Assembly (NCBI GenBank): GCA_030803735.1
Contig: JAURUC010000001.1
Span: forward strand, 4,464,001-4,528,000
From: Actinopolyspora lacussalsi
GTDB taxonomy: Bacteria > Actinomycetota > Actinomycetes > Mycobacteriales > Pseudonocardiaceae
Length of the DNA: 64,000 nt
Direction of reading: 5' to 3'
The notes under the pieces are model-generated. The model worked only from the letters and a program-made list of their open reading frames with translations. It was not told where the DNA came from and did no database searches. How positions within the stretch are numbered: the first letter of the stretch is position 1; each line of letters begins with the position of its first letter. Positions 1-64,000 of the stretch are shown here, one piece after another. The translations under genes and the position numbers were made by a program.

Positions 1-685
1 GCCAGCGCACCAACTGTTGTGCGGTGGCCAGGAGATCGTCGTAGTAATTGCTCAACGTCAGCAGTTCGGTGGTCGACCGGCCTTCCTCCGGCCGTTCGGG
101 TGCGTTGGGAAACACTTGGCCGAAGACGTCGGTGATTTCACCGGATCGCAGTTCGTCCACGATCCGGTTGTGGAACTTAGCGAATGCCAGATGCAGCTGC
201 GATATAATCAGATTCTCGTCGTTGCGCGGATCGCCGATCAACGCCACTCCCTCCGGAGTTCGGGCGTGATCGTGCCCCCCTTCTGCGATCGCGAGTTTGG
301 TCTGCTGTGACTCGGCGTCGTAGAGGAGTTCGTCGACGGCCGGGCCGCCGCCGTACAGGTGGTCCAGATCGAGGCGCGGTGAGCGGAAACTGCGCAGGGC
401 TTCGGGGTCGACCCGCTGTTCCAGGCTGCTGGTCGGATCGAACGTGATGTTGTGGTCGATGAACTGTCCGAGAAAGGTGAACCCCGAGTCGAGGACCGGG
501 TTCTGTTGCTCGTCGGTCGTGGTTCCGGAATCCATTTTTCCACCCGGTAGGCCGAACTCCTCGGCGAGTTCCGGCCCGGTGGCCCTTCTGGGTTCGATCG
601 TCGGAAACATTCTGCCGAATCTGCCGGTTACCGCACCGTTTCGTGCGGCCGACTGCCCCCGGTTCCGCGATCCGTGTACCGTCAT
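1..685 (-). CDS. Animal-type haem peroxidase family protein (3' part outside window)
   Basis: The reverse strand encodes 228 residues from an ATG at 685 to the window edge, without a stop. About 70 residues in, the segment FLGQFIDHNITFDPTSSLEQ carries the distal histidine and calcium-loop pattern of the animal haem-peroxidase superfamily. Further on, GDPRNDENLIISQLHLAF followed by FHNRIVDEL matches the block holding the catalytic arginine. These enzymes use H2O2 to oxidise halides or organic substrates; bacterial members often belong to secreted or defence systems, but the substrate here cannot be read. A purine-rich GGGAG lies about 10 nt before the ATG. No obvious signal peptide is present at the chosen start. 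Family membership is firm; function is not. Confidence 0.85.
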   Translation of the reverse strand, partial: MTVHGSRNRGQSAARNGAVTGRFGRMFPTIEPRRATGPELAEEFGLPGGKMDSGTTTDEQQNPVLDSGFTFLGQFIDHNITFDPTSSLEQRVDPEALRSFRSPRLDLDHLYGGGPAVDELLYDAESQQTKLAIAEGGHDHARTPEGVALIGDPRNDENLIISQLHLAFAKFHNRIVDELRSGEITDVFGQVFPNAPERPEEGRSTTELLTLSNYYDDLLATAQQLVRW

Positions 686-836
686 GAACAAACTCCCGCT
701 TTGGTTTTCATGCGGCGAACATCGCAAAAGGATCGAATGTCTCTCGCCCCCCATGAACAGACCTTCGGTCGTTCCCGATGTGCCTGCGATCTTCTCCTCG
801 CGAATCCGCGCGCGAAGAGATCCTTCCCTCCGGAGA

Positions 837-857
837 GATCCGATTCCCAATCGGATC
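837..857. promoter_or_regulatory. Perfect 9-3-9 inverted repeat upstream of the haem peroxidase
   Basis: GATCCGATT and AATCGGATC are separated by CCC, giving a perfect inverted repeat about 150 bp upstream of the peroxidase start. It lies in the 307-bp gap (686-992) that otherwise shows no gene. It could be a repressor operator or a small RNA hairpin; there is no T-tract, so a terminator is less likely. Confidence 0.4.
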
Positions 858-992
858 CGTAAACGAAAGTAGTGGATTTCACTCGACAGTGACAATCAAC
901 TACTCGGTAAGTCACTCGAATGGAGCAGAGTTAGGATTTCGGCAGTACGGAAGGTAGCGGGGTAACCGGGTAAGCCTGCCGATCATCCCCGA

Positions 993-2723
993 TCAGCCCC
1001 GGGCACGTGTCACCGTTCGCAACAGGCCGGGCGTCAACCGCGAGAGCAGCAGGCCCGCCCTGGCCTCCGGCGTGACCGGTGCGACGGCTCGGTCGCGGCG
1101 AACCGCCCGCAGGATCTCCGCCGCGGCGCTCTCAGAGGTGAAGGCGCGACGACGATAGAGGCGCCCCGCTCGTTCCCGCTTGCGCCGTTGCTGTTCGGGA
1201 GAGCTGCCCACGAAGGTCGTCGTGTCGGTTATGCCGGAGCTGACCACTCCCGGGCACACCGCGGTGACCCCGATGCCGTGCGCGGACAGCTCACCCCGCA
1301 GTCGTTCGGAGAGGGCGAGTACCGCGGCCTTGGAGCTCGCGTAGGCGGGCAACCCCGGTACGGGCAGATAGGCCGCCGCCGAGGCCACGTTGACGATCCG
1401 GCCGCCCTCGCCGCGCTCGATCAGCTGTTCGGCGAACGCCCGGCAACCGTGGATCACGCCCCACAGGTTCACGTCCAGGACCCGTTGCCAGTCGGCCTCC
1501 GTGGTGTCCATGAAGGAACCGGACATGCCGATCCCGGCGTTGTTGATCACTATGTCGGCTACGCCGTGCTCCTCCCGTACCCGTTCGGCCAGCTCCCGCA
1601 CCGAGGAGCCCGTCGCCACGTCCACGCCGTATCCCGCGGCCACGGCCCCCTGCTCGCGCAGTCGCGCCGCGGTCAGCCGCGCCGCGGCTTCGTCCACATC
1701 GGCCGCCACGATCTCGGCGCCCTCCGCCGCGAAGGCGTGCGCGGTGGCACGACCTATTCCGCTTCCCGCCCCGGTGACCACGACGAGCCGGTCCGCGAAA
1801 CCCCGCCGATCGACGCCGGTTCGGGCTCTGCGCAGTTCCCGGGACTGTTCCCCGCCTTCCAGGTGCCGGACGAACTCCTCGGTAGCGTGGGCGATCCGTT
1901 CCGGGGAGCTGCGGGGCAGCCAGTGCCCGCCCCGCAGGTGCCGCACCCGCAGGTCCTCGACCCAGCGGTCGATCTCGGTCTGCATGGGGGTTCCGACGAA
2001 GGAATCGCCCGTGGGGGCGAGTACCTGCACCGGTACCGAGGTGGCGCGTGGGGTCGGAGCGCGGAACCGCCGCGAGGTGTTCCTGCGGTACAGCGCGAGC
2101 CCGGCCACCCCGTCACTGGTTCGCGCCGTGATGTGCCGAGCACTGGGGTCCAGCAGCCGTATCACCCGCCGCATGATGCCGGTGCGCCACGCCAGTTCGG
2201 GGATGACGGGAAGCTGGAAGAAACCGATGTAGCCGGAGTGCGTGAGTTGGCTCACCAGGTCGCGGAGCCCTCGCGGCGTGGGACGGCGCAGTTTGCTCCG
2301 CATCCACTCGCCCGCGTGGTCGAGGGAGGGGCCCGAGATCGTGGTGAAGGAGCGGATTCGTTCCCGCAGCCTCGGATTGGTGACGGCCTGCCACGCCTGG
2401 ATCGATCCCCAGTCGTGGGCCAGCAGGTGCACGGGGCGTTCGGGACTGACCTCGTCCATGACCCGTTCCAGGTCGGCGGCGAGCCGCTCGAGGTCGTAGG
2501 CGTCGTTCCGGCGGGGCCTGTCCGATTCGCCCGCGCCCCGCACGTCGTAGGTGACCACGTGATACCGCTCGGCGAGCAGGGGAACCACCTCGTCCCAGAC
2601 GTGCCGGTCGTCGGGATACCCGTGTACGCACACGATGCACGGACGTGCACGGTCGCCGTGCTCGCGCACCGCGAGCCGGATTCCGTCGCTGGTGTGTACT
2701 CGCGGACTGGCCGTCATGATCAC
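993..2723 (-). CDS. EphD-like fusion: alpha/beta-hydrolase (epoxide hydrolase type) + short-chain dehydrogenase
   Basis: This 576-residue protein joins two enzymes. Residues 1-290 form an alpha/beta-hydrolase: HGYP oxyanion motif near 34, nucleophile Asp104 in HDWGS, and a late GGHW histidine. Asp rather than Ser as nucleophile points to epoxide-hydrolase or dehalogenase chemistry. Residues 305-576 form a classical SDR: the cofactor motif TGAGSGIG near 317, NNAG, and a YASSK catalytic pair. The order and length match mycobacterial EphD, which acts on lipid or mycolate-related substrates; the substrate here is unknown. A second ATG two codons downstream is an equally good start. The gene stands alone, convergent with nothing, and is followed upstream by an operator-like palindrome at 2816-2836. 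Confidence 0.85.
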   Translation of the reverse strand: MIMTASPRVHTSDGIRLAVREHGDRARPCIVCVHGYPDDRHVWDEVVPLLAERYHVVTYDVRGAGESDRPRRNDAYDLERLAADLERVMDEVSPERPVHLLAHDWGSIQAWQAVTNPRLRERIRSFTTISGPSLDHAGEWMRSKLRRPTPRGLRDLVSQLTHSGYIGFFQLPVIPELAWRTGIMRRVIRLLDPSARHITARTSDGVAGLALYRRNTSRRFRAPTPRATSVPVQVLAPTGDSFVGTPMQTEIDRWVEDLRVRHLRGGHWLPRSSPERIAHATEEFVRHLEGGEQSRELRRARTGVDRRGFADRLVVVTGAGSGIGRATAHAFAAEGAEIVAADVDEAAARLTAARLREQGAVAAGYGVDVATGSSVRELAERVREEHGVADIVINNAGIGMSGSFMDTTEADWQRVLDVNLWGVIHGCRAFAEQLIERGEGGRIVNVASAAAYLPVPGLPAYASSKAAVLALSERLRGELSAHGIGVTAVCPGVVSSGITDTTTFVGSSPEQQRRKRERAGRLYRRRAFTSESAAAEILRAVRRDRAVAPVTPEARAGLLLSRLTPGLLRTVTRARG

Positions 2724-2815
2724 GTCCTCGTCGGGGGTCCCGAAGCCGTCGGCCCGCCCGGGGCGGGCAACCGACCGGTCCGGGCGTTATTTCGTCCGGC
2801 CCGATCGACGAAGTA

Positions 2816-2836
2816 ACTGTTACCACGAGTAACAGT
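2816..2836. promoter_or_regulatory. TetR-type palindrome upstream of the EphD-like gene
   Basis: ACTGTTAC and GTAACAGT flank CACGA, a perfect 8-5-8 inverted repeat about 93 bp upstream of the hydrolase/SDR start. Spacing and symmetry resemble operators of TetR-family repressors that control lipid genes in actinobacteria. No TetR gene is next to it in this window, so the regulator would act in trans. Confidence 0.5.
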
Positions 2837-2927
2837 AGGTTGTCGAACACCGAGCGACACCGGTGATCCACCGCGACGGGCCGACTCGCGTGCTGACCAC
2901 CTGTCCCGGCGAATCGTTCCGCCCCTG

Positions 2928-3851
2928 TTACCCCTGGGCAGGCGGAGGGAGGAGCGTGTCGGCGGTTCGGGTGATCGTGTCCAGCGCGGTGGCGATCGCC
3001 GGGCGGTCCCGGCTGCCGAGCCTGTTGGTCGCCAGGATGCGGCGTGCCGGTGCCGGTTCGCCGCGCAGCGGGATGCGGGTGACGGGCCAGTCCTGGTGCA
3101 ACCTGGCGAGCCTGGGAACGAGGATGATGCCGAAGTCGTGGGCCACCAGGGCTGTTCCGGTCTCCCACTCGTCGGCGTAGTGCGCGATGTCCGGTGTGAA
3201 CCCGGCCGCCATGCACGCGGTGCGCACCAGGTGGTGGTAGGTGCTGCCCGGCCGTCCCAGTATCCACGACTCGTCGGCGGCGTCGGCGAGCGTGACCGTC
3301 CGGCGCTCGGTCAGGTGGTGGTGCTCGGGTACCACCAGATCGAGCGGATCGTCGAGCAGTGGATGCTGGTCGAAGCGGGTGTCCGATGCGGGCGGCGTGT
3401 CGTCGGTGGCGATCAGCAGTGCCAGATCGGCATCGCCCGCCAGCAGCAGATCGAAGCAGCGCGCCGGTTCGGCCTCGATGACCCGGACCCGCAGGTGCGG
3501 GTAGTGGTCCCGTAGCGCGGCGGCGGCCGGGGGAAGCAGGTGAGTCGCCGCGGTGGAGAAGCCGCACACGGTGAACGAGCCCTCGGGTTCGTCGGTGGCG
3601 GCGGCCAGTTCCGCCCGGGCGCGCTCGGCCTGTGCGGACAGCACCTCGGCGTGGCGCAGCACGGTCGTGGCGGCGGCGGTCAATCGGATGCCGCGCCCCG
3701 ACTGGGTGATCAGTTCCACCCCGAGTTCGGCGGCCAGCTGACGCAACTGGTGTGACACGGCCGAGGGCGTGTAGTGCAACGCCTGGGCGGCGGCGGTGAC
3801 CGTGCCGTGGTGGGCCACCAGCTGCAGCACCCGCAACTTCGGATCGATCAT
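2928..3851 (-). CDS. LysR-family transcriptional regulator
   Basis: The 307-residue protein starts at the ATG at 3851 (IDPKLRVLQLVAHHGTVTAAA), which begins the winged helix at residue 1 as usual for LysR; an in-frame upstream extension would overlap the divergent promoter. The HTH runs TVTAAAQALHYTPSAVSHQLRQLAAELGVEL in two helices around residues 18-45. Residues 90-300 fit a periplasmic-binding-fold effector domain. It is divergent from the MFS transporter starting at 3924, the classic arrangement in which a LysR protein controls its neighbour and itself. The effector cannot be inferred. Confidence 0.9.
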   Translation of the reverse strand: MIDPKLRVLQLVAHHGTVTAAAQALHYTPSAVSHQLRQLAAELGVELITQSGRGIRLTAAATTVLRHAEVLSAQAERARAELAAATDEPEGSFTVCGFSTAATHLLPPAAAALRDHYPHLRVRVIEAEPARCFDLLLAGDADLALLIATDDTPPASDTRFDQHPLLDDPLDLVVPEHHHLTERRTVTLADAADESWILGRPGSTYHHLVRTACMAAGFTPDIAHYADEWETGTALVAHDFGIILVPRLARLHQDWPVTRIPLRGEPAPARRILATNRLGSRDRPAIATALDTITRTADTLLPPPAQG

Positions 3852-3923
3852 GTAAATATTTTGCACGATCGTTTGCGAAAACGTTTGCTTCTCTGCAGCA
3901 GTTTTCGTGGACAGACTGGTGTC
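3852..3923. promoter_or_regulatory. Divergent LysR/MFS promoter region
   Basis: The 72-bp gap is AT-rich for this genome. It contains ACGATCGT and a dyad around GCGAAAACGTTTGC that fits a T-N11-A LysR box. Both genes would be controlled from here. Confidence 0.35.
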
Positions 3924-5300
3924 GTGCTGTTCCGGAGATTTTTCGACGAAGATGGTTCCGGTCCCCGACTCGCCACGGGCAGGTTTGCCACCGGTCGCGC
4001 CCACGAGGTGCGTACGGCGGTCTACCTGCTGGTCGTGCTCACTGCGGGGGCCTATCTGCCCAGCCCGTTGTACCCCGACTACCAGCAGGCCTTCGGATTC
4101 GGCGATCTCACGATGACGTCGATCTACGCCACCTTCGCACTCGTCAGCGCGCCCGCCCTGCTGCTGTTCGGCCCGGCTTCGGACGCGCTGGGTCCCAGAA
4201 CGGTACTTCGCGCTGGCTTGCTGGCCGCCGCGCTCGGTTCGTGCTGTTTCGCGCTCGCCTCCGGCCCGGCCTGGTTGCTGGTGGGGCGCGCCGCGCAGGG
4301 AACAGCGCTGGGAGCCGTGACCGGGGCGACCAGCGCGCTGCTCGTCGAACGGGCCGCGAACAGGGACAGGTTACGCGCGTCCACAGTGGCCAGCATGGGA
4401 TTCGTGGCGGGGACCGCCACCGGGCCGCTCGTCGCGGGGGTGCTGGCCCAGTACGCGCCCGCGCCCCGCCTCTCGCCCTATCTGGTGCATCTGGCGCTGC
4501 TGGCGGTCGGGTGGTGCCTGGTCTCGGCACTGCCCGCGGCCACCTCCCGGGTGAGCCGTTGGCGCCCGACACGCCCGCGAATACCGGCGGGGATACGCGC
4601 TTCGTTCACCACGGCCGCCGCTTCCGGCTTCCTCGCCTGGACCGGCGCCGGCCTCTTCCTGGCGGTCGTGCCGGTCGTGCTCGGTCGACGGGCGGGAGTC
4701 GAGAACCCGGCGATCACGGGCGCGCTGCTCTGTGCCGTGCTCACCTGCTCGGTGCTGATTCAACCGCTGGTGACCCGGTTCGGTCCGCGCCTGGCGCAGC
4801 TGCTCGGGCTCGGTGCGTTGCTGAGCGGGCTCGTGCTGCTGGCGCTGACCGGCGGCGGTTCGCTGTCGGTGACCGTGATCGCGGCGGTGGCCACCGGAGT
4901 CGGGCACGGCCTCACCTACAGCGGCGCGGGCGCCACCATCGACGTGGTAGCTCCCGAACGGCAGCGCGCGGGGGTGACCTCCGCGCTCTACATCGCCTTC
5001 TACGCCGGTGCCGGGCTGCCCGCTGTGGTGGTCGGACTGCTGACCCGCTGGCACGACATGGCCACGGCCGTGTCCTGGTTGGGTGCCGTCGCCGCTTCGC
5101 TCGTGCCGATCGTCGTGATGGCGCTGCTGCTGGCCGACCGCAACCGGCGGGTGTCGCGTACCGAGTTCCGGGCACGAACCACCGCCACGTACCAGCCGTT
5201 CCGTGAGCCCCGTCGGTTCGGCCGATTCGGTCGACGCGACGTGCCCGCACACCAGGACCGGCTCGAACCGGCCGATACCGAGTTCAGCCGATCGGGATGA
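3924..5300 (+). CDS. MFS transporter (drug/metabolite efflux type)
   Basis: The 458-residue product shows about twelve hydrophobic segments, beginning with TAVYLLVVLTAGAYLPSPLY and ending near LVPIVVMALLLADRNRR. A cytoplasmic loop after helix 2 (GPASDALGPRTVLRAG) is the MFS signature motif between TM2 and TM3. The long in-frame 5' extension overlaps the divergent LysR gene and is unlikely, so the GTG at 3924 was chosen, although no strong ribosome-binding site precedes it. The C-terminus carries about 55 charged residues rich in Arg. Linkage to a LysR regulator suggests inducible export or import of one metabolite; the substrate is unknown. Confidence 0.85.
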   Translation: MLFRRFFDEDGSGPRLATGRFATGRAHEVRTAVYLLVVLTAGAYLPSPLYPDYQQAFGFGDLTMTSIYATFALVSAPALLLFGPASDALGPRTVLRAGLLAAALGSCCFALASGPAWLLVGRAAQGTALGAVTGATSALLVERAANRDRLRASTVASMGFVAGTATGPLVAGVLAQYAPAPRLSPYLVHLALLAVGWCLVSALPAATSRVSRWRPTRPRIPAGIRASFTTAAASGFLAWTGAGLFLAVVPVVLGRRAGVENPAITGALLCAVLTCSVLIQPLVTRFGPRLAQLLGLGALLSGLVLLALTGGGSLSVTVIAAVATGVGHGLTYSGAGATIDVVAPERQRAGVTSALYIAFYAGAGLPAVVVGLLTRWHDMATAVSWLGAVAASLVPIVVMALLLADRNRRVSRTEFRARTTATYQPFREPRRFGRFGRRDVPAHQDRLEPADTEFSRSG

Positions 5301-5356
5301 GCCGTCGCGACACGGGCCCGCGTCGCGTCTCCCGGCCGTACCGGGTGCGAGCTGGG

Positions 5357-5980
5357 TCAGCCGCGGGCCTGTCGAATCCGTTCCAGCAGTCCCGAGATAC
5401 GTTCGGCGGCCTCCGCCTGATCGCCTTCGGACAGCGCCGAACCCATCCCGACCGCGACCGCCCCGTTCGCTATCCAGTCGGGGGCTCGGTCCACCGAGAC
5501 TCCGCCGGTTGGAACCATCGGGGCCTGCGGCAGTGCCGCGAGCACGTCCCGCATGCTCTCCGGCGTCCACCTGCTCGCGGGGAACAGCTTGATCGCGTCG
5601 GCACCCGCTTCCAGGGCCCGCACCAGCTCGCTCGGCGTGTCGACACCGGGCAGCACCGCCGCACCGTAGCGGTGGCCGGTGGAGATCACCTCGTCGTGCA
5701 GCGATGGCGATACCAGGAACCGAGCCCCGGCGTCGACGGCGAGTCGTGCGGAGGTGGCGTCCAGCACGGTGCCCGCCCCCAGCAGCGCGTTCGGGTACTC
5801 CGCACGGAGCTCGCGCAACACCGTCGTGGCGTCCGGTGTGGTCAGCGAGACCTCCAGTACCTCCAGGCCCGCGTTCAGGCAGGCCGCGGCACGTTGCCTT
5901 GCCGTTCGTGCGTCGGCGGCCCGGACGATACCCACCACCCCGTGCTCGGCGATGGTGCTTGCTACCTGCCAGCGGTACAT
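5357..5980 (-). CDS. 2-dehydro-3-deoxy-6-phosphogluconate/-galactonate aldolase (class I)
   Basis: The 207-residue protein is a typical KDPG/KHG aldolase. The Schiff-base lysine is Lys131 in DAIKLFPAS; EVSLTTPDA carries the upstream catalytic glutamate, and PTGGVS and VGMGSAL form the phosphate-binding loops near the C-terminus. It splits the phosphorylated 2-keto-3-deoxy acid into pyruvate and glyceraldehyde 3-phosphate. With the downstream kinase, lactonase and galactonate-type dehydratase it probably completes the D-galactonate (De Ley-Doudoroff) route, making it functionally DgoA, though KDPG specificity cannot be excluded. It is separated from the kinase gene by 439 bp of repeat-rich DNA and may be transcribed independently. 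Confidence 0.88.
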   Translation of the reverse strand: MYRWQVASTIAEHGVVGIVRAADARTARQRAAACLNAGLEVLEVSLTTPDATTVLRELRAEYPNALLGAGTVLDATSARLAVDAGARFLVSPSLHDEVISTGHRYGAAVLPGVDTPSELVRALEAGADAIKLFPASRWTPESMRDVLAALPQAPMVPTGGVSVDRAPDWIANGAVAVGMGSALSEGDQAEAAERISGLLERIRQARG

Positions 5981-6029
5981 TCCACTCCTCCGTACAGAAC
6001 TCGAAACGGTATTCGTGTGCGTGCTCGGT

Positions 6030-6238
6030 TAGCCGTCACGTGAGTCGGCGCCTTGCTGTGTTGGGCCGGCTCTTGAGTAGCGACCTACGCGGCGAGCGGC
6101 CCGGCCTCGCAATGCATCCGACTCACGCACCGGGGACACCCGCGCTGCGACACTCACGCTCGCTTCCCGACGGCGCCCCTGGAACACACCCGGAAAATCG
6201 ACGTCGCACGGGAGAACCCGCGGCGGTGCCGATTGCGT
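6030..6238 (+). repeat. Degenerate copy of the dispersed hairpin repeat (R6)
   Basis: This segment of the 439-bp gene-free gap 5981-6419 keeps the TAGCGACCTAC loop near 6078 and the terminal block GGGAGAACCCGCGGCGGTGCC at about 6210-6230, shared with the copies at 25.7, 46.0 and 57.1 kb. The stem between them is no longer well paired. Confidence 0.5.
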
Positions 6239-6302
6239 AAGTGGTGGGAGCTCGGCTCGCGGGAGTGGTGGGAGTGCGGCCCCGTGCCGTCCCACCGCCC
6301 GG

Positions 6303-6378
6303 CGATTTCGCGAGAAATCGACGTCCGCCTCCGCCGTGCCGCCCCAGCGGGGCGTCGATTTCGCGAGAAATCGACGCC
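6303..6378. repeat. Two copies of the TTTCGCGAGAAA palindromic repeat
   Basis: CGATTTCGCGAGAAATCG occurs at 6303-6320 and 6356-6373. The second copy extends to a perfect 28-bp inverted repeat (6351-6378) with 12-bp arms, GGCGTCGATTTC and its complement, around GCGA. It lies about 40 bp downstream of the kinase stop and could act as its terminator or as a REP-like protein-binding site. Related copies lie at 14.4, 25.9, 27.6 and 46.2 kb. Confidence 0.75.
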
Positions 6379-6419
6379 ACCGGGGCCGTGCCGACTCCAC
6401 AACGCGTGGTCGAATGGCG

Positions 6420-7370
6420 TCAGCGCGCGGTGACCTGCTCGTCACCCACGGCCAGATCCCGCAACCGCGAGTCAGGGAGGCCGTCCATGTCCCCGAGAAT
6501 CTGCACCACGCTGCCCGCCACGGTGGCGGCCTCGGCCAGCGCCTCGGGCACCGAGATCCCCCGCAGGTGCGCGGACAGGAATCCCGCGTTGAACGCGTCA
6601 CCGGCTCCCACCGGATCCACCGCGGGCACCTCGGCCGCCCGCTGGAACCACTCCCGCTCACCGTCGGTGGCCCAGGCCCCGCGCGAGCCCAGCTTGAGCA
6701 CCACCAGCCGGGCACCCCGTTCGAGCAACCACCCGGCGGCGGCACGCTCACCGGCGCACCCGCTGATCTCCTCGGCCTCGTCCAGACCGGTCAGTACCAG
6801 GTCGGTTCGCTCGGTGAGTGGGCGCAGCAGCTCCACCCACCGCTCGATCCCGGCCAGCTTGCGCCGAATGTTGGGATCCAGACTCACCGGAACCCCGGCA
6901 TCCCGCGCCGCCCGCACCGCCCGTTCGGTGGCCGCTCTCGCGTCCTCGGACAGCGCGGCGGTGATGCCGGTCAGGTGCAGCAACCCGGCCCCACCGATCC
7001 ACTCCTCGTCCACGTCCCCCTCGTGCAGGGCGCTGCCGGCCGAGCCGCTCCGGTAGTAGCAGACCTCGATGGGGCGGTGCGCGTGCGCGTCGCGCACCAG
7101 CAGCCCGGTGGGCAGCGACTCGTCCACCACAGCCCGGGAGACGTCGACTCCTTCGCCGCGCAGGGTACGCAGCGCGGAACGGCCGAACGGATCGTCGCCC
7201 ACCCGCCCGAACCACCCCACGCGGTGGCCGAGGCGGGCCAGCCCCACGGCCGTGTTCGACTCCGCTCCGGCGATCGAACGCCGGAACCCCGCCGCGTGCT
7301 CCAGCGGCTGCCCCTGCTCCGCCAGCAGCAGCCCCATCGTCTCACCGAAAGTGATCACCTCGGGGCTCAA
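6420..7370 (-). CDS. PfkB-family sugar-acid kinase (2-dehydro-3-deoxygalactono/gluconokinase)
   Basis: The 316-residue protein begins with VITFGETMGLLL, has the substrate-side pattern CYYRSGSAGS near 104-112, and ends with the PfkB signature DPVGAGDAFNAGF, in which Asp258 is the catalytic base. These features fit 2-keto-3-deoxygluconate or -galactonate kinases. The start is taken as TTG at 7370 because it overlaps the TGA of the upstream lactonase gene (TTGA), implying translational coupling; GTG at 7358 is an alternative. The long open frame continuing upstream to about 9215 is a shadow of the two preceding genes. The product feeds the aldolase at 5357-5980. Confidence 0.88.
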   Translation of the reverse strand: MSPEVITFGETMGLLLAEQGQPLEHAAGFRRSIAGAESNTAVGLARLGHRVGWFGRVGDDPFGRSALRTLRGEGVDVSRAVVDESLPTGLLVRDAHAHRPIEVCYYRSGSAGSALHEGDVDEEWIGGAGLLHLTGITAALSEDARAATERAVRAARDAGVPVSLDPNIRRKLAGIERWVELLRPLTERTDLVLTGLDEAEEISGCAGERAAAGWLLERGARLVVLKLGSRGAWATDGEREWFQRAAEVPAVDPVGAGDAFNAGFLSAHLRGISVPEALAEAATVAGSVVQILGDMDGLPDSRLRDLAVGDEQVTAR

Positions 7371-8320
7371 GCGTCCTCCTCGATCCGGAACGGGTGCACG
7401 CGGTTGCCCCGGACATCGGGATCGAAGTGGAACAGCGCGCCCGCGTGGGGATCCTCCCGGTTCTCGATGCCCTGCCGGGAGGTGGTGATGTAGAGGGTGT
7501 CCAGGTCGGTTCCGCCGAACGCGCAGGCGGTCACCTGGGGTGTGGGCAGCTCCACCCTGGTGAGCAGTTCGCCCTCCGGGCTGTAGCGGTGCACCGCCCC
7601 GCCCTGCCAGAGCGCGACCCACAGGCAGCCCGCTGCGTCCAGCGTCAACCCGTCCGGAGCGCCGAGTTCGTTCGGAATCCGCACCACGGGACGTCTGTCG
7701 TGCAGCTCCCCGGTGCCCGGCGTGACGTCGAACCGGTCGATGCGCCGGGTGGGGGTGTCCACGTAGTACGCCGTCCCACCGTCGGGGGTCCACACCAGAC
7801 CGTTGGAGATGGTCACCCCGTCCAGCACCCGCTCGGTACTCAGGTCGCCGTGCAGCCGCCACAACGCCCCCCGGCCGGGGGATTCGTCGTAGGCCATCGA
7901 GCCCGCGTAGAACCTGCCGAGGGCGTCGCACCCGCCGTCGTTCATGCGTACCGAGGGGTCGCTCCACAACTCGGGCAGTGACTCCGGTGTCTCGTTGCCC
8001 GGCCGCAGCAGGGCGAAGCCCCGTTCCAGCGCCAGCACCAGACCACCGCCCACCACCGGCCGTGCCACGGCGGCCACGGTTCCGACCTTGGTGCGGCCGA
8101 CGGTGCCGCCCGGAACCATGCTCAGCAGGTCTCCCGCGAGCATGTCCACCCAGTGCAGCTGTCCGGTGGCCTCGTCCCAGACCGGTCCCTCGCCGTGCTC
8201 GGCGCGGTTCTCGGTCAGCTGTTCGGCCCGGTGTACGGCAACGCTCGAATCGCTGTGCAAGCCGAAGAATCCTTTCGTGCCGGGTTCTGCCGATCCGGAC
8301 GGTGCGTCCGGTTCGGACAC
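7367..8320 (-). CDS. SMP-30/gluconolactonase/LRE family sugar lactonase
   Basis: The 317-residue protein is a six-bladed beta-propeller lactonase. Probable metal and active-site residues are Glu44 (GEGPVWD), Asn127 (RMNDGG), Asn173 (ISNGLVW) and Asp223 (APDGLTLD). It would hydrolyse an aldonolactone, here probably galactono-lactone, to the free acid that the dehydratase at 9422 consumes. It sits between the GntR regulator (16-bp gap) and the kinase (overlap), so all three are one transcript running leftward. The first 25 residues are low in structure and could be shortened by a downstream start. Confidence 0.88.
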   Translation of the reverse strand: MSEPDAPSGSAEPGTKGFFGLHSDSSVAVHRAEQLTENRAEHGEGPVWDEATGQLHWVDMLAGDLLSMVPGGTVGRTKVGTVAAVARPVVGGGLVLALERGFALLRPGNETPESLPELWSDPSVRMNDGGCDALGRFYAGSMAYDESPGRGALWRLHGDLSTERVLDGVTISNGLVWTPDGGTAYYVDTPTRRIDRFDVTPGTGELHDRRPVVRIPNELGAPDGLTLDAAGCLWVALWQGGAVHRYSPEGELLTRVELPTPQVTACAFGGTDLDTLYITTSRQGIENREDPHAGALFHFDPDVRGNRVHPFRIEEDA

Positions 8321-8335
8321 TGCCGCTGCTTCCGC

Positions 8336-9097
8336 TCAGCAGTCCGAATCCTGTCGCTCGCTCGGGGGATCGGCTGCCGATTTCCCCGTGGGGGGTGTGT
8401 TGAACACGGCGCGCAGGTCCCGCTCGGTGGTTCGCAGGTGCCTGCGCATCGCTTCGGCCGCCCCGCCGGGATCGCGTTGCCGGACGCGGTCGAGTACCTC
8501 GCGGTGCTGTTCGGCCGCGTCGGCGTGCGAACCGCCCAGCTTCCGGTGTCCCCGGTAACTGGCGATCATGCTGTCGTGCAGGCTGCCCGCCAGCGCCTCG
8601 ATGAGCAACGCCAGCATCCGGTTGCCGGAGGCGCGCGCCAGCAGTTCGTGGAACCGCAGGTCGGCGTCGTGGTACTCGGTGGCGTCCTCGGCCTGGTCCA
8701 TCGCTCTGATCGCCAGTTCCATCGCGGAGACGTCGCTCGAACCGGCGTTGTTCGCGGCGAGCGTGCTGGTCTGCGTCTCCAGGCCGTGCCTGACTTCGAG
8801 CAGTTCGAAGGCCGAGCCGGGGTTCCAGCGCAGCAGGGTGTTGAAGAAGTCCCCGATCTGGTCCCCGCTGGGTGCGGTGACGCGGGGACGCCTTCCCTTG
8901 CGGATCTCCACCAGGCCCCGTGCCTGCAGTGACCGGATCGCCTCGCGCACGGTCAGCCTGCTGACACCCAGTCGGGTCGCCAACTCGGACTCGGAGGGCA
9001 GCAGCTCGCCCACCCCGAACCGCTCGAAGATCAGTTCCTCGAGTTCGGTCGCGGCGTCCCGAGTTCCCGGGCGCTCCGGTTCGTCGGTCTCGCTCAT
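8336..9097 (-). CDS. GntR/FadR-family regulator of the galactonate cluster
   Basis: The 253-residue protein has an N-terminal winged helix, LLPSESELATRLGVSRLTVREAIRSL in two pieces, followed by an all-helical FCD effector domain with the metal-binding pattern D-x3-H (DADLRFHELL) and later histidines (AEQHREVLDRV, MRRHLRTTE). FCD regulators commonly bind sugar acids such as galactonate. The ATG at 9097 is preceded by GAGGA at proper spacing and is preferred over an ATG ten codons upstream. It heads the leftward lactonase-kinase transcript and faces the divergent dehydratase gene, so it likely represses both and is relieved by the pathway substrate. Confidence 0.88.
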   Translation of the reverse strand: MSETDEPERPGTRDAATELEELIFERFGVGELLPSESELATRLGVSRLTVREAIRSLQARGLVEIRKGRRPRVTAPSGDQIGDFFNTLLRWNPGSAFELLEVRHGLETQTSTLAANNAGSSDVSAMELAIRAMDQAEDATEYHDADLRFHELLARASGNRMLALLIEALAGSLHDSMIASYRGHRKLGGSHADAAEQHREVLDRVRQRDPGGAAEAMRRHLRTTERDLRAVFNTPPTGKSAADPPSERQDSDC

Positions 9098-9159
9098 CCG
9101 TGTCCTCGGTCGCTCGTTGGGCGGCATCCGCCGAGTATCCCCAGCGTTCGGATCGAGAA

Positions 9160-9306
9160 CCTATCAGATACGTTCTTAACTCGATAGGCTTCATTCGGAT
9201 CGGACGATTCGGCATATACGCAGCTCATAGTAATTTATTGGTCCGATGACCGGGCCGTGATTGCTCCGGACGTGGTGTTGACGCGGAGTCACCTGTCATA
9301 CAGAAT
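9160..9306. promoter_or_regulatory. Divergent regulator/dehydratase promoter with two operator-like dyads
   Basis: CCTATC and GATAGG, 17 bp apart (9160-9188), lie 63-91 bp before the GntR start. GGTC-CGAT-GACC at 9240-9251 fits the short GT/AC half-sites used by FadR-type proteins. A plausible -35 TTGACG (9278-9283) and -10 CAGAAT (9301-9306), 17 bp apart, would drive the dehydratase gene. Confidence 0.4.
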
Positions 9307-9421
9307 CTCTCGCTCGACTCGGTACTGGTCCGGGAGGGCACGCGACCCCCGGCAAGCGCGGACACCGAACCCCACGAGCGAAACCCGACAGGCGAAACCC
9401 GACAGGCGGAACGGAGTGGAC

Positions 9422-10567
9422 ATGCGAATCACGGGGCTGGAGACTTTCCCGGTGCCACCTCGCTGGCTGTTTCTCAGGATCTCCACCGACGAGGGGATCG
9501 TCGGCTGGGGCGAACCGGTGGTCGAGGGGCGTGCCCACACCGTCGCGGCGGCCGTCGACGAGCTGTCCGAGCTGCTGGTGGGGCGCGACCCGCTGGCCAT
9601 CGAGGATCACTGGCAGGTGATGACCAAGGGCGGTTTCTACCGGGGTGGTCCGGTGCTCTCCAGCGCCGTGGCGGGCATAGACCAGGCGCTCTGGGACATC
9701 GCGGGCAAGAGCTACGGCGTTCCCGTCCACCGGCTGCTCGGTGGGCCGGTGCGCGAGCGGGTCCGGGTATACCAGTGGATCGGTGGTGACGAGCCCTCGG
9801 ACGTGGCCGAAGCGGCAGCCGAGCAGGTCGAGGCCGGGTTCACCGCCGTGAAGATGAACGGCAGCGGCAGACTGCGCCACATCGACACGCCCGCCGAGCT
9901 GGACGCGGTGGTCAGCCGGGTCGCCGCGGTGCGCGAGGTGCTCGGCGACGAGCGTGACGTGGCGGTGGACTTCCACGGCCGGTTCTCCACCGCGATGAGC
10001 CGTCGGGTGCTACCTCGCTTGGAGCCGCTGTCCCCGCTGTTCGTCGAGGAACCGGTGCTACCGGAGAACACCGCCAAGGTCCGCGACGTCGTCACCTCGA
10101 CCTCCATTCCCATCGCGCTGGGGGAGCGGTTGTTCTCCCGCTGGGACTTCCGCGATGTGCTGCCCTCCGGCATCGCGGTCGCGCAGCCCGACCTGTCGCA
10201 CGCGGGCGGGATATCGGAGGTGCGCCGCATCGCGGCGATGGCCGAGGCGCACGACGTGACGCTGGCGCCGCACTGTCCACTCGGGCCGCTGGCGCTGGCG
10301 GCCAGCCTGCAGGTCGCCTTCGCGACCCCGAACTTCCTGATCCAGGAGCAGAGCAGGGGAATCCACTACAACGTGGGCTCGGATCTGCTGGACTACCTGG
10401 TCGATCCCAGCCCGTTCCGGTTCGACGAGGGGCACGTCGCCGCGCCCCAGGCGCCCGGTCTGGGCGTCGAGATCGACGAGGCGAAGGTGCGCGAGGCCGC
10501 CGAGCGCGGTCACCGCTGGCGTTCACCGGTCTGGCGTGATTCGGACGGCGCTTTCGCCGAGTGGTGA
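9422..10567 (+). CDS. dgoD: D-galactonate dehydratase family protein (enolase superfamily)
   Basis: The 381-residue protein aligns by motif with E. coli-type galactonate dehydratase. Metal ligands Asp183 (VDFHGRF), Glu209 (FVEEP) and Glu235 (LGERLFSR), the base pair His185 and His284 (APHCPLGP), and the late QEQSRGIHYN segment are all present at nearly the canonical positions. It removes water from galactonate to give 2-keto-3-deoxygalactonate. The ATG at 9422 follows a GGAG and matches the family N-terminus; the 55 upstream in-frame codons are untranslated leader. It is divergent from the regulator-lactonase-kinase transcript, and together they form a complete acid-sugar pathway. Confidence 0.92.
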   Translation: MRITGLETFPVPPRWLFLRISTDEGIVGWGEPVVEGRAHTVAAAVDELSELLVGRDPLAIEDHWQVMTKGGFYRGGPVLSSAVAGIDQALWDIAGKSYGVPVHRLLGGPVRERVRVYQWIGGDEPSDVAEAAAEQVEAGFTAVKMNGSGRLRHIDTPAELDAVVSRVAAVREVLGDERDVAVDFHGRFSTAMSRRVLPRLEPLSPLFVEEPVLPENTAKVRDVVTSTSIPIALGERLFSRWDFRDVLPSGIAVAQPDLSHAGGISEVRRIAAMAEAHDVTLAPHCPLGPLALAASLQVAFATPNFLIQEQSRGIHYNVGSDLLDYLVDPSPFRFDEGHVAAPQAPGLGVEIDEAKVREAAERGHRWRSPVWRDSDGAFAEW

Positions 10568-10568
10568 G

Positions 10569-10800
10569 CCGGTGTCACGTCCTGCTCGGGTTGGGCGAGA
10601 TGTCCGGGATCGCCGTGCCGGAGGCCGATCTCGAGCTGTGTGCGCTGCTCCGTGATCGTGGAGTCGAGTTCCGAGGCGAGGCGATCGACCTGGCCCAGCA
10701 CCAGCCGGAGGGGTGCTGGGCGGGTGGCACCACTACTGCCGGATGCGTACCGAGTACCTGATCGCTGCCGGTGACCACGTGCCGCCCAGCCCGGTCAACA
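10569..10800 (+). pseudogene. Decayed copy of the two small genes found intact at 13.0-13.8 kb
   Basis: Two segments resemble the intact genes downstream. 10580-10640 encodes LLGLGEMSGIAVPEADLELC, like YLGLGEMAVITGPEADPELC at about 13170. 10713-10800 encodes GGWHHYCRMRTEYLIAAG, then PPSPVN, like GGWHHYCRVCLQYVIGG and PPSPVN at about 13470-13545. The order is the same but the sequence between them is shortened, and no full frame survives; the second fragment runs straight into the CRISPR array. This is a remnant of an older duplication, not a functional gene. Confidence 0.7.
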
Positions 10801-10846
10801 CGTGTGGAGATAACTCCTCGAACACCATCAGGCTGCGACGTACGAC

Positions 10847-11180
10847 CGGTCCACCTCCACGCCCGTGGAGAGCACGCCTGTTGGCTGCTGTTAGTGCTCG
10901 ATGGGGTCGGTCCACCTCCACGCCCGTGGAGAGCACCCGGACTTTCGATCGGGCCTGGGTGGCCGCCGCGGTCCACCTCCACGCCCGTGGAGAGCACGTC
11001 GGTGTCGCCGTCGAGCACCGCGTCGTAGGCGGTCCACCTCCACGCCCGTGGAGAGCACGTTGCGCGCCATCGTCAGGGTCTGCTGAAGCCCGGTCCACCT
11101 CCACGCCCGTGGAGAGCACCCGGCGCCCGGGTTCCCTCCGACCATCAACGGCGGTCCACCTCCACGCCCGTGGAGAGCAC
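10847..11180 (-). CRISPR. Six-repeat CRISPR array, type I-E-like repeat, no cas genes nearby
   Basis: Six identical 29-bp repeats begin at 10847, 10908, 10969, 11030, 11091 and 11152, each exactly 61 bp apart, leaving five 32-bp spacers. Read on the minus strand the repeat begins GTGCTCTCCACGG, contains a short hairpin (CTCCACGGGCGTGGAG) and ends GTGGACCG, the form of actinobacterial type I-E repeats. The leader would then lie to the right, after 11180. All repeats are perfect, so the array is recent or maintained. No cas1, cas2, cas3 or Cascade gene occurs in the window, so interference would need genes elsewhere. Confidence 0.95.
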
Positions 11181-11402
11181 CCTCTGCGACCTGCGACGTT
11201 ATGACCGCCGTTGCACGTTTTCGCGCCACCGCGACATCGCACCTCGGATGTGAGCTCAGTACTTCTCGGCCGGTTCCGGTCAGGAGTCATCGTAGCGTCG
11301 GCAACCGAACGTCTCGATCTCCGCACACCACGACCAGCCATCGTGGCTGGAGACGCGAAAAGTCCCGCCCGGCAGTATCGAGCGGGACTTCACGGCAGCG
11401 GT
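11181..11402. other. Gene-free stretch between CRISPR array and DUF397 gene
   Basis: This 222-bp segment follows the last repeat and would contain the CRISPR leader if the array is read leftward. It also holds a dyad around CGGGACTT / AAGTCCCG at about 11362-11393, just beyond the DUF397 stop, which may terminate that gene. No coding sequence is supported. Confidence 0.4.
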
Positions 11403-11603
11403 TCAGCCGTCGAGGCGGTCGCTTTTGATCGCGTCGACGAACGAAGTCCACGCGGTGCTGTCCACCACGAGAGTCCCACCATCGCGGTCCTTGGTGTCGC
11501 GTACGCCGACAACGTTTACGGCATTTCCCACCTCGACGCAGTTGCCGGTGTTGCCGCTGTAGCTCGAAGCGTGCCATGTGAAGGACCGTGCGCTAGTAGT
11601 CAT
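11403..11603 (-). CDS. DUF397 domain protein (partner of WhiJ-like regulator)
   Basis: The 66-residue protein is a complete DUF397 domain: FTWHASSYSGNTGNCVEV near residues 8-25, VGVRDTKDRDGG near 32-43, then a WTSFVDAIK helix. These small proteins occur almost only in filamentous actinobacteria, encoded next to DUF5753-type HTH regulators, and have been discussed as developmental switches (WhiJ/BldB family) or toxin-antitoxin-like pairs. It begins 19 bp after the HTH gene and is co-transcribed with it. A second such pair lies at 50.1-51.2 kb. Confidence 0.93.
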   Translation of the reverse strand: MTTSARSFTWHASSYSGNTGNCVEVGNAVNVVGVRDTKDRDGGTLVVDSTAWTSFVDAIKSDRLDG

Positions 11604-11622
11604 GTCAGGCCTCTCGTCTGGG

Positions 11623-12486
11623 TTAGCTGTATCCGCGCCTCACCTTATCGAGGAGACCGTGTGATTCTTCTTCAGGCAGCGCAGCACCGCGGAGGCGTTG
11701 GTAGGCAGTCGCATACGTCTGGATCACTGAGTTCTCTTCGGGATAGGTAGCGCCTGCCACGTCTTCGACGTAGGCCATGACACCGGTTGAATCCAGACGC
11801 AAGAGCACGAACGCTGCCTTGGCTATGTACGCCTCGTCGTGATTCGGCGTTGTCCTGGGGCGAAAGGGGAGAACGTGCAGGCTCACGTTCGGCAGCTCGG
11901 AGAGTTCGTTCAAGTGAGTGAGCTGCTCACGCATGATCGCGTCATTTCCGATGACTCGGTGGAGTGCCGTCTCTTGCAGCACGACACTGACCTTCGGAGC
12001 GTCTTCCTTGGTGAGTACCGCTTTTCGGTTCATCCTTATCTTGACCTGTTGTTCGAGCTCTTGGGCCGAAGCGAGCGGGTAACCCGCTCGCAGCAAGACG
12101 CGCGCGTAGTCTTCGGTCTGTAGAAGACCGGTCACGATCTCGCTCTCGTAGATGGAGAGTTCGGTGGCTTCGGACTCCATGACCAGGAATCGGCGGAACC
12201 AGTCGGGAACGGAGTCCCGGTAGGTGCCCTTCTTGCGTGGTTTCGGCACTGCCGCCAGGCGCAGCGCCTCCGCTGTCTGGGAGTCATCCGCCCCGTAGCG
12301 CTCCAGCAGGGCGCTGACCTCATCGGACTTGATGGCCTGTTTGCCGTTCTCCATCTTGGAGATCTTGGCCGTGGAACAGCCCAGGTGCGCAGCGGCGTCG
12401 GAAGCGTTCAAGTCCGCGTCCTCCCGAAGTCGTCGCAGCAGAATCCCCAGTTGGATCAGCACGACCTGTGGATCCTCAGTGGCCAT
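11623..12486 (-). CDS. WhiJ/Scr1-like XRE-family regulator with DUF5753 domain
   Basis: The 287-residue protein has an N-terminal lambda-repressor-type HTH (DLNASDAAAHLGCSTAKISK, residues about 23-42) and a C-terminal DUF5753 region with the usual landmarks VPDWFRRFLVMESEAT, GLLQTEDYARVLL and PNVSLHVLPF. A strong AAGGAGG precedes the ATG at 12486. It heads an operon with the DUF397 gene. Members of this family bind DNA and act with their DUF397 partner in sporulation control or antitoxin-like regulation. It is divergent from the small Cys-rich genes starting at 13023. Confidence 0.93.
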   Translation of the reverse strand: MATEDPQVVLIQLGILLRRLREDADLNASDAAAHLGCSTAKISKMENGKQAIKSDEVSALLERYGADDSQTAEALRLAAVPKPRKKGTYRDSVPDWFRRFLVMESEATELSIYESEIVTGLLQTEDYARVLLRAGYPLASAQELEQQVKIRMNRKAVLTKEDAPKVSVVLQETALHRVIGNDAIMREQLTHLNELSELPNVSLHVLPFRPRTTPNHDEAYIAKAAFVLLRLDSTGVMAYVEDVAGATYPEENSVIQTYATAYQRLRGAALPEEESHGLLDKVRRGYS

Positions 12487-12556
12487 ACGAGACGCCTCCT
12501 TCGATACGTCGTCACCGCAAGCGCACGCCGAATCGAACGCTCACGCTCTATACACG

Positions 12557-12581
12557 ACAGTGTTATGCACTGTGTTGTCAA
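12557..12581 (-). promoter_or_regulatory. Operator-like dyad and -35 hexamer before the WhiJ-like gene
   Basis: ACAGTG-TTATG-CACTGT (12557-12573) is a perfect 6-5-6 dyad about 70 bp upstream of the regulator start. It is followed on the minus-strand upstream side by the consensus -35 hexamer TTGACA (complement of 12576-12581). The arrangement suits autoregulation by the HTH protein. Confidence 0.5.
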
Positions 12582-12829
12582 CTCGAAAGTTTCGCGATAG
12601 CGTAAGACCTTGATAGAGAGTAATTGACAAGATACGAAAAGTGAAAGATCGGGCGAGGCAGGGGTGCGCAGTGAACCCGAGGGGTAGACAGTCGCGCGGG
12701 CATCGACACGGCTCCATCGAAGGACATGTCCGACCGGTGAAGAGTCCAGTTCAGACGTGTGTCGGTGCTGCTGGAGCGAATTCGTGTAGCGCCAGGTGGC
12801 TCGAAAGCTGAGTCATCGATGTTTTGACC

Positions 12830-12858
12830 ACTCGTCCGGTGGCGGCCACCGGACGAGT
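12830..12858. repeat. Perfect 29-bp palindrome with 14-bp arms
   Basis: ACTCGTCCGGTGGC is followed after one base by its exact complement. It stands in the 536-bp gene-free region 12487-13022 between the divergent regulator and the Cys-rich genes. There is no T-tract. It could be a bidirectional hairpin, a recombination or transfer site, or a high-affinity operator; the near-zero loop favours DNA recognition over an RNA hairpin. Confidence 0.6.
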
Positions 12859-13022
12859 AGCCCTTCCCGCGTACGCCGGCAAGCATCACGCGGGGGTGGC
12901 TCCGTCAGCCGTTTACTACTGATGTGGAGCGTTGTTGATGCTATCGCTTTGTGTGACGTGTGTCGTTGCGCGTCTCGAACTTCCGCACCTCGGCTGCCTG
13001 GTGGGGGTGGTGTGAGGTGGGG

Positions 13023-13298
13023 GTGTTGTTTCCGCGCAGCTTGGTGTGTGTGGTGTTGGCCGCGACCGAGGCCGATCACCGGTCTGGCCGGACACCACGG
13101 CTGCATGCGATCGAGCGCCATCCGGTCGAGTACACGGCCTCGTGGGTGCTGAGTCTGTGCCAGGTTTATCTGGGGTTGGGCGAGATGGCCGTGATCACTG
13201 GCCCGGAGGCCGATCCGGAGCTGTGTTCGCAGTGTTGTTCCATGATCGCGTGGTCGGGTCTGCGGGGGCGGGTGGTGCGCCATGCCGTCGCTCGTTGA
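13023..13298 (+). CDS. Small Cys-containing protein of unknown function
   Basis: A 91-residue frame starts at GTG 13023, five bases after GAGG. The product has a basic middle (RSGRTPRLHAIERHPVEYT), the conserved-looking stretch VLSLCQVYLGLGEMAVITGP and a CSQCC cluster. The same LGLGEM...PEADxELC pattern survives in the decayed copy at 10.6 kb, which supports it being a true gene with a history of duplication. It overlaps the next gene by 17 bp. I do not recognise a family. An upstream GTG at 12960 would add 21 residues. Confidence 0.5.
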   Translation: MLFPRSLVCVVLAATEADHRSGRTPRLHAIERHPVEYTASWVLSLCQVYLGLGEMAVITGPEADPELCSQCCSMIAWSGLRGRVVRHAVAR

Positions 13299-13803
13299 GC
13301 TGTCCGTGCCGCCGCCTCGGTTCGTCACCGGCACCGATTCCGGGGCGATTCATGCCACCGCGTTCTACAAACGCACCGAGTCCGCCCGGGCGGGCCAAGG
13401 GTTCGTGGCGTGTTTCTGCGGCGAGGTGGTCGAACTCGCCCCGCACCCGCCGGAACGCATCTTGGGCGGGTGGCATCACTACTGCCGGGTGTGTCTGCAG
13501 TATGTGATCGGCGGTAGCGAGGCCCACCCGCCAAGCCCGGTCAATTCCTACGAGCCGTGGCTTCGCGAGCTGGCCCAGCTCGATGTTTCGGCCACTGTGG
13601 ACGGTGTGTCGGAGTGGTCGGTCATCCCGTGCCGTCAGCAGCGGCACGGCCGGGCGGTGCTGCGGCTCAAACCCACCGCTCAGGGCATCGCGTTGCTGGC
13701 GCCCGCCCCGGCTGCGGCTTCACTGCTCACGCTCGCCGAGGCGCGGCAACTGCGGGGAGCTCTGGACGAGGCCATCGGTGCCAGAGCGGGGTGGTCCTCA
13801 TGA
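13282..13803 (+). CDS. Zinc-ribbon-like protein of unknown function
   Basis: The 173-residue protein has a Cys pattern ACFCGEVVELAP...GGWHHYCRVC between residues 43 and 72, typical of a small zinc ribbon. It then has an unstructured linker and a C-terminal helix LTLAEARQLRGALDEAIGA. The start overlaps the preceding gene and its stop overlaps the next ATG (ATGA at 13800), so the three are translationally coupled. A decayed copy lies at 10.7 kb, and a shorter protein with the same CGEV-L-GG-C-C layout lies beside the second WhiJ-like module at 51.4 kb. It may therefore belong functionally to the HTH/DUF397 pair it faces. Confidence 0.65.
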   Translation: MPSLVELSVPPPRFVTGTDSGAIHATAFYKRTESARAGQGFVACFCGEVVELAPHPPERILGGWHHYCRVCLQYVIGGSEAHPPSPVNSYEPWLRELAQLDVSATVDGVSEWSVIPCRQQRHGRAVLRLKPTAQGIALLAPAPAAASLLTLAEARQLRGALDEAIGARAGWSS

Positions 13804-14330
13804 CGCTGACCCTGCTGCTGCTCGCGCTGCGCCACCTGCTCACCAAACGCCGTGTTCCCGGGAGGGGCCGTGTCCGAGTTCGAGATCGCGGTGCTGCTGC
13901 TGGCGTTGCTCGTGCTGGTGTTGGTACGGCTGGCGTGGGGACCGAACCGCTGAACACCAGTAGTGGGCATGCCTGGTTCTCCAGCGTGTTCGAGTCGAAG
14001 TGGCACGCCTGCCCCGCCAACACCGAAGCCCACGCCCACGGGGTGCGGGCGTTGTGCGGGCACCTGTCCCGCCGTGGCCCCTACCGCGGCCGGGCCAGCA
14101 GCGGCCCGCCCGACGAGGAGGGCCGGTCGGTCTGCGACGCCTGCCTGCACACGATCGGGCACCTACCGCCGTACCTGCCTCGGCTGCGTTCACTGCGGAT
14201 CATTCACAGCGACACCGACCCAGGCTGGCCCGTCGCCGATCCCGACGAGCCCGAGACACCAGCCCAGGAAACCCCCGCCAGCCCGTGTCCAGCAGGGACC
14301 GGTCACCACAGTCTCCCAGTCGTGGCCTGA
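13800..14330 (+). CDS. Cys/His-rich unknown protein (start uncertain)
   Basis: The frame opens with an ATG overlapping the previous stop and reads 176 residues. Its credible part is residues 63-176: ESKWHACPANTEAHAHGVRALCGHLSRRGPY, then SVCDACLHTIGHLPPYLP, which places two Cys pairs and several His in a zinc-ribbon-like layout. The first 50 residues (arginine-rich and overlapping the 27-residue membrane ORF in another frame) look less natural, so translation may really begin further in, for example at GTG 13986. Family unknown; the neighbours suggest an accessory element with many small Zn-binding proteins. Confidence 0.45.
   Translation: MTLTLLLLALRHLLTKRRVPGRGRVRVRDRGAAAGVARAGVGTAGVGTEPLNTSSGHAWFSSVFESKWHACPANTEAHAHGVRALCGHLSRRGPYRGRASSGPPDEEGRSVCDACLHTIGHLPPYLPRLRSLRIIHSDTDPGWPVADPDEPETPAQETPASPCPAGTGHHSLPVVA
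13870..13953 (+). CDS. Tiny single-span membrane peptide (27 aa)
   Basis: GTG at 13870 follows GGGAGG by four bases and opens a 27-residue frame: a charged VSEFE start, one hydrophobic helix IAVLLLALLVLVLVRLAW, and GPNR at the end. The composition fits a one-pass membrane peptide. It overlaps the larger frame 13800-14330, and only one of the two can be dominant here. Unknown function. Confidence 0.35.
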   Translation: MSEFEIAVLLLALLVLVLVRLAWGPNR

Positions 14331-14433
14331 CCGTCCCTTTCGGACCCGGGCGTGTGTCGTGAAAACCCCGACACCTCCGGCACGCGCCCGCCCGGCCCCG
14401 CACACCGCCGTGCGGGGCCACCCACACCCCGCC

Positions 14434-14488
14434 GCCAATTTCCCACGAAATCACCGCCCCAGCCGCGTCAATTTCCCGCGAAATCGCC
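14434..14488 (-). repeat. Two diverged copies of the TTTCGCGAGAAA repeat, reverse orientation
   Basis: Complement of 14465-14488 reads GGCGATTTCGCGGGAAATTG and then ACGC, and that of 14434-14455 GGTGATTTCGTGGGAAATTG and then GC, both clear relatives of the repeat at 6303. They occupy the 322-bp gene-free gap 14331-14652, where I see nothing else. Confidence 0.6.
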
Positions 14489-14652
14489 GCGACCGAAGCA
14501 GGGCACACCCCCCAGACCGGTGCCGTGCCGGAGTTTTCCCTTCCCCGTCCGGCGCGGCACCACCCCGGCCGGGAACGGGGCCGCTCCCACCCCGCCCCGG
14601 CCGGGGATCCCGCATCACACCCAATCCGTTGAACCGAATCGGACCCATCGCC

Positions 14653-14973
14653 ATGCCCCGACTCTCCCCGGTCACCACGATCCTGCTGCGCGAATGCACC
14701 GGAACCGGGCTGGCCGTAGCGGCCTTCGCCTACAGCGGCTGGATCACCGTCGTCCTGAACCTGTCCCTCATCTCGACGATCACCCACCCCGACGAACCAA
14801 ACATCGAACTCCACACCCTCTTCGGCACACTGGCCTGCCTGCTGTGGTGGACAGGCGTGGGCGGACTACGCCTCGCCGGATGGCGACCCAACTGGCCCAC
14901 CCGCATCGGCCTACTCCTCACCGGCATACACACGATCGAACTCACTGTCGCGGCGGTAGTCCACTACACGTGA
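14653..14973 (+). CDS. Small membrane protein of unknown function
   Basis: From ATG 14653 the frame gives 106 residues with three likely membrane spans: GLAVAAFAYSGWITVVLNLS, TLFGTLACLLWWTGVGGLRL and IGLLLTGIHTIELTVAAVV. The first loop is acidic (ITHPDEPNIELH). The upstream in-frame extension is proline- and arginine-rich and not protein-like. No family recognised; it closes the accessory block before the ceramidase. Confidence 0.5.
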   Translation: MPRLSPVTTILLRECTGTGLAVAAFAYSGWITVVLNLSLISTITHPDEPNIELHTLFGTLACLLWWTGVGGLRLAGWRPNWPTRIGLLLTGIHTIELTVAAVVHYT

Positions 14974-15105
14974 AACTCGAAGTCCGATGGGCGCAGCCCG
15001 ACAGATCCGCACCGCTGTCACAGGCCGGGATCGACATCCACATCGCACAGCCTTGACCAGTTGGAATTAACCAGCTAAGTGACCAGCCAGGCAGTCCCGG
15101 CCGAC

Positions 15106-17145
15106 TCACTCCACCCGGAACGTCCGCGATGTTCCGGAGAAGGGGGTGATCTCCCCGCCCACCGCCTTGGCGGCGCCGTGGTGCACGATGCGGTAGTCGC
15201 CCTCGGCGGCGTCCGATGGGATCGTCCAGCTGACGGTCGCGGTGGAGGCCGCCACCCCACGGCGTGCCCAGTGGAACCGGGTCGACCAGTCACCGTCGTC
15301 GGCCACCGTCACCCAACCGTCGGCCGAGCGGCGCTGCACCAGCAGGTAGCTGCCGCCGCGGTGCGGGTCGTTGTTGGGGTGTGCCGAGGCGAACACCACC
15401 CGCGCCGTCCCGCCGCGCCGGTAGTGCTCCCGGGGCTGTTCCAGCACCTCGCCGAACTCCCGACCCACGGGTGGGGAGTCGAACACCACTCCCGGCTGCA
15501 GTCGCACCCTGCCGCCCTCGGGATTGCCCGCCGGGGACGGTCCCCGGGCGCTGTCCCGGCCGGCGGCCATGTCGGCCGCGATCCTGGCGAACTCCTGCTG
15601 GTAGGCGGGCAGCGACCACCTCCCGAACATGGTGTGGCCGCCCTCGTAGGCCTGCTGGTCGTACTCCTCCGGAGTGGTCAGGTACCCGGCGTAGTCGTTG
15701 GCGTAGCCCGCGACCACGACATCGGTGGGCTCCACACCGAGCTCGGCGGCCACCGTGCGGCGCAGCCGCAGCCCGCCGACGATGCTGACCTCCTGCGGAA
15801 TCCCGACCAGGTGCAGCGTGCCGATCCGCACCAGCTGGATCGGCAGTATTCGCGGTACCCAGCCCATCGACCCCACCGGCAACAGGATCTCTTTGGGTGC
15901 CTGCCGGTTCCGCAGTCGCGGTGACGCCCGGTACAGCGCACGGCTGATCGTGCCGAAGAACGGGTTGTTGCCCGCCCCCTCCTCGAAGAAGGACGGCCCC
16001 GGACCGTCCTCGGCACCCGCCGCGAACGATGCCCCCAGCGCCGCCGCGCAGGTCCGGTGCGGACTTCCGTCGCCGGTGAAATCCGGTCCGACGTGGGTGT
16101 CCGACATGTCGACATAGGACGTTCGGTGGTCGATGCCGCCGTCCACGGCGGTGGTCGCCTCCCGCAGCAGCCGGGCCGCCGCGGTGTACTGTCGATCGCC
16201 GATGATCCGGGTGTTGGCGAACTCGTCGTCCGTGGGGCCGGTTCCGGGGCGCAGCTCCAGGTTCGGCGACATGTCGGCGGCGTTGGACTGCGCGAACGCG
16301 GCGACGAACCCGGGGTCGCCCGCGCGGTAGTCCACTCCCGCGATCTCGCGCTCCCACCGGTAGGCGGCGTAGCCCTTGTTGTCGCCGCTGATGAGCGTGT
16401 TGTCCGGGCTGAGGCTGGTGGCGTGGGTGGCGAACCAGTTGATCGCGCCCACGGCCCTCCCGCCGCGTTCGAAGCGCAGCAGCACCGTGGCCGGGTCCGT
16501 CGCGTCGGGGAAGTGGTTCCGGTCCGTCGCCGGGTTGCGGTCGAACGCCGCGCGGGAGCGGTTCACGCTGGCGTTGGTCAGCTCGCCGCGTGCGATGTGG
16601 AGGTTTCCGGGAGCCAGGTCGGCGTCGGCGCGTTCGATCGATTCGGTGATGCCCGCCACCAGCGCTTCGAAGGTGCCGGGCTGGAAACCCAGCGTGGTGA
16701 CGTTGTAGAGGGTGTGGCAGGAGAAGCCACCCGGTCCGGCGTGGGTGTGGGTGGCCGTCAGCAGCACGTTGTGCTCGCCGTAGCGCGTGCCGTGTGCGCG
16801 TGCCAGGCGTTCGAGCACGGCGCGGCGCACGGCCCCGAAGATCATCCCCGCGTCCACCGTCACCACGGCCACCCGCCGTTCGGGGGCGGTTCGTTCGGCG
16901 ATGACGAAGGCGCGAGCGCGTTGCCGCTGGTGGATGCCTGTGGTGCGCTGCCCCAGCCGCGCGTAGCCCATCATGCCGTTCTCGGCGGGCTGGCCCGTCA
17001 CGTCGCCGATGCCGCGACCGAGCAGGTAGTGCCCACCTCCGGGCTCGCTCGCCGCGGCGGGGCGCCCCGCGGCGGCGGCCGTCAGCAGTGCGGTCAGGCC
17101 GCCCCGCAGCACCGGGCGTCTGCCGAGCGTGTTTCCGCCGTCCAT
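15106..17145 (-). CDS. Secreted neutral/alkaline ceramidase
   Basis: The 679-residue protein starts with a twin-arginine-like signal (LGRRPVLRGGLTALLTAAAA, residues 7-26) ending near AAAS. The mature part has ceramidase landmarks: GRGIGDVTGQPAENGMMGYA at the N-terminus, TATHTHAGPGGFSCHTLYN with zinc-binding histidines, and NTLISGDNKGYAAY, which includes the catalytic serine. A C-terminal immunoglobulin-like domain ends at about 679. It would hydrolyse ceramide to sphingosine and fatty acid outside the cell, presumably on exogenous sphingolipid since actinomycetes seldom make ceramide. The gene is single, with an AT-rich divergent region before the lysine aminotransferase. Confidence 0.92.
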   Translation of the reverse strand: MDGGNTLGRRPVLRGGLTALLTAAAAGRPAAASEPGGGHYLLGRGIGDVTGQPAENGMMGYARLGQRTTGIHQRQRARAFVIAERTAPERRVAVVTVDAGMIFGAVRRAVLERLARAHGTRYGEHNVLLTATHTHAGPGGFSCHTLYNVTTLGFQPGTFEALVAGITESIERADADLAPGNLHIARGELTNASVNRSRAAFDRNPATDRNHFPDATDPATVLLRFERGGRAVGAINWFATHATSLSPDNTLISGDNKGYAAYRWEREIAGVDYRAGDPGFVAAFAQSNAADMSPNLELRPGTGPTDDEFANTRIIGDRQYTAAARLLREATTAVDGGIDHRTSYVDMSDTHVGPDFTGDGSPHRTCAAALGASFAAGAEDGPGPSFFEEGAGNNPFFGTISRALYRASPRLRNRQAPKEILLPVGSMGWVPRILPIQLVRIGTLHLVGIPQEVSIVGGLRLRRTVAAELGVEPTDVVVAGYANDYAGYLTTPEEYDQQAYEGGHTMFGRWSLPAYQQEFARIAADMAAGRDSARGPSPAGNPEGGRVRLQPGVVFDSPPVGREFGEVLEQPREHYRRGGTARVVFASAHPNNDPHRGGSYLLVQRRSADGWVTVADDGDWSTRFHWARRGVAASTATVSWTIPSDAAEGDYRIVHHGAAKAVGGEITPFSGTSRTFRVE

Positions 17146-17355
17146 CGCCTACCTCCGCGCCGGGGATGACGCGCGTCACAGTAGCGCGGCGATCACTGAG
17201 AAGTGAATATTTCTCGCTTAATGTCGCCCAAAGGGATGACACTAAGAAAATCTTTCTCTTTATCTGGAGTTAAAACGGAAAATATTGCTCGATATTCGTG
17301 ATTTGGGGTATGAATTCCTTAAGGCGAGGTAGTCGCGGCCCACAGGAGGCTGAAC
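17146..17355. promoter_or_regulatory. AT-rich divergent promoter region, ceramidase / lysine aminotransferase
   Basis: About 210 bp, strikingly AT-rich between 17205 and 17320 compared with flanking genes. It must hold promoters in both directions. An AGGAGG at 17344-17349 precedes the aminotransferase ATG. I cannot assign hexamers with confidence. Confidence 0.4.
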
Positions 17356-18720
17356 ATGACCGCACAGCGACTCGCACCGGTCGAGCACGACGCCGCTCCG
17401 GAGGAGCAGGCTCCGAACGTCGTCGACGAACTCCGCTCGCGGGTGACCGGTGATCTGCTCGACGTGGTCGTCGATCTCGACTCCGGCGAGGGATGCCGCC
17501 TCAGCGACCTGCGGGACGGCACCCGGTATCTCGACATGACGATGTACTTCAGCTCCGCGCCGCTCGGCCACGGTCACCCGGGCCTGCGCACTCCCGAGTT
17601 CGAGGCGGCCCTGGTGCGGGCGGGCAGGGTCAAACCGGCCAACCCGGACTTCGCCACGGTGGAACAGGCCCGGTTCGCCGAGACCCTGCGGCGCGTGTTC
17701 GGGGATCCCGAGTTGCCGTGGTTGTTCTTCATCGAGGGCGGCGGTCCGGCGGTGGAGAACGCCCTCAAGGTGGCCTTCGACTGGAAGACCAAGCACAACG
17801 CGCGGCGCGGCGTGCCGATGCGCGGCTCGCGCGCGATGCATCTGCGGTGGGCCTTCCACGGCCGGACCGGTTACACGATGTCGCTGACCAACACCGACCC
17901 CAGGAAGGTACGCGACTACCCGGCCTTCGACTGGCCCAGGATCCCGAGCCCCGCCGTGGAACCGGGACCGCGGTGGGACACGGCCGAGCTGCTACCCGCC
18001 GAACGGGAGGCACTGGACGCGGCGGAGGCCGCACTGACCCGCTACGGCAACGAGATCGCCTGCTTCGTCTACGAGCCGATCCAGGGGGAGGGCGGCGACC
18101 GGCATCTGCGTCCGGCCTTCCTGCGCGAGATGCAGCGGCTTTGCCGGGAGCACCACGTGCTCACCGTCGCGGACGAGGTGCAGAGCGGCGGAGGCATCAC
18201 CGGCCACCCCTGGGCGCACCAGGCCCTGGGACTGGAACCCGATCTGGTCGCCTTCGGCAAGCGACTGCAGGTGTGCGGCGTCATGGGCGGTAGGCGGGTG
18301 AACGACATCGAGGACAACGCCTTCCGCGAGCCCAGCAGGATCAGCTCCACCTGGGGCGGTTCCCTGGTGGACATGGTGCGAGCCACCAGGATCCTCGAAG
18401 TGATCGAGTCGGAGGACCTGCTGGACCACGCGGCGCGGATGGGGGAGCTGTTGCTCTCCGAGCTGCGTGGGCTGGCCGCGGAGTACCCGGATCTGGTCAC
18501 CGCTCCTCGCGGTCGCGGTCTGATGGCCGCGCTGGACTTCCCGGACGCCACGCTGCGGGACCGGGCGACGGCCCTGGCCAGGCAGCGTCATCACACCGTT
18601 TTCCTGCCCTCCGGTCCGCGTTCGCTGCGGTGGCGCCCCGCGTTGTCGGTGCGCCCGGACGAGCTCACCGACGCCGTGGCCGCGCTGCGCGCGACACTGC
18701 GGGAGCTGTCCTCGGAGTGA
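17356..18720 (+). CDS. lat: L-lysine 6-transaminase (lysine epsilon-aminotransferase)
   Basis: The 454-residue PLP enzyme has the Lat pattern rather than that of general class III aminotransferases: YLDMTMYFSSAPLGHGHP, FFIEGGGPAVENALKVAFDWK, VADEVQSGGGITG with the PLP-contacting Asp273, and the Schiff-base lysine Lys302 in AFGKRLQVCGVMGG. It moves the epsilon-amino group of lysine to 2-oxoglutarate, giving alpha-aminoadipate semialdehyde/piperideine carboxylate. In actinomycetes this serves lysine catabolism, beta-lactam precursor supply or stationary-phase adaptation; no beta-lactam or ectoine genes are adjacent, so catabolism or stress is likelier. Transcribed alone. Confidence 0.93.
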   Translation: MTAQRLAPVEHDAAPEEQAPNVVDELRSRVTGDLLDVVVDLDSGEGCRLSDLRDGTRYLDMTMYFSSAPLGHGHPGLRTPEFEAALVRAGRVKPANPDFATVEQARFAETLRRVFGDPELPWLFFIEGGGPAVENALKVAFDWKTKHNARRGVPMRGSRAMHLRWAFHGRTGYTMSLTNTDPRKVRDYPAFDWPRIPSPAVEPGPRWDTAELLPAEREALDAAEAALTRYGNEIACFVYEPIQGEGGDRHLRPAFLREMQRLCREHHVLTVADEVQSGGGITGHPWAHQALGLEPDLVAFGKRLQVCGVMGGRRVNDIEDNAFREPSRISSTWGGSLVDMVRATRILEVIESEDLLDHAARMGELLLSELRGLAAEYPDLVTAPRGRGLMAALDFPDATLRDRATALARQRHHTVFLPSGPRSLRWRPALSVRPDELTDAVAALRATLRELSSE

Positions 18721-18756
18721 GAATCCACAGTGGAACTCGCGTGCGTGGCGGGGAGG

Positions 18757-19359
18757 TCAGATCCAACCTTCCTCCCAGGCACGGCGAGCGGCCTCGTGCC
18801 TGGTCTCGGCCCCCAGTTTGCTCATGGCCGCGGACAGATAGTTGCGAACCGTCCCCGGAGCCAGGTGCACCCGCTCGGCGATGGTGCTGACCGAGGCCCC
18901 GTGCTGGGTGTGCCGCAGCAGTTCGATCTCGCGCTCACCGAGTGGGCAGTCCCCCTCGGTGAGCGCGCTGGCGGCTATCTCGGAGTCGACGTAGCGCCCC
19001 CCGTTGTGGACGTCGCGGAGAATGGCCGCGAGTTTGCTCGCCGGTGTCGTCTTCGGCACGAAACCACGCACCCCCGCGCTCAGCGCACGCTTGAGCACCC
19101 CCGGTCTGGCGTGCCTGGTGACCAGTACCACCGGGGTCGCCGTCTCGCGCGCGATCCGGGCCGTGGCCTCGACACCGTCCAGTTCGGGCATCTCCAGGTC
19201 CAGCACGACCACGTCGGGGCGCTCGCGCGAGACGGCCTCTACCGCCTCGGTGCCGCTGCTGGCCTGCGCTAGGACCTCGATGTCGCTTTCCAGGTCGAGC
19301 AGTGCCGCCATGGCGCCACGGATCAGGTCCTCGTCGTCGGCCAGCACGACACCGATCAT
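18757..19359 (-). CDS. NarL/LuxR-family response regulator (DesR-like)
   Basis: The 200-residue protein has a receiver domain with acidic pocket ADDED (residues 7-11), phosphoacceptor Asp54 (VVLDLEMPELDG) and Lys near 103 (FVPKTT). A C-terminal LuxR-type HTH follows (LGEREIELLRHTQHGASVSTIAERVHLAPGTVRNYLSAAMSKLGA, in consecutive helices). It lies downstream of the histidine kinase with a 96-bp gap and on the same strand. The divergent ABC exporter genes are the obvious target, with a dyad at 20718-20733 as a candidate site. Confidence 0.93.
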   Translation of the reverse strand: MIGVVLADDEDLIRGAMAALLDLESDIEVLAQASSGTEAVEAVSRERPDVVVLDLEMPELDGVEATARIARETATPVVLVTRHARPGVLKRALSAGVRGFVPKTTPASKLAAILRDVHNGGRYVDSEIAASALTEGDCPLGEREIELLRHTQHGASVSTIAERVHLAPGTVRNYLSAAMSKLGAETRHEAARRAWEEGWI

Positions 19360-19455
19360 GCTCGGGCGTCCTTTCGGAGTTCCGTTCCGCCTCGGGTACT
19401 CGGGTGGTTGGTACCGGTCGGTTCCGGTGCCACCGAGCGGGCCGTGGAGGAGTCC

Positions 19456-20679
19456 TCAATCCTCCCCGGGCGTAGGGGCGTGACCGACCAGCTCGAACCA
19501 CTCGCCACGACGTTCGGCCGTGAGGCTGCCGTGCATCGGGTCGAAGCGATCCCGCAGTCCGGCGATCCCCGAACCGGCGTCGTGCTCCGATCCGTTCCCG
19601 GCCCCATCGTTGCACAGTGTCACCGATATGCCGTCGGTGTCGTCGATGCGCAACTCGCACCGTCGGGCACCGCTGTGCCGGAGGATGTTGGTGGTGCCCT
19701 CGCGCACCATGGCGGCGAACAGCGGTTGCAGCGGCGGCGGCACCGAAGTGCTGCTGCCCTCGACGGTCGTCTCGATGCTCGCCGCTCGCAGGATCCGTAC
19801 CGCGTTGTTCAACTCGGTGGACAGATCGCTGCGCCGGTAACCGTGCACGACCTCGCGGGTCTCCCGCAGCGCCCGACGGGCCGTTTCGGCGATCTCGGCC
19901 GCCTGGGCGCGCGCGGCGCCCGCGTCGCTGTCGATCATGCGTTCGGTCAGTTCCCCCTTCAACGCGATCACCTGCAGGTGATGCCCCTGCACGTCGTGCA
20001 GTTCGCTGGCGAACCTCAGCCGCTCCCGCGCCACGGCCAGTTCCGCCTCCGTGCCGCGGGCCCGGTCCAGCTCGCACACCACGTCCCAGATCCAGCCCTG
20101 CACCAGCAGCATGAACACCGTCATCGCCACCAGGAACGTCGCGTAACCCACCGTCACCGGGACGAACTCCTCGTTCCCCGTCGCGACCACGCTCGCGCTC
20201 GCCACTCCGGCCGTCAGCACCGTACAGCCGCAGCCCATCCACCAGCGGTGTTCACGTCGTGACCCCGTCACTATCGCCGCCGCGAACAGGGCGGGCAGCA
20301 GCGTGAACACCAGGAAGGCGGGGATCTCGCGCGTGGTTACGTAGCCCAGCACGACCAGCGACGCGGCGAAATCCGTTGTGATCCGAACGGGCTCCGGGAT
20401 GCCCGCGCCCATCCCGCGCATGATCATCCGGCACGCACGGGTGCCCTCCACCGCGATGACCAGCACCACCGCCAACAGCACCGCCAGCTCGACGTTGTTG
20501 TAGAGTCCCGCGACCCGGCCGTGCACCAGATTGACGATCGCGAGCAGACAGTAGATCGGCGCGGTCGGCATCACCATCCACCAGGTGTAGCGGTGCACCC
20601 GGCGTACCCGTGCGGCGCTGTTCTCGGAAGCACTGGAGTTCACCAGGGCAGCATCCCCGATCCGGGCCGAGCCACACAC
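19456..20679 (-). CDS. Membrane sensor histidine kinase (DesK/LiaS-like)
   Basis: The 407-residue protein has five or six hydrophobic spans between residues 35 and 195, then the HisKA_3 dimerisation motif ASELHDVQGHHLQ with phosphoacceptor His228, and an ATPase domain with NILRHSGA and GSGIAGLRDRF (N and G boxes). Such kinases sense membrane state or cell-envelope drugs and phosphorylate NarL-type partners, here the next gene. The GTG at 20679 lacks a clear ribosome-binding site; GTG at 20643, behind GGGGA, would remove 12 residues and is equally possible. Confidence 0.9.
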   Translation of the reverse strand: MCGSARIGDAALVNSSASENSAARVRRVHRYTWWMVMPTAPIYCLLAIVNLVHGRVAGLYNNVELAVLLAVVLVIAVEGTRACRMIMRGMGAGIPEPVRITTDFAASLVVLGYVTTREIPAFLVFTLLPALFAAAIVTGSRREHRWWMGCGCTVLTAGVASASVVATGNEEFVPVTVGYATFLVAMTVFMLLVQGWIWDVVCELDRARGTEAELAVARERLRFASELHDVQGHHLQVIALKGELTERMIDSDAGAARAQAAEIAETARRALRETREVVHGYRRSDLSTELNNAVRILRAASIETTVEGSSTSVPPPLQPLFAAMVREGTTNILRHSGARRCELRIDDTDGISVTLCNDGAGNGSEHDAGSGIAGLRDRFDPMHGSLTAERRGEWFELVGHAPTPGED

Positions 20680-20717
20680 ACCGGAGCGGCGATTCGAGCG
20701 CGATTGTCACTTGCCTC

Positions 20718-20733
20718 GATGACGGATGTCATC
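20718..20733. promoter_or_regulatory. Dyad between kinase and ABC-exporter genes, candidate response-regulator site
   Basis: GATGAC-GGAT-GTCATC is a perfect 6-4-6 inverted repeat in the 132-bp divergent region. Its size and place suit a NarL-type dimer controlling the exporter and possibly the kinase. A potential ATG start for the ATPase lies inside it (20719), which argues that the later ATG at 20812 is used. Confidence 0.5.
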
Positions 20734-20811
20734 ACCTCGACCACCCCGGTCACCGACATCGGTGATCGCTGTTCCTACCGCACCGTCCCTGTGGGCAGCA
20801 GGCTCGGGGAC

Positions 20812-21750
20812 ATGTTCGAAGAAGTCGTCAACGTCGACCGGGTGCGCTGCTCCTACGGTTCCTTCGAGGCCGTTCGCGGCGTGCGGTTCGACATTCGTGC
20901 CGGTGAGCTGTTCGCGTTGCTCGGCACCAACGGTGCGGGCAAGACCACACTGCTGGAAACCGTCGAAGGGCTCCGCCCGGCCACCGAGGGAAGCGTACGG
21001 GTGTTCGGCAAGGACCCGTGGCGGCAGCGGGCCGAGGTTCGTCCCCGCACCGGGATCATGCTGCAGCAGAGCGGATTCGCCGGGGAACTCACCGTGCTGG
21101 AGACGGCCCGGTTGTGGCGCGCCATGCTCCCGAACGCGAAGGACCCGCGCACCGCCCTGGAAACCGTCGGGTTGCGGCACCGCGAGCGGGTTCGCGTCAA
21201 GCTGCTCTCCGGTGGTGAGCGCCGTCGGCTGGATCTGGCGCTGGCCACACTGGCCCGCCCCGAGCTGCTGTTCCTCGACGAACCCACCAGCGGGCTCGAT
21301 CCGGAGTCGCGAAGGGCCAGCTGGGAACTGGTGGCCGGGTTGCTGGCCGAGGGAACCACCGTGCTGCTGACCACGCACTACCTGGAGGAGGCCGAGCGGC
21401 TGGCCCACCGGCTGGCGATCATGCACCGCGGCGGGATCGCACTGTCGGGAACGCTGTCCGAGGTGCTGTCCGCCGAGAGCGCCCGCATCCGGTTCTCCGT
21501 CTCCGCGCGAGCTCCCGGACTCCCGGAGCTGGCCGGCGAGGTGGAACGGGACGACACGGGCCGGGTGGACATCCGCACCGAGTCGTTGCAGCCCGATCTG
21601 CACCGGGTGCTCGACTGGTCGCGGGAACACGGGATCCACCTCAGCGGCCTGCGCGCCCGGCAGGCCTCCCTGGAGGACGTCTTCCACGCGGTACGCGAGA
21701 GCGACGGCCGTCCCGGTCGGGCAACACAGCAGGAGGTGAAGTTCCGATGA
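20812..21750 (+). CDS. ABC transporter ATP-binding protein (ABC-2 exporter)
   Basis: The 312-residue ATPase has Walker A GTNGAGKT at 38-45, signature LSGGERRRLDLAL, Walker B LLFLDEPTSGLD and the H-loop LLTTHYLEEAERL, followed by a C-terminal extension found in multidrug or antibiotic exporters of the DrrA/CcmA type. Its stop overlaps the permease start (ATGA at 21747). With the divergent two-component system this forms a sense-and-export unit, probably for a membrane-active compound. The chosen start is ATG 20812; ATG 20719 would place the start inside the dyad. Confidence 0.92.
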   Translation: MFEEVVNVDRVRCSYGSFEAVRGVRFDIRAGELFALLGTNGAGKTTLLETVEGLRPATEGSVRVFGKDPWRQRAEVRPRTGIMLQQSGFAGELTVLETARLWRAMLPNAKDPRTALETVGLRHRERVRVKLLSGGERRRLDLALATLARPELLFLDEPTSGLDPESRRASWELVAGLLAEGTTVLLTTHYLEEAERLAHRLAIMHRGGIALSGTLSEVLSAESARIRFSVSARAPGLPELAGEVERDDTGRVDIRTESLQPDLHRVLDWSREHGIHLSGLRARQASLEDVFHAVRESDGRPGRATQQEVKFR

Positions 21751-22487
21751 GTACACCGCTGCGGACACCACATACCGCGGTACCGGCGCTGCTGCGTGCC
21801 GAACTCAACCTGTTGCTGCGCAACCGTACTGTCGCGGTGACCGCCACGCTGCTTCCCGTGGTGCTGGGGCTGCTGCTGACCAGGACCTCCGGGCCCTCGA
21901 CGGCGGTGCCCGCCCTGGCGATGCAGGTCCTGACGATCCTGGGGTTCACCGTCTACCTGACCGTGACCACCACCCTGACCAGCAGACGCCAGGAGCACTA
22001 CCTCAAGCGGCTCTGCTGCGCCGCGCCCTCTCCGACGACCGTGCTCAACTCGCTGGTGCTCGTGCCCGCGCTGCTCGCCGTGGCGCAGCTCGCTGTGGTG
22101 CTCGCGGTCGGGCTGCGGCTGCTCGCTCCGCTGCGGGTGGAGGCGCTGTTCCTACTGCTGGCGGTGCTGGCGGGCACGGTCTGCTGCGCCGTCGTGGGGG
22201 TGGCCACCACCGGTTTCACCTCCAGTGCCGAGCACGCCCAGATCACCACGCTGCCGTTCCTGCTGTTGCTGCTCGGTGGTGGGGCGGGTTCGGCCGTGGC
22301 GGGGCAGGCCGCTCAGCCGTTGCGGTTCACCCCCGGCGGTGCGGTTACCGATCTGGTACGGCATGCCGTGGCCCCGGGCGAGGGCGTGTTCACCGCGACG
22401 CTTACGGATCTGGTGGTGCTGGCCGCGTGGACGCTGCTGGCTTTGTTGGTGGCGCGGCGCACCTTCCGCTGGGAGCCGCGCAGCTGA
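21747..22487 (+). CDS. ABC-2 type transporter permease
   Basis: The 246-residue protein has six membrane spans: TVAVTATLLPVVLGLLLT, LTILGFTVYLTVTTTL, SLVLVPALLAVAQLAVVLAV, ALFLLLAVLAGTVCCAVVGV, LPFLLLLLGGGAGSAV and DLVVLAAWTLLALLVA. It is coupled to the ATPase by a 4-bp overlap and would form the channel of the exporter. The substrate is not evident. Confidence 0.9.
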   Translation: MSTPLRTPHTAVPALLRAELNLLLRNRTVAVTATLLPVVLGLLLTRTSGPSTAVPALAMQVLTILGFTVYLTVTTTLTSRRQEHYLKRLCCAAPSPTTVLNSLVLVPALLAVAQLAVVLAVGLRLLAPLRVEALFLLLAVLAGTVCCAVVGVATTGFTSSAEHAQITTLPFLLLLLGGGAGSAVAGQAAQPLRFTPGGAVTDLVRHAVAPGEGVFTATLTDLVVLAAWTLLALLVARRTFRWEPRS

Positions 22488-22531
22488 TCGGAGTTCTCCG
22501 GGGATTCCGGGGCGCTCGCGGCCGGGCCCGC

Positions 22532-24109
22532 TCACCGCCACGAGGGGAGCCAGAGCTCGGCCGCCCAGCGCGCCTCGGTGATCGGGAAACCGTTCAGGAT
22601 CGGCCACAGCCACACGAAGTTGGCCACTACCAGTCCGACGTAGAGCGCGACCACCAGCAGACCTGTCTTGCGGCGTTCGGTGCTCGCGTTCGAACGCCCG
22701 AGGATCTCGCCGAGCACCAGCACGATCCCCAGCACCAGGAAGGGGGCCAGCGGTGTGGCGTAGAAGTAGTACATCTGCCTGTCGAGGTTGACGAACCAGG
22801 GCAGGTAACCGGCGCAGTAGCAGACCAGCACCGCGGCGTAGCGCCAGTCCAGCCGTCCGACGGCACGCCACACCGCCCAACCCGCGACCGGCAGCGCCAC
22901 CCACCACAGTGCCGGGGTCCCCAGCAGCATCGTGGCCTGCACGCAGTCGCCCTGGCCGCAACCGGGCATCCCGGACTCGTAGTAGTAGAGCATCGGCCGC
23001 ATGCCCATCGGCCAGGACCACGGCTTCGACTCCCAAGGGTGCGGATCGTCGCCGGTGACCAGATGAGTGTGGAACTCCAGCACGTTGAAGTGGTAATACA
23101 GCAGTGATCGCGCCACGTCGGGCAGGAAACCGAATCCCACGTCGTCCGCGACGGCCGCCGCGTGCCGGTCGGTGGCCGTCTCGCTCGCGTACCAGGCGGC
23201 CCAGGTGGCGAAGTAGACCACCAACGGCAGTACGAACAGCGATGCGAACGCGGGCAGGGCGTCCCGCAGCAACGCGCCGCGCCACGGGCGTGCCACTCCC
23301 GCGCTCCGCCGGGCCAACGCGTCCCAGACAAGGCTGAGCAGGCTCAGGGCCAGCACGAAGTAGATGCCGCTCCACTTCACCCCGCACGCCAGCCCCAGCA
23401 GGAGGCCCGCGCCGAACCGCCACCAGCGGAATCCCAATCTGGGACCCAGCTCCGATTCCCCGATCCGCTGTTCGGTGACGACCAGCGCCAGGCGGGAACG
23501 CATTCGGTCGCGATCCACCAGCAGACAGGCGAACGCGGCGAGCACCAGCACGGCGTGGAAGATGTCCAGCATGCCAACGCGCGCCTGCACGTGGCTGAGC
23601 CCGTCGCAGATCAGCAGGATTCCCGCCAACGCGCCCAGCAGGGTGGAACGCGTCATGCGGCGCGCGATGCGCACCAGCAGCAGCACCATCAGCGTGCCAG
23701 CGACCGCGGCGCTGAACCGCCAGCCCAGCGGGGTGTATCCGAACAGCCACTCGCCGACCGCTATCAGGTGTTTGCCCACCGGCGGGTGGGCCACCAGCTC
23801 GTAACCGGGATTGTCCTCGAAGCCACCGTTGCGCAGCATCTGCCACGCCTGCGGGACGTAGTGCTTCTCGTCGAAGATCGGGGTGCCGTCGTCGGTCGCC
23901 TGCCCCAGTCGCCAGAAACGGACCACACCCGCCAGCAGCGTGACCACCAGGGTCACGATCCATCCGCGCAGGCGATCCGTCGGTTCTCTCGGCGACAACA
24001 GTTTCGCCCGGTCGTGTTCGCCGGGATACCGGACCGGCGGGGTTTCGCCGTCGCGAACGGCTTCGTCGCGGGCGCTGCTGGCACCGGAGCTCGGCACGAG
24101 GACGTTCAC
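22532..24109 (-). CDS. pmt: Polyprenol-phosphate-mannose-dependent protein O-mannosyltransferase (PMT)
   Basis: The 525-residue glycosyltransferase of family GT39 has many membrane spans and the catalytic acidic pair in FDEKHYVPQAW of the first periplasmic loop. Further PMT landmarks are HPPVGKHLIAVGEWLFG, CDGLSHVQARVGMLD and the C-terminal FYATPLAPFLVLGIVLVLGE. It transfers mannose from polyprenyl-phosphate-mannose to Ser/Thr of exported proteins. The start is GTG at 24109, 11 bp from the divergent rsmI gene, an arrangement I know as conserved in actinobacteria. The N-terminal 45 residues are cytosolic and charged. Confidence 0.92.
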   Translation of the reverse strand: MNVLVPSSGASSARDEAVRDGETPPVRYPGEHDRAKLLSPREPTDRLRGWIVTLVVTLLAGVVRFWRLGQATDDGTPIFDEKHYVPQAWQMLRNGGFEDNPGYELVAHPPVGKHLIAVGEWLFGYTPLGWRFSAAVAGTLMVLLLVRIARRMTRSTLLGALAGILLICDGLSHVQARVGMLDIFHAVLVLAAFACLLVDRDRMRSRLALVVTEQRIGESELGPRLGFRWWRFGAGLLLGLACGVKWSGIYFVLALSLLSLVWDALARRSAGVARPWRGALLRDALPAFASLFVLPLVVYFATWAAWYASETATDRHAAAVADDVGFGFLPDVARSLLYYHFNVLEFHTHLVTGDDPHPWESKPWSWPMGMRPMLYYYESGMPGCGQGDCVQATMLLGTPALWWVALPVAGWAVWRAVGRLDWRYAAVLVCYCAGYLPWFVNLDRQMYYFYATPLAPFLVLGIVLVLGEILGRSNASTERRKTGLLVVALYVGLVVANFVWLWPILNGFPITEARWAAELWLPSWR

Positions 24110-24120
24110 ACGCAAATCGT

Positions 24121-24981
24121 ATGGTGGTTCTCGTGACTGACGAATCCGGATCGGGCACATTGTTGCTGGCGGCCACCCCACTCGGCGACGCGCGCGACGC
24201 CTCGCCGAGGCTGACCGAGGCGTTGGCCACGGCCGACGTCGTCGCCGCCGAGGACACCAGGCGGGTCCGTGCGCTGGCCGGTTCGCTGCGAGTGGCTCCA
24301 TCCGGGCGGGTGCTGAGCTATTACGACGCGGTGGAGGAGAGCAGGCAGTCCACGCTGCTGGAGGCGCTGCGCGGTGGTTCGACCGTGTTGTTGGTCACCG
24401 ACGCGGGGATGCCCAGCGTCTCCGATCCCGGTTACCGCCTGGTCGCGGCGTGCGCGTCGGAGGGCCTGCCCGTGACCTGTCTGCCCGGCCCCAGCGCGGT
24501 GACCACCGCGTTGGCGCTGTCCGGGCTCCCCAGCGACCGGTTCTGCTTCGAGGGATTCCCACCGCGCAAGTCCGGGCCGCGCAGACGCTGGCTGGCCGGT
24601 CTGGTGGCCGAGCAGCGCACCGCCGTGTTCTTCGAGGCACCGCATCGCATAGCCGACACGCTCGACGACGCGGTGACCGTGCTCGGCTCACGGCGACGTG
24701 CCGCGGTGTGCCGGGAGCTGACCAAGACCTACGAACAGGTTCGTCGTGGTGAGCTGGGCGAACTCGCCGAGTGGGCACGGGAGGGCGTGCGCGGCGAGAT
24801 CACCGTGGTGCTCGCCGGAGCGGAAACCGCGGCACCGGAGGACCCCGCGGAACTCGTGGCCCAGGTCGAACAGCGTGCGGCCACCGGGATGCGACTCAAG
24901 GACGCGGTGGCCGAGATAGCCGAGATGGGCGGAGTGCGCAAGAAGGACCTCTACGACGCGGTGCTGGCGGCACGCGGCTGA
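24121..24981 (+). CDS. rsmI: 16S rRNA (cytidine1402-2'-O)-methyltransferase
   Basis: The 286-residue protein belongs to the tetrapyrrole-methylase fold. It has LLAATPLGDARDASPRLTEAL, AAEDTRRVRAL, VTDAGMPSVSDPGYRLV and the GPSAVTTALALSGLPSDRF block, all diagnostic of RsmI, and a C-terminal EIAEMGGVRKKDLYDAVLA helix. It 2'-O-methylates C1402 of 16S rRNA in the decoding centre. The gene is divergent from pmt with only 11 bp between the starts, so one or both transcripts are probably leaderless or nearly so. GTG at 24133 is an alternative start. Confidence 0.95.
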   Translation: MVVLVTDESGSGTLLLAATPLGDARDASPRLTEALATADVVAAEDTRRVRALAGSLRVAPSGRVLSYYDAVEESRQSTLLEALRGGSTVLLVTDAGMPSVSDPGYRLVAACASEGLPVTCLPGPSAVTTALALSGLPSDRFCFEGFPPRKSGPRRRWLAGLVAEQRTAVFFEAPHRIADTLDDAVTVLGSRRRAAVCRELTKTYEQVRRGELGELAEWAREGVRGEITVVLAGAETAAPEDPAELVAQVEQRAATGMRLKDAVAEIAEMGGVRKKDLYDAVLAARG

Positions 24982-25032
24982 CGCGATCCCCGCCGAGGGT
25001 GAGCAGCGGACTTCCACGGACTTGCCGATACC

Positions 25033-25665
25033 GTGGCGGTCATGGATGTGCGGGTCATCGATCACCCCTTGACGCGGGCGCGACTGTCCACCATGCGTGA
25101 CGCGCGGACCGACAACGCGGCGTTCCGGGCCGCGCTGCAGGAACTCACCCTGATGCTGCTCTACGAGGCGATCAGGGACGCCGAGGTGGCCGAGGAGTCC
25201 ATCCACACCCCCGTGGCCCGCACCACCGGGTACCGGCTGGCGAACCCGCCGCTGCTGGTGCCGGTGCTGCGCGCCGGGCTCGGTATGGCCGACCAGGCCC
25301 ACCGGCTGATCCCGGAGGCGCAGATGGGATTCGTCGGCCTGGCCAGGGACGAGGAGACGCTGCGTCCCACGCCCTACATGGAGTCGCTGCCGGACGACCT
25401 CTCGCGGCGTCCGGTGATCGTGCTCGATCCGATGCTTGCCACCGGCGGGTCGATGGTCCACACGATCGGACTGCTGCATCAGCGTGGCGCGAGCGACGTC
25501 ACCGCGATCTGCACGCTGGCGGCCCCGGAAGGGATCGACCGGTTGTCGGAGTCGGGGCTTCCGATTCGCGTGGTCACGGCGAGTGTGGACGAACGACTCA
25601 ACGAGTCCGGGTTCATCGTCCCCGGGCTGGGTGATGCCGGCGATCGTGAGTACGGACCCCGGTAG
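25033..25665 (+). CDS. upp: Uracil phosphoribosyltransferase
   Basis: The 210-residue enzyme has [24 protein letters not shown] at the start, [13 protein letters not shown], the PRPP loop [14 protein letters not shown], and the uracil-binding end [15 protein letters not shown]. It converts uracil and PRPP to UMP. The GTG at 25033 is followed three codons on by ATG 25042, which may be the real start. It is monocistronic and followed after about 30 bp by a dispersed hairpin repeat that may end its transcript. Confidence 0.95.
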
Positions 25666-25695
25666 CAGAACTTCGCTGCCTCGGTTTCCGTGGTC

Positions 25696-25802
25696 GGTTG
25701 CTTGGCGGAACCTCTCGCGCGGCTCTCGCTCCGGGAGGCCCGACATCGGGTAGCGACCTACACAACGTCGGGCCTTCCTCGCGAGAGTCGCGCCAGCGAA
25801 CC
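25696..25802 (+). repeat. Dispersed hairpin repeat, full copy R1
   Basis: A 107-bp imperfect palindrome has three nested arm pairs. The outer pair is GGTTGCTTGGCG with CGCCAGCGAACC, the middle pair GGCTCTCGC with GCGAGAGTC, and the inner pair GGCCCGAC with GTCGGGCC, around a loop containing TAGCGACCTACAC. It lies 30 bp after upp. About 55 bp further a diverged TTTCGCGAGAAA-type repeat follows (25859-25880). The rest of 25666-26040 shows no gene. Confidence 0.8.
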
Positions 25803-26054
25803 CGCGGCGGTGCCGACTGCGACAGTGGCTGGGGTTCGGCCTGCGTCGAAGCGGCTCGGCGATTTCGCGAGAGATTGACGGTGCCGCGCTGTGTGTCGAG
25901 TCACCATCGTGTGCGCGGCAGTGGGAGCACCACGGCGCCCCGAGTGTGGAAGTGTCGGTCCAGTGTGGAACCAGTGCTTCGTTTCCGCTGTTGAGCGGCA
26001 TTCGCTGCTTCACGGATCCGGTTTCGTGGTCCTGCGTCCGAACGGGTGAAAGAT

Positions 26055-26088
26055 TGGTCCATACCTTGACCAAACTTGGTCTAGACCA
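26055..26088 (+). promoter_or_regulatory. DasR-type operator pair (dre) upstream of chitinase
   Basis: TGGTCTAGACCA at 26077-26088 is a perfect 12-bp palindrome, and with its flanks (CTTGGTCTAGACCACA) it matches the known DasR-responsive consensus ACTGGTCTAGACCAGT at most positions. A half-conserved copy, TGGTCCATACCT, is 22 bp upstream at 26055-26066. DasR is the GntR-type repressor of aminosugar and chitin genes in streptomycetes and relatives, relieved by glucosamine 6-phosphate. The sites lie 44-77 bp before the chitinase start. Confidence 0.85.
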
Positions 26089-26131
26089 CACGGTGTTGGG
26101 CATCCCGTACCGATCCCATCGGGAGTGAGCG

Positions 26132-27517
26132 ATGTCTCTGAGTACACGTTCGACGTGGCGATTATCAGCACTGGCAGCCGGAGCCGCGCTGTTCACGGGG
26201 CTGTTGGCCGCACCGGCCACTGCCACCGGCGTTGACGGTTCCACCGAGCAGGGCGCGGATCGCGCGGCCACCGCCGAGGCGGCTGCCCAAAGTGGATCCC
26301 GCAAGGTCGGCTACTTCACACAGTGGTCGATCTACGACCGGCAGTTCTACATCAACGATCTGGTCACCTCGGGTACCGCCGAGAAACTGACCCACATCAA
26401 TTACGCGTTCGGAAACCTGGATTCCTCCGGGCAGTGCTTCACCGGTAACCAGGCCGGTGAGGCCGACGCGTGGGCCGATTACCAGAAGCGGTTCTCGGCG
26501 GCCAACTCCGTCGACGGCGTCGCCGACACCTGGGACCAGCCGTTGGCGGGCAATCTCCACCAGCTGGCCGAGCTCAAGGAGATGTATCCCCACCTCAAGG
26601 TCTACATCTCGCTGGGCGGCTGGTCGTGGTCGGACGACTTCCACACCGCGGCCGCGACGCAGCAGTCCCGCGCGCAGCACGTGAAGTCCTGCATCGACAT
26701 GTGGTTGCGGGGCAACCTGCCGAAGCTCGGCGGTTCGCCGCAGGGCGGCGAGGGCGTCGCGGCGGGCATCTTCGACGGCGTCGACATCGATTGGGAGTGG
26801 CCCGCTTCCGAGGGCGGCCCCGGCACCATCGTGGATCCGGCCGACAAGCAGAACTACACCGCCCTGTTGCGGGAGTGGCGCAGCCAGCTCGACGGTCTGG
26901 AAGCCGAGACCGGCGAGACCTACGACCTGACCGCTTTCCTGCCCGCCTCACCCGAGAAGATCGACGCGGGCTTCGAGGTGAACAAGGTCTTCGACTCGCT
27001 GGACTTCGCCACCGTGCAGGGCTACGACCTGCACGGCGCCTACGAGGAGACCACCAACCACCAGTCCGCGCTGTACAGCCCGGCCGGTGATCCCTCCACC
27101 GAGCGGTTCAGCGTCGACAAGGCGATCGACACCTATCTTGACAGAGGGGCTCCGGCGAACGAACTGGTGCTCGGAGTCCCGTTCTACGGCCGAGGCTGGA
27201 CCGGGGTTCCGGACCAAAACAACGGCCTGTTCCAGACCTCCACCGGACCCGCTCCCGCCACTTACGAAGCGGGATACGAGGACTACAAGGTGCTCAAGGA
27301 CAAGGTCGGTCAGTACACGATCCACCGTGACGAACAGGCGGGCTTCGCGTGGCTGTTCGACGGCAACACGTTCTGGACCTTCGACGATCCCGTGGAGATC
27401 GCCAGGAAGATGGACTACGTCAACGGCAACGGTCTGGGCGGCGCCATGATCTGGTCGCTGGACGGTGACACCGCGGACGGTGAACTGATGACCGCCATCG
27501 ACGAGAACCTGAACTGA
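26132..27517 (+). CDS. Secreted GH18 chitinase
   Basis: The 461-residue protein has a Sec signal (LSALAAGAALFTGLLAAPATATG, residues 11-33, in two parts) and a single GH18 domain. The catalytic motif FDGVDIDWEWP holds Asp218, Asp220 and the acid Glu222. SLGGWSWSDDFH and the late MIWSLDGD tryptophan also fit. A chitin-insertion-like region lies near LGVPFYGRGW. There is no carbohydrate-binding module. It would cleave chitin in the medium. The DasR-type operators upstream indicate induction by N-acetylglucosamine metabolism, and a strong hairpin at 27555-27586 terminates it. The mature chain is acidic, which fits a salt-adapted host. Confidence 0.95.
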   Translation: MSLSTRSTWRLSALAAGAALFTGLLAAPATATGVDGSTEQGADRAATAEAAAQSGSRKVGYFTQWSIYDRQFYINDLVTSGTAEKLTHINYAFGNLDSSGQCFTGNQAGEADAWADYQKRFSAANSVDGVADTWDQPLAGNLHQLAELKEMYPHLKVYISLGGWSWSDDFHTAAATQQSRAQHVKSCIDMWLRGNLPKLGGSPQGGEGVAAGIFDGVDIDWEWPASEGGPGTIVDPADKQNYTALLREWRSQLDGLEAETGETYDLTAFLPASPEKIDAGFEVNKVFDSLDFATVQGYDLHGAYEETTNHQSALYSPAGDPSTERFSVDKAIDTYLDRGAPANELVLGVPFYGRGWTGVPDQNNGLFQTSTGPAPATYEAGYEDYKVLKDKVGQYTIHRDEQAGFAWLFDGNTFWTFDDPVEIARKMDYVNGNGLGGAMIWSLDGDTADGELMTAIDENLN

Positions 27518-27554
27518 TCCCTTCCCAGGCATGGGCCACGTGGCGGGCCCATGG

Positions 27555-27586
27555 TCCGCCCCGGCGATCCCCGTCGCCGGGGCGGA
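27555..27586 (+). terminator. Intrinsic-type terminator after chitinase
   Basis: Thirteen-base arms (TCCGCCCCGGCGA and its exact complement) flank a six-base loop and are followed by TTTC, 38 bp after the stop codon. Confidence 0.65.
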
Positions 27587-27600
27587 TTTCCGCGGCGCGG

Positions 27601-27618
27601 CGATTTCGCGAGAAATCG
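27601..27618 (+). repeat. TTTCGCGAGAAA palindromic repeat copy
   Basis: CGATTTCGCGAGAAATCG is identical to the copies at 6303 and 6356 and lies directly after the chitinase terminator. Confidence 0.75.
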
Positions 27619-27801
27619 ACGCCAGCCGGGGAGGCACCGCCGCCACCGCCGCGCTGGAGCGGCGAACGGCGTTGATTACCGATTGTGACCGCGTGTCCGG
27701 CCGATCATGCCGTCCGAACATCACTAACCCGGCGTACGCACGTTGTTGAGGTGGGGTTCGCACTGCCGGTGGGGTCCTTTTCCGGGGACGCATGGCAAGC
27801 T

Positions 27802-28989
27802 GTGCGTGTGGTATCACGACATAACGCTGTCCGAGGTGCTCTGCTGGCCGCGACGGTGGGCGGGACCGTGTATCGCAGCCTGCGCACCCTTCGGAAAGCG
27901 CGAGCCATTCTGCCGTTGGAGCAGCAGCCGGCGAGTACCGTGCTGCCGCCTACCGTGACCGTGGTGGTTCCCGCGCGCAACGAGGAAGACGTGCTGGACA
28001 ACTGTCTGCGCGGCATCCGCGAGCAGACCTACGGTTGCGCACGTGGCCCGGACGACGAGGAACCCGCCCTGCGGGTCGTGGTGGTGGACGACGGTTCCAC
28101 CGACGGTACCAGCGAGATCGCTGCCCGCCACGCGGCCGAGGACCCGCGAGTACGGGTCGTACGCAGCGAGGGGCCGCCGTCGGGATGGACCGGCAAGGTG
28201 CACGCGATGCACGTCGGTGTCGAGGCCGCTGGCGAGCCAGAGGCCGGTGAGTGGCTGATGTTCGTCGACGCCGACACCGTGCTCGCTCCCGAACTGCTGG
28301 CGAAGCTGCTGGCGACCGCGGAACACGCGGACGCCGATCTGGTCTCCACACCGGGTGGGCCGCCGGCCGAACACTCGGCGAGCTGGCCGATACTGATGCC
28401 CGCCGGGCTGCAGATGATCGGTGAGAACGCCGATCCGGTCGGCAAGGGAAGCAAGGCGTTCGCCATCGGCCACTGCATCCTGCTGCGTCGCTCGCACTAC
28501 GAGAAGATCGGCGGCTGGGCGGCGCTGTCCGGACGTCGCAACGAGGACATCGCCATCGCCACCACCGTACGCGATCACGGCGGGATCACCAGGGTTGTGG
28601 AAGGGCTCTCGTACGCGACCACCAGCGGTATGGACCCATTCCGGCAGGGGTGGGACTCCTTCCGCAAGAGCTTCGTGGCGGGGACCAACGGTTCGCTTCC
28701 GCTGTTGCTCGGCATCGGGTTCGGCCAGATCTCGCTGTCGCTGGCCTCTCCGGCGATCTTCGCGGCGGGAGTGCGTGGTCGGAATCCGGCGTTGATCGCG
28801 CTCGGCTCACTCGGTTGGACGGCACAGAGCGCGACGCACGCCCGCACCGCGCGCGTCATGCACGCGGGACCCTGGTTGGCACCGGCCGCACCGTTCACCA
28901 ACGCGGTCTTCGGCTGCATCATGCTGCACGGTGCGCTGGAGGTGGCGCGGGGAGTGACCAGCTGGAAGGGACGCGCCGCGAAGTTCTGA
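27802..28989 (+). CDS. Membrane-associated family 2 glycosyltransferase
   Basis: The 395-residue protein carries a GT-A domain with VTVVVPARNEEDVLDNCLRGI in two strands, VVDDGSTDGTSEI, the metal-binding VDADT, and the acceptor-side RRNEDIAIATTVRDHGG. Three or four hydrophobic segments follow (LPLLLGIGFGQISLSLASPA, FTNAVFGCIMLHGALEVA). It resembles transferases acting on polyprenol or terpenoid/hopanoid lipids (CrtQ/HpnB-like), but the acceptor is not shown. Several in-frame GTGs are possible starts; 27802 is chosen because the helix LLAATVGGTVYRSL then follows near the N-terminus. It is apparently monocistronic. Confidence 0.85.
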   Translation: MRVVSRHNAVRGALLAATVGGTVYRSLRTLRKARAILPLEQQPASTVLPPTVTVVVPARNEEDVLDNCLRGIREQTYGCARGPDDEEPALRVVVVDDGSTDGTSEIAARHAAEDPRVRVVRSEGPPSGWTGKVHAMHVGVEAAGEPEAGEWLMFVDADTVLAPELLAKLLATAEHADADLVSTPGGPPAEHSASWPILMPAGLQMIGENADPVGKGSKAFAIGHCILLRRSHYEKIGGWAALSGRRNEDIAIATTVRDHGGITRVVEGLSYATTSGMDPFRQGWDSFRKSFVAGTNGSLPLLLGIGFGQISLSLASPAIFAAGVRGRNPALIALGSLGWTAQSATHARTARVMHAGPWLAPAAPFTNAVFGCIMLHGALEVARGVTSWKGRAAKF

Positions 28990-29344
28990 AGCGGGGCATC
29001 GTCCCTGGTCGATCTCGTGTGGTGTGTAACGTCGCCGTTGATCGAATACACGAGAGCCTCACGGCGGATTGTCGCGAGATCGCGGTCCGCTGCCCGAACG
29101 TACGGCAGACGCGCCCCGTGTTGAACACGTTTTGAATTTTTCCGCGTACATTTCGTGATCGCGCTCCTTTTTCGGTTCGTCGCTGGGGAATGCTTCGGCT
29201 GATGACGCCGGGGAGCGGTGACCAACTTTCCATGTCGCTTCGACGCTCCCGACTTCCGGACCCGCGGGATGCGGCGAACGGGCCAGTCGAGTCCGTCGAA
29301 ATTTCCTGTTATCGGATCAGGGCGAATACCGGAAGATTTGGATA
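28990..29344. other. Gene-free stretch with a locally AT-rich patch
   Basis: No credible gene is seen. The patch around 29125-29175 is clearly richer in A and T than its surroundings and could hold the promoter for the unknown gene that follows. Confidence 0.35.
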
Positions 29345-29977
29345 GTGTCCGGTGTGGAATCCACGTCGGCAAGAACGGATTCCGTGACGGTTCTGAATGC
29401 CAATCCGGACTTCTTCTGCCACAGCATCGCCTCGAACAGGCTCGAACCCAAGCTCCTACTGGAGGGATCGAGCGGATGCTGGTGGGGCGAGAAACACCAC
29501 TACACCTGCTGCGGACTGAACGGCTCGTTCATAAAGTCCCGCGGCAAGACATCGGAGTGCTGCTACGAGGAAATGGTCGATGTCGCCTACCTGTTCGATA
29601 CGATTCCGACCGAAATAGTCGGAACGCCGGAGCGGAAACTGCCGCACGCGGTGGAGGAGTGGTCGACGACCCACTCGCGCAGCTGGCTCAAGTACGCGGT
29701 CACCGGCGACGAGACCGTGATTCTCGGTGCCAGACCGGCTTTTCCCGACACCGAGCTGGTGCTCGCGGATCCGTTCGAAACGGAGCTATTCCGCGTACTC
29801 GACCAGCCACGTTCGACTCGATACCTGAGGCGTAGCTTCGTAGACGAGACTGACCACCAAGCTCGACGAGTGGGCCGATTCCTGGTTCCCGTGCGAGTGC
29901 GTCCAGCGGGAAGGGCCGGGTTTTCTCCAGATCCGGGACAGGAGGGGATCGGCTGTGGAATGCTACACGGTGAGTGA
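29345..29977 (+). CDS. Unknown Cys-rich protein, probably frameshifted near its 3' end
   Basis: The frame gives 210 residues from GTG 29345. Up to about residue 167 the sequence is protein-like, with the distinctive CWWGEKHHYTCCGLNGSF and ECCYEEMVDVAYLFDTIP, and DTELVLADPFETELFRVLD. After about 29850 it becomes arginine-rich and shadow-like. The next forward frame instead becomes protein-like there (TKLDEWADSWFPCECVQREG). This indicates a single-base frameshift, real or a sequencing error, at about 29840-29860. The four to six cysteines in the first third suggest metal binding. I do not recognise the family. Confidence 0.55.
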   Translation: MSGVESTSARTDSVTVLNANPDFFCHSIASNRLEPKLLLEGSSGCWWGEKHHYTCCGLNGSFIKSRGKTSECCYEEMVDVAYLFDTIPTEIVGTPERKLPHAVEEWSTTHSRSWLKYAVTGDETVILGARPAFPDTELVLADPFETELFRVLDQPRSTRYLRRSFVDETDHQARRVGRFLVPVRVRPAGRAGFSPDPGQEGIGCGMLHGE

Positions 29978-30377
29978 TCCGGAACTCGTTCGCGCGGCCC
30001 GTTCGCTGGCAGGTGGAACGACGCCCGACGGGATCGATTCCGGTACGAGGGAACGGTTCGCGGACAGTGGCCTCCTCGTGCGGTTGGGGTCTCTGAAGTG
30101 GTGGGCTCCCGCGAGGATTCAGCTGCGGGACTCTCTTCGGTTCGGGTTGTCCCCGCTCGTGTCGTCCCCCACGGAGACCTCGGGCACGGCGGCACTGACT
30201 CACTCCATCAGGTTCGCCGCCACGGTGGCGCCGAGCTCCCAGCACGCGTCCAAGCCCGTCGAGTCGGGTTGTCCGGTGAGATCCACCGGTTCGGCGACCT
30301 GCTGCCATCCCAGTCCGGTGGTTATGGAACGAGCGGCCCGGAGCGCGCCCTCGGTGCCCTCGTTGCCGTGCACGTAG
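29844..30377 (+). pseudogene. Frameshifted continuation of the unknown gene at 29345
   Basis: After a TAG at 29841 this frame reads LTTKLDEWADSWFPCECVQR, then GFLQIRDRRGSAVECYTVSD, LVRAARSLAGG and ERFADSGLLVRLG. It looks like the natural C-terminal half of the preceding protein. It lacks a plausible own start before GTG 29955, and beyond about 30200 it is merely antisense to the flavodoxin-like gene, so its original end is probably lost. I treat it as the second half of one broken gene. Confidence 0.45.
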
Positions 30378-30652
30378 ATGCCGAACGGCCTGCCCCCGGT
30401 GGCGTCCAGACACGGGTAGTAGATCTGGTCGAAGAAGTGCTTGAGCGCGCCCGACATGTAGCCGAGGTTGGCCGGGGTGCCCAGCAGGTACCCGTCGGCC
30501 GCCAGCACGTCGGCGGCAGTGGCGGACAGCGCGGCCCTGCGCACCACCTCGACACCCTCGATCTCGTCGGTGGTCGCCCCCTCGACGACCTTCTCGAACA
30601 TCGCCTGCATCCCCGGTGAAGGGGTGTGGTGCACGATCAGCAGTCGGGCCAT
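30200..30652 (-). CDS. Flavodoxin-like NAD(P)H-dependent FMN reductase family protein
   Basis: The 150-residue protein has the flavodoxin fold: LLIVHHTPSPGMQAMFEKVVEGA in place of the phosphate loop, then ADGYLLGTPANLGYMSGALKHFFDQIYYPC, the FMN-binding and dimer segment typical of WrbA-like reductases, and PFGIYVHGNEGTEGAL. It likely binds FMN and reduces quinones or similar acceptors. It converges on, and overlaps, the broken gene on the plus strand. Single gene. Confidence 0.87.
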   Translation of the reverse strand: MARLLIVHHTPSPGMQAMFEKVVEGATTDEIEGVEVVRRAALSATAADVLAADGYLLGTPANLGYMSGALKHFFDQIYYPCLDATGGRPFGIYVHGNEGTEGALRAARSITTGLGWQQVAEPVDLTGQPDSTGLDACWELGATVAANLME

Positions 30653-30733
30653 GCCGTCAGTCTAGGAGTCCGGTGTCTCCCCGAGGGCGAGGCGGCTGGG
30701 GCGGGGTTTTCCCGGCGGCGGGAACGCCGGTAC

Positions 30734-31120
30734 TCAGCAGCGGTTCTCCCACCAGTTCCCGTTGGTCCACGTGGGGACCGGGACTGTTTTGGCGATGTAG
30801 AGCTCGTCCAGCGGTGCGACGTGGGAGCGAAGCTCCCTGGCGAGATGCCTCGGCAGGGCTCGGAGCGCGCGTTCCAGCGTGTCCCTTTCGAACGGGGCGA
30901 TGAACTCGGTGAGGTCGTTGTGCTCGCCCTGAAGTTTCGCGGTGGGGGCATGACAAGCCCACTTCCACTGCCTGAGCGCTACGCCCACGCTCGCCGCGTC
31001 GAGATCTTCGCGGTCCAGCCGGTCCAGGGCGTGTGCCACGCGGCGTGACACACCGGGAATCTCGCTCGTCGGACTCGTCCGTGGTGCGCGCCGAACGCGC
31101 GCGGGCCGGTTACGCGGCAT
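30734..31120 (-). CDS. Conserved-looking hypothetical protein
   Basis: A 128-residue basic protein starts at ATG 31120 behind GAAGGG. The core RRVAHALDRLDREDLDAASVGVALRQWKWACH and LTEFIAPFERDTLERALRALPRHLARELRSHVAPLDE is helical and amphipathic. It ends in aromatic TWTNGNWWENRC. Normal codon use supports translation. I do not recognise a domain; helical bundles of this size are often DNA- or protein-binding. Confidence 0.6.
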   Translation of the reverse strand: MPRNRPARVRRAPRTSPTSEIPGVSRRVAHALDRLDREDLDAASVGVALRQWKWACHAPTAKLQGEHNDLTEFIAPFERDTLERALRALPRHLARELRSHVAPLDELYIAKTVPVPTWTNGNWWENRC

Positions 31121-31298
31121 CTTCCCTTCGGGAAGGGATCATCTCGGTAGCCATGTCCCGAACGTACCCTGCTCGTGCCCGTTCTTCGAATGCTTTTTCT
31201 CCGTAGCACGGCGTGGTGGCCGCATCACCGGAGATTTCGGGTGCGGAGTTCGCCGATCCCGGCCAATCGCGCCGCGGTGTTTGCCATGATCGGGAACC

Positions 31299-32261
31299 GT
31301 GGCACGTTCCCAGCCAACCCCGGAAGTTCCCCGGGTGCTCAGCAACAGGGCGATCACGATCGGCGCCGTCGTGGTCGTCGGGATCACGCTGCTCTCGACG
31401 ACCCTGCTGGTGGTCGTGCTGCGGGACGCGCCGCCCAAGGTGATCCTGGAAGCCGTGCGCACCTCCGCGAGCATCGGAGTGGGCACGGGCGGCGCCGCCG
31501 CTCTCTGGTTGGCGGCCCGGCGGCAGCGCAGCACCGAGGTCAGCATTCTGCGACGGGATCACGATGCCACCGAGACCCGGGTCACCGAACTCTACGGCAG
31601 GGCCGCCGAGCAGCTCAGCACCGACAAGGCCCCGGTCCGGCTGGCCGGGATCTTCGCCCTGGAACGGCTGGGCCAGACCTACCCGACGCACCGGCAGACG
31701 ATCGTCGATCTCATCTGCGCCTATCTGCGGATGTCCCCGGAGGCACCGGACGAACAGCCGAGTCCCGAGCACGGCGGCCCCCAGGAGTTCGAGGTGCGGC
31801 AGGCCGCGCAGCAGGTGCTGGTCACCCACCTGCGGCTGGACGAGGAACCGGCGGAGGACTCGCTGTTCTGGCCGGACATAGCGCTGAACCTGTCCGGAGC
31901 CGTACTGCACACCTTCACGTTCTCCCGATGCCGCGTGCGTTCGGCCACCTTCGCCGATGCCAGTTTCCACGGTCCGGCCGTGTTCCGGGGGACGCTGTTC
32001 GAGCGGCAAGCCGATTTCCGAGGAGTGCGATTCAGCGGCCTCGGGGATTTCCGCCGCGTCGGCTTCGAGGGCGAGGGCGTGACATTCCGAGGCGCGACCT
32101 TCGCGGGAGAGGTGGACTTCGGCACGCACACCACTGCCGCACTCACCGGGGCGATGACCCGGTTGGACGACGACACGCGCCGGAAATGGCCCGCCGACTG
32201 GACCGAACGACCGTTGCCCGACGAGCCGGGTTGGGCCGAGCTCGTGGCGCGGCGGGGCTGA
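31299..32261 (+). CDS. Membrane-anchored pentapeptide-repeat protein
   Basis: The 320-residue protein has an N-terminal span ITIGAVVVVGITLLSTTLLV (19-38) and a second weak span (SIGVGTGGAAALWLAA). A helical linker with HDATETRVTELYGRAAEQL follows, and from about residue 200 a right-handed pentapeptide helix with A/F at every fifth place: SATFADASFHGPAVFRGTLF, QADFRGVRFSGLGDFRRVGF and VTFRGATFAGEVDF. In actinomycetes such proteins with a shared ERLGQ segment (here LAGIFALERLGQ) are common and unassigned. It may act as a scaffold or DNA mimic at the membrane. GTG start. Confidence 0.88.
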   Translation: MARSQPTPEVPRVLSNRAITIGAVVVVGITLLSTTLLVVVLRDAPPKVILEAVRTSASIGVGTGGAAALWLAARRQRSTEVSILRRDHDATETRVTELYGRAAEQLSTDKAPVRLAGIFALERLGQTYPTHRQTIVDLICAYLRMSPEAPDEQPSPEHGGPQEFEVRQAAQQVLVTHLRLDEEPAEDSLFWPDIALNLSGAVLHTFTFSRCRVRSATFADASFHGPAVFRGTLFERQADFRGVRFSGLGDFRRVGFEGEGVTFRGATFAGEVDFGTHTTAALTGAMTRLDDDTRRKWPADWTERPLPDEPGWAELVARRG

Positions 32262-32845
32262 ATCCCGCGAAACCGAGCTCGTGGGGGATCGTCGCCCATC
32301 CCGATCGGAAGATCCGAACGGAAGAATCGACCGGAGATTTCCGACACGATGGAACCGAACGCGCTCGTGCTGCGTCAGATCCATGATGCTCCGGACAGGA
32401 ACGGAGCCATCCGGTTCGACACCGGTCGAATCGAGGGAACGTTCGGCATGGGAGTCAGGGAAGTGACCTATTCGCTCCGATCCGGCAATGAGGCGGATGC
32501 CGCGAAACCCGCTGTGCGTAGAACAGCGTGGCGACGTTCCGGCTCCGTCGCGGTCGGGCGGTCGGAAGGCGTGGCTTGGGGGTCACGCCACGCGGCTTGG
32601 CGGTCGCGTGCCGCCGCCGTGACGGTCCCGCGGAACCGTGTCGCCCACGGTCTTCGTACGGTACGGCCTACTCGTGTGCGCTTCGGTCGGTACGTGAGCC
32701 TACCGGTGGACACCACCGCACGGCTTGGTGGTCGCGCGGGTCCCTCGTAGGCGATCGCGCTTTTCGATACCGGCACACGAGTCGGGTCGTTTTACCGCTT
32801 CCTACCGAGGGGAGCAGCGGTTCCCGAACGGTCGGGCCCGCGTTC
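32262..32845. other. 584-bp gene-free stretch
   Basis: Short frames here have no protein-like character. Visible structure is limited to a small dyad GCGTGGC / GCCACGC at about 32569-32592 and repeated GGCTTGG-like words. It separates the pentapeptide-repeat gene from the convergent phosphohexomutase. Confidence 0.4.
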
Positions 32846-34537
32846 TCAGAAGTCGACCAACGAACGAACCTCCGAGCTGAGGCTGGCGAGCAGTTCCCGC
32901 GCACGGCCGCGCGCGGCTGTCAGCCCCGACACCCGATCCGGTCCCTCGACGGGGACGATGGTCTGCAGATAGCACTTGAGCTTGGGCTCCGTCCCGGAAG
33001 GACGGATCACCACCCTCGGTCTTCCGGTCTCCTCGTCGCCCGCGTCCCGCAGAATCAGCACATCGGCCTCGGGCAGCAGGTCACGTGTTTCCACCGGTGT
33101 TCCGGCCAGTTCGGTCGGCGGGTTCCGCCGCAGCAGTCGCATCGTCTCCGCCCTCGTCTCCGGATCCGTCATGCGTACCGTGATCTGTTCCGTCTCGTGC
33201 ACCCCGTGTTCGATCTCCAGCTCGGCCAGCCGTTCCGACAGTGTCGTGCCGTCACGTGCCAGCGTGGCCGCGAGTTCGCAGGCCAGTACCGCCGTGGCGA
33301 TCCCGTCCTTGTCCCGCACGTGATCCGGGTCGACGCAGTGCCCGAGCGCTTCCTCGTAGGCGTAGACCAGTCCGCCGCCACTGCCGTCGCCCGCTCGCAT
33401 CAGCCACTTGAAGCCGGTCAGCGTCTCGTCGTAACGCGCCTCGTGCGCGCGTGCCACCGATTCCAGCATGGACGAGGAGACGATCGTGGTCGCCACCAGC
33501 GGATCCGGGTTGGTTTTCCTGTCAATTGTGGACAGTACGTGATCGCCGAGCAGTACTCCGGTCTCGTCGCCCCGCAGCATCCGCCAGCCGCCCTCCCGGG
33601 TGGGCACGCCCAGCGCGCATCTGTCGGCGTCCGGATCCAGCGCCACGGCGAGATCGGCGTCGACGTCACGTGCCAGTTCGAGCACGGCGTCGGTGGCGCC
33701 CGGCTCCTCGGGGTTGGGAAATTCCACGGTCGGGAAGTCCGGATCGGGTTCCCGCTGTGCTGTGACGAAGTACGTGTCGGTGAAACCGGCGATCCGCAAG
33801 GCCCGTTCCAGCGGTTCGGCCCCCACACCGTGCAGTGCCGTCACCGCCACCCTTAGCCCGCCGGCACCGTCCCCGACGAGCTCGGCCACTCGTTCGAGGT
33901 ATTCGGGCAGGGCACGCTCGTAGTGATGCCAACCGTGCTCCCGGGGCACGGTGTCGGCGGCCCCCACCTCGGAGATGGCATCCTCGATCTCGGCGTCGTA
34001 CGGTGCGACAAGCGGGTCGCCTCCCGCCAGGTAGACCTTGTAACCGTTGTCGGTGGGCGGGTTGTGCGAAGCGGTCAGTTGTACCCCCGCGACGGCTCCC
34101 AGCGCCCGTGTCGCGCGGGCCAGCACCGGGGTGGGCAGCGGTTCCGGCAGTACCCGCACCTCGAAACCGGCCGCGCACAGCACGTCGGCCGCGTCCGCGG
34201 CGAACCGGCGGGAACCGTGCCTGGCGTCGTGGCCGACGACCACGGTGCCCACCGTGCCGCGTCGACGAAGCCAACCGGCCAGACCGGCGGTCGTGCGGAT
34301 CACCACGGCGCGGTTCATCCCGTTCGGTCCCGCCCGGAGCGGCGCGCGAATCCCGGCCGTGCCGAAGGCGGGCGATCCCGCCACGCGATCCGCGAGCTCG
34401 GCCGCGGCGTCCGAGTCCCCGTTCGCCGCACGCCGCGTCAACTCGGACAGCTCCGCGTGGTCGGCCTCGTCGACCTCACCCGCCAGCCACTCCCGCGCGG
34501 CTTCCAGGACTCGTTGTTCCCGGGACATCACGATCAC
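32846..34537 (-). CDS. pmmB: Phosphohexomutase (phosphomannomutase/phosphoglucomutase)
   Basis: The 563-residue enzyme has all four alpha-D-phosphohexomutase domains. Catalytic phosphoserine Ser157 is in QLTASHNPPTDNGYK, the Mg loop is LDPDADRCALG, the sugar loop lies near GFKWLMRAGDGSGGGLVYAYEEALG, and the phosphate-binding loop is RPSGTEPKLKCYL. The length fits the long bacterial PGM/PMM class, which isomerises hexose or deoxyribose phosphates. It lies just downstream of the purine nucleoside phosphorylase, the same pair as deoD-pmmB in mycobacteria, so a role in salvaging (deoxy)ribose 1-phosphate is plausible. MSREQ three codons in is a possible start. Confidence 0.9.
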   Translation of the reverse strand: MIVMSREQRVLEAAREWLAGEVDEADHAELSELTRRAANGDSDAAAELADRVAGSPAFGTAGIRAPLRAGPNGMNRAVVIRTTAGLAGWLRRRGTVGTVVVGHDARHGSRRFAADAADVLCAAGFEVRVLPEPLPTPVLARATRALGAVAGVQLTASHNPPTDNGYKVYLAGGDPLVAPYDAEIEDAISEVGAADTVPREHGWHHYERALPEYLERVAELVGDGAGGLRVAVTALHGVGAEPLERALRIAGFTDTYFVTAQREPDPDFPTVEFPNPEEPGATDAVLELARDVDADLAVALDPDADRCALGVPTREGGWRMLRGDETGVLLGDHVLSTIDRKTNPDPLVATTIVSSSMLESVARAHEARYDETLTGFKWLMRAGDGSGGGLVYAYEEALGHCVDPDHVRDKDGIATAVLACELAATLARDGTTLSERLAELEIEHGVHETEQITVRMTDPETRAETMRLLRRNPPTELAGTPVETRDLLPEADVLILRDAGDEETGRPRVVIRPSGTEPKLKCYLQTIVPVEGPDRVSGLTAARGRARELLASLSSEVRSLVDF

Positions 34538-34574
34538 CTCCGGCGATGCGCGCCGATCGGGCCGGAGAACCAGC

Positions 34575-35393
34575 TCAGGCGCGCTCGGCCAGCGAGCGCA
34601 ACAGCTTGCCCATCCTGCCCGCGGCGGCCCTGCCCGCCTCCAGCACTTCCTGGTGGTTCAGCGGTTCCCCGGTCATACCGGCCGCGAGGTTGGTGACCAG
34701 CGACAGCCCGAACACTTCGGCACCTCCCGCGCGTGCGGCGATCGCTTCCTGCACTGTGGACATGCCCACCAGCTCGGCACCCAGGGTGCGCAGCATCCGG
34801 ATCTCGGCGGGCGTCTCGAAGTGCGGTCCCGGCATGCACGCGTAGACGCCCTCGGTCAGCGAGGGGTCGATCGAGGTCGCGATCTCGCGCAGCCGCGTCG
34901 CGTACAGGTCGGTGAGGTCGACGAACCTGGCTCCCACCAGTGGGGAGCGGGCCGTCATGTTCAGGTGGTCGCTGATGAGCACCGGCTGCCCCACGCTCAT
35001 GTCCTCGCGCAGACCGCCCGCGGCGTTGGTCAGCACCACCGTGCGACAGCCCGCCGCCACGGCGGTCCGCACCCCGTGGACGACCTTTTCCACCCCGCGA
35101 CCCTCGTAGAGGTGGGTTCGGCCGAGCAGCACCAGGACCCGCTTGTTCCCGATTCGCAGCGAGCGGATCCTGCCGGTGTGTCCCACCGCCGCCGGGGGGT
35201 CGAAACCGGGCAGTTCGGACATGTCGAGTTCGCTGTCGGGCGAGCCCAGCTCCTCGGCCGCGGGCTGCCATCCCGAACCGAGCACCACAGCCAGGTCGTG
35301 ACCGGCGACTCCGGTCAGCTCGGCCAGGGTCGCCGCCGCGTTGCTCGCCACGGCCGCCGGATCGGGCAACTCCGATGTGGTGGAAGACGTCAC
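34575..35393 (-). CDS. deoD: Purine nucleoside phosphorylase (trimeric)
   Basis: The 272-residue enzyme shows [14 protein letters not shown] with the phosphate-binding serine, [53 protein letters not shown] and the purine-binding [10 protein letters not shown] and SLVTNLAAG. These are hallmarks of the low-molecular-mass trimeric PNP class (PunA). It phosphorolyses guanosine and inosine to base and ribose 1-phosphate. The mutase gene follows after 37 bp in the same direction. The start is ATG 35393. Confidence 0.93.
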
Positions 35394-35525
35394 AGTCGGT
35401 CAGCCTAACCAACGAGCCCGTCACGAGTCTCTCGCCCGTGCCGGAGGTCGCTCGGAACCGTGGTTCGTCCTCGCCGTGTTCGAGGGCGCTTCGCGCGATC
35501 GGGAGTCGGCCTGTTCGGCGAGTGG

Positions 35526-37406
35526 TCAGCCTTGGGTCTCGAACTGGTTCACGGTTCGTGCCAGCAGTCGTTGCGCCTCTGGCATCGTGGCGGAAGTGGT
35601 CACCCGCACGATCCACAGATCACCGCCGCGAGGCATCAGCCGAGCCGCCACGTGACGCAGCAGTGGCTCCCGCGCCGTCGAATTCGCGTCGTACGAGTTG
35701 ATAATCACGTTGTACGTCAGCTGCGTATCTCGCGCCGCGCGCCTCGAATCGTTGCCGATGGGGGTCCTGGAACGCATCTCGAAGGTGTTGTTCGCGCCGC
35801 GCTGCCTCTCCTCGAGGGCGGTTATGTAGCCCTCCGTGGTGTAGCCGCGCTCGTAGTAGCCCCCGAACCGCTGCACCGCCAGCTCCGTCCGCCCGCCAGG
35901 GGAAACGAATCGAGCGGTCATGCTGCGGGTCGGGGTCTCACTGGTGTACTCCTGGTAGCGGCTCCACCCCACGGGTACGGGCATGGAGTAGTAGCCGCCA
36001 CCACCGTCGTTGCGATGTTCCAGCGTTCCGTTGTTCCCCTCCAGCTCCACGAGTTCCCGTTGCTGGAGTGTCTCGGGTCCCGAGTCCTCGAAGTCCGGGA
36101 ACACGTTCCCGCTCACGAATGCTCGGATTCCCAGGAACGAGGTGCCCGCGGCAGTCATGAACAGCAGCACCGCCGCCAGCGTCAGCAGCAACACGCCGAG
36201 CGGCGAGCGACGCTTCCGCTGCCTCGGTGGCTCGCTGGGGGTGAACGGCAGTGGTCCCGGATCGGCCGCGAGTGGTGCCGATCCCGGTTCGTCCGGTACC
36301 CCGCCCGAAGCGGCGAGGCTGTCGGAGAACCCACCGCTGTACTGCGGACCGTTGTCGTGCTGGGAACCGCTGCCGGAGGCCTCCCTCGACCCTCGGCCGG
36401 ACTCCGAGGCGGGCTCCGCGGGCCACGAGGACCGCCTGCCCGGTTCCGAATCGGACCCCTCCGGCAGCGGTGTCCGCACCGTCGCCGATTCCTCGGGGAC
36501 CAGCCCCGCGAACGGCTCCGCGCCGGGATCCGGCAGCAGCGGTTGCACGAGACCGCGCACCTCGCGCAGTGACATGCGTCGTCGCGGATCCTTGACCAGC
36601 AGTGCCGTGATGACCTCACCGATCGGGCCGGGTCTGGCGGTGCCGGGGACGGGGCCGTTGACCACCGAGTTGATGGTGGCGACCGGATTGTCGTCGGTGT
36701 CGTACGGCGGCACGCCCTCCGCGGCGGCGTACAGGGCCGCACCCAGCCCCCAGAGGTCGGCCGCGGCGGTGACGGTCTCGCCTGCCGCCACCTCCGGAGC
36801 GATGAACGCCGGAGTGCCCAGCATGATCCCGGTGCGGGTGAGCGTGGGCTCGGCCACGTTGCGGGAGATTCCGAAGTCGCTGAGCTTGATCCGCCCGTCC
36901 GCGGCCAGCAGGATGTTGCCCGGCTTCACGTCCCGGTGCACCACACCGGCCTGGTGCGCGGTCTCCAGCGCCGAGGCGACCGAGTCGATCACGACGGCGA
37001 GTTGGCCGTCGTCCATCGGACCGTGGTCGGCGATGATGCTCGCCAGGCTGTGCGAGGGCACCAGCTCCATCACCACGAACGGCTCGTCGCCCTCGCGGGC
37101 GACGTCGTAGAGGGTGACCACGTTGGGATGGACCACCACCGCGGTGGCGCGTGCCTCCCGCAGCGTGCGTTCGCGGATCTCCGCGGCCTCGGCCTCCGGG
37201 ATGCCCGGTGGTAGCCGCACAGCCTTGATGGCGACCGGCCTGCGCAGCAGTTCGTCCATGCCGGACCAAACCGAGCCCATAGCGCCGCCGCCGATTCTGG
37301 CGCGCATTCGGTATCGGTCGGCGATCAGCCGACCGATACCGCTTTCTTCCGGTTCCTCCTCGGGCACGCCCCGATTGTCCAACAGCCCGCCACGACTGCT
37401 CCACAA
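35526..37406 (-). CDS. Transmembrane Ser/Thr protein kinase (Hanks type)
   Basis: The 626-residue protein has a kinase domain at about 30-300: ATP Lys61 (VAIKAVRL), catalytic VVHRDVKPGN with Asp159, DFGISRNV, and APEVAAGE. A Pro/Ser/Glu-rich juxtamembrane linker follows (about 310-400), one membrane span LGVLLLTLAAVLLFMTAAGTSF in two halves near 406-428, and a 200-residue extracytoplasmic domain without PASTA repeats. That domain has the look of a small alpha/beta module (GYYSMPVPVGWSRYQEYTS; LAVQRFGGYYERGY). The signal is unknown. It is divergent from the Mrp antiporter operon. GTG at about 37369 may be the true start. Confidence 0.9.
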   Translation of the reverse strand: MWSSRGGLLDNRGVPEEEPEESGIGRLIADRYRMRARIGGGAMGSVWSGMDELLRRPVAIKAVRLPPGIPEAEAAEIRERTLREARATAVVVHPNVVTLYDVAREGDEPFVVMELVPSHSLASIIADHGPMDDGQLAVVIDSVASALETAHQAGVVHRDVKPGNILLAADGRIKLSDFGISRNVAEPTLTRTGIMLGTPAFIAPEVAAGETVTAAADLWGLGAALYAAAEGVPPYDTDDNPVATINSVVNGPVPGTARPGPIGEVITALLVKDPRRRMSLREVRGLVQPLLPDPGAEPFAGLVPEESATVRTPLPEGSDSEPGRRSSWPAEPASESGRGSREASGSGSQHDNGPQYSGGFSDSLAASGGVPDEPGSAPLAADPGPLPFTPSEPPRQRKRRSPLGVLLLTLAAVLLFMTAAGTSFLGIRAFVSGNVFPDFEDSGPETLQQRELVELEGNNGTLEHRNDGGGGYYSMPVPVGWSRYQEYTSETPTRSMTARFVSPGGRTELAVQRFGGYYERGYTTEGYITALEERQRGANNTFEMRSRTPIGNDSRRAARDTQLTYNVIINSYDANSTAREPLLRHVAARLMPRGGDLWIVRVTTSATMPEAQRLLARTVNQFETQG

Positions 37407-37438
37407 GGTGTTCGGACGACTTCACGACGGCGTGGTGC

Positions 37439-37469
37439 CCGGTACGGCGGCCCCGCACCGCCGTACCGG
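37439..37469. repeat. Strong stem-loop between kinase and mrp operon
   Basis: Arms of 12 bp (CCGGTACGGCGG and complement) flank a 7-bp loop, 33 bp upstream of the kinase reading frame start. The gene-free span is 37407-37891. No T-tract, so it may be an operator or an mRNA leader hairpin. Confidence 0.45.
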
Positions 37470-37824
37470 CCGACTTCCGGGAGTGAACGGGCAAATCCGG
37501 CGAAGTGCCCCCGTTCGTGTTCCCGGCGTGTTACGGACAGTGAACTTTCCCACGTGATCGGCTCTTCCGGGAGTCGGCCGCACGGCCGATTCGCCGCCGA
37601 AACCGGCGGAAACGCTCCGACAGGCCGCGAAACACCCTGGTCCGCGGGCCGGAACGATCGGGTGTTTCGGGCGATCGTGGGCTAAGTTTGACGGTGATCG
37701 GGCCATCGTGACTGGTCCGGACAGCACAGACGCGGTATCGCTCGGGGCTCGTAACCGGTCCGCCACCACGGCGGCAGGTGGTGGCGGAAGCACCGTCGTA
37801 CGGACCGTGTCGCGTCGCCGACGG

Positions 37825-37881
37825 CCCGCAACGCCACGGCGGCCCCGCAACGCCACAGCAGACCCGCAACGCCACAGCAGG
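37825..37881 (+). repeat. Three tandem 19-bp repeats directly before mrpA
   Basis: Units CCCGCAACGCCACRGCRG plus one base repeat three times end to end; units two and three differ at a single position. The third ends inside the GGGGAGG ribosome-binding site of mrpA, so the array is part of the mRNA leader or its immediate promoter. Likely roles are a regulator-binding array or a length-variable expression switch. Confidence 0.7.
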
Positions 37882-37891
37882 GGAGGTATTC

Positions 37892-40258
37892 GTGCTCGCG
37901 CTGGTGATCTCGCACCTGCTGGTGGCGTTCCTGCTGCCTCCGGTCGCGATGCGCCACACCCGCGCCGCCTACCTCGTGGCCGCGCTGCCGCCCGCCGCTG
38001 CGCTGTGCTGGGCGCTGGCGCACGCGGCGGCGGTGCTGGCCGGTAATCAGCCCGTCGAGCGGGTGACCTGGTCGGCAACGCTGGGGCTGGAGTTCGTGTT
38101 CCGGCTGGACACCCTGGCGCTGGTGATGACGCTACTGGTGTCGGGGATCGGTGTGCTCGTCCTGCTGTACTCCAGGTGGTACTTCGAGACCCCGAGCGGG
38201 GACGCGAAACGCTCCGCCCCGCTGTTGTTGGCCTTCGCGGGTGCCATGTTCGGACTGGTACTGGCCGACCACCTGCTCACCCTCTACATCTTCTGGGAAC
38301 TGACCACGATCTGCTCGTTCCTGCTCGTCGGTCAGTCCGGGGTGAGCAGGGAATCCCGCAGGGCCTCACTGCAGGCCCTGCTGGTGACCACGCTGGGCGG
38401 CCTGGTGATGCTGCTGGGGTTCATCGTGCTCGGCGAGACGAGCGGCACCTACCGGATCTCGGAACTGGCTGCCGAACCGCCCACCGGCTCCGCTGCCGCG
38501 ATCGCCACCGGGCTGATTCTGGTAGGGGCGTTCACCAAGTCGGCGCAGGTTCCGTTCCACAACTGGCTGCCCGCCGCGATGGTCGCACCCACCCCGATCA
38601 GCGCCTACCTGCACGCCGCCTCCATGGTCAAAGCGGGCGTCTTCCTGGTCGGAAGGCTCACGCCGGTACTGTCCGAAGTGTCCTATCTGCCCGTGGTGAC
38701 CGCGGTGTTCGGTCTGGTCACCATGTTCGTGGGCGGTTGGCGTGCGCTGCGGGAGTACGACCTCAAACTGCTGCTGGCCTACGGCACTGTCAGCCAGCTG
38801 GGATTCCTGATGGTGCTGGCGGGCTCCGGGAGCTACACCGGAGAGCTGGCACTGGCGGGCATGCTGCTGGCCCACGGTGCCTTCAAGGCCACGCTGTTCC
38901 TGGTCATCGGTATCGTCGATCACCAGACCGGCACCAGGGACATCCGTGAACTCTCGGGGGTCGGTCGCCGTCTTCCCTGGGTGGCCGCGATGGCGGTGCT
39001 GGCCGCCATGTCCATGGCCGGGGTGCCTCCGATGATCGGCTTCGTGGCGAAGGAGGCCGCGTTCGAGGCCTATCTCGGCGCCGGGCCCGCGGTCGCGGTC
39101 GAGGCGGGGCTCGTACTGGGATCCGTGCTCACGGTGGCCTACACCGCACGACTGCTGGTCGGAGGTTTCGCCTCCAAACGCGACACGATGCCCACCGAGG
39201 TCCACCCCCCGCCCGCCGGGATGCTGCTCCCACCCGCCGTCACGGCGCTGCTGTGCCTGGCGCTCGGAGTCGCCTACCCGGTGACCGACGAACTCGCCGC
39301 CACCTACGCCGAACGATCCGTGGGCCACTCCGGGGAATACCACCTGGGACTCTGGCACGGTTTCAACCTCCCGCTGGTGTTCTCCCTGATCACACTGTTC
39401 GGTGGCCTGACGCTCGCCGCCTACAACGCCGGACTGAACCGGCTGCGTGACCGGTTGCCGAGCCCGCTCGACGCCCAGCGCGGCTACGAACGCGTCATGG
39501 GCTCGCTGGAGCGGCTCGCCGTCGGGGTCACCGGCCGGGTGCAGGTGGGTTCCCTGCCCACCTACCTCGGGATCATCCTGCTCACGGTGCTGGTCGTTCC
39601 CGGCTCGGTGCTGTTGATCAGGGTTACCCCGATCGAACAGCTGCGCTGGTGGGACAACGTGCTCCAACTGCCGCTGGCGCTGGTCATCCTGATAGCCGCG
39701 GCAGGGGTGCTCCGAGCGACACGACGGATCACGGCGGTGCTGCTCGTGGGAGTCATCGGCTACGCCATCGGTGGGATGTTCATCGTCGGTGGCGGTCCCG
39801 ACCTCGCACTGACCCAGTTCCTGGTGGAGACCCTGACGCTGATCGCGTTCGTGCTGGTGCTGCGCCGGTTGCCCGCCCGGTTCACCGAGACTCCCTCCTC
39901 ACTTCGAGTGCGGTTGCCGAAGGTGCTGATCTCGCTGGCGGGCGGAGTGTTCGTCGGGTTCGCCGCGCTGATCTTCAGCTCGGCGCGCGACACCCCCTCG
40001 GCGGTGAGCGGGGAGTACCTGGAACACGCGGAGGAGGGCACCTCCGCCACCAACGTGGTCAACGCGATCATCATCGACTTCCGTGCCTTCGACACCGTGG
40101 GCGAACTCTCGGTACTGGCCGTGGCCGCCACCGGAGTGGCCAGCCTGGTGCTCAGTGCCAGGTCCGCACGTCGCAGGAAACACGCCAGGTCCGACTGGGA
40201 ATCCCTGGCCGCGGCCGGGCGGGCTCCCGACGAACGCGGCGGAAAGGGGCGCACATGA
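37892..40258 (+). CDS. mrpA: Mrp Na+/H+ antiporter subunit A
   Basis: The 788-residue protein is a fused MrpA. It has an NDH-1 subunit-5-like antiporter part (FWELTTICSFLLVGQSG, NWLPAAMVAPTPISAYLHAASMVKAGVFL, LLAYGTVSQLGF, LAHGAFKATLFLV) with the lysine and glutamate pairs of proton channels. A C-terminal MrpA extension follows (GGGPDLALTQFLVETLTLIAFVLVLRRLP, the DUF4040 region). It forms the Na+/H+ exchange complex in the membrane with the six following subunits. GTG 37892 lies four bases after GGGGAGGT and is chosen over upstream in-frame codons. The stop overlaps mrpB. Confidence 0.95.
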   Translation: MLALVISHLLVAFLLPPVAMRHTRAAYLVAALPPAAALCWALAHAAAVLAGNQPVERVTWSATLGLEFVFRLDTLALVMTLLVSGIGVLVLLYSRWYFETPSGDAKRSAPLLLAFAGAMFGLVLADHLLTLYIFWELTTICSFLLVGQSGVSRESRRASLQALLVTTLGGLVMLLGFIVLGETSGTYRISELAAEPPTGSAAAIATGLILVGAFTKSAQVPFHNWLPAAMVAPTPISAYLHAASMVKAGVFLVGRLTPVLSEVSYLPVVTAVFGLVTMFVGGWRALREYDLKLLLAYGTVSQLGFLMVLAGSGSYTGELALAGMLLAHGAFKATLFLVIGIVDHQTGTRDIRELSGVGRRLPWVAAMAVLAAMSMAGVPPMIGFVAKEAAFEAYLGAGPAVAVEAGLVLGSVLTVAYTARLLVGGFASKRDTMPTEVHPPPAGMLLPPAVTALLCLALGVAYPVTDELAATYAERSVGHSGEYHLGLWHGFNLPLVFSLITLFGGLTLAAYNAGLNRLRDRLPSPLDAQRGYERVMGSLERLAVGVTGRVQVGSLPTYLGIILLTVLVVPGSVLLIRVTPIEQLRWWDNVLQLPLALVILIAAAGVLRATRRITAVLLVGVIGYAIGGMFIVGGGPDLALTQFLVETLTLIAFVLVLRRLPARFTETPSSLRVRLPKVLISLAGGVFVGFAALIFSSARDTPSAVSGEYLEHAEEGTSATNVVNAIIIDFRAFDTVGELSVLAVAATGVASLVLSARSARRRKHARSDWESLAAAGRAPDERGGKGRT

Positions 40259-40821
40259 CCGATCCCCGAGCATCCGACGGGCGGAGCGAAGCGGCCGAGG
40301 GTGCCTGGTTCCACTCCGACGCTCCGGCCGAGCGCTGGTTGCTCTCCGGTTACAGCCGGGATCCCCGGGAGCGGACCATCCTGCTGGAGCTCGTCGCGCG
40401 CGTGGTATTCCCGACAGTGATCGTCTTCTCGGTGTACCTGCTGTTCGCCGGGCACTACCGCTCCGGCGGCGGATTCAGCGGTGGTCTGGTGGCGGGGCAG
40501 GCATTCGTGCTGCGCTACCTCGCGGGCGGCAGACTGGACGACAGCTCCACGGTGTCCATGCGCCCACCGGTGCTGATCGGGATCGGACTGACGACCGCCG
40601 TGCTCACCGGTCTGGTTCCGGTGCTGTTCGGCGGTGTGGTGCTGGAGAGCGCGAGCTTCACCTTCGCCGTCCCGCTGCTCGGCAAGATCAAGGTGGTAAG
40701 CAGTCTGTTCCTGGACATCGGTGTCTATCTGTTGATCCTCGGAGTGGTGCTCGACCTGCTGCGCACACTCGGATCGGGAATCGAGGCCGACATCGCCGCG
40801 CCGGGAGGTGGTCCGCGATGA
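40255..40821 (+). CDS. mrpB: Mrp antiporter subunit B
   Basis: The 188-residue protein (ATG overlapping the mrpA stop) has an acidic 40-residue N-terminal tail and four spans of MnhB type: FPTVIVFSVYLLFAGHYRSGGGFSGGLVAGQAFVLRYL is the family signature. GLVPVLFGGVVLESASFTFAVPLLGKIKVVSSLFLDIGVYLLILGVVLDLL completes it. A 4-bp overlap couples it to mrpC. It is required for complex assembly. Confidence 0.93.
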   Translation: MTDPRASDGRSEAAEGAWFHSDAPAERWLLSGYSRDPRERTILLELVARVVFPTVIVFSVYLLFAGHYRSGGGFSGGLVAGQAFVLRYLAGGRLDDSSTVSMRPPVLIGIGLTTAVLTGLVPVLFGGVVLESASFTFAVPLLGKIKVVSSLFLDIGVYLLILGVVLDLLRTLGSGIEADIAAPGGGPR

Positions 40822-41240
40822 ACACCGTGAACCTGACGATGGCGATCGTGCTCGGCGGGCTCTACGCCACCGGGTTCTACCTGCTGCTGCAGCGTTCCCT
40901 GATGCGCGTGCTGCTGGGCATCGTGATCCTCGGGCACGGCGCCAACCTGCTGTTGCAGCTGGCGGGTGGCAGTCAGGCCGGACGCCCCCCGATGCTCGGC
41001 GATGCCCCGATCGAGCGGATGGCCGATCCGTTGCCGCAGGCCATGGCCCTCACGGCCATCGTTATCACCTTCGCCTTGACCACATTCCTGCTCGCCCTCG
41101 CCTACCGCGCCTGGCAGTTGCTCGGGCACGACGAGGTGCAGGACGACGTGGAGGACCGCAGGATCCGCAGGTTGGAGGCCGAGTTGGCCGAAGGGGACGA
41201 GGAGACCGAGCGGGAACTGGATTCGGAGGCCACCCGGTGA
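40818..41240 (+). CDS. mrpC: Mrp antiporter subunit C
   Basis: The 140-residue NuoK-like protein has three spans (LTMAIVLGGLYATGFYLLLQ, LMRVLLGIVILGHGANLLLQ, LTAIVITFALTTFLLALAYR) and the conserved DPLPQAMALTAIVI. An unusual acidic cytosolic tail of about 35 residues (EVQDDVEDRRIRRLEAELAE and GDEETERELDSE) follows the last helix. Coupled to mrpD by overlap. Confidence 0.93.
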   Translation: MNTVNLTMAIVLGGLYATGFYLLLQRSLMRVLLGIVILGHGANLLLQLAGGSQAGRPPMLGDAPIERMADPLPQAMALTAIVITFALTTFLLALAYRAWQLLGHDEVQDDVEDRRIRRLEAELAEGDEETERELDSEATR

Positions 41241-42772
41241 GCGAACTGGTAGCCGTCCCGGTGCTGCTTCCGCTGGCGGCGGCCGGACTGTCCATGGCGT
41301 TCGGACGGTTCGCCGACGTGCAACGCCTGCTCGGGCTGCTGGTACTCGGCGTGATCGTCGTGGACGCGGCGGTGCTGCTGTACTTCGCCGATGTGCACGG
41401 ACCGCTGGTGCTGCACCTCGGCGGTTGGGCCGCTCCGGTGGGGATCGCGCTCGTGGCCGACCGGCTGGCCGCGCTGCTGCTGCTGATCAGCGTGGTCGTG
41501 ATGTTCGCGGTGCTGCTGTACTCCATCGGCCAGCGCATCACCGACTACGGGCGCGGAACCGCCAGCACCACCTTCCACCCCATCTACCTGGTGCTGTGTT
41601 CGGGAGTCTCACTGGCCTACTTGACCGGTGACCTGTTCAACCTGTTCGTGGCGTTCGAGATCATGCTCGCCTCCTCCTACGTGCTGATCAACCGGCGAAC
41701 CACCGCGAGCCGGGTGCGGGCTGGGATGACCTACACGATCGTGAGCCTGTCCTCCTCGGTGCTGTTCCTGACCATGATCGGGCTGGTCTACGCCGCCACC
41801 GGCACGGTGAACCTGGCCGACCTCGCCCTGGAGATGGGGCAACTGCCGCCCGCGCCGGTGCGCGCACTCGCGCTGCTGATGGTCATCGTGTTCGGCGTCA
41901 AGTCGGCCATGGTTCCGCTGCACTTCTGGCTGCCGGACAGCTACCCCAACGCGCCCGCGCCGATCACCGCCATCCTCGCCGCGTTGCTGACCAAGGTCGG
42001 TATCTACGCCATGATCCGCACCCAGATCCTGGTCTTCGAACGCGAGCCGAGCTGGCCGCTGATGCTCACGCTGGCGATGGCGACGATGATCGTCGGCGCG
42101 CTCGGCGCGCTCGCGCAGAACGACCTCAACCGGATGCTGTCGTTCCTGCTCGTGAGCCACATCGGGTTCATGCTGTTCGGGCTCGGCGTCTACGACATCG
42201 CCGGGCTGACCGGGGTGATCCTCTACATCGTGCACCACATCACGGTGCAGGCCACGCTGTTCCTGGTCAGTGGTCTCATCACCCGCTACACCGGAACGGT
42301 CGCGCTGAGCAGGATGGGTGGTCTGGCCAAGATATCCCCGCTGGTGGCCGTGCTGTTCGCCGTGCCCGCGTTGAGCCTGGCCGGCGTGCCACCGTTCTCG
42401 GGCTTCGTCGCCAAGCTCGCGTTGCTGCGGTCCGGGATCGGGGTCGGCACGGTCTGGGGCTACGTTGCCACCGGAGTCGTGGTGTTGACCAGCCTGCTCA
42501 CGCTCTACGCGGTGGCCCGGGTGTGGAGCCGGGCCTTCTGGGGCCAGGTGCGTGAGCCGGAGGGCGATCCCGACCCCACCGATGAGCTCGTCGTCGGTAC
42601 CGGTGACACCTCGCCGGGGATGGTGCAGGCCACCGGGGTGCTGGTGCTGTCCACCGTGCTCGTCGCGGCACTCGCCGGGCCGCTCGCCGAGGTCAGCCAA
42701 CGTGCCGCCACCGACCTGATCACCGGGGAGGCGTACCGCACGGCGGTGTTGGGAGGTGATTCCGGTGGTTGA
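41237..42772 (+). CDS. mrpD: Mrp antiporter subunit D
   Basis: The 511-residue NuoM/N-like protein has about fourteen spans and the expected elements: NLFVAFEIMLASSYVLI with the key glutamate, VFGVKSAMVPLHFWLPDSYPNAPAPITAI, LAQNDLNRMLSFLLVSHIGFML and LAGVPPFSGFVAKLALL. GTG at 41237 overlaps the mrpC stop. It carries one of the proton-translocating routes of the complex. Confidence 0.95.
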   Translation: MSELVAVPVLLPLAAAGLSMAFGRFADVQRLLGLLVLGVIVVDAAVLLYFADVHGPLVLHLGGWAAPVGIALVADRLAALLLLISVVVMFAVLLYSIGQRITDYGRGTASTTFHPIYLVLCSGVSLAYLTGDLFNLFVAFEIMLASSYVLINRRTTASRVRAGMTYTIVSLSSSVLFLTMIGLVYAATGTVNLADLALEMGQLPPAPVRALALLMVIVFGVKSAMVPLHFWLPDSYPNAPAPITAILAALLTKVGIYAMIRTQILVFEREPSWPLMLTLAMATMIVGALGALAQNDLNRMLSFLLVSHIGFMLFGLGVYDIAGLTGVILYIVHHITVQATLFLVSGLITRYTGTVALSRMGGLAKISPLVAVLFAVPALSLAGVPPFSGFVAKLALLRSGIGVGTVWGYVATGVVVLTSLLTLYAVARVWSRAFWGQVREPEGDPDPTDELVVGTGDTSPGMVQATGVLVLSTVLVAALAGPLAEVSQRAATDLITGEAYRTAVLGGDSGG

Positions 42773-43379
42773 TCCCGAACCGCGCCATCGGCACCGGCGC
42801 CGCCGTGGCGGCGAGCACGTGATCAGCAGACGGCACCCGGTCGGGAGAGCCGTCCGCAGGTTGCCGTTGCTGGGCTGGCTGGTGCTGGTCTGGTTGCTGC
42901 TCTGGGGGACCTACGATTTCGGCACGATCTTCTTCGGGATCGTGGTGGGGCTGCTCGTCATCGGGTTCTTCCCGGCACCGCCGATCGCCACCGACATCCG
43001 GCTGCGTCCGCTGCGCGCCGGTCAGCTCGGGCTCTTCCTGGCATGGGATCTGGTGGTCTCCACGGGGCGAGTGGCTTTCGAGGCGGTCGTGCGGGGACCT
43101 CGGGTACGGGCGTCGATCGTGGCGGTGACGCTGGTCACCGACTCGGATCACCTGATGGCCATGGTGGCCAACGCGGTTTCGCTCGCCCCCGGCAATTTCG
43201 TGTTGCAGATCGATCGGGCCAACCGGATCTGTTACGTCTACGCGCTCGGTGCCGGTGAGAACGCCACCGAGCGGGTGCGACGTGAAGTGCTCGGCTGGGA
43301 GCGTCGAGTGGTTCGCGCGGTGGGAACGGGCGAGCAGGTGCGGTTGGTGGATCGGAATCATCGGTCGGAGGTCGGATGA
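42765..43379 (+). CDS. mrpE: Mrp antiporter subunit E
   Basis: The 204-residue protein has a basic N-terminal tail (RHRHRRRRGGEH), two membrane spans (LLGWLVLVWLLLWGTYDFGTIFFGIVVGLLV) and a cytosolic domain with VRASIVAVTLVTDSDHLMAMVANAVSLAPGN and RRVVRAVG, typical of MrpE. GTG 42765 lies nine bases after GGGAGG and overlaps the end of mrpD; GTG 42756 is too close to that site. Confidence 0.9.
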   Translation: MVDPEPRHRHRRRRGGEHVISRRHPVGRAVRRLPLLGWLVLVWLLLWGTYDFGTIFFGIVVGLLVIGFFPAPPIATDIRLRPLRAGQLGLFLAWDLVVSTGRVAFEAVVRGPRVRASIVAVTLVTDSDHLMAMVANAVSLAPGNFVLQIDRANRICYVYALGAGENATERVRREVLGWERRVVRAVGTGEQVRLVDRNHRSEVG

Positions 43380-43645
43380 TGGGCGTGGTGTTCGCTATCA
43401 CATTCGGTTTGTTGTGTCTGGCCGGATTGCTTTCTCTGGTGCGTTTGCTGCTCGGACGGGGCACTTTGGATCGCATAGTGGCGTTGGACGTGTTCATCAC
43501 GTTGATCGTCGCCGCCACATGTGTGGGGATGGGCATGAACGAGGACGGATCGAATGTCGCGTTGGCCGCGGCATTCGCCCTGCTGGCGTTTATCGGTTCG
43601 GTCAGCGCCGCTCGTCTCGTCGAGAAGAAGGAGTCGCATCGATGA
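43376..43645 (+). CDS. mrpF: Mrp antiporter subunit F
   Basis: The 89-residue, three-span protein has the MrpF core GRGTLDRIVALDVFITLIV with the conserved Asp. Its start overlaps the mrpE stop and its stop overlaps mrpG. Unlike many MrpF proteins, the loop GMGMNEDGSN before the last helix is acidic. Confidence 0.93.
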   Translation: MMGVVFAITFGLLCLAGLLSLVRLLLGRGTLDRIVALDVFITLIVAATCVGMGMNEDGSNVALAAAFALLAFIGSVSAARLVEKKESHR

Positions 43646-43992
43646 GCTGGCTGGATCTGTTCTCAGCGGTATGTCTGATAGCCGGTGCCCTGTCCTGTCT
43701 GTTCGGTGCGATAGGATTGTTGACTTTTCCCGATGTCGCGGCCCGGCTGCAGGCGGCGACCAAGCCGCAAACCCTCGGACTCGTGCTGATACTGCTCGGC
43801 AGCGCGGTCCATCTGGAAGTGCGATACGCCTCGGGGCTCATTCTGGTCGGCCTGTTCCAGGCCATAACGGCACCGGTGTTGGCCCAGCTCGTCGGGCGTG
43901 CCGCCTACCGGGCGGGCAGCGTTCGCCGTGAAACTCTCGACACCGACCACCTTGCGCGGCGGGTCGAACACGAACACGGCCGGACTTTGTGA
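43642..43992 (+). CDS. mrpG: Mrp antiporter subunit G
   Basis: The 116-residue protein has three spans and the MrpG signature IGLLTFPDVAARLQAATKPQTLGLVLILLGS, ending in a charged tail. It closes the seven-gene operon, all joined by overlaps. A 207-bp gap then separates it from the betaine carrier, which has its own promoter region. Confidence 0.93.
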   Translation: MSWLDLFSAVCLIAGALSCLFGAIGLLTFPDVAARLQAATKPQTLGLVLILLGSAVHLEVRYASGLILVGLFQAITAPVLAQLVGRAAYRAGSVRRETLDTDHLARRVEHEHGRTL

Positions 43993-44199
43993 CCGGCGAC
44001 ATTTTTCGTGTTTCAACTGCATATCGTTTGGCGCTGGAGTTTCACATTCGGCGGAACAGTCTTTACCGTGGTTCGCTGTGATATGCGGTCCGCGCTGGGG
44101 AAGCCACCACAGTGGCCGAACGCGTCCGTTGCGATCTTTGGTTGCTTACGGCGCAGATGGCAATTGTGTCGATATGCGCTGGAAAGGTGACGTACAGTA

Positions 44200-45864
44200 A
44201 TGAAACAGCATCTGAAAGAGCACACCAATCCCCCGGTGTTCATCACCTCGGGGATCCTGGTGATCGCTTTCGTGCTTTGGGGTGTGCTCGCTCCGGCGAA
44301 TCTGAACACCGTCTCAAGCAATGTGAATAGCTTCATCACCACCAACTTCGAGTGGCTCTACATCCTCTCGGCCACGTTCTTCGTGGTCTTCGTGCTGGCG
44401 ATCATGGTCAGCCGCTTCGGAACGATCCGGATCGGTCCCCCGGAATCCCGGCCGGAGTACAGCAATCTCGCCTGGTTCGCGATGCTGTTCACCGCCGGTA
44501 TGGGTATCGGCCTGGTCTTCTACGCCGTCGCCGAGCCGGTCTGGCACTTCGGGAACCCGCCGATCGGTGAGGCCGACACCCAGGCCGCGGCGCAACGCGC
44601 GATGAACTTCACGTTCTTCCACTGGGGCTTGCATCCGTGGGCGATCTACATCGTGCTCGGCCTCGCACTGGGCTACTTCGCTTTCCGCAAGGGCCTGCCG
44701 CTGCGTCCGGCCGCCGCCTTCTACCCGCTGATCGGCAACTGGATCTACCGCTGGCCCGGGCACATCGTCGACGTGCTCGCGGTGTTCGGCACGCTGTTCG
44801 GCCTGGCGACCTCGCTGGGGCTCGGCGGTAACCAGGTCGGTGCCGGTCTCAACGCGGTGTTCGGCATCGAGAACACCACGATGCTGCAGGTCATCATCAT
44901 TCTGGCGATCACGGCCGTGGCCGTGGTCTCGGTCATGTTCGGCATCGACAAGGGCATCCGGAACCTCTCGCTGATCAACCTGTGGTTGGCGTTCGTCCTG
45001 ATGCTGTTCGTGTTCTTCTTCGGTCCCACGCTGGACCTGCTGAACATGCTGGCCAGCAACGTCGGCTACTACTTCCAGCACCTGCCGGAGCTGAGCTTCC
45101 AGACCTTCCCGAACAACGGCAACGGCGGCGCTCAGGCGTGGCAGGCCGACTGGACGCTGTTCTACTGGGGCTGGTGGATCGCCTGGTCGCCGTTCGTGGG
45201 TATGTTCATCGCCCGGATCTCCTATGGCCGGACGATCCGCAACTTCATCGGCGGCGCCATGTTCGCCCCGGTCGGTGCCTCCTTCGTGTGGCTGAGCATC
45301 TTCGGCAACTCCGGCCTGCGTAGTGTGCTCTCCGGCTCCGAGGACGGTCAGGCACTCGCCGATGCCGGGTTCAACAAGGCGATGTTCGTGTTGCTGGACC
45401 AGCTCCCGGTGGCCGACATCTTCTCGATCCTCGCCTCCGTGCTCGCGGTGGTCGTGGTCGTGCTGTTCTTCGCCACCTCCTCGGACTCCGGTTCGCTGGT
45501 GGTCGACATCCTCACCAACGGTGGCGACCCGAATCCGAAGTGGCAGCAGCGACTGTTCTGGGCGATCGCGGAAGGTGTCATCGCCTGTGTGCTGCTCGCC
45601 GCCGGTGCGGCCGCCGGCGCCGACGCACTCGGTGCGCTGCAGACCGCCTCGATCGTGACCGGGCTGCCGTTCTGCATCGTGCTGTTGCTGATGTGCCTGG
45701 GTATCGCCAAGGCGCTCAGCCAAGAGCGGCCCAACTTGGCCGTGCAGCGTGAGCCCAGCCCGGTGGAGGGCATCCGCAGCAGTGCTGCCAGGACGCGTTC
45801 GGGCGCGAGCACCGGTAGTGGTTCCGGTTCGGACGGCTCCGGCAAGAGGGACTCCGACTCCTGA
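44200..45864 (+). CDS. betP: BCCT-family glycine betaine (osmolyte) transporter
   Basis: The 554-residue protein has twelve spans with the BCCT motifs: the GMGIGLVFYAVAEPVWHF sodium and substrate loop near residue 105, and YWGWWIAWSPFVGMFIARIS near 325, which forms the aromatic betaine cage. LFFATSSDSGSLVVD follows. The C-terminal tail is Ser/Gly-rich and mixed charge (GASTGSGSGSDGSGKRDSDS), where BetP-type carriers sense osmotic stress. It imports betaine with Na+, drawing on the gradient maintained by the Mrp complex just upstream. GGAAAGGTGA precedes the ATG. An intrinsic terminator follows at 45888. Confidence 0.93.
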   Translation: MKQHLKEHTNPPVFITSGILVIAFVLWGVLAPANLNTVSSNVNSFITTNFEWLYILSATFFVVFVLAIMVSRFGTIRIGPPESRPEYSNLAWFAMLFTAGMGIGLVFYAVAEPVWHFGNPPIGEADTQAAAQRAMNFTFFHWGLHPWAIYIVLGLALGYFAFRKGLPLRPAAAFYPLIGNWIYRWPGHIVDVLAVFGTLFGLATSLGLGGNQVGAGLNAVFGIENTTMLQVIIILAITAVAVVSVMFGIDKGIRNLSLINLWLAFVLMLFVFFFGPTLDLLNMLASNVGYYFQHLPELSFQTFPNNGNGGAQAWQADWTLFYWGWWIAWSPFVGMFIARISYGRTIRNFIGGAMFAPVGASFVWLSIFGNSGLRSVLSGSEDGQALADAGFNKAMFVLLDQLPVADIFSILASVLAVVVVVLFFATSSDSGSLVVDILTNGGDPNPKWQQRLFWAIAEGVIACVLLAAGAAAGADALGALQTASIVTGLPFCIVLLLMCLGIAKALSQERPNLAVQREPSPVEGIRSSAARTRSGASTGSGSGSDGSGKRDSDS

Positions 45865-45887
45865 GCTGAGCCCGTTCGCTGAAACAA

Positions 45888-45932
45888 ACGGGGCTTCCCG
45901 GGCACACCGGCCGGGAAGCCCCGTTTTCTTTT
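45888..45932 (+). terminator. Intrinsic terminator after betP
   Basis: Fourteen-base arms (ACGGGGCTTCCCGG and exact complement) with an eight-base loop are followed by TTTCTTTT, 24 bp after the stop codon. One of the clearest rho-independent terminators in the window. Confidence 0.93.
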
Positions 45933-45960
45933 CGAGAGTGCTGGGGGGCGGCGTAGGTGG

Positions 45961-46067
45961 GTGCTTGGCGGAACCTCTCGCACGGCTCTCGCCGCGGGGC
46001 CGGCGACATCGGGTAGCGACCTGCACAACGTCTCCGGCGTCCTCGCGAGAGCCGCACGGGAGAACCC
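45961..46067 (+). repeat. Dispersed hairpin repeat, full copy R2
   Basis: It shares GTGCTTGGCGGAACCTCTCG, the loop GACATCGGGTAGCGACCTGC and the GAGAACCCGCGG end with R1. The inner stem has changed to GCCGGCGAC / GTCTCCGGC, still pairing. A diverged TTTCGCGAGAAA-type repeat follows at 46149-46166, as after R1. It lies beyond the betP terminator, so it is not needed to end that transcript. Confidence 0.8.
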
Positions 46068-46371
46068 GCGGTCGGTCCTGCTGCGAGGGTGGTCGGGGTT
46101 CGATCCGCATGGGTGGTCGGAGTTCGGCGCTGCGTCGAAGTGACGCGGCGATTTGGCGGGAAATCGACGGCGCTCGGAGTGCGGGGATCCGACCGACGTG
46201 CCCGGGAACCGTGTGGCGGTTTTCACAGGGGTGGTTCCCTCGTTCGGTTGGCTTTCGCGCCGGCAGGAAGTTCCAGGCTTTACACGTTCGAGTGACCATT
46301 GATGGTCGTTCTGCTCCGATCTGGGGGATTTTTCGCTGAAAAGTCACTCATGGTGCCCAATATGGTGCAAT

Positions 46372-46391
46372 GGTCACACTTAAGAGTGGCC
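46372..46391. promoter_or_regulatory. CTTAAG-centred dyad before the secreted protein gene
   Basis: GGTCACACTTAAGAGTGGCC is a 20-bp dyad with a perfect CTTAAG core and two mismatched pairs, 68 bp upstream of the next gene. Just before it is a direct repeat ATGGTGC(C)CA / ATGGTGCAA (46350-46372). Operator candidate. Confidence 0.4.
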
Positions 46392-46458
46392 ACGGTTGGA
46401 GGTTCGGTTGTCTGTTGCGTGTGCTGTCCGAAAGCGACCCACGAGAGCAGGCGATCGT

Positions 46459-46827
46459 GTGACCGAAGCCACGCGACGCCGTTCGGCGCCGGTGCGCCTG
46501 TTCTGCTCGTTGCTGTTCTGCTTCGCGATCCTCCTCGCGGGGCAGTCCGGAGTCGCGGTGGCCGCCGAATCCCAAGTCCGTCCGGTGGTGGCCGAGTCCG
46601 CCACCTCCGAAAGTCCGAGCCGCGCTACGCACGGCGTCGCGTCGCGTGAGGACGGTCACACGGTGGCGCAGTCGGAGGGGAACTCCCCCTCTGACGATCC
46701 AGAGGGCGGGCAGGACCGCAGAACCGTGATCGGCGCGCTCGGTGTCGTCCTCGTCGTCGGGGTACTGTTGCTCCGTCGCAAGCGCGGCAAGCAGTCGCTC
46801 ATGGTTCGGTGGCGCAAACGCAGCTGA
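46459..46827 (+). CDS. Small exported protein with C-terminal membrane anchor
   Basis: The 122-residue protein starts at GTG 46459 with a basic head and signal-like helix VRLFCSLLFCFAILLAGQSGVAVAA. A hydrophilic, Ser/Glu/Asp-rich middle (about 35-90) and a second helix TVIGALGVVLVVGVLLL followed by RRKRGKQ and RWRKRS complete it. The layout suits a type I membrane protein with a short acidic exterior and basic cytosolic tail. It is not a classical LPXTG protein. Family unknown. Confidence 0.6.
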   Translation: MTEATRRRSAPVRLFCSLLFCFAILLAGQSGVAVAAESQVRPVVAESATSESPSRATHGVASREDGHTVAQSEGNSPSDDPEGGQDRRTVIGALGVVLVVGVLLLRRKRGKQSLMVRWRKRS

Positions 46828-47231
46828 ACCCCCGCTTAACAGAACTCACGGTCTGTTTTGCGTGAATTTTCCGTCACTTGGACTAGACCTGAGCGAAATC
46901 CTGTGGGAGTTTCACAGTCGACGGATCGCGTGGCGAACCGACGACACTGTGACGTTGTCGGAATTCGCCTCTCGACTTCGGGCACTGGCCCGGAGAAGTG
47001 GGTCGGCGCCGGGAAGCCCCCCGACCGGTGCCGATCCACCCGACACCCCGCCCCACAGCGCGCATCCGCCCTATGGCGCCGCTCGTTCACCGGTGGCCGT
47101 GTGACGGCTTCGTCCGGTCTTCGGTCCCTCTGAACTCCTTCACCCGTTCGGCGCGCCGAAGCGACCGGTGAGCTATCCGAGGCGCGTCCGAGGCGGCCAC
47201 AAGTGCTCGTATCCTGCACTATGGGTCGCAA
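46828..47231. other. 404-bp gene-free stretch
   Basis: Competing short frames here lack starts with ribosome-binding sites and convincing composition; nothing else is seen except the promoter region for the amidohydrolase operon. Confidence 0.35.
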
Positions 47232-48551
47232 ATGAGTACCGAATCCCCGCACAACAGTGGTCACGACACGGTTCGTCCGGCGAGGGACCCGTTCGGTTCC
47301 GCCGGGCCGGAACCATCGGCGGGTGACCCGGGCCTCGCTTCGGCGTGGCGCGCCGCGGTGGACGAGTACCGGGCCGAGCTGCTGGGGCTGTCGCACGGTC
47401 TCCACGCCGACCCGGAGGTCAGTTTCGCCGAGCACCGTGCCGCCGAAACCGTCGCCGGGACACTCGCCGCGCACGGTTTTCGCGTCCAGCGACCGGTGGC
47501 CGGACTCGACACCGCTTTCACCGCCGATTACGGCTCGGGGGAGTTCGTCGTCGGGCTTTGTGCCGAGTACGACGCGCTGCCCGAGGTCGGCCACGCATGC
47601 GGGCACAACATCATCGCGGCCTCCGCCGTCGGGGCCGCGCTGACGCTGGCCGAGGTCGCCGAACGACTCGGAATCACCGTGCGTGTGCTCGGTACCCCCG
47701 CCGAGGAGATCGGTGGTGGCAAGATCACGATGCTGGAGGCGGGGCTGTTCGATCCGCTGGCGGCCGCTCTGATGATTCACCCCAGTCCGGCGGAGGTGTG
47801 TGCGCCGCGTTCGCTGGCCATCACCGATCTGCGGGTCAGCTACACCGGGCGTGCGGCGCACGCGGCCGCGGCTCCGGAACTGGGGGTCAACGCGGCGGAC
47901 GCGCTCACGGTGACCCAGGTGGCCGTCGGTCTGCTGCGGCAGCATCTGGAAGCCGGTCAGATGGTGCACGGCATAGTGACCTCCGGAGGGGCCGCGCCGA
48001 ACATCGTGCCCGAGCGGGCCGCGGCTGAGTACAACCTGCGAGCGGCCGATCCGGAGTCGTTGGCCCGGTTGGAGGACCGGATACGCGCCTGCTTCGAGGC
48101 GGGGGGCACCGCCACCGGCTGCTCCACGGAAGTGGTGCGTGTCTCGCCCGTCTACACCCAGCTGTCCTCCGACGAGTGGCTCGCTGATGCGTACCGCCGC
48201 GCCGTGGTCGACCTCGATCGTGATCCGGTCGCGCGTGCGGCGGAACGCGAGGGTGTGATCGGCAGTACCGACATGGGCAACGTGAGCCTTCGGGTACCCG
48301 CCGTGCATCCGATGATCGCTCTGGAGTGCGGGGATGCGGTCAATCACCAGGCCGAGTTCGCGGCGGCGTGTGCCTCACCCTCGGCCGACAGAGCCGTCCT
48401 CGACGGTGCCGCCGCGCTCGCGCGCACCGCGGCGGCTGCCGCTCTCGACGGGGACCAGCGAGAGCGCTTGCTGGCCGCCGTCCGCAATCGAACCGCTTCC
48501 GGGTTTCGACGGTTGTCGAACCGATTCTTCGCGTCGGGAGGCGTGACGTGA
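47232..48551 (+). CDS. M20-family amidohydrolase (AmiB1/AbgB-like)
   Basis: The 439-residue metallopeptidase-fold enzyme has LCAEYDALPEVGHACGHN with two zinc ligands, GTPAEEIGGGKITM with the catalytic glutamate and ligand, the lid-domain SYTGRAAHAAAAPELGVNAADAL, and the late GSTDMGNVSLRVPAVHP. It resembles p-aminobenzoyl-glutamate hydrolase subunit B and the peptidase M20D2 group. It is coupled by GTGA to a second M20 enzyme, the same pair as mycobacterial amiB1-amiA1. The substrate is likely an N-acylated amino acid or small peptide. A 30-residue disordered N-terminus precedes the domain. Confidence 0.85.
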   Translation: MSTESPHNSGHDTVRPARDPFGSAGPEPSAGDPGLASAWRAAVDEYRAELLGLSHGLHADPEVSFAEHRAAETVAGTLAAHGFRVQRPVAGLDTAFTADYGSGEFVVGLCAEYDALPEVGHACGHNIIAASAVGAALTLAEVAERLGITVRVLGTPAEEIGGGKITMLEAGLFDPLAAALMIHPSPAEVCAPRSLAITDLRVSYTGRAAHAAAAPELGVNAADALTVTQVAVGLLRQHLEAGQMVHGIVTSGGAAPNIVPERAAAEYNLRAADPESLARLEDRIRACFEAGGTATGCSTEVVRVSPVYTQLSSDEWLADAYRRAVVDLDRDPVARAAEREGVIGSTDMGNVSLRVPAVHPMIALECGDAVNHQAEFAAACASPSADRAVLDGAAALARTAAAAALDGDQRERLLAAVRNRTASGFRRLSNRFFASGGVT

Positions 48552-49957
48552 CCGCGTTGGATTCGCTAGGTCCGAACACCCACGGTGGTAACTCCGTGGT
48601 CGACCATCCACCCGCAGACCCGCTCGCGGAGGAGGACGCCGCGCGGGCACCCGGTGACCCCGGTGGCAGGTCCTTCCGGGCGGACTCCACGACCGCCGTC
48701 GTCTCCAACGGGCTGGAACGCGCCACGAGCGAGACCATCGGTCCCGTGCGATCCGGGGTTGCGGATCCGGGACAAGGGCGCGGGCCCGCCTGGCTGGACG
48801 AGTGGATGGCCGACAACTCCGATCTCGTCGTGGCCTGGCGCAGGGAGCTGCACTCCAATCCCGAGCTCTCGCGCGCCGAACACCGCACCACGAGGCTGTT
48901 GGTCGAGCAGCTCGAATCGCTCGGTCTCCGTCCCCGCAGACTGCCGGTCGGGACCGGGCTGATCTGTGACATCGGGCAGGAGACCCACGTCGCCCGCACG
49001 ATCGCGCTGCGTGCCGACATCGACGCGCTGCCGCTCACCGAATCCACCGGTCTGCCGTTCGCCTCCAACACCGAGGACGCGGCGCACTGCTGCGGCCACG
49101 ACGCGCACACCGCCGTGCTGTTGGGGACCGCGATGGCGCTGGCCTCGGCTCCCGGCGCGCTGCCCGGCCGAGTGCGGTTGATCTTCCAACCCGCCGAGGA
49201 GGTCATGCCCGGTGGCGCGCTGGACGTGCTCGCCGCGGGTGGGCTCGACGGTGTCGACCGGATCTTCGGGTTGCACTGCGACCCGCGGTTGCCGGTGGGC
49301 ACGGTCGGGACTCGAATCGGAGCCCTCACCTCGGCCAGTGATCCGGTGGAGGTGCGGCTGACCTCGCCGGGCGGTCACACTTCCCGGCCACATCTGACCG
49401 CCGACCTGGTGCACGCGTTGGGGACGTTGATAACCGGGTTGCCGACGCTGCTCTCGCGCAGGGTGGATCCGCGTACCGGGACCGTACTCGCCTGGGGCGC
49501 GGTGCGTTCCGGGGAGGCACTCAACGCCATCCCGCAGGAGGGAACCCTGCGCGGCACGCTGCGCACCGCCGACCGTGACACCTGGGCCGAGCTCGGTCCG
49601 CTGGTGCAGGAGCTGGTCCAGGGGCTGCTGGCTCCACTCGGGGTCGGTTACGACCTGCAGCACCGGCGCGGTGTGCCGCCGGTGGTCAACGACGCGGAGA
49701 GCACCCGGCTGATGCGAGCGGCCATCGGTGAGGCGCTGGGGGAACAGGCGCAGAGCGGTACACCGCAGTCCTCCGGCGGTGAGGACTTCGGGTGGTACCT
49801 GGAGCACGTGCCCGGGTCGTTCGCCCGACTCGGCGTGGCGGGTGAGGGAATGCCGGCGAACGACCTGCATCAACCGAACTTCGTGCTGGACGAGCGCGCG
49901 CTGTTTGTGGGCGTTCGGACGATGGTCCACACCGCGTTGACCGCGTTGCGGGAGTAG
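48548..49957 (+). CDS. M20-family amidohydrolase (AmiA1/AbgA-like)
   Basis: The 469-residue protein has ALRADIDALPLTESTGLPFAS, CCGHDAHTAVLLGTAMAL, FQPAEEVMPGGALDVLAAGG, LTSPGGHTSRPHLTADLVHALG and SSGGEDFGWYLEHVPGSFARLG, the normal M20D set of zinc ligands and acid. Translation from GTG 48548 gives a 95-residue N-terminal extension that is acidic and unstructured; the domain would also be served by a later start such as ATG near 48804 (MADNSDLVVAWRRELH). It probably pairs with the upstream enzyme in hydrolysing amide-linked amino acids. Confidence 0.87.
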   Translation: MTALDSLGPNTHGGNSVVDHPPADPLAEEDAARAPGDPGGRSFRADSTTAVVSNGLERATSETIGPVRSGVADPGQGRGPAWLDEWMADNSDLVVAWRRELHSNPELSRAEHRTTRLLVEQLESLGLRPRRLPVGTGLICDIGQETHVARTIALRADIDALPLTESTGLPFASNTEDAAHCCGHDAHTAVLLGTAMALASAPGALPGRVRLIFQPAEEVMPGGALDVLAAGGLDGVDRIFGLHCDPRLPVGTVGTRIGALTSASDPVEVRLTSPGGHTSRPHLTADLVHALGTLITGLPTLLSRRVDPRTGTVLAWGAVRSGEALNAIPQEGTLRGTLRTADRDTWAELGPLVQELVQGLLAPLGVGYDLQHRRGVPPVVNDAESTRLMRAAIGEALGEQAQSGTPQSSGGEDFGWYLEHVPGSFARLGVAGEGMPANDLHQPNFVLDERALFVGVRTMVHTALTALRE

Positions 49958-50058
49958 GGAAATCCACCTTCCACTGTCTCCTGTGCGGATGGTGCTTCGT
50001 CCCTGATTTCTGTCCTGGAGTATCGTTTTCCTTGCGTCGACGAGCTTTCCCTGGGCAA

Positions 50059-50107
50059 AACGGCCCGCTTTCGGTTTACGCGTGGGGAATGCCGGAAGCG
50101 GGCCGTT
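50059..50107. terminator. Bidirectional terminator between amiA-like and DUF397 genes
   Basis: AACGGCCCGCTTTCGG and CCGGAAGCGGGCCGTT pair at 15 of 16 positions across a 17-base loop, between two convergent genes. Confidence 0.6.
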
Positions 50108-50122
50108 CCCGTTCGAGCAGGC

Positions 50123-50329
50123 TCAGGTGAGACCGTTGTTCTCTCGCTTGATCGCACCCAGGAACGATGCCCATTGGCCGCTGCCGAACACGAGCGTGCC
50201 GCCGTCGCGGTTCTTCGTGTCGCGTACACCCGCGAAGCCGGGCACGAGTGCTGCTTCCACACAGGCATCCTGTGTTTGGCTGCGACTGCTCTTGAACCAG
50301 TGAGCGCCCTGCAAGTCAGGCTTGTGCAC
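50123..50329 (-). CDS. DUF397 domain protein (second module)
   Basis: The 68-residue protein from GTG 50329 is a full DUF397 domain: GAHWFKSSRSQTQDACVEAA, then FAGVRDTKNRDGGTLVFGSGQW and SFLGAIKREN. GAAAGG lies nine bases before the GTG; the longer frame would overlap the HTH gene and look unnatural. It starts 17 bp after the WhiJ-like gene, just as in the first module. Confidence 0.92.
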   Translation of the reverse strand: MHKPDLQGAHWFKSSRSQTQDACVEAALVPGFAGVRDTKNRDGGTLVFGSGQWASFLGAIKRENNGLT

Positions 50330-50346
50330 GGTGTGGGACCTTTCGC

Positions 50347-51216
50347 TTATGTCTCGGGGGCATACGACTGCTCGGCCACTGAGCGGATCAGTTCCAAGGA
50401 TTCCCTGGGGCCCACTGCGGCGGCTTGCAGTCGGTTCCACAAACTAACGTAGTCGCTCACGGCCTCCTTGCTGTCCAGGTATCTCGCATCGTCGAATGAT
50501 TCGACGTAGACGAAGTCCAGGTCGGGTGTGGTACCAGGTGAGGGGATTGTCAGGATCGTGAAGTCGTAGCTGATCGCTCCCGCGTACGTCTGAGCGTCGA
50601 AAGGTATGACCTGCATGTGGATGTTGTCTTCCAGCGCCAGGTCGTACAGATAGTCAAGCTGCTGTCGCATGACCCCGCGATCGCCGATCTGCCGACGTAG
50701 ACACGACTCGGAGAGTACGAAGGATGCCGAGGGTGGGGTCGACCGGGTGAGGATCGACTGCCGCTCCAGTCTGGCGGACACCGCCGCGTCCACATTGCTG
50801 TCATCGGCTCGTGGCGAGGACGTCTCCAACGCTCGGATGTATGCCTCTGTCTGCAGGATACCCGGCATGATTTCGCCACGAGCCTGACGTATGTCGCTGG
50901 CGTCGGTCTCCAGGTCCACGTACTGCCGGAACCAATCGGGGAAGACCGACCGGTAACCACCCCATCTGCCGCGTGCGCTCCGGGCGCGTGCCAATTCGAG
51001 CAACCAGTCCTTGTGTTCCTGCGTGTCACCGTACTCATCGAGTAGCAACAGCAGATCGCCCTTGGTGATACCGGATTGGCCCAGCTCCAAGCGGCTGATC
51101 TTCGTGGTTGCGCAGTCGAGGATGCGTGCGGCATCCGCCTGTTCGAGGCCTGCCGCCTGACGGGCGTGGCGTAGTTCGTTGCCGAGCTGCAACCGCCTGA
51201 CCGTGGGTGTGGCCAT
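50347..51216 (-). CDS. WhiJ/Scr1-like XRE-family regulator with DUF5753 domain (second module)
   Basis: The 289-residue protein starts at ATG 51216 behind GGAGG. The HTH is ELRHARQAAGLEQADAARIL with CATTKISRLELG, and the C-terminal domain shows VFPDWFRQYVDLETDASDIR, GILQTEAYIRALE and NIHMQVIPFDAQTYAGA. It shares architecture but not close identity with the regulator at 11623, so the two modules are paralogous or separately acquired rather than a recent copy. It faces the small zinc-ribbon gene at 51364. Confidence 0.93.
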   Translation of the reverse strand: MATPTVRRLQLGNELRHARQAAGLEQADAARILDCATTKISRLELGQSGITKGDLLLLLDEYGDTQEHKDWLLELARARSARGRWGGYRSVFPDWFRQYVDLETDASDIRQARGEIMPGILQTEAYIRALETSSPRADDSNVDAAVSARLERQSILTRSTPPSASFVLSESCLRRQIGDRGVMRQQLDYLYDLALEDNIHMQVIPFDAQTYAGAISYDFTILTIPSPGTTPDLDFVYVESFDDARYLDSKEAVSDYVSLWNRLQAAAVGPRESLELIRSVAEQSYAPET

Positions 51217-51363
51217 CCGTGTCCTCCAGGGGTGCCGAGTTTCTGCCGGGCACATTGAAGAGTGTCAGCGGGTTGGCGGGCATGCCGTGCGAGCCACGGA
51301 TTTCGCGCCGAGGGCGGCTGCGTCCCTTCCGCTGATCGCCACGTCTCCGAGGAGACCGATCCG

Positions 51364-51603
51364 GTGGAGTGCCTGATCAGTGAGTGTGGCGAAGTACTGC
51401 CGCTGGCGTTCGTGATGCATCACGACGGCGGACAGCGATGCGCCGCGTGTGCGCGTCTCACGTGCTTGTCCGGCTCGTCACGTCTACACGAACCAGATCG
51501 ACCAGAGCCCGGCCTACCGTCGCTGCCCCGACCTTCGGCGGTGGGCCGGTTCCATTTCGAGGACGACTCATGCCCGAACCGCGTGGCTACATGCTGGCTA
51601 TGA
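51364..51603 (+). CDS. Short zinc-ribbon-like protein divergent from WhiJ-like gene
   Basis: GTG 51364 follows GAGGAG by about nine bases and opens a 79-residue frame. Residues 3-35, CLISECGEVLPLAFVMHHDG and GQRCAACARLTC, have paired Cys like a small zinc ribbon and share the CGEV-L-GG-C-C order with the protein at 13282. The rest is Pro/Ser-rich. It overlaps the next ATG by 34 bp. Unknown function; position suggests a third member of the HTH/DUF397 module. Confidence 0.5.
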   Translation: MECLISECGEVLPLAFVMHHDGGQRCAACARLTCLSGSSRLHEPDRPEPGLPSLPRPSAVGRFHFEDDSCPNRVATCWL

Positions 51604-51758
51604 GTGGTGACCTGAACCCGGACCTTCTGACTCGTAACCATTTCCGTCCGGGCGCGGACGTGGCCGGGTCGCAGAGTAGTGAGTGGTCGTCCCAGTGGGC
51701 TCCGCCCGCGCCTGAGCTGCTGCGAGAGGTTCTGGACGGGTTGAGCAAGCTCACCTGA
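51570..51758 (+). CDS. 62-residue unknown protein
   Basis: ATG 51570 lies six bases after GAGGA. The protein, beginning MPEPRGYMLAMSGDLNPDLL and ending in an amphipathic APELLREVLDGLSKLT helix, is mildly acidic. It is probably co-transcribed with the zinc-ribbon gene and lies 73 bp before hisS. No family recognised. Confidence 0.5.
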   Translation: MPEPRGYMLAMSGDLNPDLLTRNHFRPGADVAGSQSSEWSSQWAPPAPELLREVLDGLSKLT

Positions 51759-51831
51759 CGCACCGTGCTGTCGGAGGCGACCGTTACGCTTAGTGCGATC
51801 CCGTAGTCATCGAGTCGCCCGAAGGATCACC

Positions 51832-53127
51832 GTGAGCGAGTACCTGTCCACCGAGCCCTACCGTGGAACCCGCGACTTCCTGCCCGACGAGATGTCGGTG
51901 CGCACTCAGGTGTTCCATCGGCTCTACGAGGTACTCGAACGTTACGGCTACCAGCGCTACGACGGTCCACAGTTGGAGCCGGTCGAGATTTACGAGTCCA
52001 AGTCCAGCCAGGAGATCGTCAATCAGCAGCTCTACACGCTGACCGATCACGGTGGGCGACGGCTCGCGCTGCGCCCGGAGATGACTCCTTCGGTGGCGCG
52101 CATGATCGCGGGCAACGCGGGGTCGCTGACCTTCCCGGTGCGCTGGTACAGCCACCCGAACTGTCACCGCTATGAGCGCCCCCAGCGCGGGCGCGTGCGT
52201 GAGCACTGGCAGATCAATGTCGACCTGTTCGGCTCGTCCTCCACGGCGGTGGAGGTGGAGTTTTTGGAACTGATTCACGACATGATGGCCAGCTTGGGCG
52301 CGAGCACCGACATGTGGCGGTTGAGGGTCAGCGACCGAGTGCTGTTGGACGCGCTGCTGACCCACATCGTCGGCGTTCCACACGACAAGGTGCGCGAGAC
52401 CGCGAACCTGCTGGACCGCTGGGAAAAGGTCAGCGCCGACACGCTGGCCGAAAGTGCCACCGAGATCGGCCTGTCGGAGGAACAGTTCGCCCGGCTGGCC
52501 GAGGTCGTCAAGGACGGTCGCGCCGCGATCGAGGAACTTCCCGTTGAGGTGCGCAACCAGTCCCGACTCATGCAGGTGCTCGACACGAGTGCGGCCGAGC
52601 TGATCGAGTTCGATCCGTTGATCGTGCGCGGGTTCGACTACTACACCTCCACGGTGTTCGAGGTGTTCGACACCGACCCGAGTAACCGCCGGTCGCTGTT
52701 CGGTGGTGGCCGCTACGACAACCTGGTGGGCCTGTTCAGCAACAAGGAGATCCCCGGCTTCGGGTTCGGGATGGGTGACGTCACGATCATCGACTTCCTC
52801 GACACCCACGGCCTGCTGCCGCGGCCGCGCACCGATGTGGATGTGGTGGTGATCCCCACAGAGGAACAGTTGTTCGATCCGGCGCGACGCGCTGCTCGGG
52901 TCCTGCGGGACGCGGGCCTGCGGGTCACCACGCCGCTGGATACGCGCAAGCTCGGCAAAGAGATCCAGCGCGCCGACAAGGCCGGTGCGCGAGCGGTGGT
53001 CATAGTCGGTCCGGACGACTGGGTATCCGAATTGGTCACCGTGCGGGATCTGGCCAGCGGGGAGCAGCATCAGACGACGTTGCACGCGCTGGATTCGTCC
53101 GTACGGGCGATCATTCCGTCCGAGTGA
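51832..53127 (+). CDS. hisS: Histidyl-tRNA synthetase (possibly a second copy)
   Basis: The 431-residue class II synthetase has motif 2 FPVRWYSHPNCHRYERPQRGRVREHWQINVD (two parts), the histidine-specific signatures VRGFDYYTSTVFEVF and GGGRYDNLV, motif 3 GFGFGMGDVTI, and a C-terminal anticodon-binding domain VDVVVIPTEEQLFDPARRAARVLRDAG. All catalytic residues appear intact. The N-terminus (STEPYRGTRDFLPDEM) and the SHPNCHRYERPQ loop differ from the form I associate with actinobacterial housekeeping HisRS, so this may be an additional enzyme. It sits in an accessory block beside an unknown gene, not in a translation operon. GTG 51832 follows AAGGA. Confidence 0.9.
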   Translation: MSEYLSTEPYRGTRDFLPDEMSVRTQVFHRLYEVLERYGYQRYDGPQLEPVEIYESKSSQEIVNQQLYTLTDHGGRRLALRPEMTPSVARMIAGNAGSLTFPVRWYSHPNCHRYERPQRGRVREHWQINVDLFGSSSTAVEVEFLELIHDMMASLGASTDMWRLRVSDRVLLDALLTHIVGVPHDKVRETANLLDRWEKVSADTLAESATEIGLSEEQFARLAEVVKDGRAAIEELPVEVRNQSRLMQVLDTSAAELIEFDPLIVRGFDYYTSTVFEVFDTDPSNRRSLFGGGRYDNLVGLFSNKEIPGFGFGMGDVTIIDFLDTHGLLPRPRTDVDVVVIPTEEQLFDPARRAARVLRDAGLRVTTPLDTRKLGKEIQRADKAGARAVVIVGPDDWVSELVTVRDLASGEQHQTTLHALDSSVRAIIPSE

Positions 53128-53173
53128 CACTCGTTTGTGAGCGTATGACCCACGGTCGGGAGTCCGGGCTGAA

Positions 53174-53234
53174 AAATAGGTTCCTATTTAAGCTGTTGCG
53201 GTATCAGGATTACCGAAAAGTGAAGATAGGTTCC
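53174..53234 (+). promoter_or_regulatory. Palindrome plus half-repeat overlapping the RBS of the hisS-linked gene
   Basis: AAATAGGTTCCTATTT (53174-53189) is a perfect palindrome with a TT centre. Its half-site ATAGGTTCC recurs at 53226-53234, where the AGG serves as the ribosome-binding site and the site ends one base before the ATG at 53236. The stretch is AT-rich against its surroundings. It looks like an operator pair controlling the unknown gene. Confidence 0.6.
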
Positions 53235-53235
53235 C

Positions 53236-53871
53236 ATGCCCCTGAGCGGTACCCAGTTCCTCAACGGCATCGCAGAGCACGGTATCCCCGCGACTTGGGA
53301 CGAGTTCGGCACGTACATGTCGCAGGACGGCGCGCTCGTGACTCATCTCGTCGCGGCGGTGCGGGAAGTCCACAACACCGGTAGCGATCAGGCGCGGGAC
53401 GCCACCCTGCGCCTGATCGATGAGAAGCGGGGCAACCTGGCCGCTGCCCGGAATCCGCTCGCCGACCGGATCGTGGCGTATCGCGAGTCCGGTCGGTGGG
53501 CGAAGCTGGACGCGGTGGTGCGATCGGTCGATGTGGATCAACTCATCGACAGCATGCGTGTTCACTTCGGCTTGCACTCGTTCCTCATCGCGCTGGAGTC
53601 GGTGCGCTTCAACTTCGAGTACGTGCGCCAGTACGGCTTCGAGGCGTTCTACCGGATGACCGATGAGTACCTGTTCGAGATCGAACGGCTCACCACCGAG
53701 GCCCGGACGGCGTTCGAGACCGAACCGATTGGCGAGAGTTTCCCGCCGTTCTGGCTCTACAAACTCGACATGGTGAGTACGGAGGTTCCGTCGCATTGCC
53801 ACATCTGCCAGAACCTGATCACCTTCGCCGAGCGCGCGCTGGATGATGATCGCGGCAGTTCTTTCGCGTAG
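53236..53871 (+). CDS. Unknown protein following hisS
   Basis: The 211-residue protein is mostly helical and acidic, with TWDEFGTYMSQDGALVTHLV, RGNLAAARNPLADRIVAYRE, a long helical segment around HSFLIALESVRFNFEYVRQYGFEAFYRM, and a C-terminal CHICQNLITFAERAL where the two Cys could bind metal with the nearby His pair. Base composition and codon use are normal. It is 108 bp downstream of hisS on the same strand but has its own operator-like repeats, so it may be separately regulated. I do not recognise the family. Confidence 0.7.
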   Translation: MPLSGTQFLNGIAEHGIPATWDEFGTYMSQDGALVTHLVAAVREVHNTGSDQARDATLRLIDEKRGNLAAARNPLADRIVAYRESGRWAKLDAVVRSVDVDQLIDSMRVHFGLHSFLIALESVRFNFEYVRQYGFEAFYRMTDEYLFEIERLTTEARTAFETEPIGESFPPFWLYKLDMVSTEVPSHCHICQNLITFAERALDDDRGSSFA

Positions 53872-54078
53872 AACGCGATGAACAGGGGTTCGTTCTTGCT
53901 GCGATCACACGGAACCCTTGACGTGGAGTAGTCGCTCTCCGGTCCGTTGTACAGGCCGGACCGGGATCCTCGTAGCGGATTCCTCGTCGCACTGCTCGCT
54001 GCCGGGTCGTACCGGGTTTCCCTGCGAAATCACCCGTCCGGGGTGTATCACCGCGTGCCGTTCGGCTCTCTTGTCGGT

Positions 54079-54948
54079 ATGAGCGAACGAACGGAACTAA
54101 TCCTGTCGCGAGACCGGTGCGATGCCGAGCTGCTCGCGGCCGTACGTGCTGCCGGGGCGTTGCCCCGGTGTCGGCTACGCGCCCGGTTCGGGCAGCGCCG
54201 ACTGAGCGCCGCGTTGTCCCGTGGAACGGTGGCCGCGCAGTGGCCGGGAGTGCTGGTGCCTGCCGAGTCGCTGCACCAGCCGCGCACCCGCGCCCTGGCC
54301 GCGCTGTTGTGGGGAGCGCCCGGGGCGGTGCTGTCGGGGCCGACAGCACTCGCGGTGCACGGCTGTGCTCCCGTTCCCACCACGACGTACCTCACCGTTG
54401 TCCACGACAGGCGGCCTCCGAGGGGAAGCGGACTCGTGGCCCGGCAGAGCCGGGTCCGCGAGTCCGAGGTGATGGAACTGGACGGGCTGCGCACCCAGGT
54501 GCTCGACGTCGCGCTGACCGAGGTGTTGTGCACGGCGGGCGACGCGACGTTCGCCTCGGCGTGCCTACGGTGGACGCTTTCGGCGATGACGCCCGCCGCG
54601 GCGCGCCAGCTCGTCGAGCTGGTACGGCGGCGCATCGCCATCAGGGCAGATCGGCGCGGCACGCGCCGTGCTCTGGCGCTGCTCGCGGCCTGTCGTCGGG
54701 TCGACGGCCGTGCCGATGACCGGATCGTCCCCGAGGGGGTCGCCGAAGGGACGGAGGGCTCAGCGAGCCGGGCCGGTGTTGCTGCAGGGCAGGGTGCGCA
54801 GTTTGGTCACGTAATCGTTCGGCGCTCCGGCCCGCTCGGCGGCCTCGGCGATCAGTCCCAGGTAACGCGCGGAGGGCAGACCGCCCTCGTAGGCGTCGAG
54901 CACGTACAGCCAGGCGAGTGTCGGACCGTCCAGGGTGTGGATCCGTAG
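54079..54948 (+). CDS. AbiEi-antitoxin-like N-terminal domain protein, probably 3'-truncated
   Basis: From ATG 54079 the first 200 residues look natural. There is a winged-helix start (LILSRDRCDAELLAAVRAAGALPRCRLRARFG) and then WPGVLVPAESLHQPRTRALAALLWGAPGAVLSGPTALAVHGC, the pattern of proteins with an AbiEi-type antitoxin domain followed by a nuclease-like part. After about residue 225 the frame merely reads antisense through the gamma-glutamylcyclotransferase gene, so the expected C-terminal domain is missing. The gene probably lost its end in a deletion and now overlaps its convergent neighbour by 189 bp. Confidence 0.5.
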   Translation: MSERTELILSRDRCDAELLAAVRAAGALPRCRLRARFGQRRLSAALSRGTVAAQWPGVLVPAESLHQPRTRALAALLWGAPGAVLSGPTALAVHGCAPVPTTTYLTVVHDRRPPRGSGLVARQSRVRESEVMELDGLRTQVLDVALTEVLCTAGDATFASACLRWTLSAMTPAAARQLVELVRRRIAIRADRRGTRRALALLAACRRVDGRADDRIVPEGVAEGTEGSASRAGVAAGQGAQFGHVIVRRSGPLGGLGDQSQVTRGGQTALVGVEHVQPGECRTVQGVDP

Positions 54949-55218
54949 CCGCAGTTTCTTGTGCAGTCCCAGGTCCGAGCCCTCCCAGCGGTCGAGTTCC
55001 TGCTCGTCCTCGGGGCTGACGTCGTAGAGCACGGTGAAAACCTGCGCCTCCGGCTCCTCGACGATCGTCGCGAGTGCCCCTTCCCAGCCCACGTCCTCAC
55101 CGCCGAAAGTGAGCCGCCAGTCCATCAACCAGCCTGTTCCCGTCAGCGGCGAGTGGGGAGCGCGTTGCAGCATCTGGGCCGGATCCATGTTGGATCCGTA
55201 AGCGGCGTATAGCGGCAC
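54760..55218 (-). CDS. Gamma-glutamylcyclotransferase-like protein
   Basis: The 152-residue protein begins MPLYAAYGSNMDPAQMLQRAP, the GGCT/AIG2 phosphate-like loop with YGSN, and has the acidic catalytic region YDVSPEDEQELDRWEG and WLYVLDAYEGGLPS. The fold releases 5-oxoproline from gamma-glutamyl compounds. It is divergent from lpdA and convergent toward the amidohydrolases, as for Rv3304 in mycobacteria to my recollection. Confidence 0.85.
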   Translation of the reverse strand: MPLYAAYGSNMDPAQMLQRAPHSPLTGTGWLMDWRLTFGGEDVGWEGALATIVEEPEAQVFTVLYDVSPEDEQELDRWEGSDLGLHKKLRLRIHTLDGPTLAWLYVLDAYEGGLPSARYLGLIAEAAERAGAPNDYVTKLRTLPCSNTGPAR

Positions 55219-55540
55219 GGCTCACAGGATAACCACGCCTCGATCCGTTGTCCCCTCCAGCTGACCGTGCTCGGTTCGCTACTTCGTGTGCTCGTGTGAC
55301 ACGCGGCTTCCGGCGGGTACCGGTGGGCCGCGCGAGCGGGGTGGCGGCGTACCGTTGGGCCGGCGGTTGCGAGCCCGGGACTAGGGGTGCGAAATGGTCT
55401 CTACCAATTCCGGGCGAGAGCGATTCCGTCTCGCACGGCCGCGAGCGCACCCGAGCGCCGTGGTCGCCGCGTGGTGCCGGACGGCGGTTCGGAGCGCGAG
55501 CAGCGCGGATCCGAGAACACGGTCCTGTGAGCGTGCCTAC

Positions 55541-55592
55541 TCGATGTCGGTCCTCCCGGAGCGAGAACCGGTGGGAGGTTCCGCCAAGCAAG
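55541..55592 (-). repeat. Half copy of the dispersed hairpin repeat (R5), reverse orientation
   Basis: The complement reads TTGCTTGGCGGAACCTCC, then GGTTCTCGCTCCGGGAGG and CCGACATCG, equal to the left half of R1 and almost identical to R4; the right half is missing. The 423-bp gap 55219-55641 around it carries the lpdA promoter and shows no other gene. Confidence 0.7.
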
Positions 55593-55641
55593 TACCCCGG
55601 CCAACCCGGGGTGGCAAAGTCCTATGAGGAGGTAGAGCGAA

Positions 55642-57045
55642 GTGTCCCGCATCGTAATCATGGGAGGCGGGCCCGCGGGCTACGAGGCCGCCCTCGTGGC
55701 CGCCCAGAACGGGGCTGACGTCACGCTGGTCGAGGCCGAGGGACTGGGCGGAGCCTGTGTGCTCTACGACTGCGTGCCGTCGAAGACCTTCATAGCCTCC
55801 GGGGGCGCTCGCTCTTCCATCCGTGATGTGCAGGAACTCGGCATTCGGGTCAAGGAAGGTGCCGCGGACGTGGACACGGCCGTGGTGCACGGCAGGGTCA
55901 AGGGGCTCGCGCTGGCGCAGTCGGCCGATATCCGTTCCCGGGTCCACCGGGAGGGTGTCCGGATCCTGGGTGGCCGTGCGCGGTTCGTCGACGAGACACA
56001 GGGACTGGCGCAGCACCGGATTCGGGTCGACCTCAGCGACGGCGGGCAGGAGGAGCTCGTCGCCGACTCCGTCCTGATCTCCACCGGCGCGACACCGCGC
56101 GTGCTGCCGGGAGCCCAACCCGACGGCGAACGCATCCTGACCTGGCGACAGCTCTACGACCTGCCCGAGCTCCCCGAACACCTCGCGGTGGTGGGTTCCG
56201 GCGTCACCGGCGTCGAGTTCGCATCCGCCTATGCCGAGATGGGCGTGAAGGTGACGCTGGTCTCCAGCCGTGACCGGGTGCTGCCGCACGAGGACGCAGA
56301 TGCCGCCGCTGTGCTGGAGGAGGTGTTCTCCGAGCGGGGAGCCAGCGTGGTCAAGCACGCCCGCGCCGATCGCATCGACCGCACCGAGTCCGGGGTGCTG
56401 ATCCACCTCAACGACGGGCGTCAGATCGAGGCCAGCCACGCGTTGATGACCGTGGGATCGGTGCCCAACACCGCCGACATCGGGCTGGACCGCATCGGTA
56501 TCGAACCGGACCGTGCGGGCTACATCCCGGTGGACCGGGTGTCCCGAACCAGTGCGACCGGCGTCTACGCGGCCGGGGACTGCACCGGCGTGCTGCTGTT
56601 GGCCTCGGTGGCCGCGATGCAGGGGCGGATCGCGATGTGGCACGCACTGGGCGAGGGGGTAACCCCGATCAAGCTCAAGACGGTGGCCGCCAACGTCTTC
56701 ACCCATCCCGAGATCGCGACCGTCGGGATCAGCCAGCAGGCGATCGAGTCCGGCGAGGTTCCCGCCCGAAGCGTCGTGCTGCCGCTCTCCGGTAACCCCC
56801 GCGCCAAGATGGAGGGGGTTCGCCGCGGCTTCCTCAAGGTCTTCTGCCGTCCGGCGACCGGTGTGGTCGTCGGTGGCGTGGTCGTGGCCCCCAACGCCAG
56901 TGAGCTGATCCTGCCGTTGGCGCTGTCGGTGCAGAACCAGGTCACAGTGGAGGACCTGGCCAACACCTTCTCGGTGTACCCGGCGCTTTCCGGGTCGTTG
57001 ACCGAGGCGGGGAGGCAACTCATGCGCCACGACGATCTGGATTAG
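55642..57045 (+). CDS. lpdA: NAD(P)H-quinone dehydrogenase, lipoamide-dehydrogenase-like flavoprotein
   Basis: The 467-residue protein has an FAD-binding start (IVIMGGGPAGYEAALVAAQNGADVTLVEAEGLGGACVLYDCVPSKT), a second dinucleotide fold (LAVVGSGVTGVEFASAYAEMG), and AAGDCTGVLLLASVAAMQGR. Both redox cysteines of C-x4-C are present. However, the C-terminal His-Glu pair of true lipoamide dehydrogenases is replaced (SVYPALSGSLTEA), which marks the LpdA quinone reductase group. It likely reduces quinones with NAD(P)H for redox defence. GGAGG precedes the GTG start. Confidence 0.9.
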   Translation: MSRIVIMGGGPAGYEAALVAAQNGADVTLVEAEGLGGACVLYDCVPSKTFIASGGARSSIRDVQELGIRVKEGAADVDTAVVHGRVKGLALAQSADIRSRVHREGVRILGGRARFVDETQGLAQHRIRVDLSDGGQEELVADSVLISTGATPRVLPGAQPDGERILTWRQLYDLPELPEHLAVVGSGVTGVEFASAYAEMGVKVTLVSSRDRVLPHEDADAAAVLEEVFSERGASVVKHARADRIDRTESGVLIHLNDGRQIEASHALMTVGSVPNTADIGLDRIGIEPDRAGYIPVDRVSRTSATGVYAAGDCTGVLLLASVAAMQGRIAMWHALGEGVTPIKLKTVAANVFTHPEIATVGISQQAIESGEVPARSVVLPLSGNPRAKMEGVRRGFLKVFCRPATGVVVGGVVVAPNASELILPLALSVQNQVTVEDLANTFSVYPALSGSLTEAGRQLMRHDDLD

Positions 57046-57074
57046 TGAGAGTCGGTGCCGCGCTCTCCGCGGCT

Positions 57075-57178
57075 GGTTGCGTGGCGGAACCTCACGAGCC
57101 GTCTCGCTGCGGGAGCCTCGACATCGGGTTTACTACACAATGTCGAGGCTGTCCTCGCGAGACGACCCGTGAGAACCC
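57075..57178 (+). repeat. Dispersed hairpin repeat, full copy R3
   Basis: It starts GGTTGCGTGGCGGAACCTCA 30 bp after the lpdA stop. The inner stem here is GAGCCTCGACA with TGTCGAGGCT and the middle stem GTCTCGC with GCGAGAC, both perfect but different in sequence from R1. The rest of 57046-57397 shows no gene. Confidence 0.8.
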
Positions 57179-57397
57179 GCGGCGGTGCGTGTTGCGTGCG
57201 GGGAGGGGCGTGGCGGTGCGAGCTGCTTGGGAAGTTCGTGGCAAGCGAGCTGCGTTGGTGACCGTTCGGCGCTGCGCGCCGAGACGAGGTCGTGGCATCG
57301 GGTTCGGGCCGGGAGCGCCGCTGTTGGCTCCCGGGGATCAGCGAGGCTTCCGCGTCTCGGTGTGCGGTGCGGGGGTGGGGTGCGGGACATTGGTGTC

Positions 57398-57805
57398 GTG
57401 ACTGAGCTTCCCGCGCTGATCTACGACGGTGACTGCGGGTTCTGCACCCGCAGCGTGCGCCTGGCCGACCGGCTTCCGGTTCGGGTCAGTTCCGTGCCCT
57501 GGCAGGAGGCGAATCTGGAGTGGCTGGGAGTGCCCGAACAGCGGGCGCGGAACGAGGTCGTGTTCGTCGACGAGTACCACCGACTCCACGGTGGGGCCGC
57601 CGCGGTGGCGACGTTGCTGCGGCACTGTCGGGGTCCGTGGCGGCTGGCCGGATCCGTGCTCGCCGCGCCGGTGATCCGCTCGGTGGCGGATGCGGTTTAC
57701 CGCCTCGTGGCGAACAACCGGCACCGACTACCGGGTGAGACTCCTGCCTGTCAGCTGCCGCCCGAGCGCCGTCCCGGCAAAGCCGAGCGAGACTCCGGCC
57801 GCTGA
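57398..57805 (+). CDS. DCC (DUF393) thiol-disulfide oxidoreductase-like protein
   Basis: The 135-residue protein has the defining YDGDCGFCTRSVRLADRL motif at residues 9-26, with the CxxC pair, then NEVVFVDEYHRLHGGAAAVATLLRHCRGPW and a C-terminal helix with VADAVYRLVANNRHRLPGE, all typical of the DCC family. The family is assumed to work in thiol redox exchange. GTG 57398 is chosen because upstream in-frame sequence is not protein-like. Single gene, followed by half repeat R4. Confidence 0.9.
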   Translation: MTELPALIYDGDCGFCTRSVRLADRLPVRVSSVPWQEANLEWLGVPEQRARNEVVFVDEYHRLHGGAAAVATLLRHCRGPWRLAGSVLAAPVIRSVADAVYRLVANNRHRLPGETPACQLPPERRPGKAERDSGR

Positions 57806-57833
57806 TCGAAGTTTTCCGGTCGGGTTGTCGGGT

Positions 57834-57890
57834 TGTTCGCTTGGCGGAACCTCCTGCCGGTTCTCGCTCCGGGAGGCCCGACATCGGATG
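57834..57890 (+). repeat. Half copy of the dispersed hairpin repeat (R4)
   Basis: CTTGGCGGAACCTCCTGCCG and CTCGCTCCGGGAGGCCCG are present with ACATCGG, then similarity ends: only the left half, matching R5. It lies about 30 bp after the DCC gene stop. The rest of the 306-bp gap (57806-58111) shows no gene. Confidence 0.7.
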
Positions 57891-58111
57891 GCGACAACCG
57901 GTCGATTGGGACTTACCGTGTAACGGTTCGACATCCACTCCGGAGCTCGCCGCGGCGCCCCGCATGGTTCCGTGCCTGGTCAGTACCGGTTCCGGCTCCG
58001 AAGGCCCCCGGCCGCGACCACCGAAAACCACGAGTCCGGTGTCACCCTTTCGTGGATAATCATTCGGGATTGTCGCTGCCGAGTGTCCCGCGGACAGGCG
58101 GGTAGGAGAGA

Positions 58112-59029
58112 GTGAAGGTGTTTCGGAGAAGACGTGGCGGCGCGGTCCCCGATCCGTGGGAGGACGATCGGCAGCCGGGCAACTCGCCGTTGGCGATCTT
58201 CGGTGTACTCGGTGTCGTGTTCCTGATCGTGCTGCTGGCCGTGGTGGCCGAGCCGGGCAAGCTGTTGGCCGGTGGGGGCGAGGACTCGGAGACCACCGAG
58301 GTTCCCGAGATGCGTGACGGCGTCCCGCAGCCCGGATTCGAACCCGTCGCGCTGTTGGAGGACAACCCGCTCAATTCGGAGAACGCCTCACTGGAGCCCG
58401 CCGACTGCCGCCTGCCGGAGCTCGCCGAGTCCGAGACCCGGATGCGGCCCTATTACGATGCTGCAGTGCGCTGCCTGAACACTCTCTGGCGCCCCGTTGT
58501 CGTCCGGGCCGACCTGAGCTGGGCACCACCCGAGGTGAGCCTGCGGTCCCGAACGAGCGACTGCAGTGAGACCGAGGGTACGAGCCGCCCCACCGCCTTC
58601 TACTGCGACGGCACCATCCACATGCCCCGCCAGTGGGTGCTCTCCGACATCGGCACCCGGGAGCCCGCCCACCTGATACTGCTGGCGCACGAGTACGGCC
58701 ACCACGTGCAGCAGCGTGCCGGGATCCTGCGCGCTTCCACCGTCCGTCAGGAGGGGGTCGAGGTACGAAGTCCGGAGTGGTTCCGGATCTCGCGTCGTCT
58801 CGAGCTGCAGGCCGACTGCTATTCCGGAATGTTCATGGCCGCCGCCTCCGAGGGCGGGGTGTTGCGGGAGCGCGTCGCGGAGCGGTTCGTCTCGGCAGCG
58901 GGAAGCACCCAGCTCGGCGACACCCACGGTTCACCGGGCAACCAGCGGGACTGGAAGCTGACGGGTTTTCGGGAACGCACCACCGCTGCCTGCGACACGT
59001 GGAACGTCTCCGCCGAGCGGGTGCGCTGA
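58112..59029 (+). CDS. Membrane-anchored neutral zinc metallopeptidase (YpfJ-like)
   Basis: The 305-residue protein has a basic head, one span LAIFGVLGVVFLIVLLAVVA (27-46), and an extracytoplasmic domain with AFYCDGTIHMPRQW and the zinc site LLAHEYGHHVQQRAG, followed by RLELQADCYSGMFMA, where the Glu completes the site, and DTHGSPGNQRDW. This is the putative neutral zinc metallopeptidase family. The biological substrate is unknown. Four Cys in the outer domain may form disulfides. Confidence 0.9.
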   Translation: MKVFRRRRGGAVPDPWEDDRQPGNSPLAIFGVLGVVFLIVLLAVVAEPGKLLAGGGEDSETTEVPEMRDGVPQPGFEPVALLEDNPLNSENASLEPADCRLPELAESETRMRPYYDAAVRCLNTLWRPVVVRADLSWAPPEVSLRSRTSDCSETEGTSRPTAFYCDGTIHMPRQWVLSDIGTREPAHLILLAHEYGHHVQQRAGILRASTVRQEGVEVRSPEWFRISRRLELQADCYSGMFMAAASEGGVLRERVAERFVSAAGSTQLGDTHGSPGNQRDWKLTGFRERTTAACDTWNVSAERVR

Positions 59030-59268
59030 CTCCGCCATCCCGTTCCCGCCGGTCTCGGCTGTCCGGCGTTCCTCCCGGTGTTCGGTTACGCTTTGTCCGT
59101 CCGTTCGCGCGGAGCGTGTGATCACCGCTCCGGCAGGAACGGAACCGGGGATTTCCGACTGGGAGAACTCCGGGCTGGGGAACTCCGGGCTGAAGGGCTC
59201 AGGACAGGAGGACTCAGAACGGGGGATTCCGGGCAGACACCACACGGCCCTCCGGACGGGGAGGATCG

Positions 59269-60153
59269 ATGTCCGAAAACGTCGCGCACGCACGAACACA
59301 CTGGCGTTACCGACGGGGACTCGGTGGCGAGATGCTCGCCGAGGTGCTGGGGACCTTCATCCTGTTGCTGCTCGGTTGTGGCGCCGTCGCGGTGGCCGTG
59401 GCCGCGCTGCCCGAATCGGGCCGACAGGTGACCGACTTCGGCCCGGCCAACTGGCTGATCATCATCTGGGGCTGGGGCTTCGGCGTGGTCTTCGGAGTCT
59501 ACGCGGCGGGTGGCGTCAGCGGGGCGCACATCAATCCCGCCGTGACCCTCGCGTTCGCCGTTCGCAGGGCCTTTCCCTGGTACAAGGTGGTGCCCTACTG
59601 GTTCGCCCAGGTCGTGGGGGCGTTTCTGGCGGCGGCGCTGGTCTACGCGGTCTACGCGCCCGCCATCGATTCCCTCAACGCCTCCGAGGGGCTGGCTCGC
59701 TCCGAATCGCTGGACACCTTCTCCATCTTCGCCACCTTCCCCGCCGAGTACTTCGGCGGCTGGTGGGGGCCATTTCTGGACCAAGTGGTCGGCACCGGGA
59801 TTCTGGTGTGCCTGATCTTCGCGTTGATCGACACGCGCAACATGGCTCCCTCCTCCAACATGGGCCCGTTCCTGATCGGGATGGTCGTCACCGTGATCGG
59901 CCTGACCTTCGGGCCGAACGCGGGCTACGCCATCAACCCGGCGCGCGACTTCGGTCCGCGGTTGTGGACCTTCGTGGCGGGCTGGGACGAGATCGCCTTC
60001 CCGGGCAGCTACGAGTGGTTCTCGTGGTACTTCTGGATACCGATAGTGGGGCCACTCGTCGGTGGTGTGATCGGTGCGGTCGTCTACGACCTGTTCGTCG
60101 GTCAAGTGCTGACGGAGCGGGCGAAACCCGAGGTGGGCCGCGTTCCCGAATGA
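59269..60153 (+). CDS. Aquaporin / glycerol facilitator (MIP family)
   Basis: The 294-residue channel has six spans and the two half-helix motifs: SGAHINPAVTLAFAVRR near residue 86 and GYAINPARDFGPRLW near 220. The Asp after the second NPAR and the Gly/Phe filter surroundings favour the aquaglyceroporin branch. An inserted loop of about 30 residues (YAPAIDSLNASEGLARSESL) lies after helix 3. It would balance water or glycerol during osmotic change, fitting the salt-related genes elsewhere. ATG 59269 is used; the preceding 150 bp contain short direct repeats (ACTCCGGGCTG) at 59166-59193. Confidence 0.92.
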   Translation: MSENVAHARTHWRYRRGLGGEMLAEVLGTFILLLLGCGAVAVAVAALPESGRQVTDFGPANWLIIIWGWGFGVVFGVYAAGGVSGAHINPAVTLAFAVRRAFPWYKVVPYWFAQVVGAFLAAALVYAVYAPAIDSLNASEGLARSESLDTFSIFATFPAEYFGGWWGPFLDQVVGTGILVCLIFALIDTRNMAPSSNMGPFLIGMVVTVIGLTFGPNAGYAINPARDFGPRLWTFVAGWDEIAFPGSYEWFSWYFWIPIVGPLVGGVIGAVVYDLFVGQVLTERAKPEVGRVPE

Positions 60154-60171
60154 GCCCCCCGGCCGGGAAAC

Positions 60172-61476
60172 CTACTCGCCCGTCCGTTCCAGCAGCGAGA
60201 GCAGTGGCGCCGCCTTGGTCAGGCACTCCTGCCACTCCGCGGTCGCGTCCGAATCGGCGGTGATCCCGCCGCCCACTCCGAAGGCGACCTCACCGGCCGA
60301 GTACTCCAGTGTCCGGATGGCCACGTTGAGCTCGGTGCCGCCCACGGGCGAGGACATGCCCACGGCACCGCAGTAGACCTCCCGGGGGTCGGACTCCAGC
60401 TCGGAGATGATCTCGAGCGCACGCACCTTCGGAGCACCGGTTACCGAGGCGGGCGGGAAGGTGGCCCGCAGCAGCTCGGCGTCGCCGGTATCCGGTGGCA
60501 ACTCCGCCCGCACCTCGGAAACCAGGTGCCACACCCCGGGATGCGCCTCGACACGCAGCAGTTTCGGTGTTGTCACGGTGCCGGTCCGGGCTACCCGCCC
60601 CAGATCGTTGCGGGACATGTCCACGATCATCACATTCTCGGCGATGTCCTTGCGCGAACCGCGCAGCACATCGGCGTTGTGGTCGTCCTCGGGGCCGCGT
60701 CGCGGCGTGGTCCCCTTGATCGGGCTGCTCCGCACCACCCTGCCGTGCCGGGCCAGGAACAGTTCCGGCGAGAGCGAGGCCACCGCGCCCCAGTCCCCGG
60801 CCACATAGGCGGCTCGGGCCGGATCGAACCGCGCGCTGCCGGTGGCGAACAGCTCCAGCGGACTGCCGGTGAACGGCACCGCGAACCGGCTGCAGATGTT
60901 CGCCTGGAAGATCTCGCCGTCCGCGATCTCCTCCACGCAGCGCCGCACGGACTTGCGATGTCGATCGGCGTCGGGCACGACGACCGTGCCCGCGCCCGCG
61001 GTGTTCCCGGCCTCCCGGCCCGCCGCTTCCGCGACGAGCGCACCGAGTTCCTCGGCCAGGGTGCGCGGTTCCCCCTCGGCGATCGTCTCGAACCACCACT
61101 GCCCCCGCCGGTCGCGCCGCAACACGTGATCCGTCCAGCCCCACGCCGCCACCGGGAGGCGTCGCCTGTCGGGGCGTGCTCCTGCCGGATCGGTCAGCTC
61201 GTAACCCAGATACCCGATCCAGCCCCCGCCGACAGCGTCCTCCGGGACTCCGGGCTCACGGGTGACCTCCGGCTGCCGGTCGATCACGTCGAACGCGGTG
61301 TCCGGCTCGACCGGAAGTACCCGGACCGAGGGAACCAGAACGGTGCTCCCGCCGAACCAGCTGCCCGTCAGCGCCGCGGGGGGTGGCAGCCCGCGATCAC
61401 TGGCACGTCGTTCGAGAGCACGCAGCACGTCGGTGGCTGCCGCGGCGCTCTCGAGGGGCCGGACGACTAATCGCAC
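60172..61476 (-). CDS. pabB: Aminodeoxychorismate synthase component I
   Basis: The 434-residue chorismate-binding enzyme has GEIFQANICSRFAVPF, SSPIKGTTPR with the lysine typical of PabB rather than anthranilate synthase, ENVMIVDMSRNDLGRVA, FPPASVTGAPKVRALEII and GVGGGITADSDATAEWQE. It makes 4-amino-4-deoxychorismate for folate with a glutaminase encoded elsewhere. The start is set at GTG 61476; the TTG at 61491 is less likely. No ribosome-binding site is visible, so the message may be leaderless. Convergent with the aquaporin gene. Confidence 0.92.
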   Translation of the reverse strand: MRLVVRPLESAAAATDVLRALERRASDRGLPPPAALTGSWFGGSTVLVPSVRVLPVEPDTAFDVIDRQPEVTREPGVPEDAVGGGWIGYLGYELTDPAGARPDRRRLPVAAWGWTDHVLRRDRRGQWWFETIAEGEPRTLAEELGALVAEAAGREAGNTAGAGTVVVPDADRHRKSVRRCVEEIADGEIFQANICSRFAVPFTGSPLELFATGSARFDPARAAYVAGDWGAVASLSPELFLARHGRVVRSSPIKGTTPRRGPEDDHNADVLRGSRKDIAENVMIVDMSRNDLGRVARTGTVTTPKLLRVEAHPGVWHLVSEVRAELPPDTGDAELLRATFPPASVTGAPKVRALEIISELESDPREVYCGAVGMSSPVGGTELNVAIRTLEYSAGEVAFGVGGGITADSDATAEWQECLTKAAPLLSLLERTGE

Positions 61477-61637
61477 ACCGCCAGTATGCAACCGTGCCGA
61501 ACAGTCGTCCCGGGCTCACCCGAATCGGGTAATTTCGGTCACCGCTGTCGGCGGGTCGCTCGTCTCGGTCGCGGGCCACCGGCTTGACGGGACCACCGCG
61601 GCGAACCGTTCGGCTGTTCGCGACTACAGTCCTCGGT

Positions 61638-62306
61638 GTGCGTTTGGTACTGGCTTCCGCGTCGCCCGCCCGCCTGTCCGTGCTCCGTAGCGCCGGGGTG
61701 GAGCCGGTGGTGCGGGTCTCCGGGGTCGACGAGCACGCGGTGACCGCCTCGCTGCCCGAGCCCTCGCCCGCCGAGGTCGTCACCGCCCTCGCCCGTGCGA
61801 AGGCTTCGGCCGTGGTGGATCAAGTGGCAGCCGAGTTCCCGGACGCGGTGATCGTGGGCTGCGACTCGATGTTGTGGACCCCGGGCGAGCACGCGGACGA
61901 ACTCGTGGGCAAGCCCGAGACCCCGGAGCTGGCCGCCGAGCGCTGGGGGCGGATGGCCGGCGGCACCGGCAGTCTGCTGACCGGCCACGCGGTGCTGCGG
62001 CTGCGGGACGGCACGACGGTGGCCGAACACAGCGATCACCTCGCCACGACTGTCCGATTCGGTCGACCTTCCCGCGCCGAACTGGACAGCTACATCGCCA
62101 CCGGTGAGCCCATGAAGGTGGCGGGCGGGTTCACCCTGGACGGATTCGGTGGCTGGTTCATCACCGGAGTGGACGGCGATCCCGCCAGCGTGCTCGGCAT
62201 CAGCCTCTCGCTGACCAGGTCGTTGCTGGCCGAGGTCGGGGTCAGCGTGGTCGCACTGTGGAACGCACCGAGCGCCGAGCGTGATGAGGCCGCCGTGCCG
62301 GAGTGA
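61638..62306 (+). CDS. maf: Maf-family nucleoside triphosphate pyrophosphatase
   Basis: The 222-residue protein begins RLVLASASPARLSVLRSAGV, the Maf phosphate loop, followed by VIVGCDSMLW with the catalytic Asp, GKPETPELAAERWGRMAGGTGSLLTGHAVL and DGFGGWFITGVDGDPASVLGISL. It hydrolyses non-canonical or modified nucleoside triphosphates to monophosphates. GTG 61638 matches the family start; TACAGT about 10 bp upstream suggests a leaderless transcript. Confidence 0.92.
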   Translation: MRLVLASASPARLSVLRSAGVEPVVRVSGVDEHAVTASLPEPSPAEVVTALARAKASAVVDQVAAEFPDAVIVGCDSMLWTPGEHADELVGKPETPELAAERWGRMAGGTGSLLTGHAVLRLRDGTTVAEHSDHLATTVRFGRPSRAELDSYIATGEPMKVAGGFTLDGFGGWFITGVDGDPASVLGISLSLTRSLLAEVGVSVVALWNAPSAERDEAAVPE

Positions 62307-62371
62307 GCACGGTTACATCCGGTGCTTTCGCGGAACAAAACGAAATCGCGGCGCCGTTGACCACGACCGCG

Positions 62372-62467
62372 ATGGCACCTTCACCCCGCCGGGCCCCGGC
62401 GCTGTACCTGACGCAACGCCTGCACGTCGATCTGCGACGGCAGGCCAGTTGTGTTTGTCGCCCGTGA
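62372..62467 (+). CDS. Short leader peptide with C-terminal CVC, upstream of DAACS symporter
   Basis: A 31-residue frame from ATG 62372 ends LTQRLHVDLRRQASCVCRP. The RxHVDLxRxxS pattern followed by closely spaced Cys matches the short 'putative leader peptides' known before sulfur-metabolism operons in actinobacteria, where ribosome stalling at Cys codons senses cysteine. The stop lies 157 bp before the symporter start, leaving room for an attenuator. It is the only supported ORF in the gap 62307-62623. Confidence 0.7.
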   Translation: MAPSPRRAPALYLTQRLHVDLRRQASCVCRP

Positions 62468-62623
62468 TTCCTCCGGGCGGAGTCCTCTCCTACCGACGGC
62501 GGTGATCGCTGCCCCCGAACGCGCGATCCCGTTCGACTCCTCCCGAGCCGATGCCGTTCTCGTGTCCGTTCCTCGACCGCCCCGCCCACGGCGGTCGAAT
62601 CCGTGAATCTCCGGGAGACAACC

Positions 62624-64000
62624 GTGTCCGACGTCGAATCCCCGCGACCAGCTCGTTTCCGGTTACGTTTCAATCCCAAGGTGTTCGGGCTGGCGGTGCT
62701 CGCCTCGCTGGTGCTCGGAGCCCTGCTCGGTTGGGTCGCCGACTCGACCGGAGCGGACTGGCTCGTCACCACGCTGGACACCATCGGGTCCACTTTCACC
62801 AAGCTGCTGACCTTCACGGTGCTGCCGCTGATCTTCACCGCGATCGTGCTCGGCATCACCAGTCTTCGTTCCGTGGGCGGCGGCCGGACCGCTGCCCGCC
62901 TCGGCGGCAAGACCGCCGTGTGGTTCGCCGCCACCTCGTTGATCGCGGTGCTGATCGGTATCGGGGTGGCCAATCTGCTGCGTCCCGGCCAGGGGCTCGA
63001 CATCTCGCCGGACCAGCAGCGCGTCGACGAGGTCAACGAGATGACCGGCGGCTCGTGGCTGGATCTCGTCACGGGGCTCGTCCCCGAGCACCTGGTCGGC
63101 GCCTTCGCCAACGGTGAGACGCTGCAGGTCGTGTTCGTCTCGCTGCTCGTCGGGGCGGCCGCCTACAGCCTGGGGGACAAGGCAGGACCGTTCGTAGAGT
63201 TCAACCGGGCCGTGTTCGAGATCATCCAGCGTGTGCTGGGATGGATCATCCGGCTCGCGCCGCTCGGAACCCTCGGACTGATCGGCAACGCGGTGGCCAG
63301 CTACGGCAACGAGTTCTTCGTCCCGCTGCTCAAGCTCACGGGGGCCACCTACCTGGGGTGCGCGTTGGTGCTGTTCGCCGTCTACCCGCTGTTGCTGTGG
63401 TTCGTGGCCAGGGTCAGCCCCGCGAAGTTCTTCGGGAAGGCGTGGACGGTGCTCCAGTTCGCCTTCGTCTCCCGCTCCTCCGGTGCGAGCCTGCCGCTGA
63501 GCCGCCAGACCGCGGTCAACCTCGGAGTGGAACGCTCCTACGCGAGTTTCGCGGTCCCGCTGGCCACCACCACGAAGATGGACGGCTGCGCCGCGGTGTA
63601 CCCGGCGGTGGGCTCCATCTTCATCGCGAACCTGTTCGGCTTCCACATGGGGCCGGTGCAGTACCTGACCATCGTGGCCGTCGCCGTGTTCGGCGCGATC
63701 GCGACCGCCGGCGTGACCGGCTGGTTCACCATGCTGACGCTGACCGTGGGGGCGCTGGACTTCCCGCCCGCCATGATCGCCACCGGGATCGCCATCGCCT
63801 ACGCGGTGGACCCGATCATGGACATGATGCGCACGATGACCAATGTGGCCGGTCAGATCACCGTGCCCACGGTGGTCGCGCGTACCGAGGGGCTCCTGGA
63901 CGACGAGGTGCTGCGCGCACCCAGCTCCCCACCGCTGTTCGACGGCCCGGAGGAGCCGACGTCCGCCGACTCGCGGGGGACCGGCACGGGTGAGCCCGTT
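62624..64000 (+). CDS. DAACS-family dicarboxylate/amino acid:cation symporter (3' end outside window)
   Basis: The frame runs 459 codons from GTG 62624 to the window edge; GGGAG precedes the start. It shows the GltPh-like layout: LGALLGWVADSTGADWLVTTLDTIGSTFTKLLTFTVLPLIFTAIVLGI, SRSSGASLPLSRQTAVNLGVERSYASFAVPLATTTKMDGCAAVYPA for hairpin 1 and TM7, and FPPAMIATGIAIAYAVDPIMDMMRTMTNVAGQITVPTVVART for hairpin 2 and TM8 (NVAGQ). The remaining C-terminal tail is acidic and nearly complete. The Cys-type leader ORF upstream suggests cystine as substrate, as for TcyP, but the sequence alone does not prove it. Confidence 0.9.
   Translation, partial: MSDVESPRPARFRLRFNPKVFGLAVLASLVLGALLGWVADSTGADWLVTTLDTIGSTFTKLLTFTVLPLIFTAIVLGITSLRSVGGGRTAARLGGKTAVWFAATSLIAVLIGIGVANLLRPGQGLDISPDQQRVDEVNEMTGGSWLDLVTGLVPEHLVGAFANGETLQVVFVSLLVGAAAYSLGDKAGPFVEFNRAVFEIIQRVLGWIIRLAPLGTLGLIGNAVASYGNEFFVPLLKLTGATYLGCALVLFAVYPLLLWFVARVSPAKFFGKAWTVLQFAFVSRSSGASLPLSRQTAVNLGVERSYASFAVPLATTTKMDGCAAVYPAVGSIFIANLFGFHMGPVQYLTIVAVAVFGAIATAGVTGWFTMLTLTVGALDFPPAMIATGIAIAYAVDPIMDMMRTMTNVAGQITVPTVVARTEGLLDDEVLRAPSSPPLFDGPEEPTSADSRGTGTGEPV

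Follow-up and report, generated by a model that had tools for sequence, protein, structure and literature searches.

The 64-kb stretch of the Actinopolyspora lacussalsi chromosome analysed here (the window) contains several copies of a large hairpin repeat, family A, which recurs throughout this chromosome and in other genera of the Pseudonocardiaceae. Family A is probably a MITE- or ERIC-like family of non-autonomous repeats that was spread by transposition and whose copies in Actinopolyspora are by now mostly inherited and reshuffled. In this genus, the repeat unit spans about 230 bp and comprises a 28-nt left module, a two-stage hairpin of about 105 nt, a spacer and often a tail palindrome, with one or two such palindromes located within 210 nt in 49 of the 70 copies analysed in the own genome. 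The edges and loop columns are almost invariant across 39 copies aligned with MAFFT, and conserved A–C mismatches form AAC/AAC and CA/CA internal loops. The window holds the following features.

6026–6141, plus strand: family B hairpin, with an apical GTAG..CTAC as in family A and different stems (sequence; model search)
6212–6323, plus strand: family A right edge (6212–6223) and tail palindrome (6301–6323) behind family B (sequence)
25676–25703, plus strand: left module of copy 1, about 28 nt before GGCGG (70-copy profile; pairwise match ends)
25699–25812, plus strand: family A full hairpin, copy 1 (covariance-model match; sequence)
25858–25881, plus strand: tail palindrome GGCGATTTCGCGAGAGATTGACGG of copy 1 (sequence)
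45888–45934, plus strand: perfect intrinsic-terminator-like hairpin preceding copy 2 (sequence)
45962–46076, plus strand: family A full hairpin, copy 2 (covariance-model match; sequence)
46147–46170, plus strand: tail palindrome of copy 2 (sequence)
55541–55592, minus strand: left-half copy upstream of lpdA (sequence; present also in G127, G007 and G004)
57078–57187, plus strand: family A full hairpin, copy 3 (covariance-model match; orthologous copies in five other genomes)
57834–57890, plus strand: left-half copy (sequence; present also in G127 and G007)

An initial annotation, made from the letters of the window alone, had recognised the three full copies, the two left-half copies and the perfect terminator in front of one of them (copy 2), all of which were found again. 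Its edge and stem sequences also stand, with the amendments that the loop of copy 3 is shorter than described, GGGTTTACTACAC, and that the pairing proposed for the inner stem of copy 2 holds at eight of nine positions. What had been taken for a degenerate copy at 6030–6238 is better read as the family B hairpin with a family A right edge and tail behind it. The GGCGG of the 5′ edge begins 38 nt past a TAG stop (25663–25665) in copy 1, 102 nt past the upstream stop and behind the U-tract terminator in copy 2, and 37 nt past the stop of the gene at 55642–57045 in copy 3, a putative lpdA that keeps the name given to it in the initial annotation. On the sense strand, the fold energies of copies 1 and 3 stand out (z about −4), and those of copy 2 (z −1.5) and of the two left halves (0.3 and −0.9) are unremarkable. 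In the window, no Rfam family reached its gathering score. Relaxing the search to E up to 10 brought up only microRNA and snoRNA matches below threshold, around copy 1 and the family B hairpin, none of them credible.

Family B shares the architecture of family A around an apical GAGTAGCGACCTACGC loop; its loop motif matched eight times in 864 kb of the own genome, and the family was noted at 6026–6141 of the window and in L159, L158, L181, L167 and L174. A short palindrome, GGCGATTTCGCGAGAAATCGACG, is often found behind hairpins of both families and elsewhere in this genome, too (64 pattern matches on the two strands of the same 864 kb, where one palindrome can be counted on both).

Copy number and distribution

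A covariance model (R1) built from five hand-registered copies was run over the window plus 40 evenly spaced stretches of 20 kb (864 kb in total), where 24 copies scored above 89 bits and a further one scored 63 bits. On the whole 5.03-Mb Actinopolyspora chromosome, scoring was applied to 150 of 5916 first-look candidates and gave 131 matches (E up to 0.01), of which 128 exceed 55 bits. Among relatives, matches at E up to 1e-5 occurred in 78 of 297 genomes and 15 of 46 genera of the family, both counts being lower bounds since 12 candidates were scored per genome. The covariance-model search for which the initial annotation had called thus placed the repeat far beyond the window. With 150 candidates scored, G003 yielded 145 matches (E up to 1e-5), G248 yielded 72 and G006, which belongs to the same genus as the own genome, yielded only 3, far fewer than the 145 of G003 or the 131 of the own genome; a few of the matches in this comparison represent both strands of one copy.

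In a class-wide sample of 394 genomes with nine candidates scored in each, the two genomes with matches were the own one and G065, a member of the same family; a weak DNA-search match (E 1.8e-5) came from G053, which belongs to another family of the order. Of 80 named lpdA neighbourhoods, only those of the two Actinopolyspora and of Halopolyspora gave matches with E below 1e-15, and the only further source at E up to 0.05 was L095 (Umezawaea, E 0.027); the nearest lpdA genes among named genomes are those of Actinopolyspora xinjiangensis and A. alba (97–99%). Plasmid and phage collections searched with blastn gave no match, and a literature search, with most subscription-journal papers outside its reach, found no description of family A.

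As a side observation, none of the 131 matches falls between 14.1 kb and 1.30 Mb of the own chromosome, a region on the far side of the chromosome from the origin, which GC skew over 40 stretches places near 3.6 Mb. In G003, none of the matches listed falls between 1.48 and 2.71 Mb.

Stem covariation and exchange of whole hairpins

The claim of a dispersed structured family with covarying stems was borne out both genome-wide and family-wide. In an alignment of 48 copies from several genera—fitted to the structure and therefore leaning towards it—paired cells amount to 93.3% and two-sided changes occur in 23 of 37 pairs, making up 131 cells against a mean of 30.9 in shuffled alignments and 12–41 for structures slid along the alignment; none of 500 shuffles was as high on any of five covariation measures. 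A count of the inner stem that is independent of the covariance model took in the 119 copies whose anchors were located and found 26 distinct left arms, the left arm being complementary to its own right arm at 8.28 of nine bases and to a random one at 6.70.

The covariation is real but partly spread by the swapping of whole hairpins, as becomes evident when closely related genomes are compared. In 458 kb aligned with the conspecific genome G127, the regex recovered 15 copies, of which 4107351 and 4419843 are probably false matches, and missed the model match at 4300178. Among the 13 remaining copies, G127 has lost the greater part of the hairpin at two (4121309 and 4311210), the one at 4200597 is replaced or interrupted by family B between the two genomes, and the site at 4206393 carries a copy in the other orientation. 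Hairpin sequence at 4344813 is present in G127 and absent from the own genome, and 4280496 has a left half in the own genome and a full copy in G127. The inner stem has changed on both arms in two of nine alignable copies, with loop and outer stem the same at 4173852 and the loop altered as well at 4391425. Such changes of both arms at once fit an exchange with another copy, and the earlier argument that covariation excludes mere copying is not supported in that form. Hairpins have not diverged more slowly than the sequence upstream of them (49/1134 vs 393/10318, over 11 rows that include the two probable false matches). At 4363247–4363414, the own genome also contains repeated GTGCTCTCCACGTGCGTGGAGGTGAACCG units, two full and one partial in the listed insertions, which look like a CRISPR-type array varying between strains.

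The copy behind lpdA, compared in six genomes, occurs in two states that differ at 29–30 of 98–100 positions, and the CDS differs by just 2.4–4.0% across these states (own genome and G127 vs G007 and G004). Within one state, no substitution separates G127, G003 and G008, whose CDSs show 47–132 differences over 1401 positions; G127 and G003 agree over 100 positions despite a CDS difference of 124/1401 (9%), G008 has a one-base gap, and the own copy differs from that of G127 by one substitution and a two-base gap. Within the other state, G007 and G004 likewise show no substitution, with 64/1401 differences in the CDS. Between species, this copy is switched as one block; within either state, it hardly varies. 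Taken together with the conspecific both-arm changes, this block switch means that covariation alone is no proof of stepwise selection on RNA. Site 45961 carries family A in the own genome and G127, family B in G004, which is another species, a remnant in G007 and neither in four others.

Placement behind stop codons and strand of the hairpin

Genes were called by codon usage with a home-made program. Among 54 copies with a same-strand gene ending within 130 nt upstream, 51 have their 5′ edge, GGCGG, 30–48 nt past the stop codon, in line with the initial impression that most copies follow a stop by about 30 bp. The remaining three stand 10, 102 and 126 nt from the stop, the latter two after a hairpin with a T-tract, as judged by eye. 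Among the 73 regex copies that passed the loop filter, 52 have a same-strand coding stop 25–50 nt upstream, compared to 21 of 2000 random positions, and in four a coding stop of the opposite strand is found no more than 130 nt from the 3′ edge; many of these 73 come from similarity searches, so that the sample is not unbiased, and three matches inside genes remain among them even though nine such matches were set aside. TAG stops are enriched at copies (18/54 vs 35/292 elsewhere, p 2.8e-4; 7/13 in unbiased stretches, p 5e-4), which counts in favour of the transposition reading but could also reflect the type of genes involved. In 42 Actinopolyspora copies, no strong consensus emerges from the 14 nt that follow the stop.

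Sense orientation and the narrow spacing, stem covariation and the lpdA copy that is free of substitutions between G127 and G003 would all suit a cis-acting RNA of the gene strand, that is, a 3′ UTR hairpin that blocks 3′–5′ exonucleases or aids termination and keeps its pairing through stepwise compensation. We consider this reading possible but rather unlikely, and the evidence for selection on gene-strand RNA is weak. G–U pairs are rare, with 37 G–U and 133 A–C among 2458 cells of 67 distinct own copies (G–U 1.5%) and 23 G–U and 83 A–C among 2450 cells of 68 copies from relatives (G–U 0.9%), counts that leave out opposite-strand matches and five true copies per alignment. Yet A–C is not clearly above G–U once two internal-loop columns are removed, which leaves 28 and 34 A–C against 37 and 23 G–U in own copies and relatives, respectively. 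Folding favours the opposite strand in 68 of 70 own copies and 65 of 71 copies from relatives (mean of the 70 own copies −76.4 vs −66.9 kcal/mol on the gene strand), largely because the conserved A–C mismatches turn into G–U there, and this advantage reflects one family consensus and hence few independent data.

A T-run behind the hairpin, too, is absent from the right-flank profile of the 70 own copies, CGGTGCCGACTGCG, so that family A falls outside the class of intrinsic terminators, in which a G+C-rich hairpin is followed by a U-tract. U-tract terminators occur at one of 13 gene ends with a copy and at 26 of 292 others, a comparison that shows no difference and decides nothing. The earlier view that termination alone is insufficient to explain the copies is supported.

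An unlikely further reading sees in family A an exchangeable gene-end cassette, in which pairing, loops and stop distance are kept while stems swap among about 130 sites; the hairpin would then form a boundary against downstream transcription, as a former transposable element that now marks gene ends.

It is improbable that the opposite strand is the functional one, with the hairpin forming in RNA that arrives from downstream, be it from a convergent gene or an antisense transcript, and shielding the 3′ end of the upstream gene. The conversion of A–C into G–U, the better fold and the 32 of 82 regex copies that lie between convergent genes are consistent with such a role, but the A–C excess comes from two internal-loop columns, family B has no clear strand preference, and another 26 of the 82 lie in sense between co-directional genes, where there is no downstream source of such RNA. 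Mere copying, whereby pairing would simply have been handed down in a few subfamilies without ever being under selection, is quite improbable as well: the block exchange among conspecific copies and at lpdA agrees with it, but about ten clearly different inner stems from several genera stay complementary (at least seven of nine bases in all listed pairs but one), and decay would have unpaired them.

Mobile elements and relation to known repeats

The evidence for mobility comes from g26, a genus of the Pseudonocardiaceae in which the hairpin sits inside elements of about 200–230 bp with inverted, IS5-like ends. G248 contains five identical 114-nt cores at unrelated sites, and G307 three identical cores plus a fourth that differs by one base; as in MITEs, these elements are small and multicopy, with recent copies at unrelated sites. 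Elements of G248 are typically about 230 bp long and bounded by AGCCTGTCTTTGAACT, with longer, nested and internally deleted forms alongside, and those of G307 are typically about 200 bp long and bounded by GGCCTGTTTCGAAAGT. By eye, CTNAG flanks several G248 copies on both sides, and copies in this genome often adjoin stop codons in both orientations, sense being the commoner. The own genome carries, in L355, a transposase element (DDE_Tnp_1 and DUF4096) whose ends, CTCAG/AGCCTGTTCCTGAACT and CTTAG/AAGCTGTTCCTGAACT, resemble those of G248, and 16 bases of the G307 ends recur beside a remnant, read by eye, which we take to be of IS5 type. The g26 elements and their identical cores back a non-autonomous mobile hairpin, one of the roles considered in the initial annotation, as the likely origin of the family.

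In Actinopolyspora, terminal repeats were not found in the post-stop comparison of 42 copies or at the ends of pairwise matches, and the sites compared revealed neither a target duplication nor a clean empty site. The left ends of the pairwise matches fall for the most part near −28 or at the edge of the hairpin, and the right ends cluster near +200.

Under the preferred reading of a transposition-spread family, copies would have been mobilised in trans by IS5-type enzymes and would have settled behind stop codons. In Actinopolyspora, they would now transpose little or not at all, and would instead be inherited, lost through hairpin deletions and modified when one copy recombines with another or undergoes gene conversion, processes that move both arms together and thereby keep the pairing. 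The hairpin was probably retained at many sites because a strong structure past the stop codon would be harmless or useful as a 3′-end boundary, and a 3′-end function is plausible. Against a transposition-spread origin, Actinopolyspora yielded no terminal repeats, target duplications or empty sites, the sense bias at stops (52/73 vs 4/73) exceeds what a palindromic target would predict, and hairpins have diverged no more slowly than their upstream sequence between the conspecific genomes.

It is very improbable that family A is a mobile hairpin of single-stranded DNA, as in REP/RAYT or attC systems. The copies are palindromic, mostly intergenic and numerous, and the genome encodes Y1 transposases, but a family A regex match, a single one, occurs at just one of the four Y1 loci (3.2–3.4 kb each), the one with the weakest score (22.6 bits). 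GTAG lies in the apical loop and not at the foot, and the element ends in g26 resemble the ends of DDE transposons. REP/RAYT systems are defined by a tag at the hairpin foot together with a linked Y1 transposase, a combination that family A did not show across these four loci.

Among known repeats, family A can be likened by description, not by sequence, to ERIC, with which it shares a long stem-loop, intergenic position, multiple copies, a MITE-like character and occurrence at gene 3′ ends. ERIC (or IRU) of enterobacteria is described as a 127-bp intergenic, MITE-like repeat with a long stem-loop and tens to hundreds of copies, which is co-transcribed, affects mRNA depending on its orientation and is reported at gene 3′ ends (PMC2229807, PMC10969869). 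Unlike ERIC, the copies in Actinopolyspora lack recognisable terminal repeats and target duplications, keep a narrow distance behind stop codons and have their stems exchanged as blocks. The REPs of E. coli are likewise palindromes close behind stop codons; they measure 20–40 bp (PMC3733652), can protect mRNA and, when within 15 nt of the stop, are reported to act on translation (PMC12306157). Family A, in contrast, is about 105 bp long and lies mostly 30–48 nt from the stop. The inverted IS5-type ends of the g26 elements are like those of IS5-derived MITEs, with the differences that family A has a conserved, covarying hairpin in 15 genera and that the ends differ between the two g26 genomes examined.

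Family A adds a large structured repeat family in the Pseudonocardiaceae, and its narrow spacing from the stop codon makes a 3′-end role directly testable. It is also a well-resolved example of strong covariation that arises in part through the exchange of whole hairpins, which calls for caution when RNA function is read from covariation among genomic repeats.
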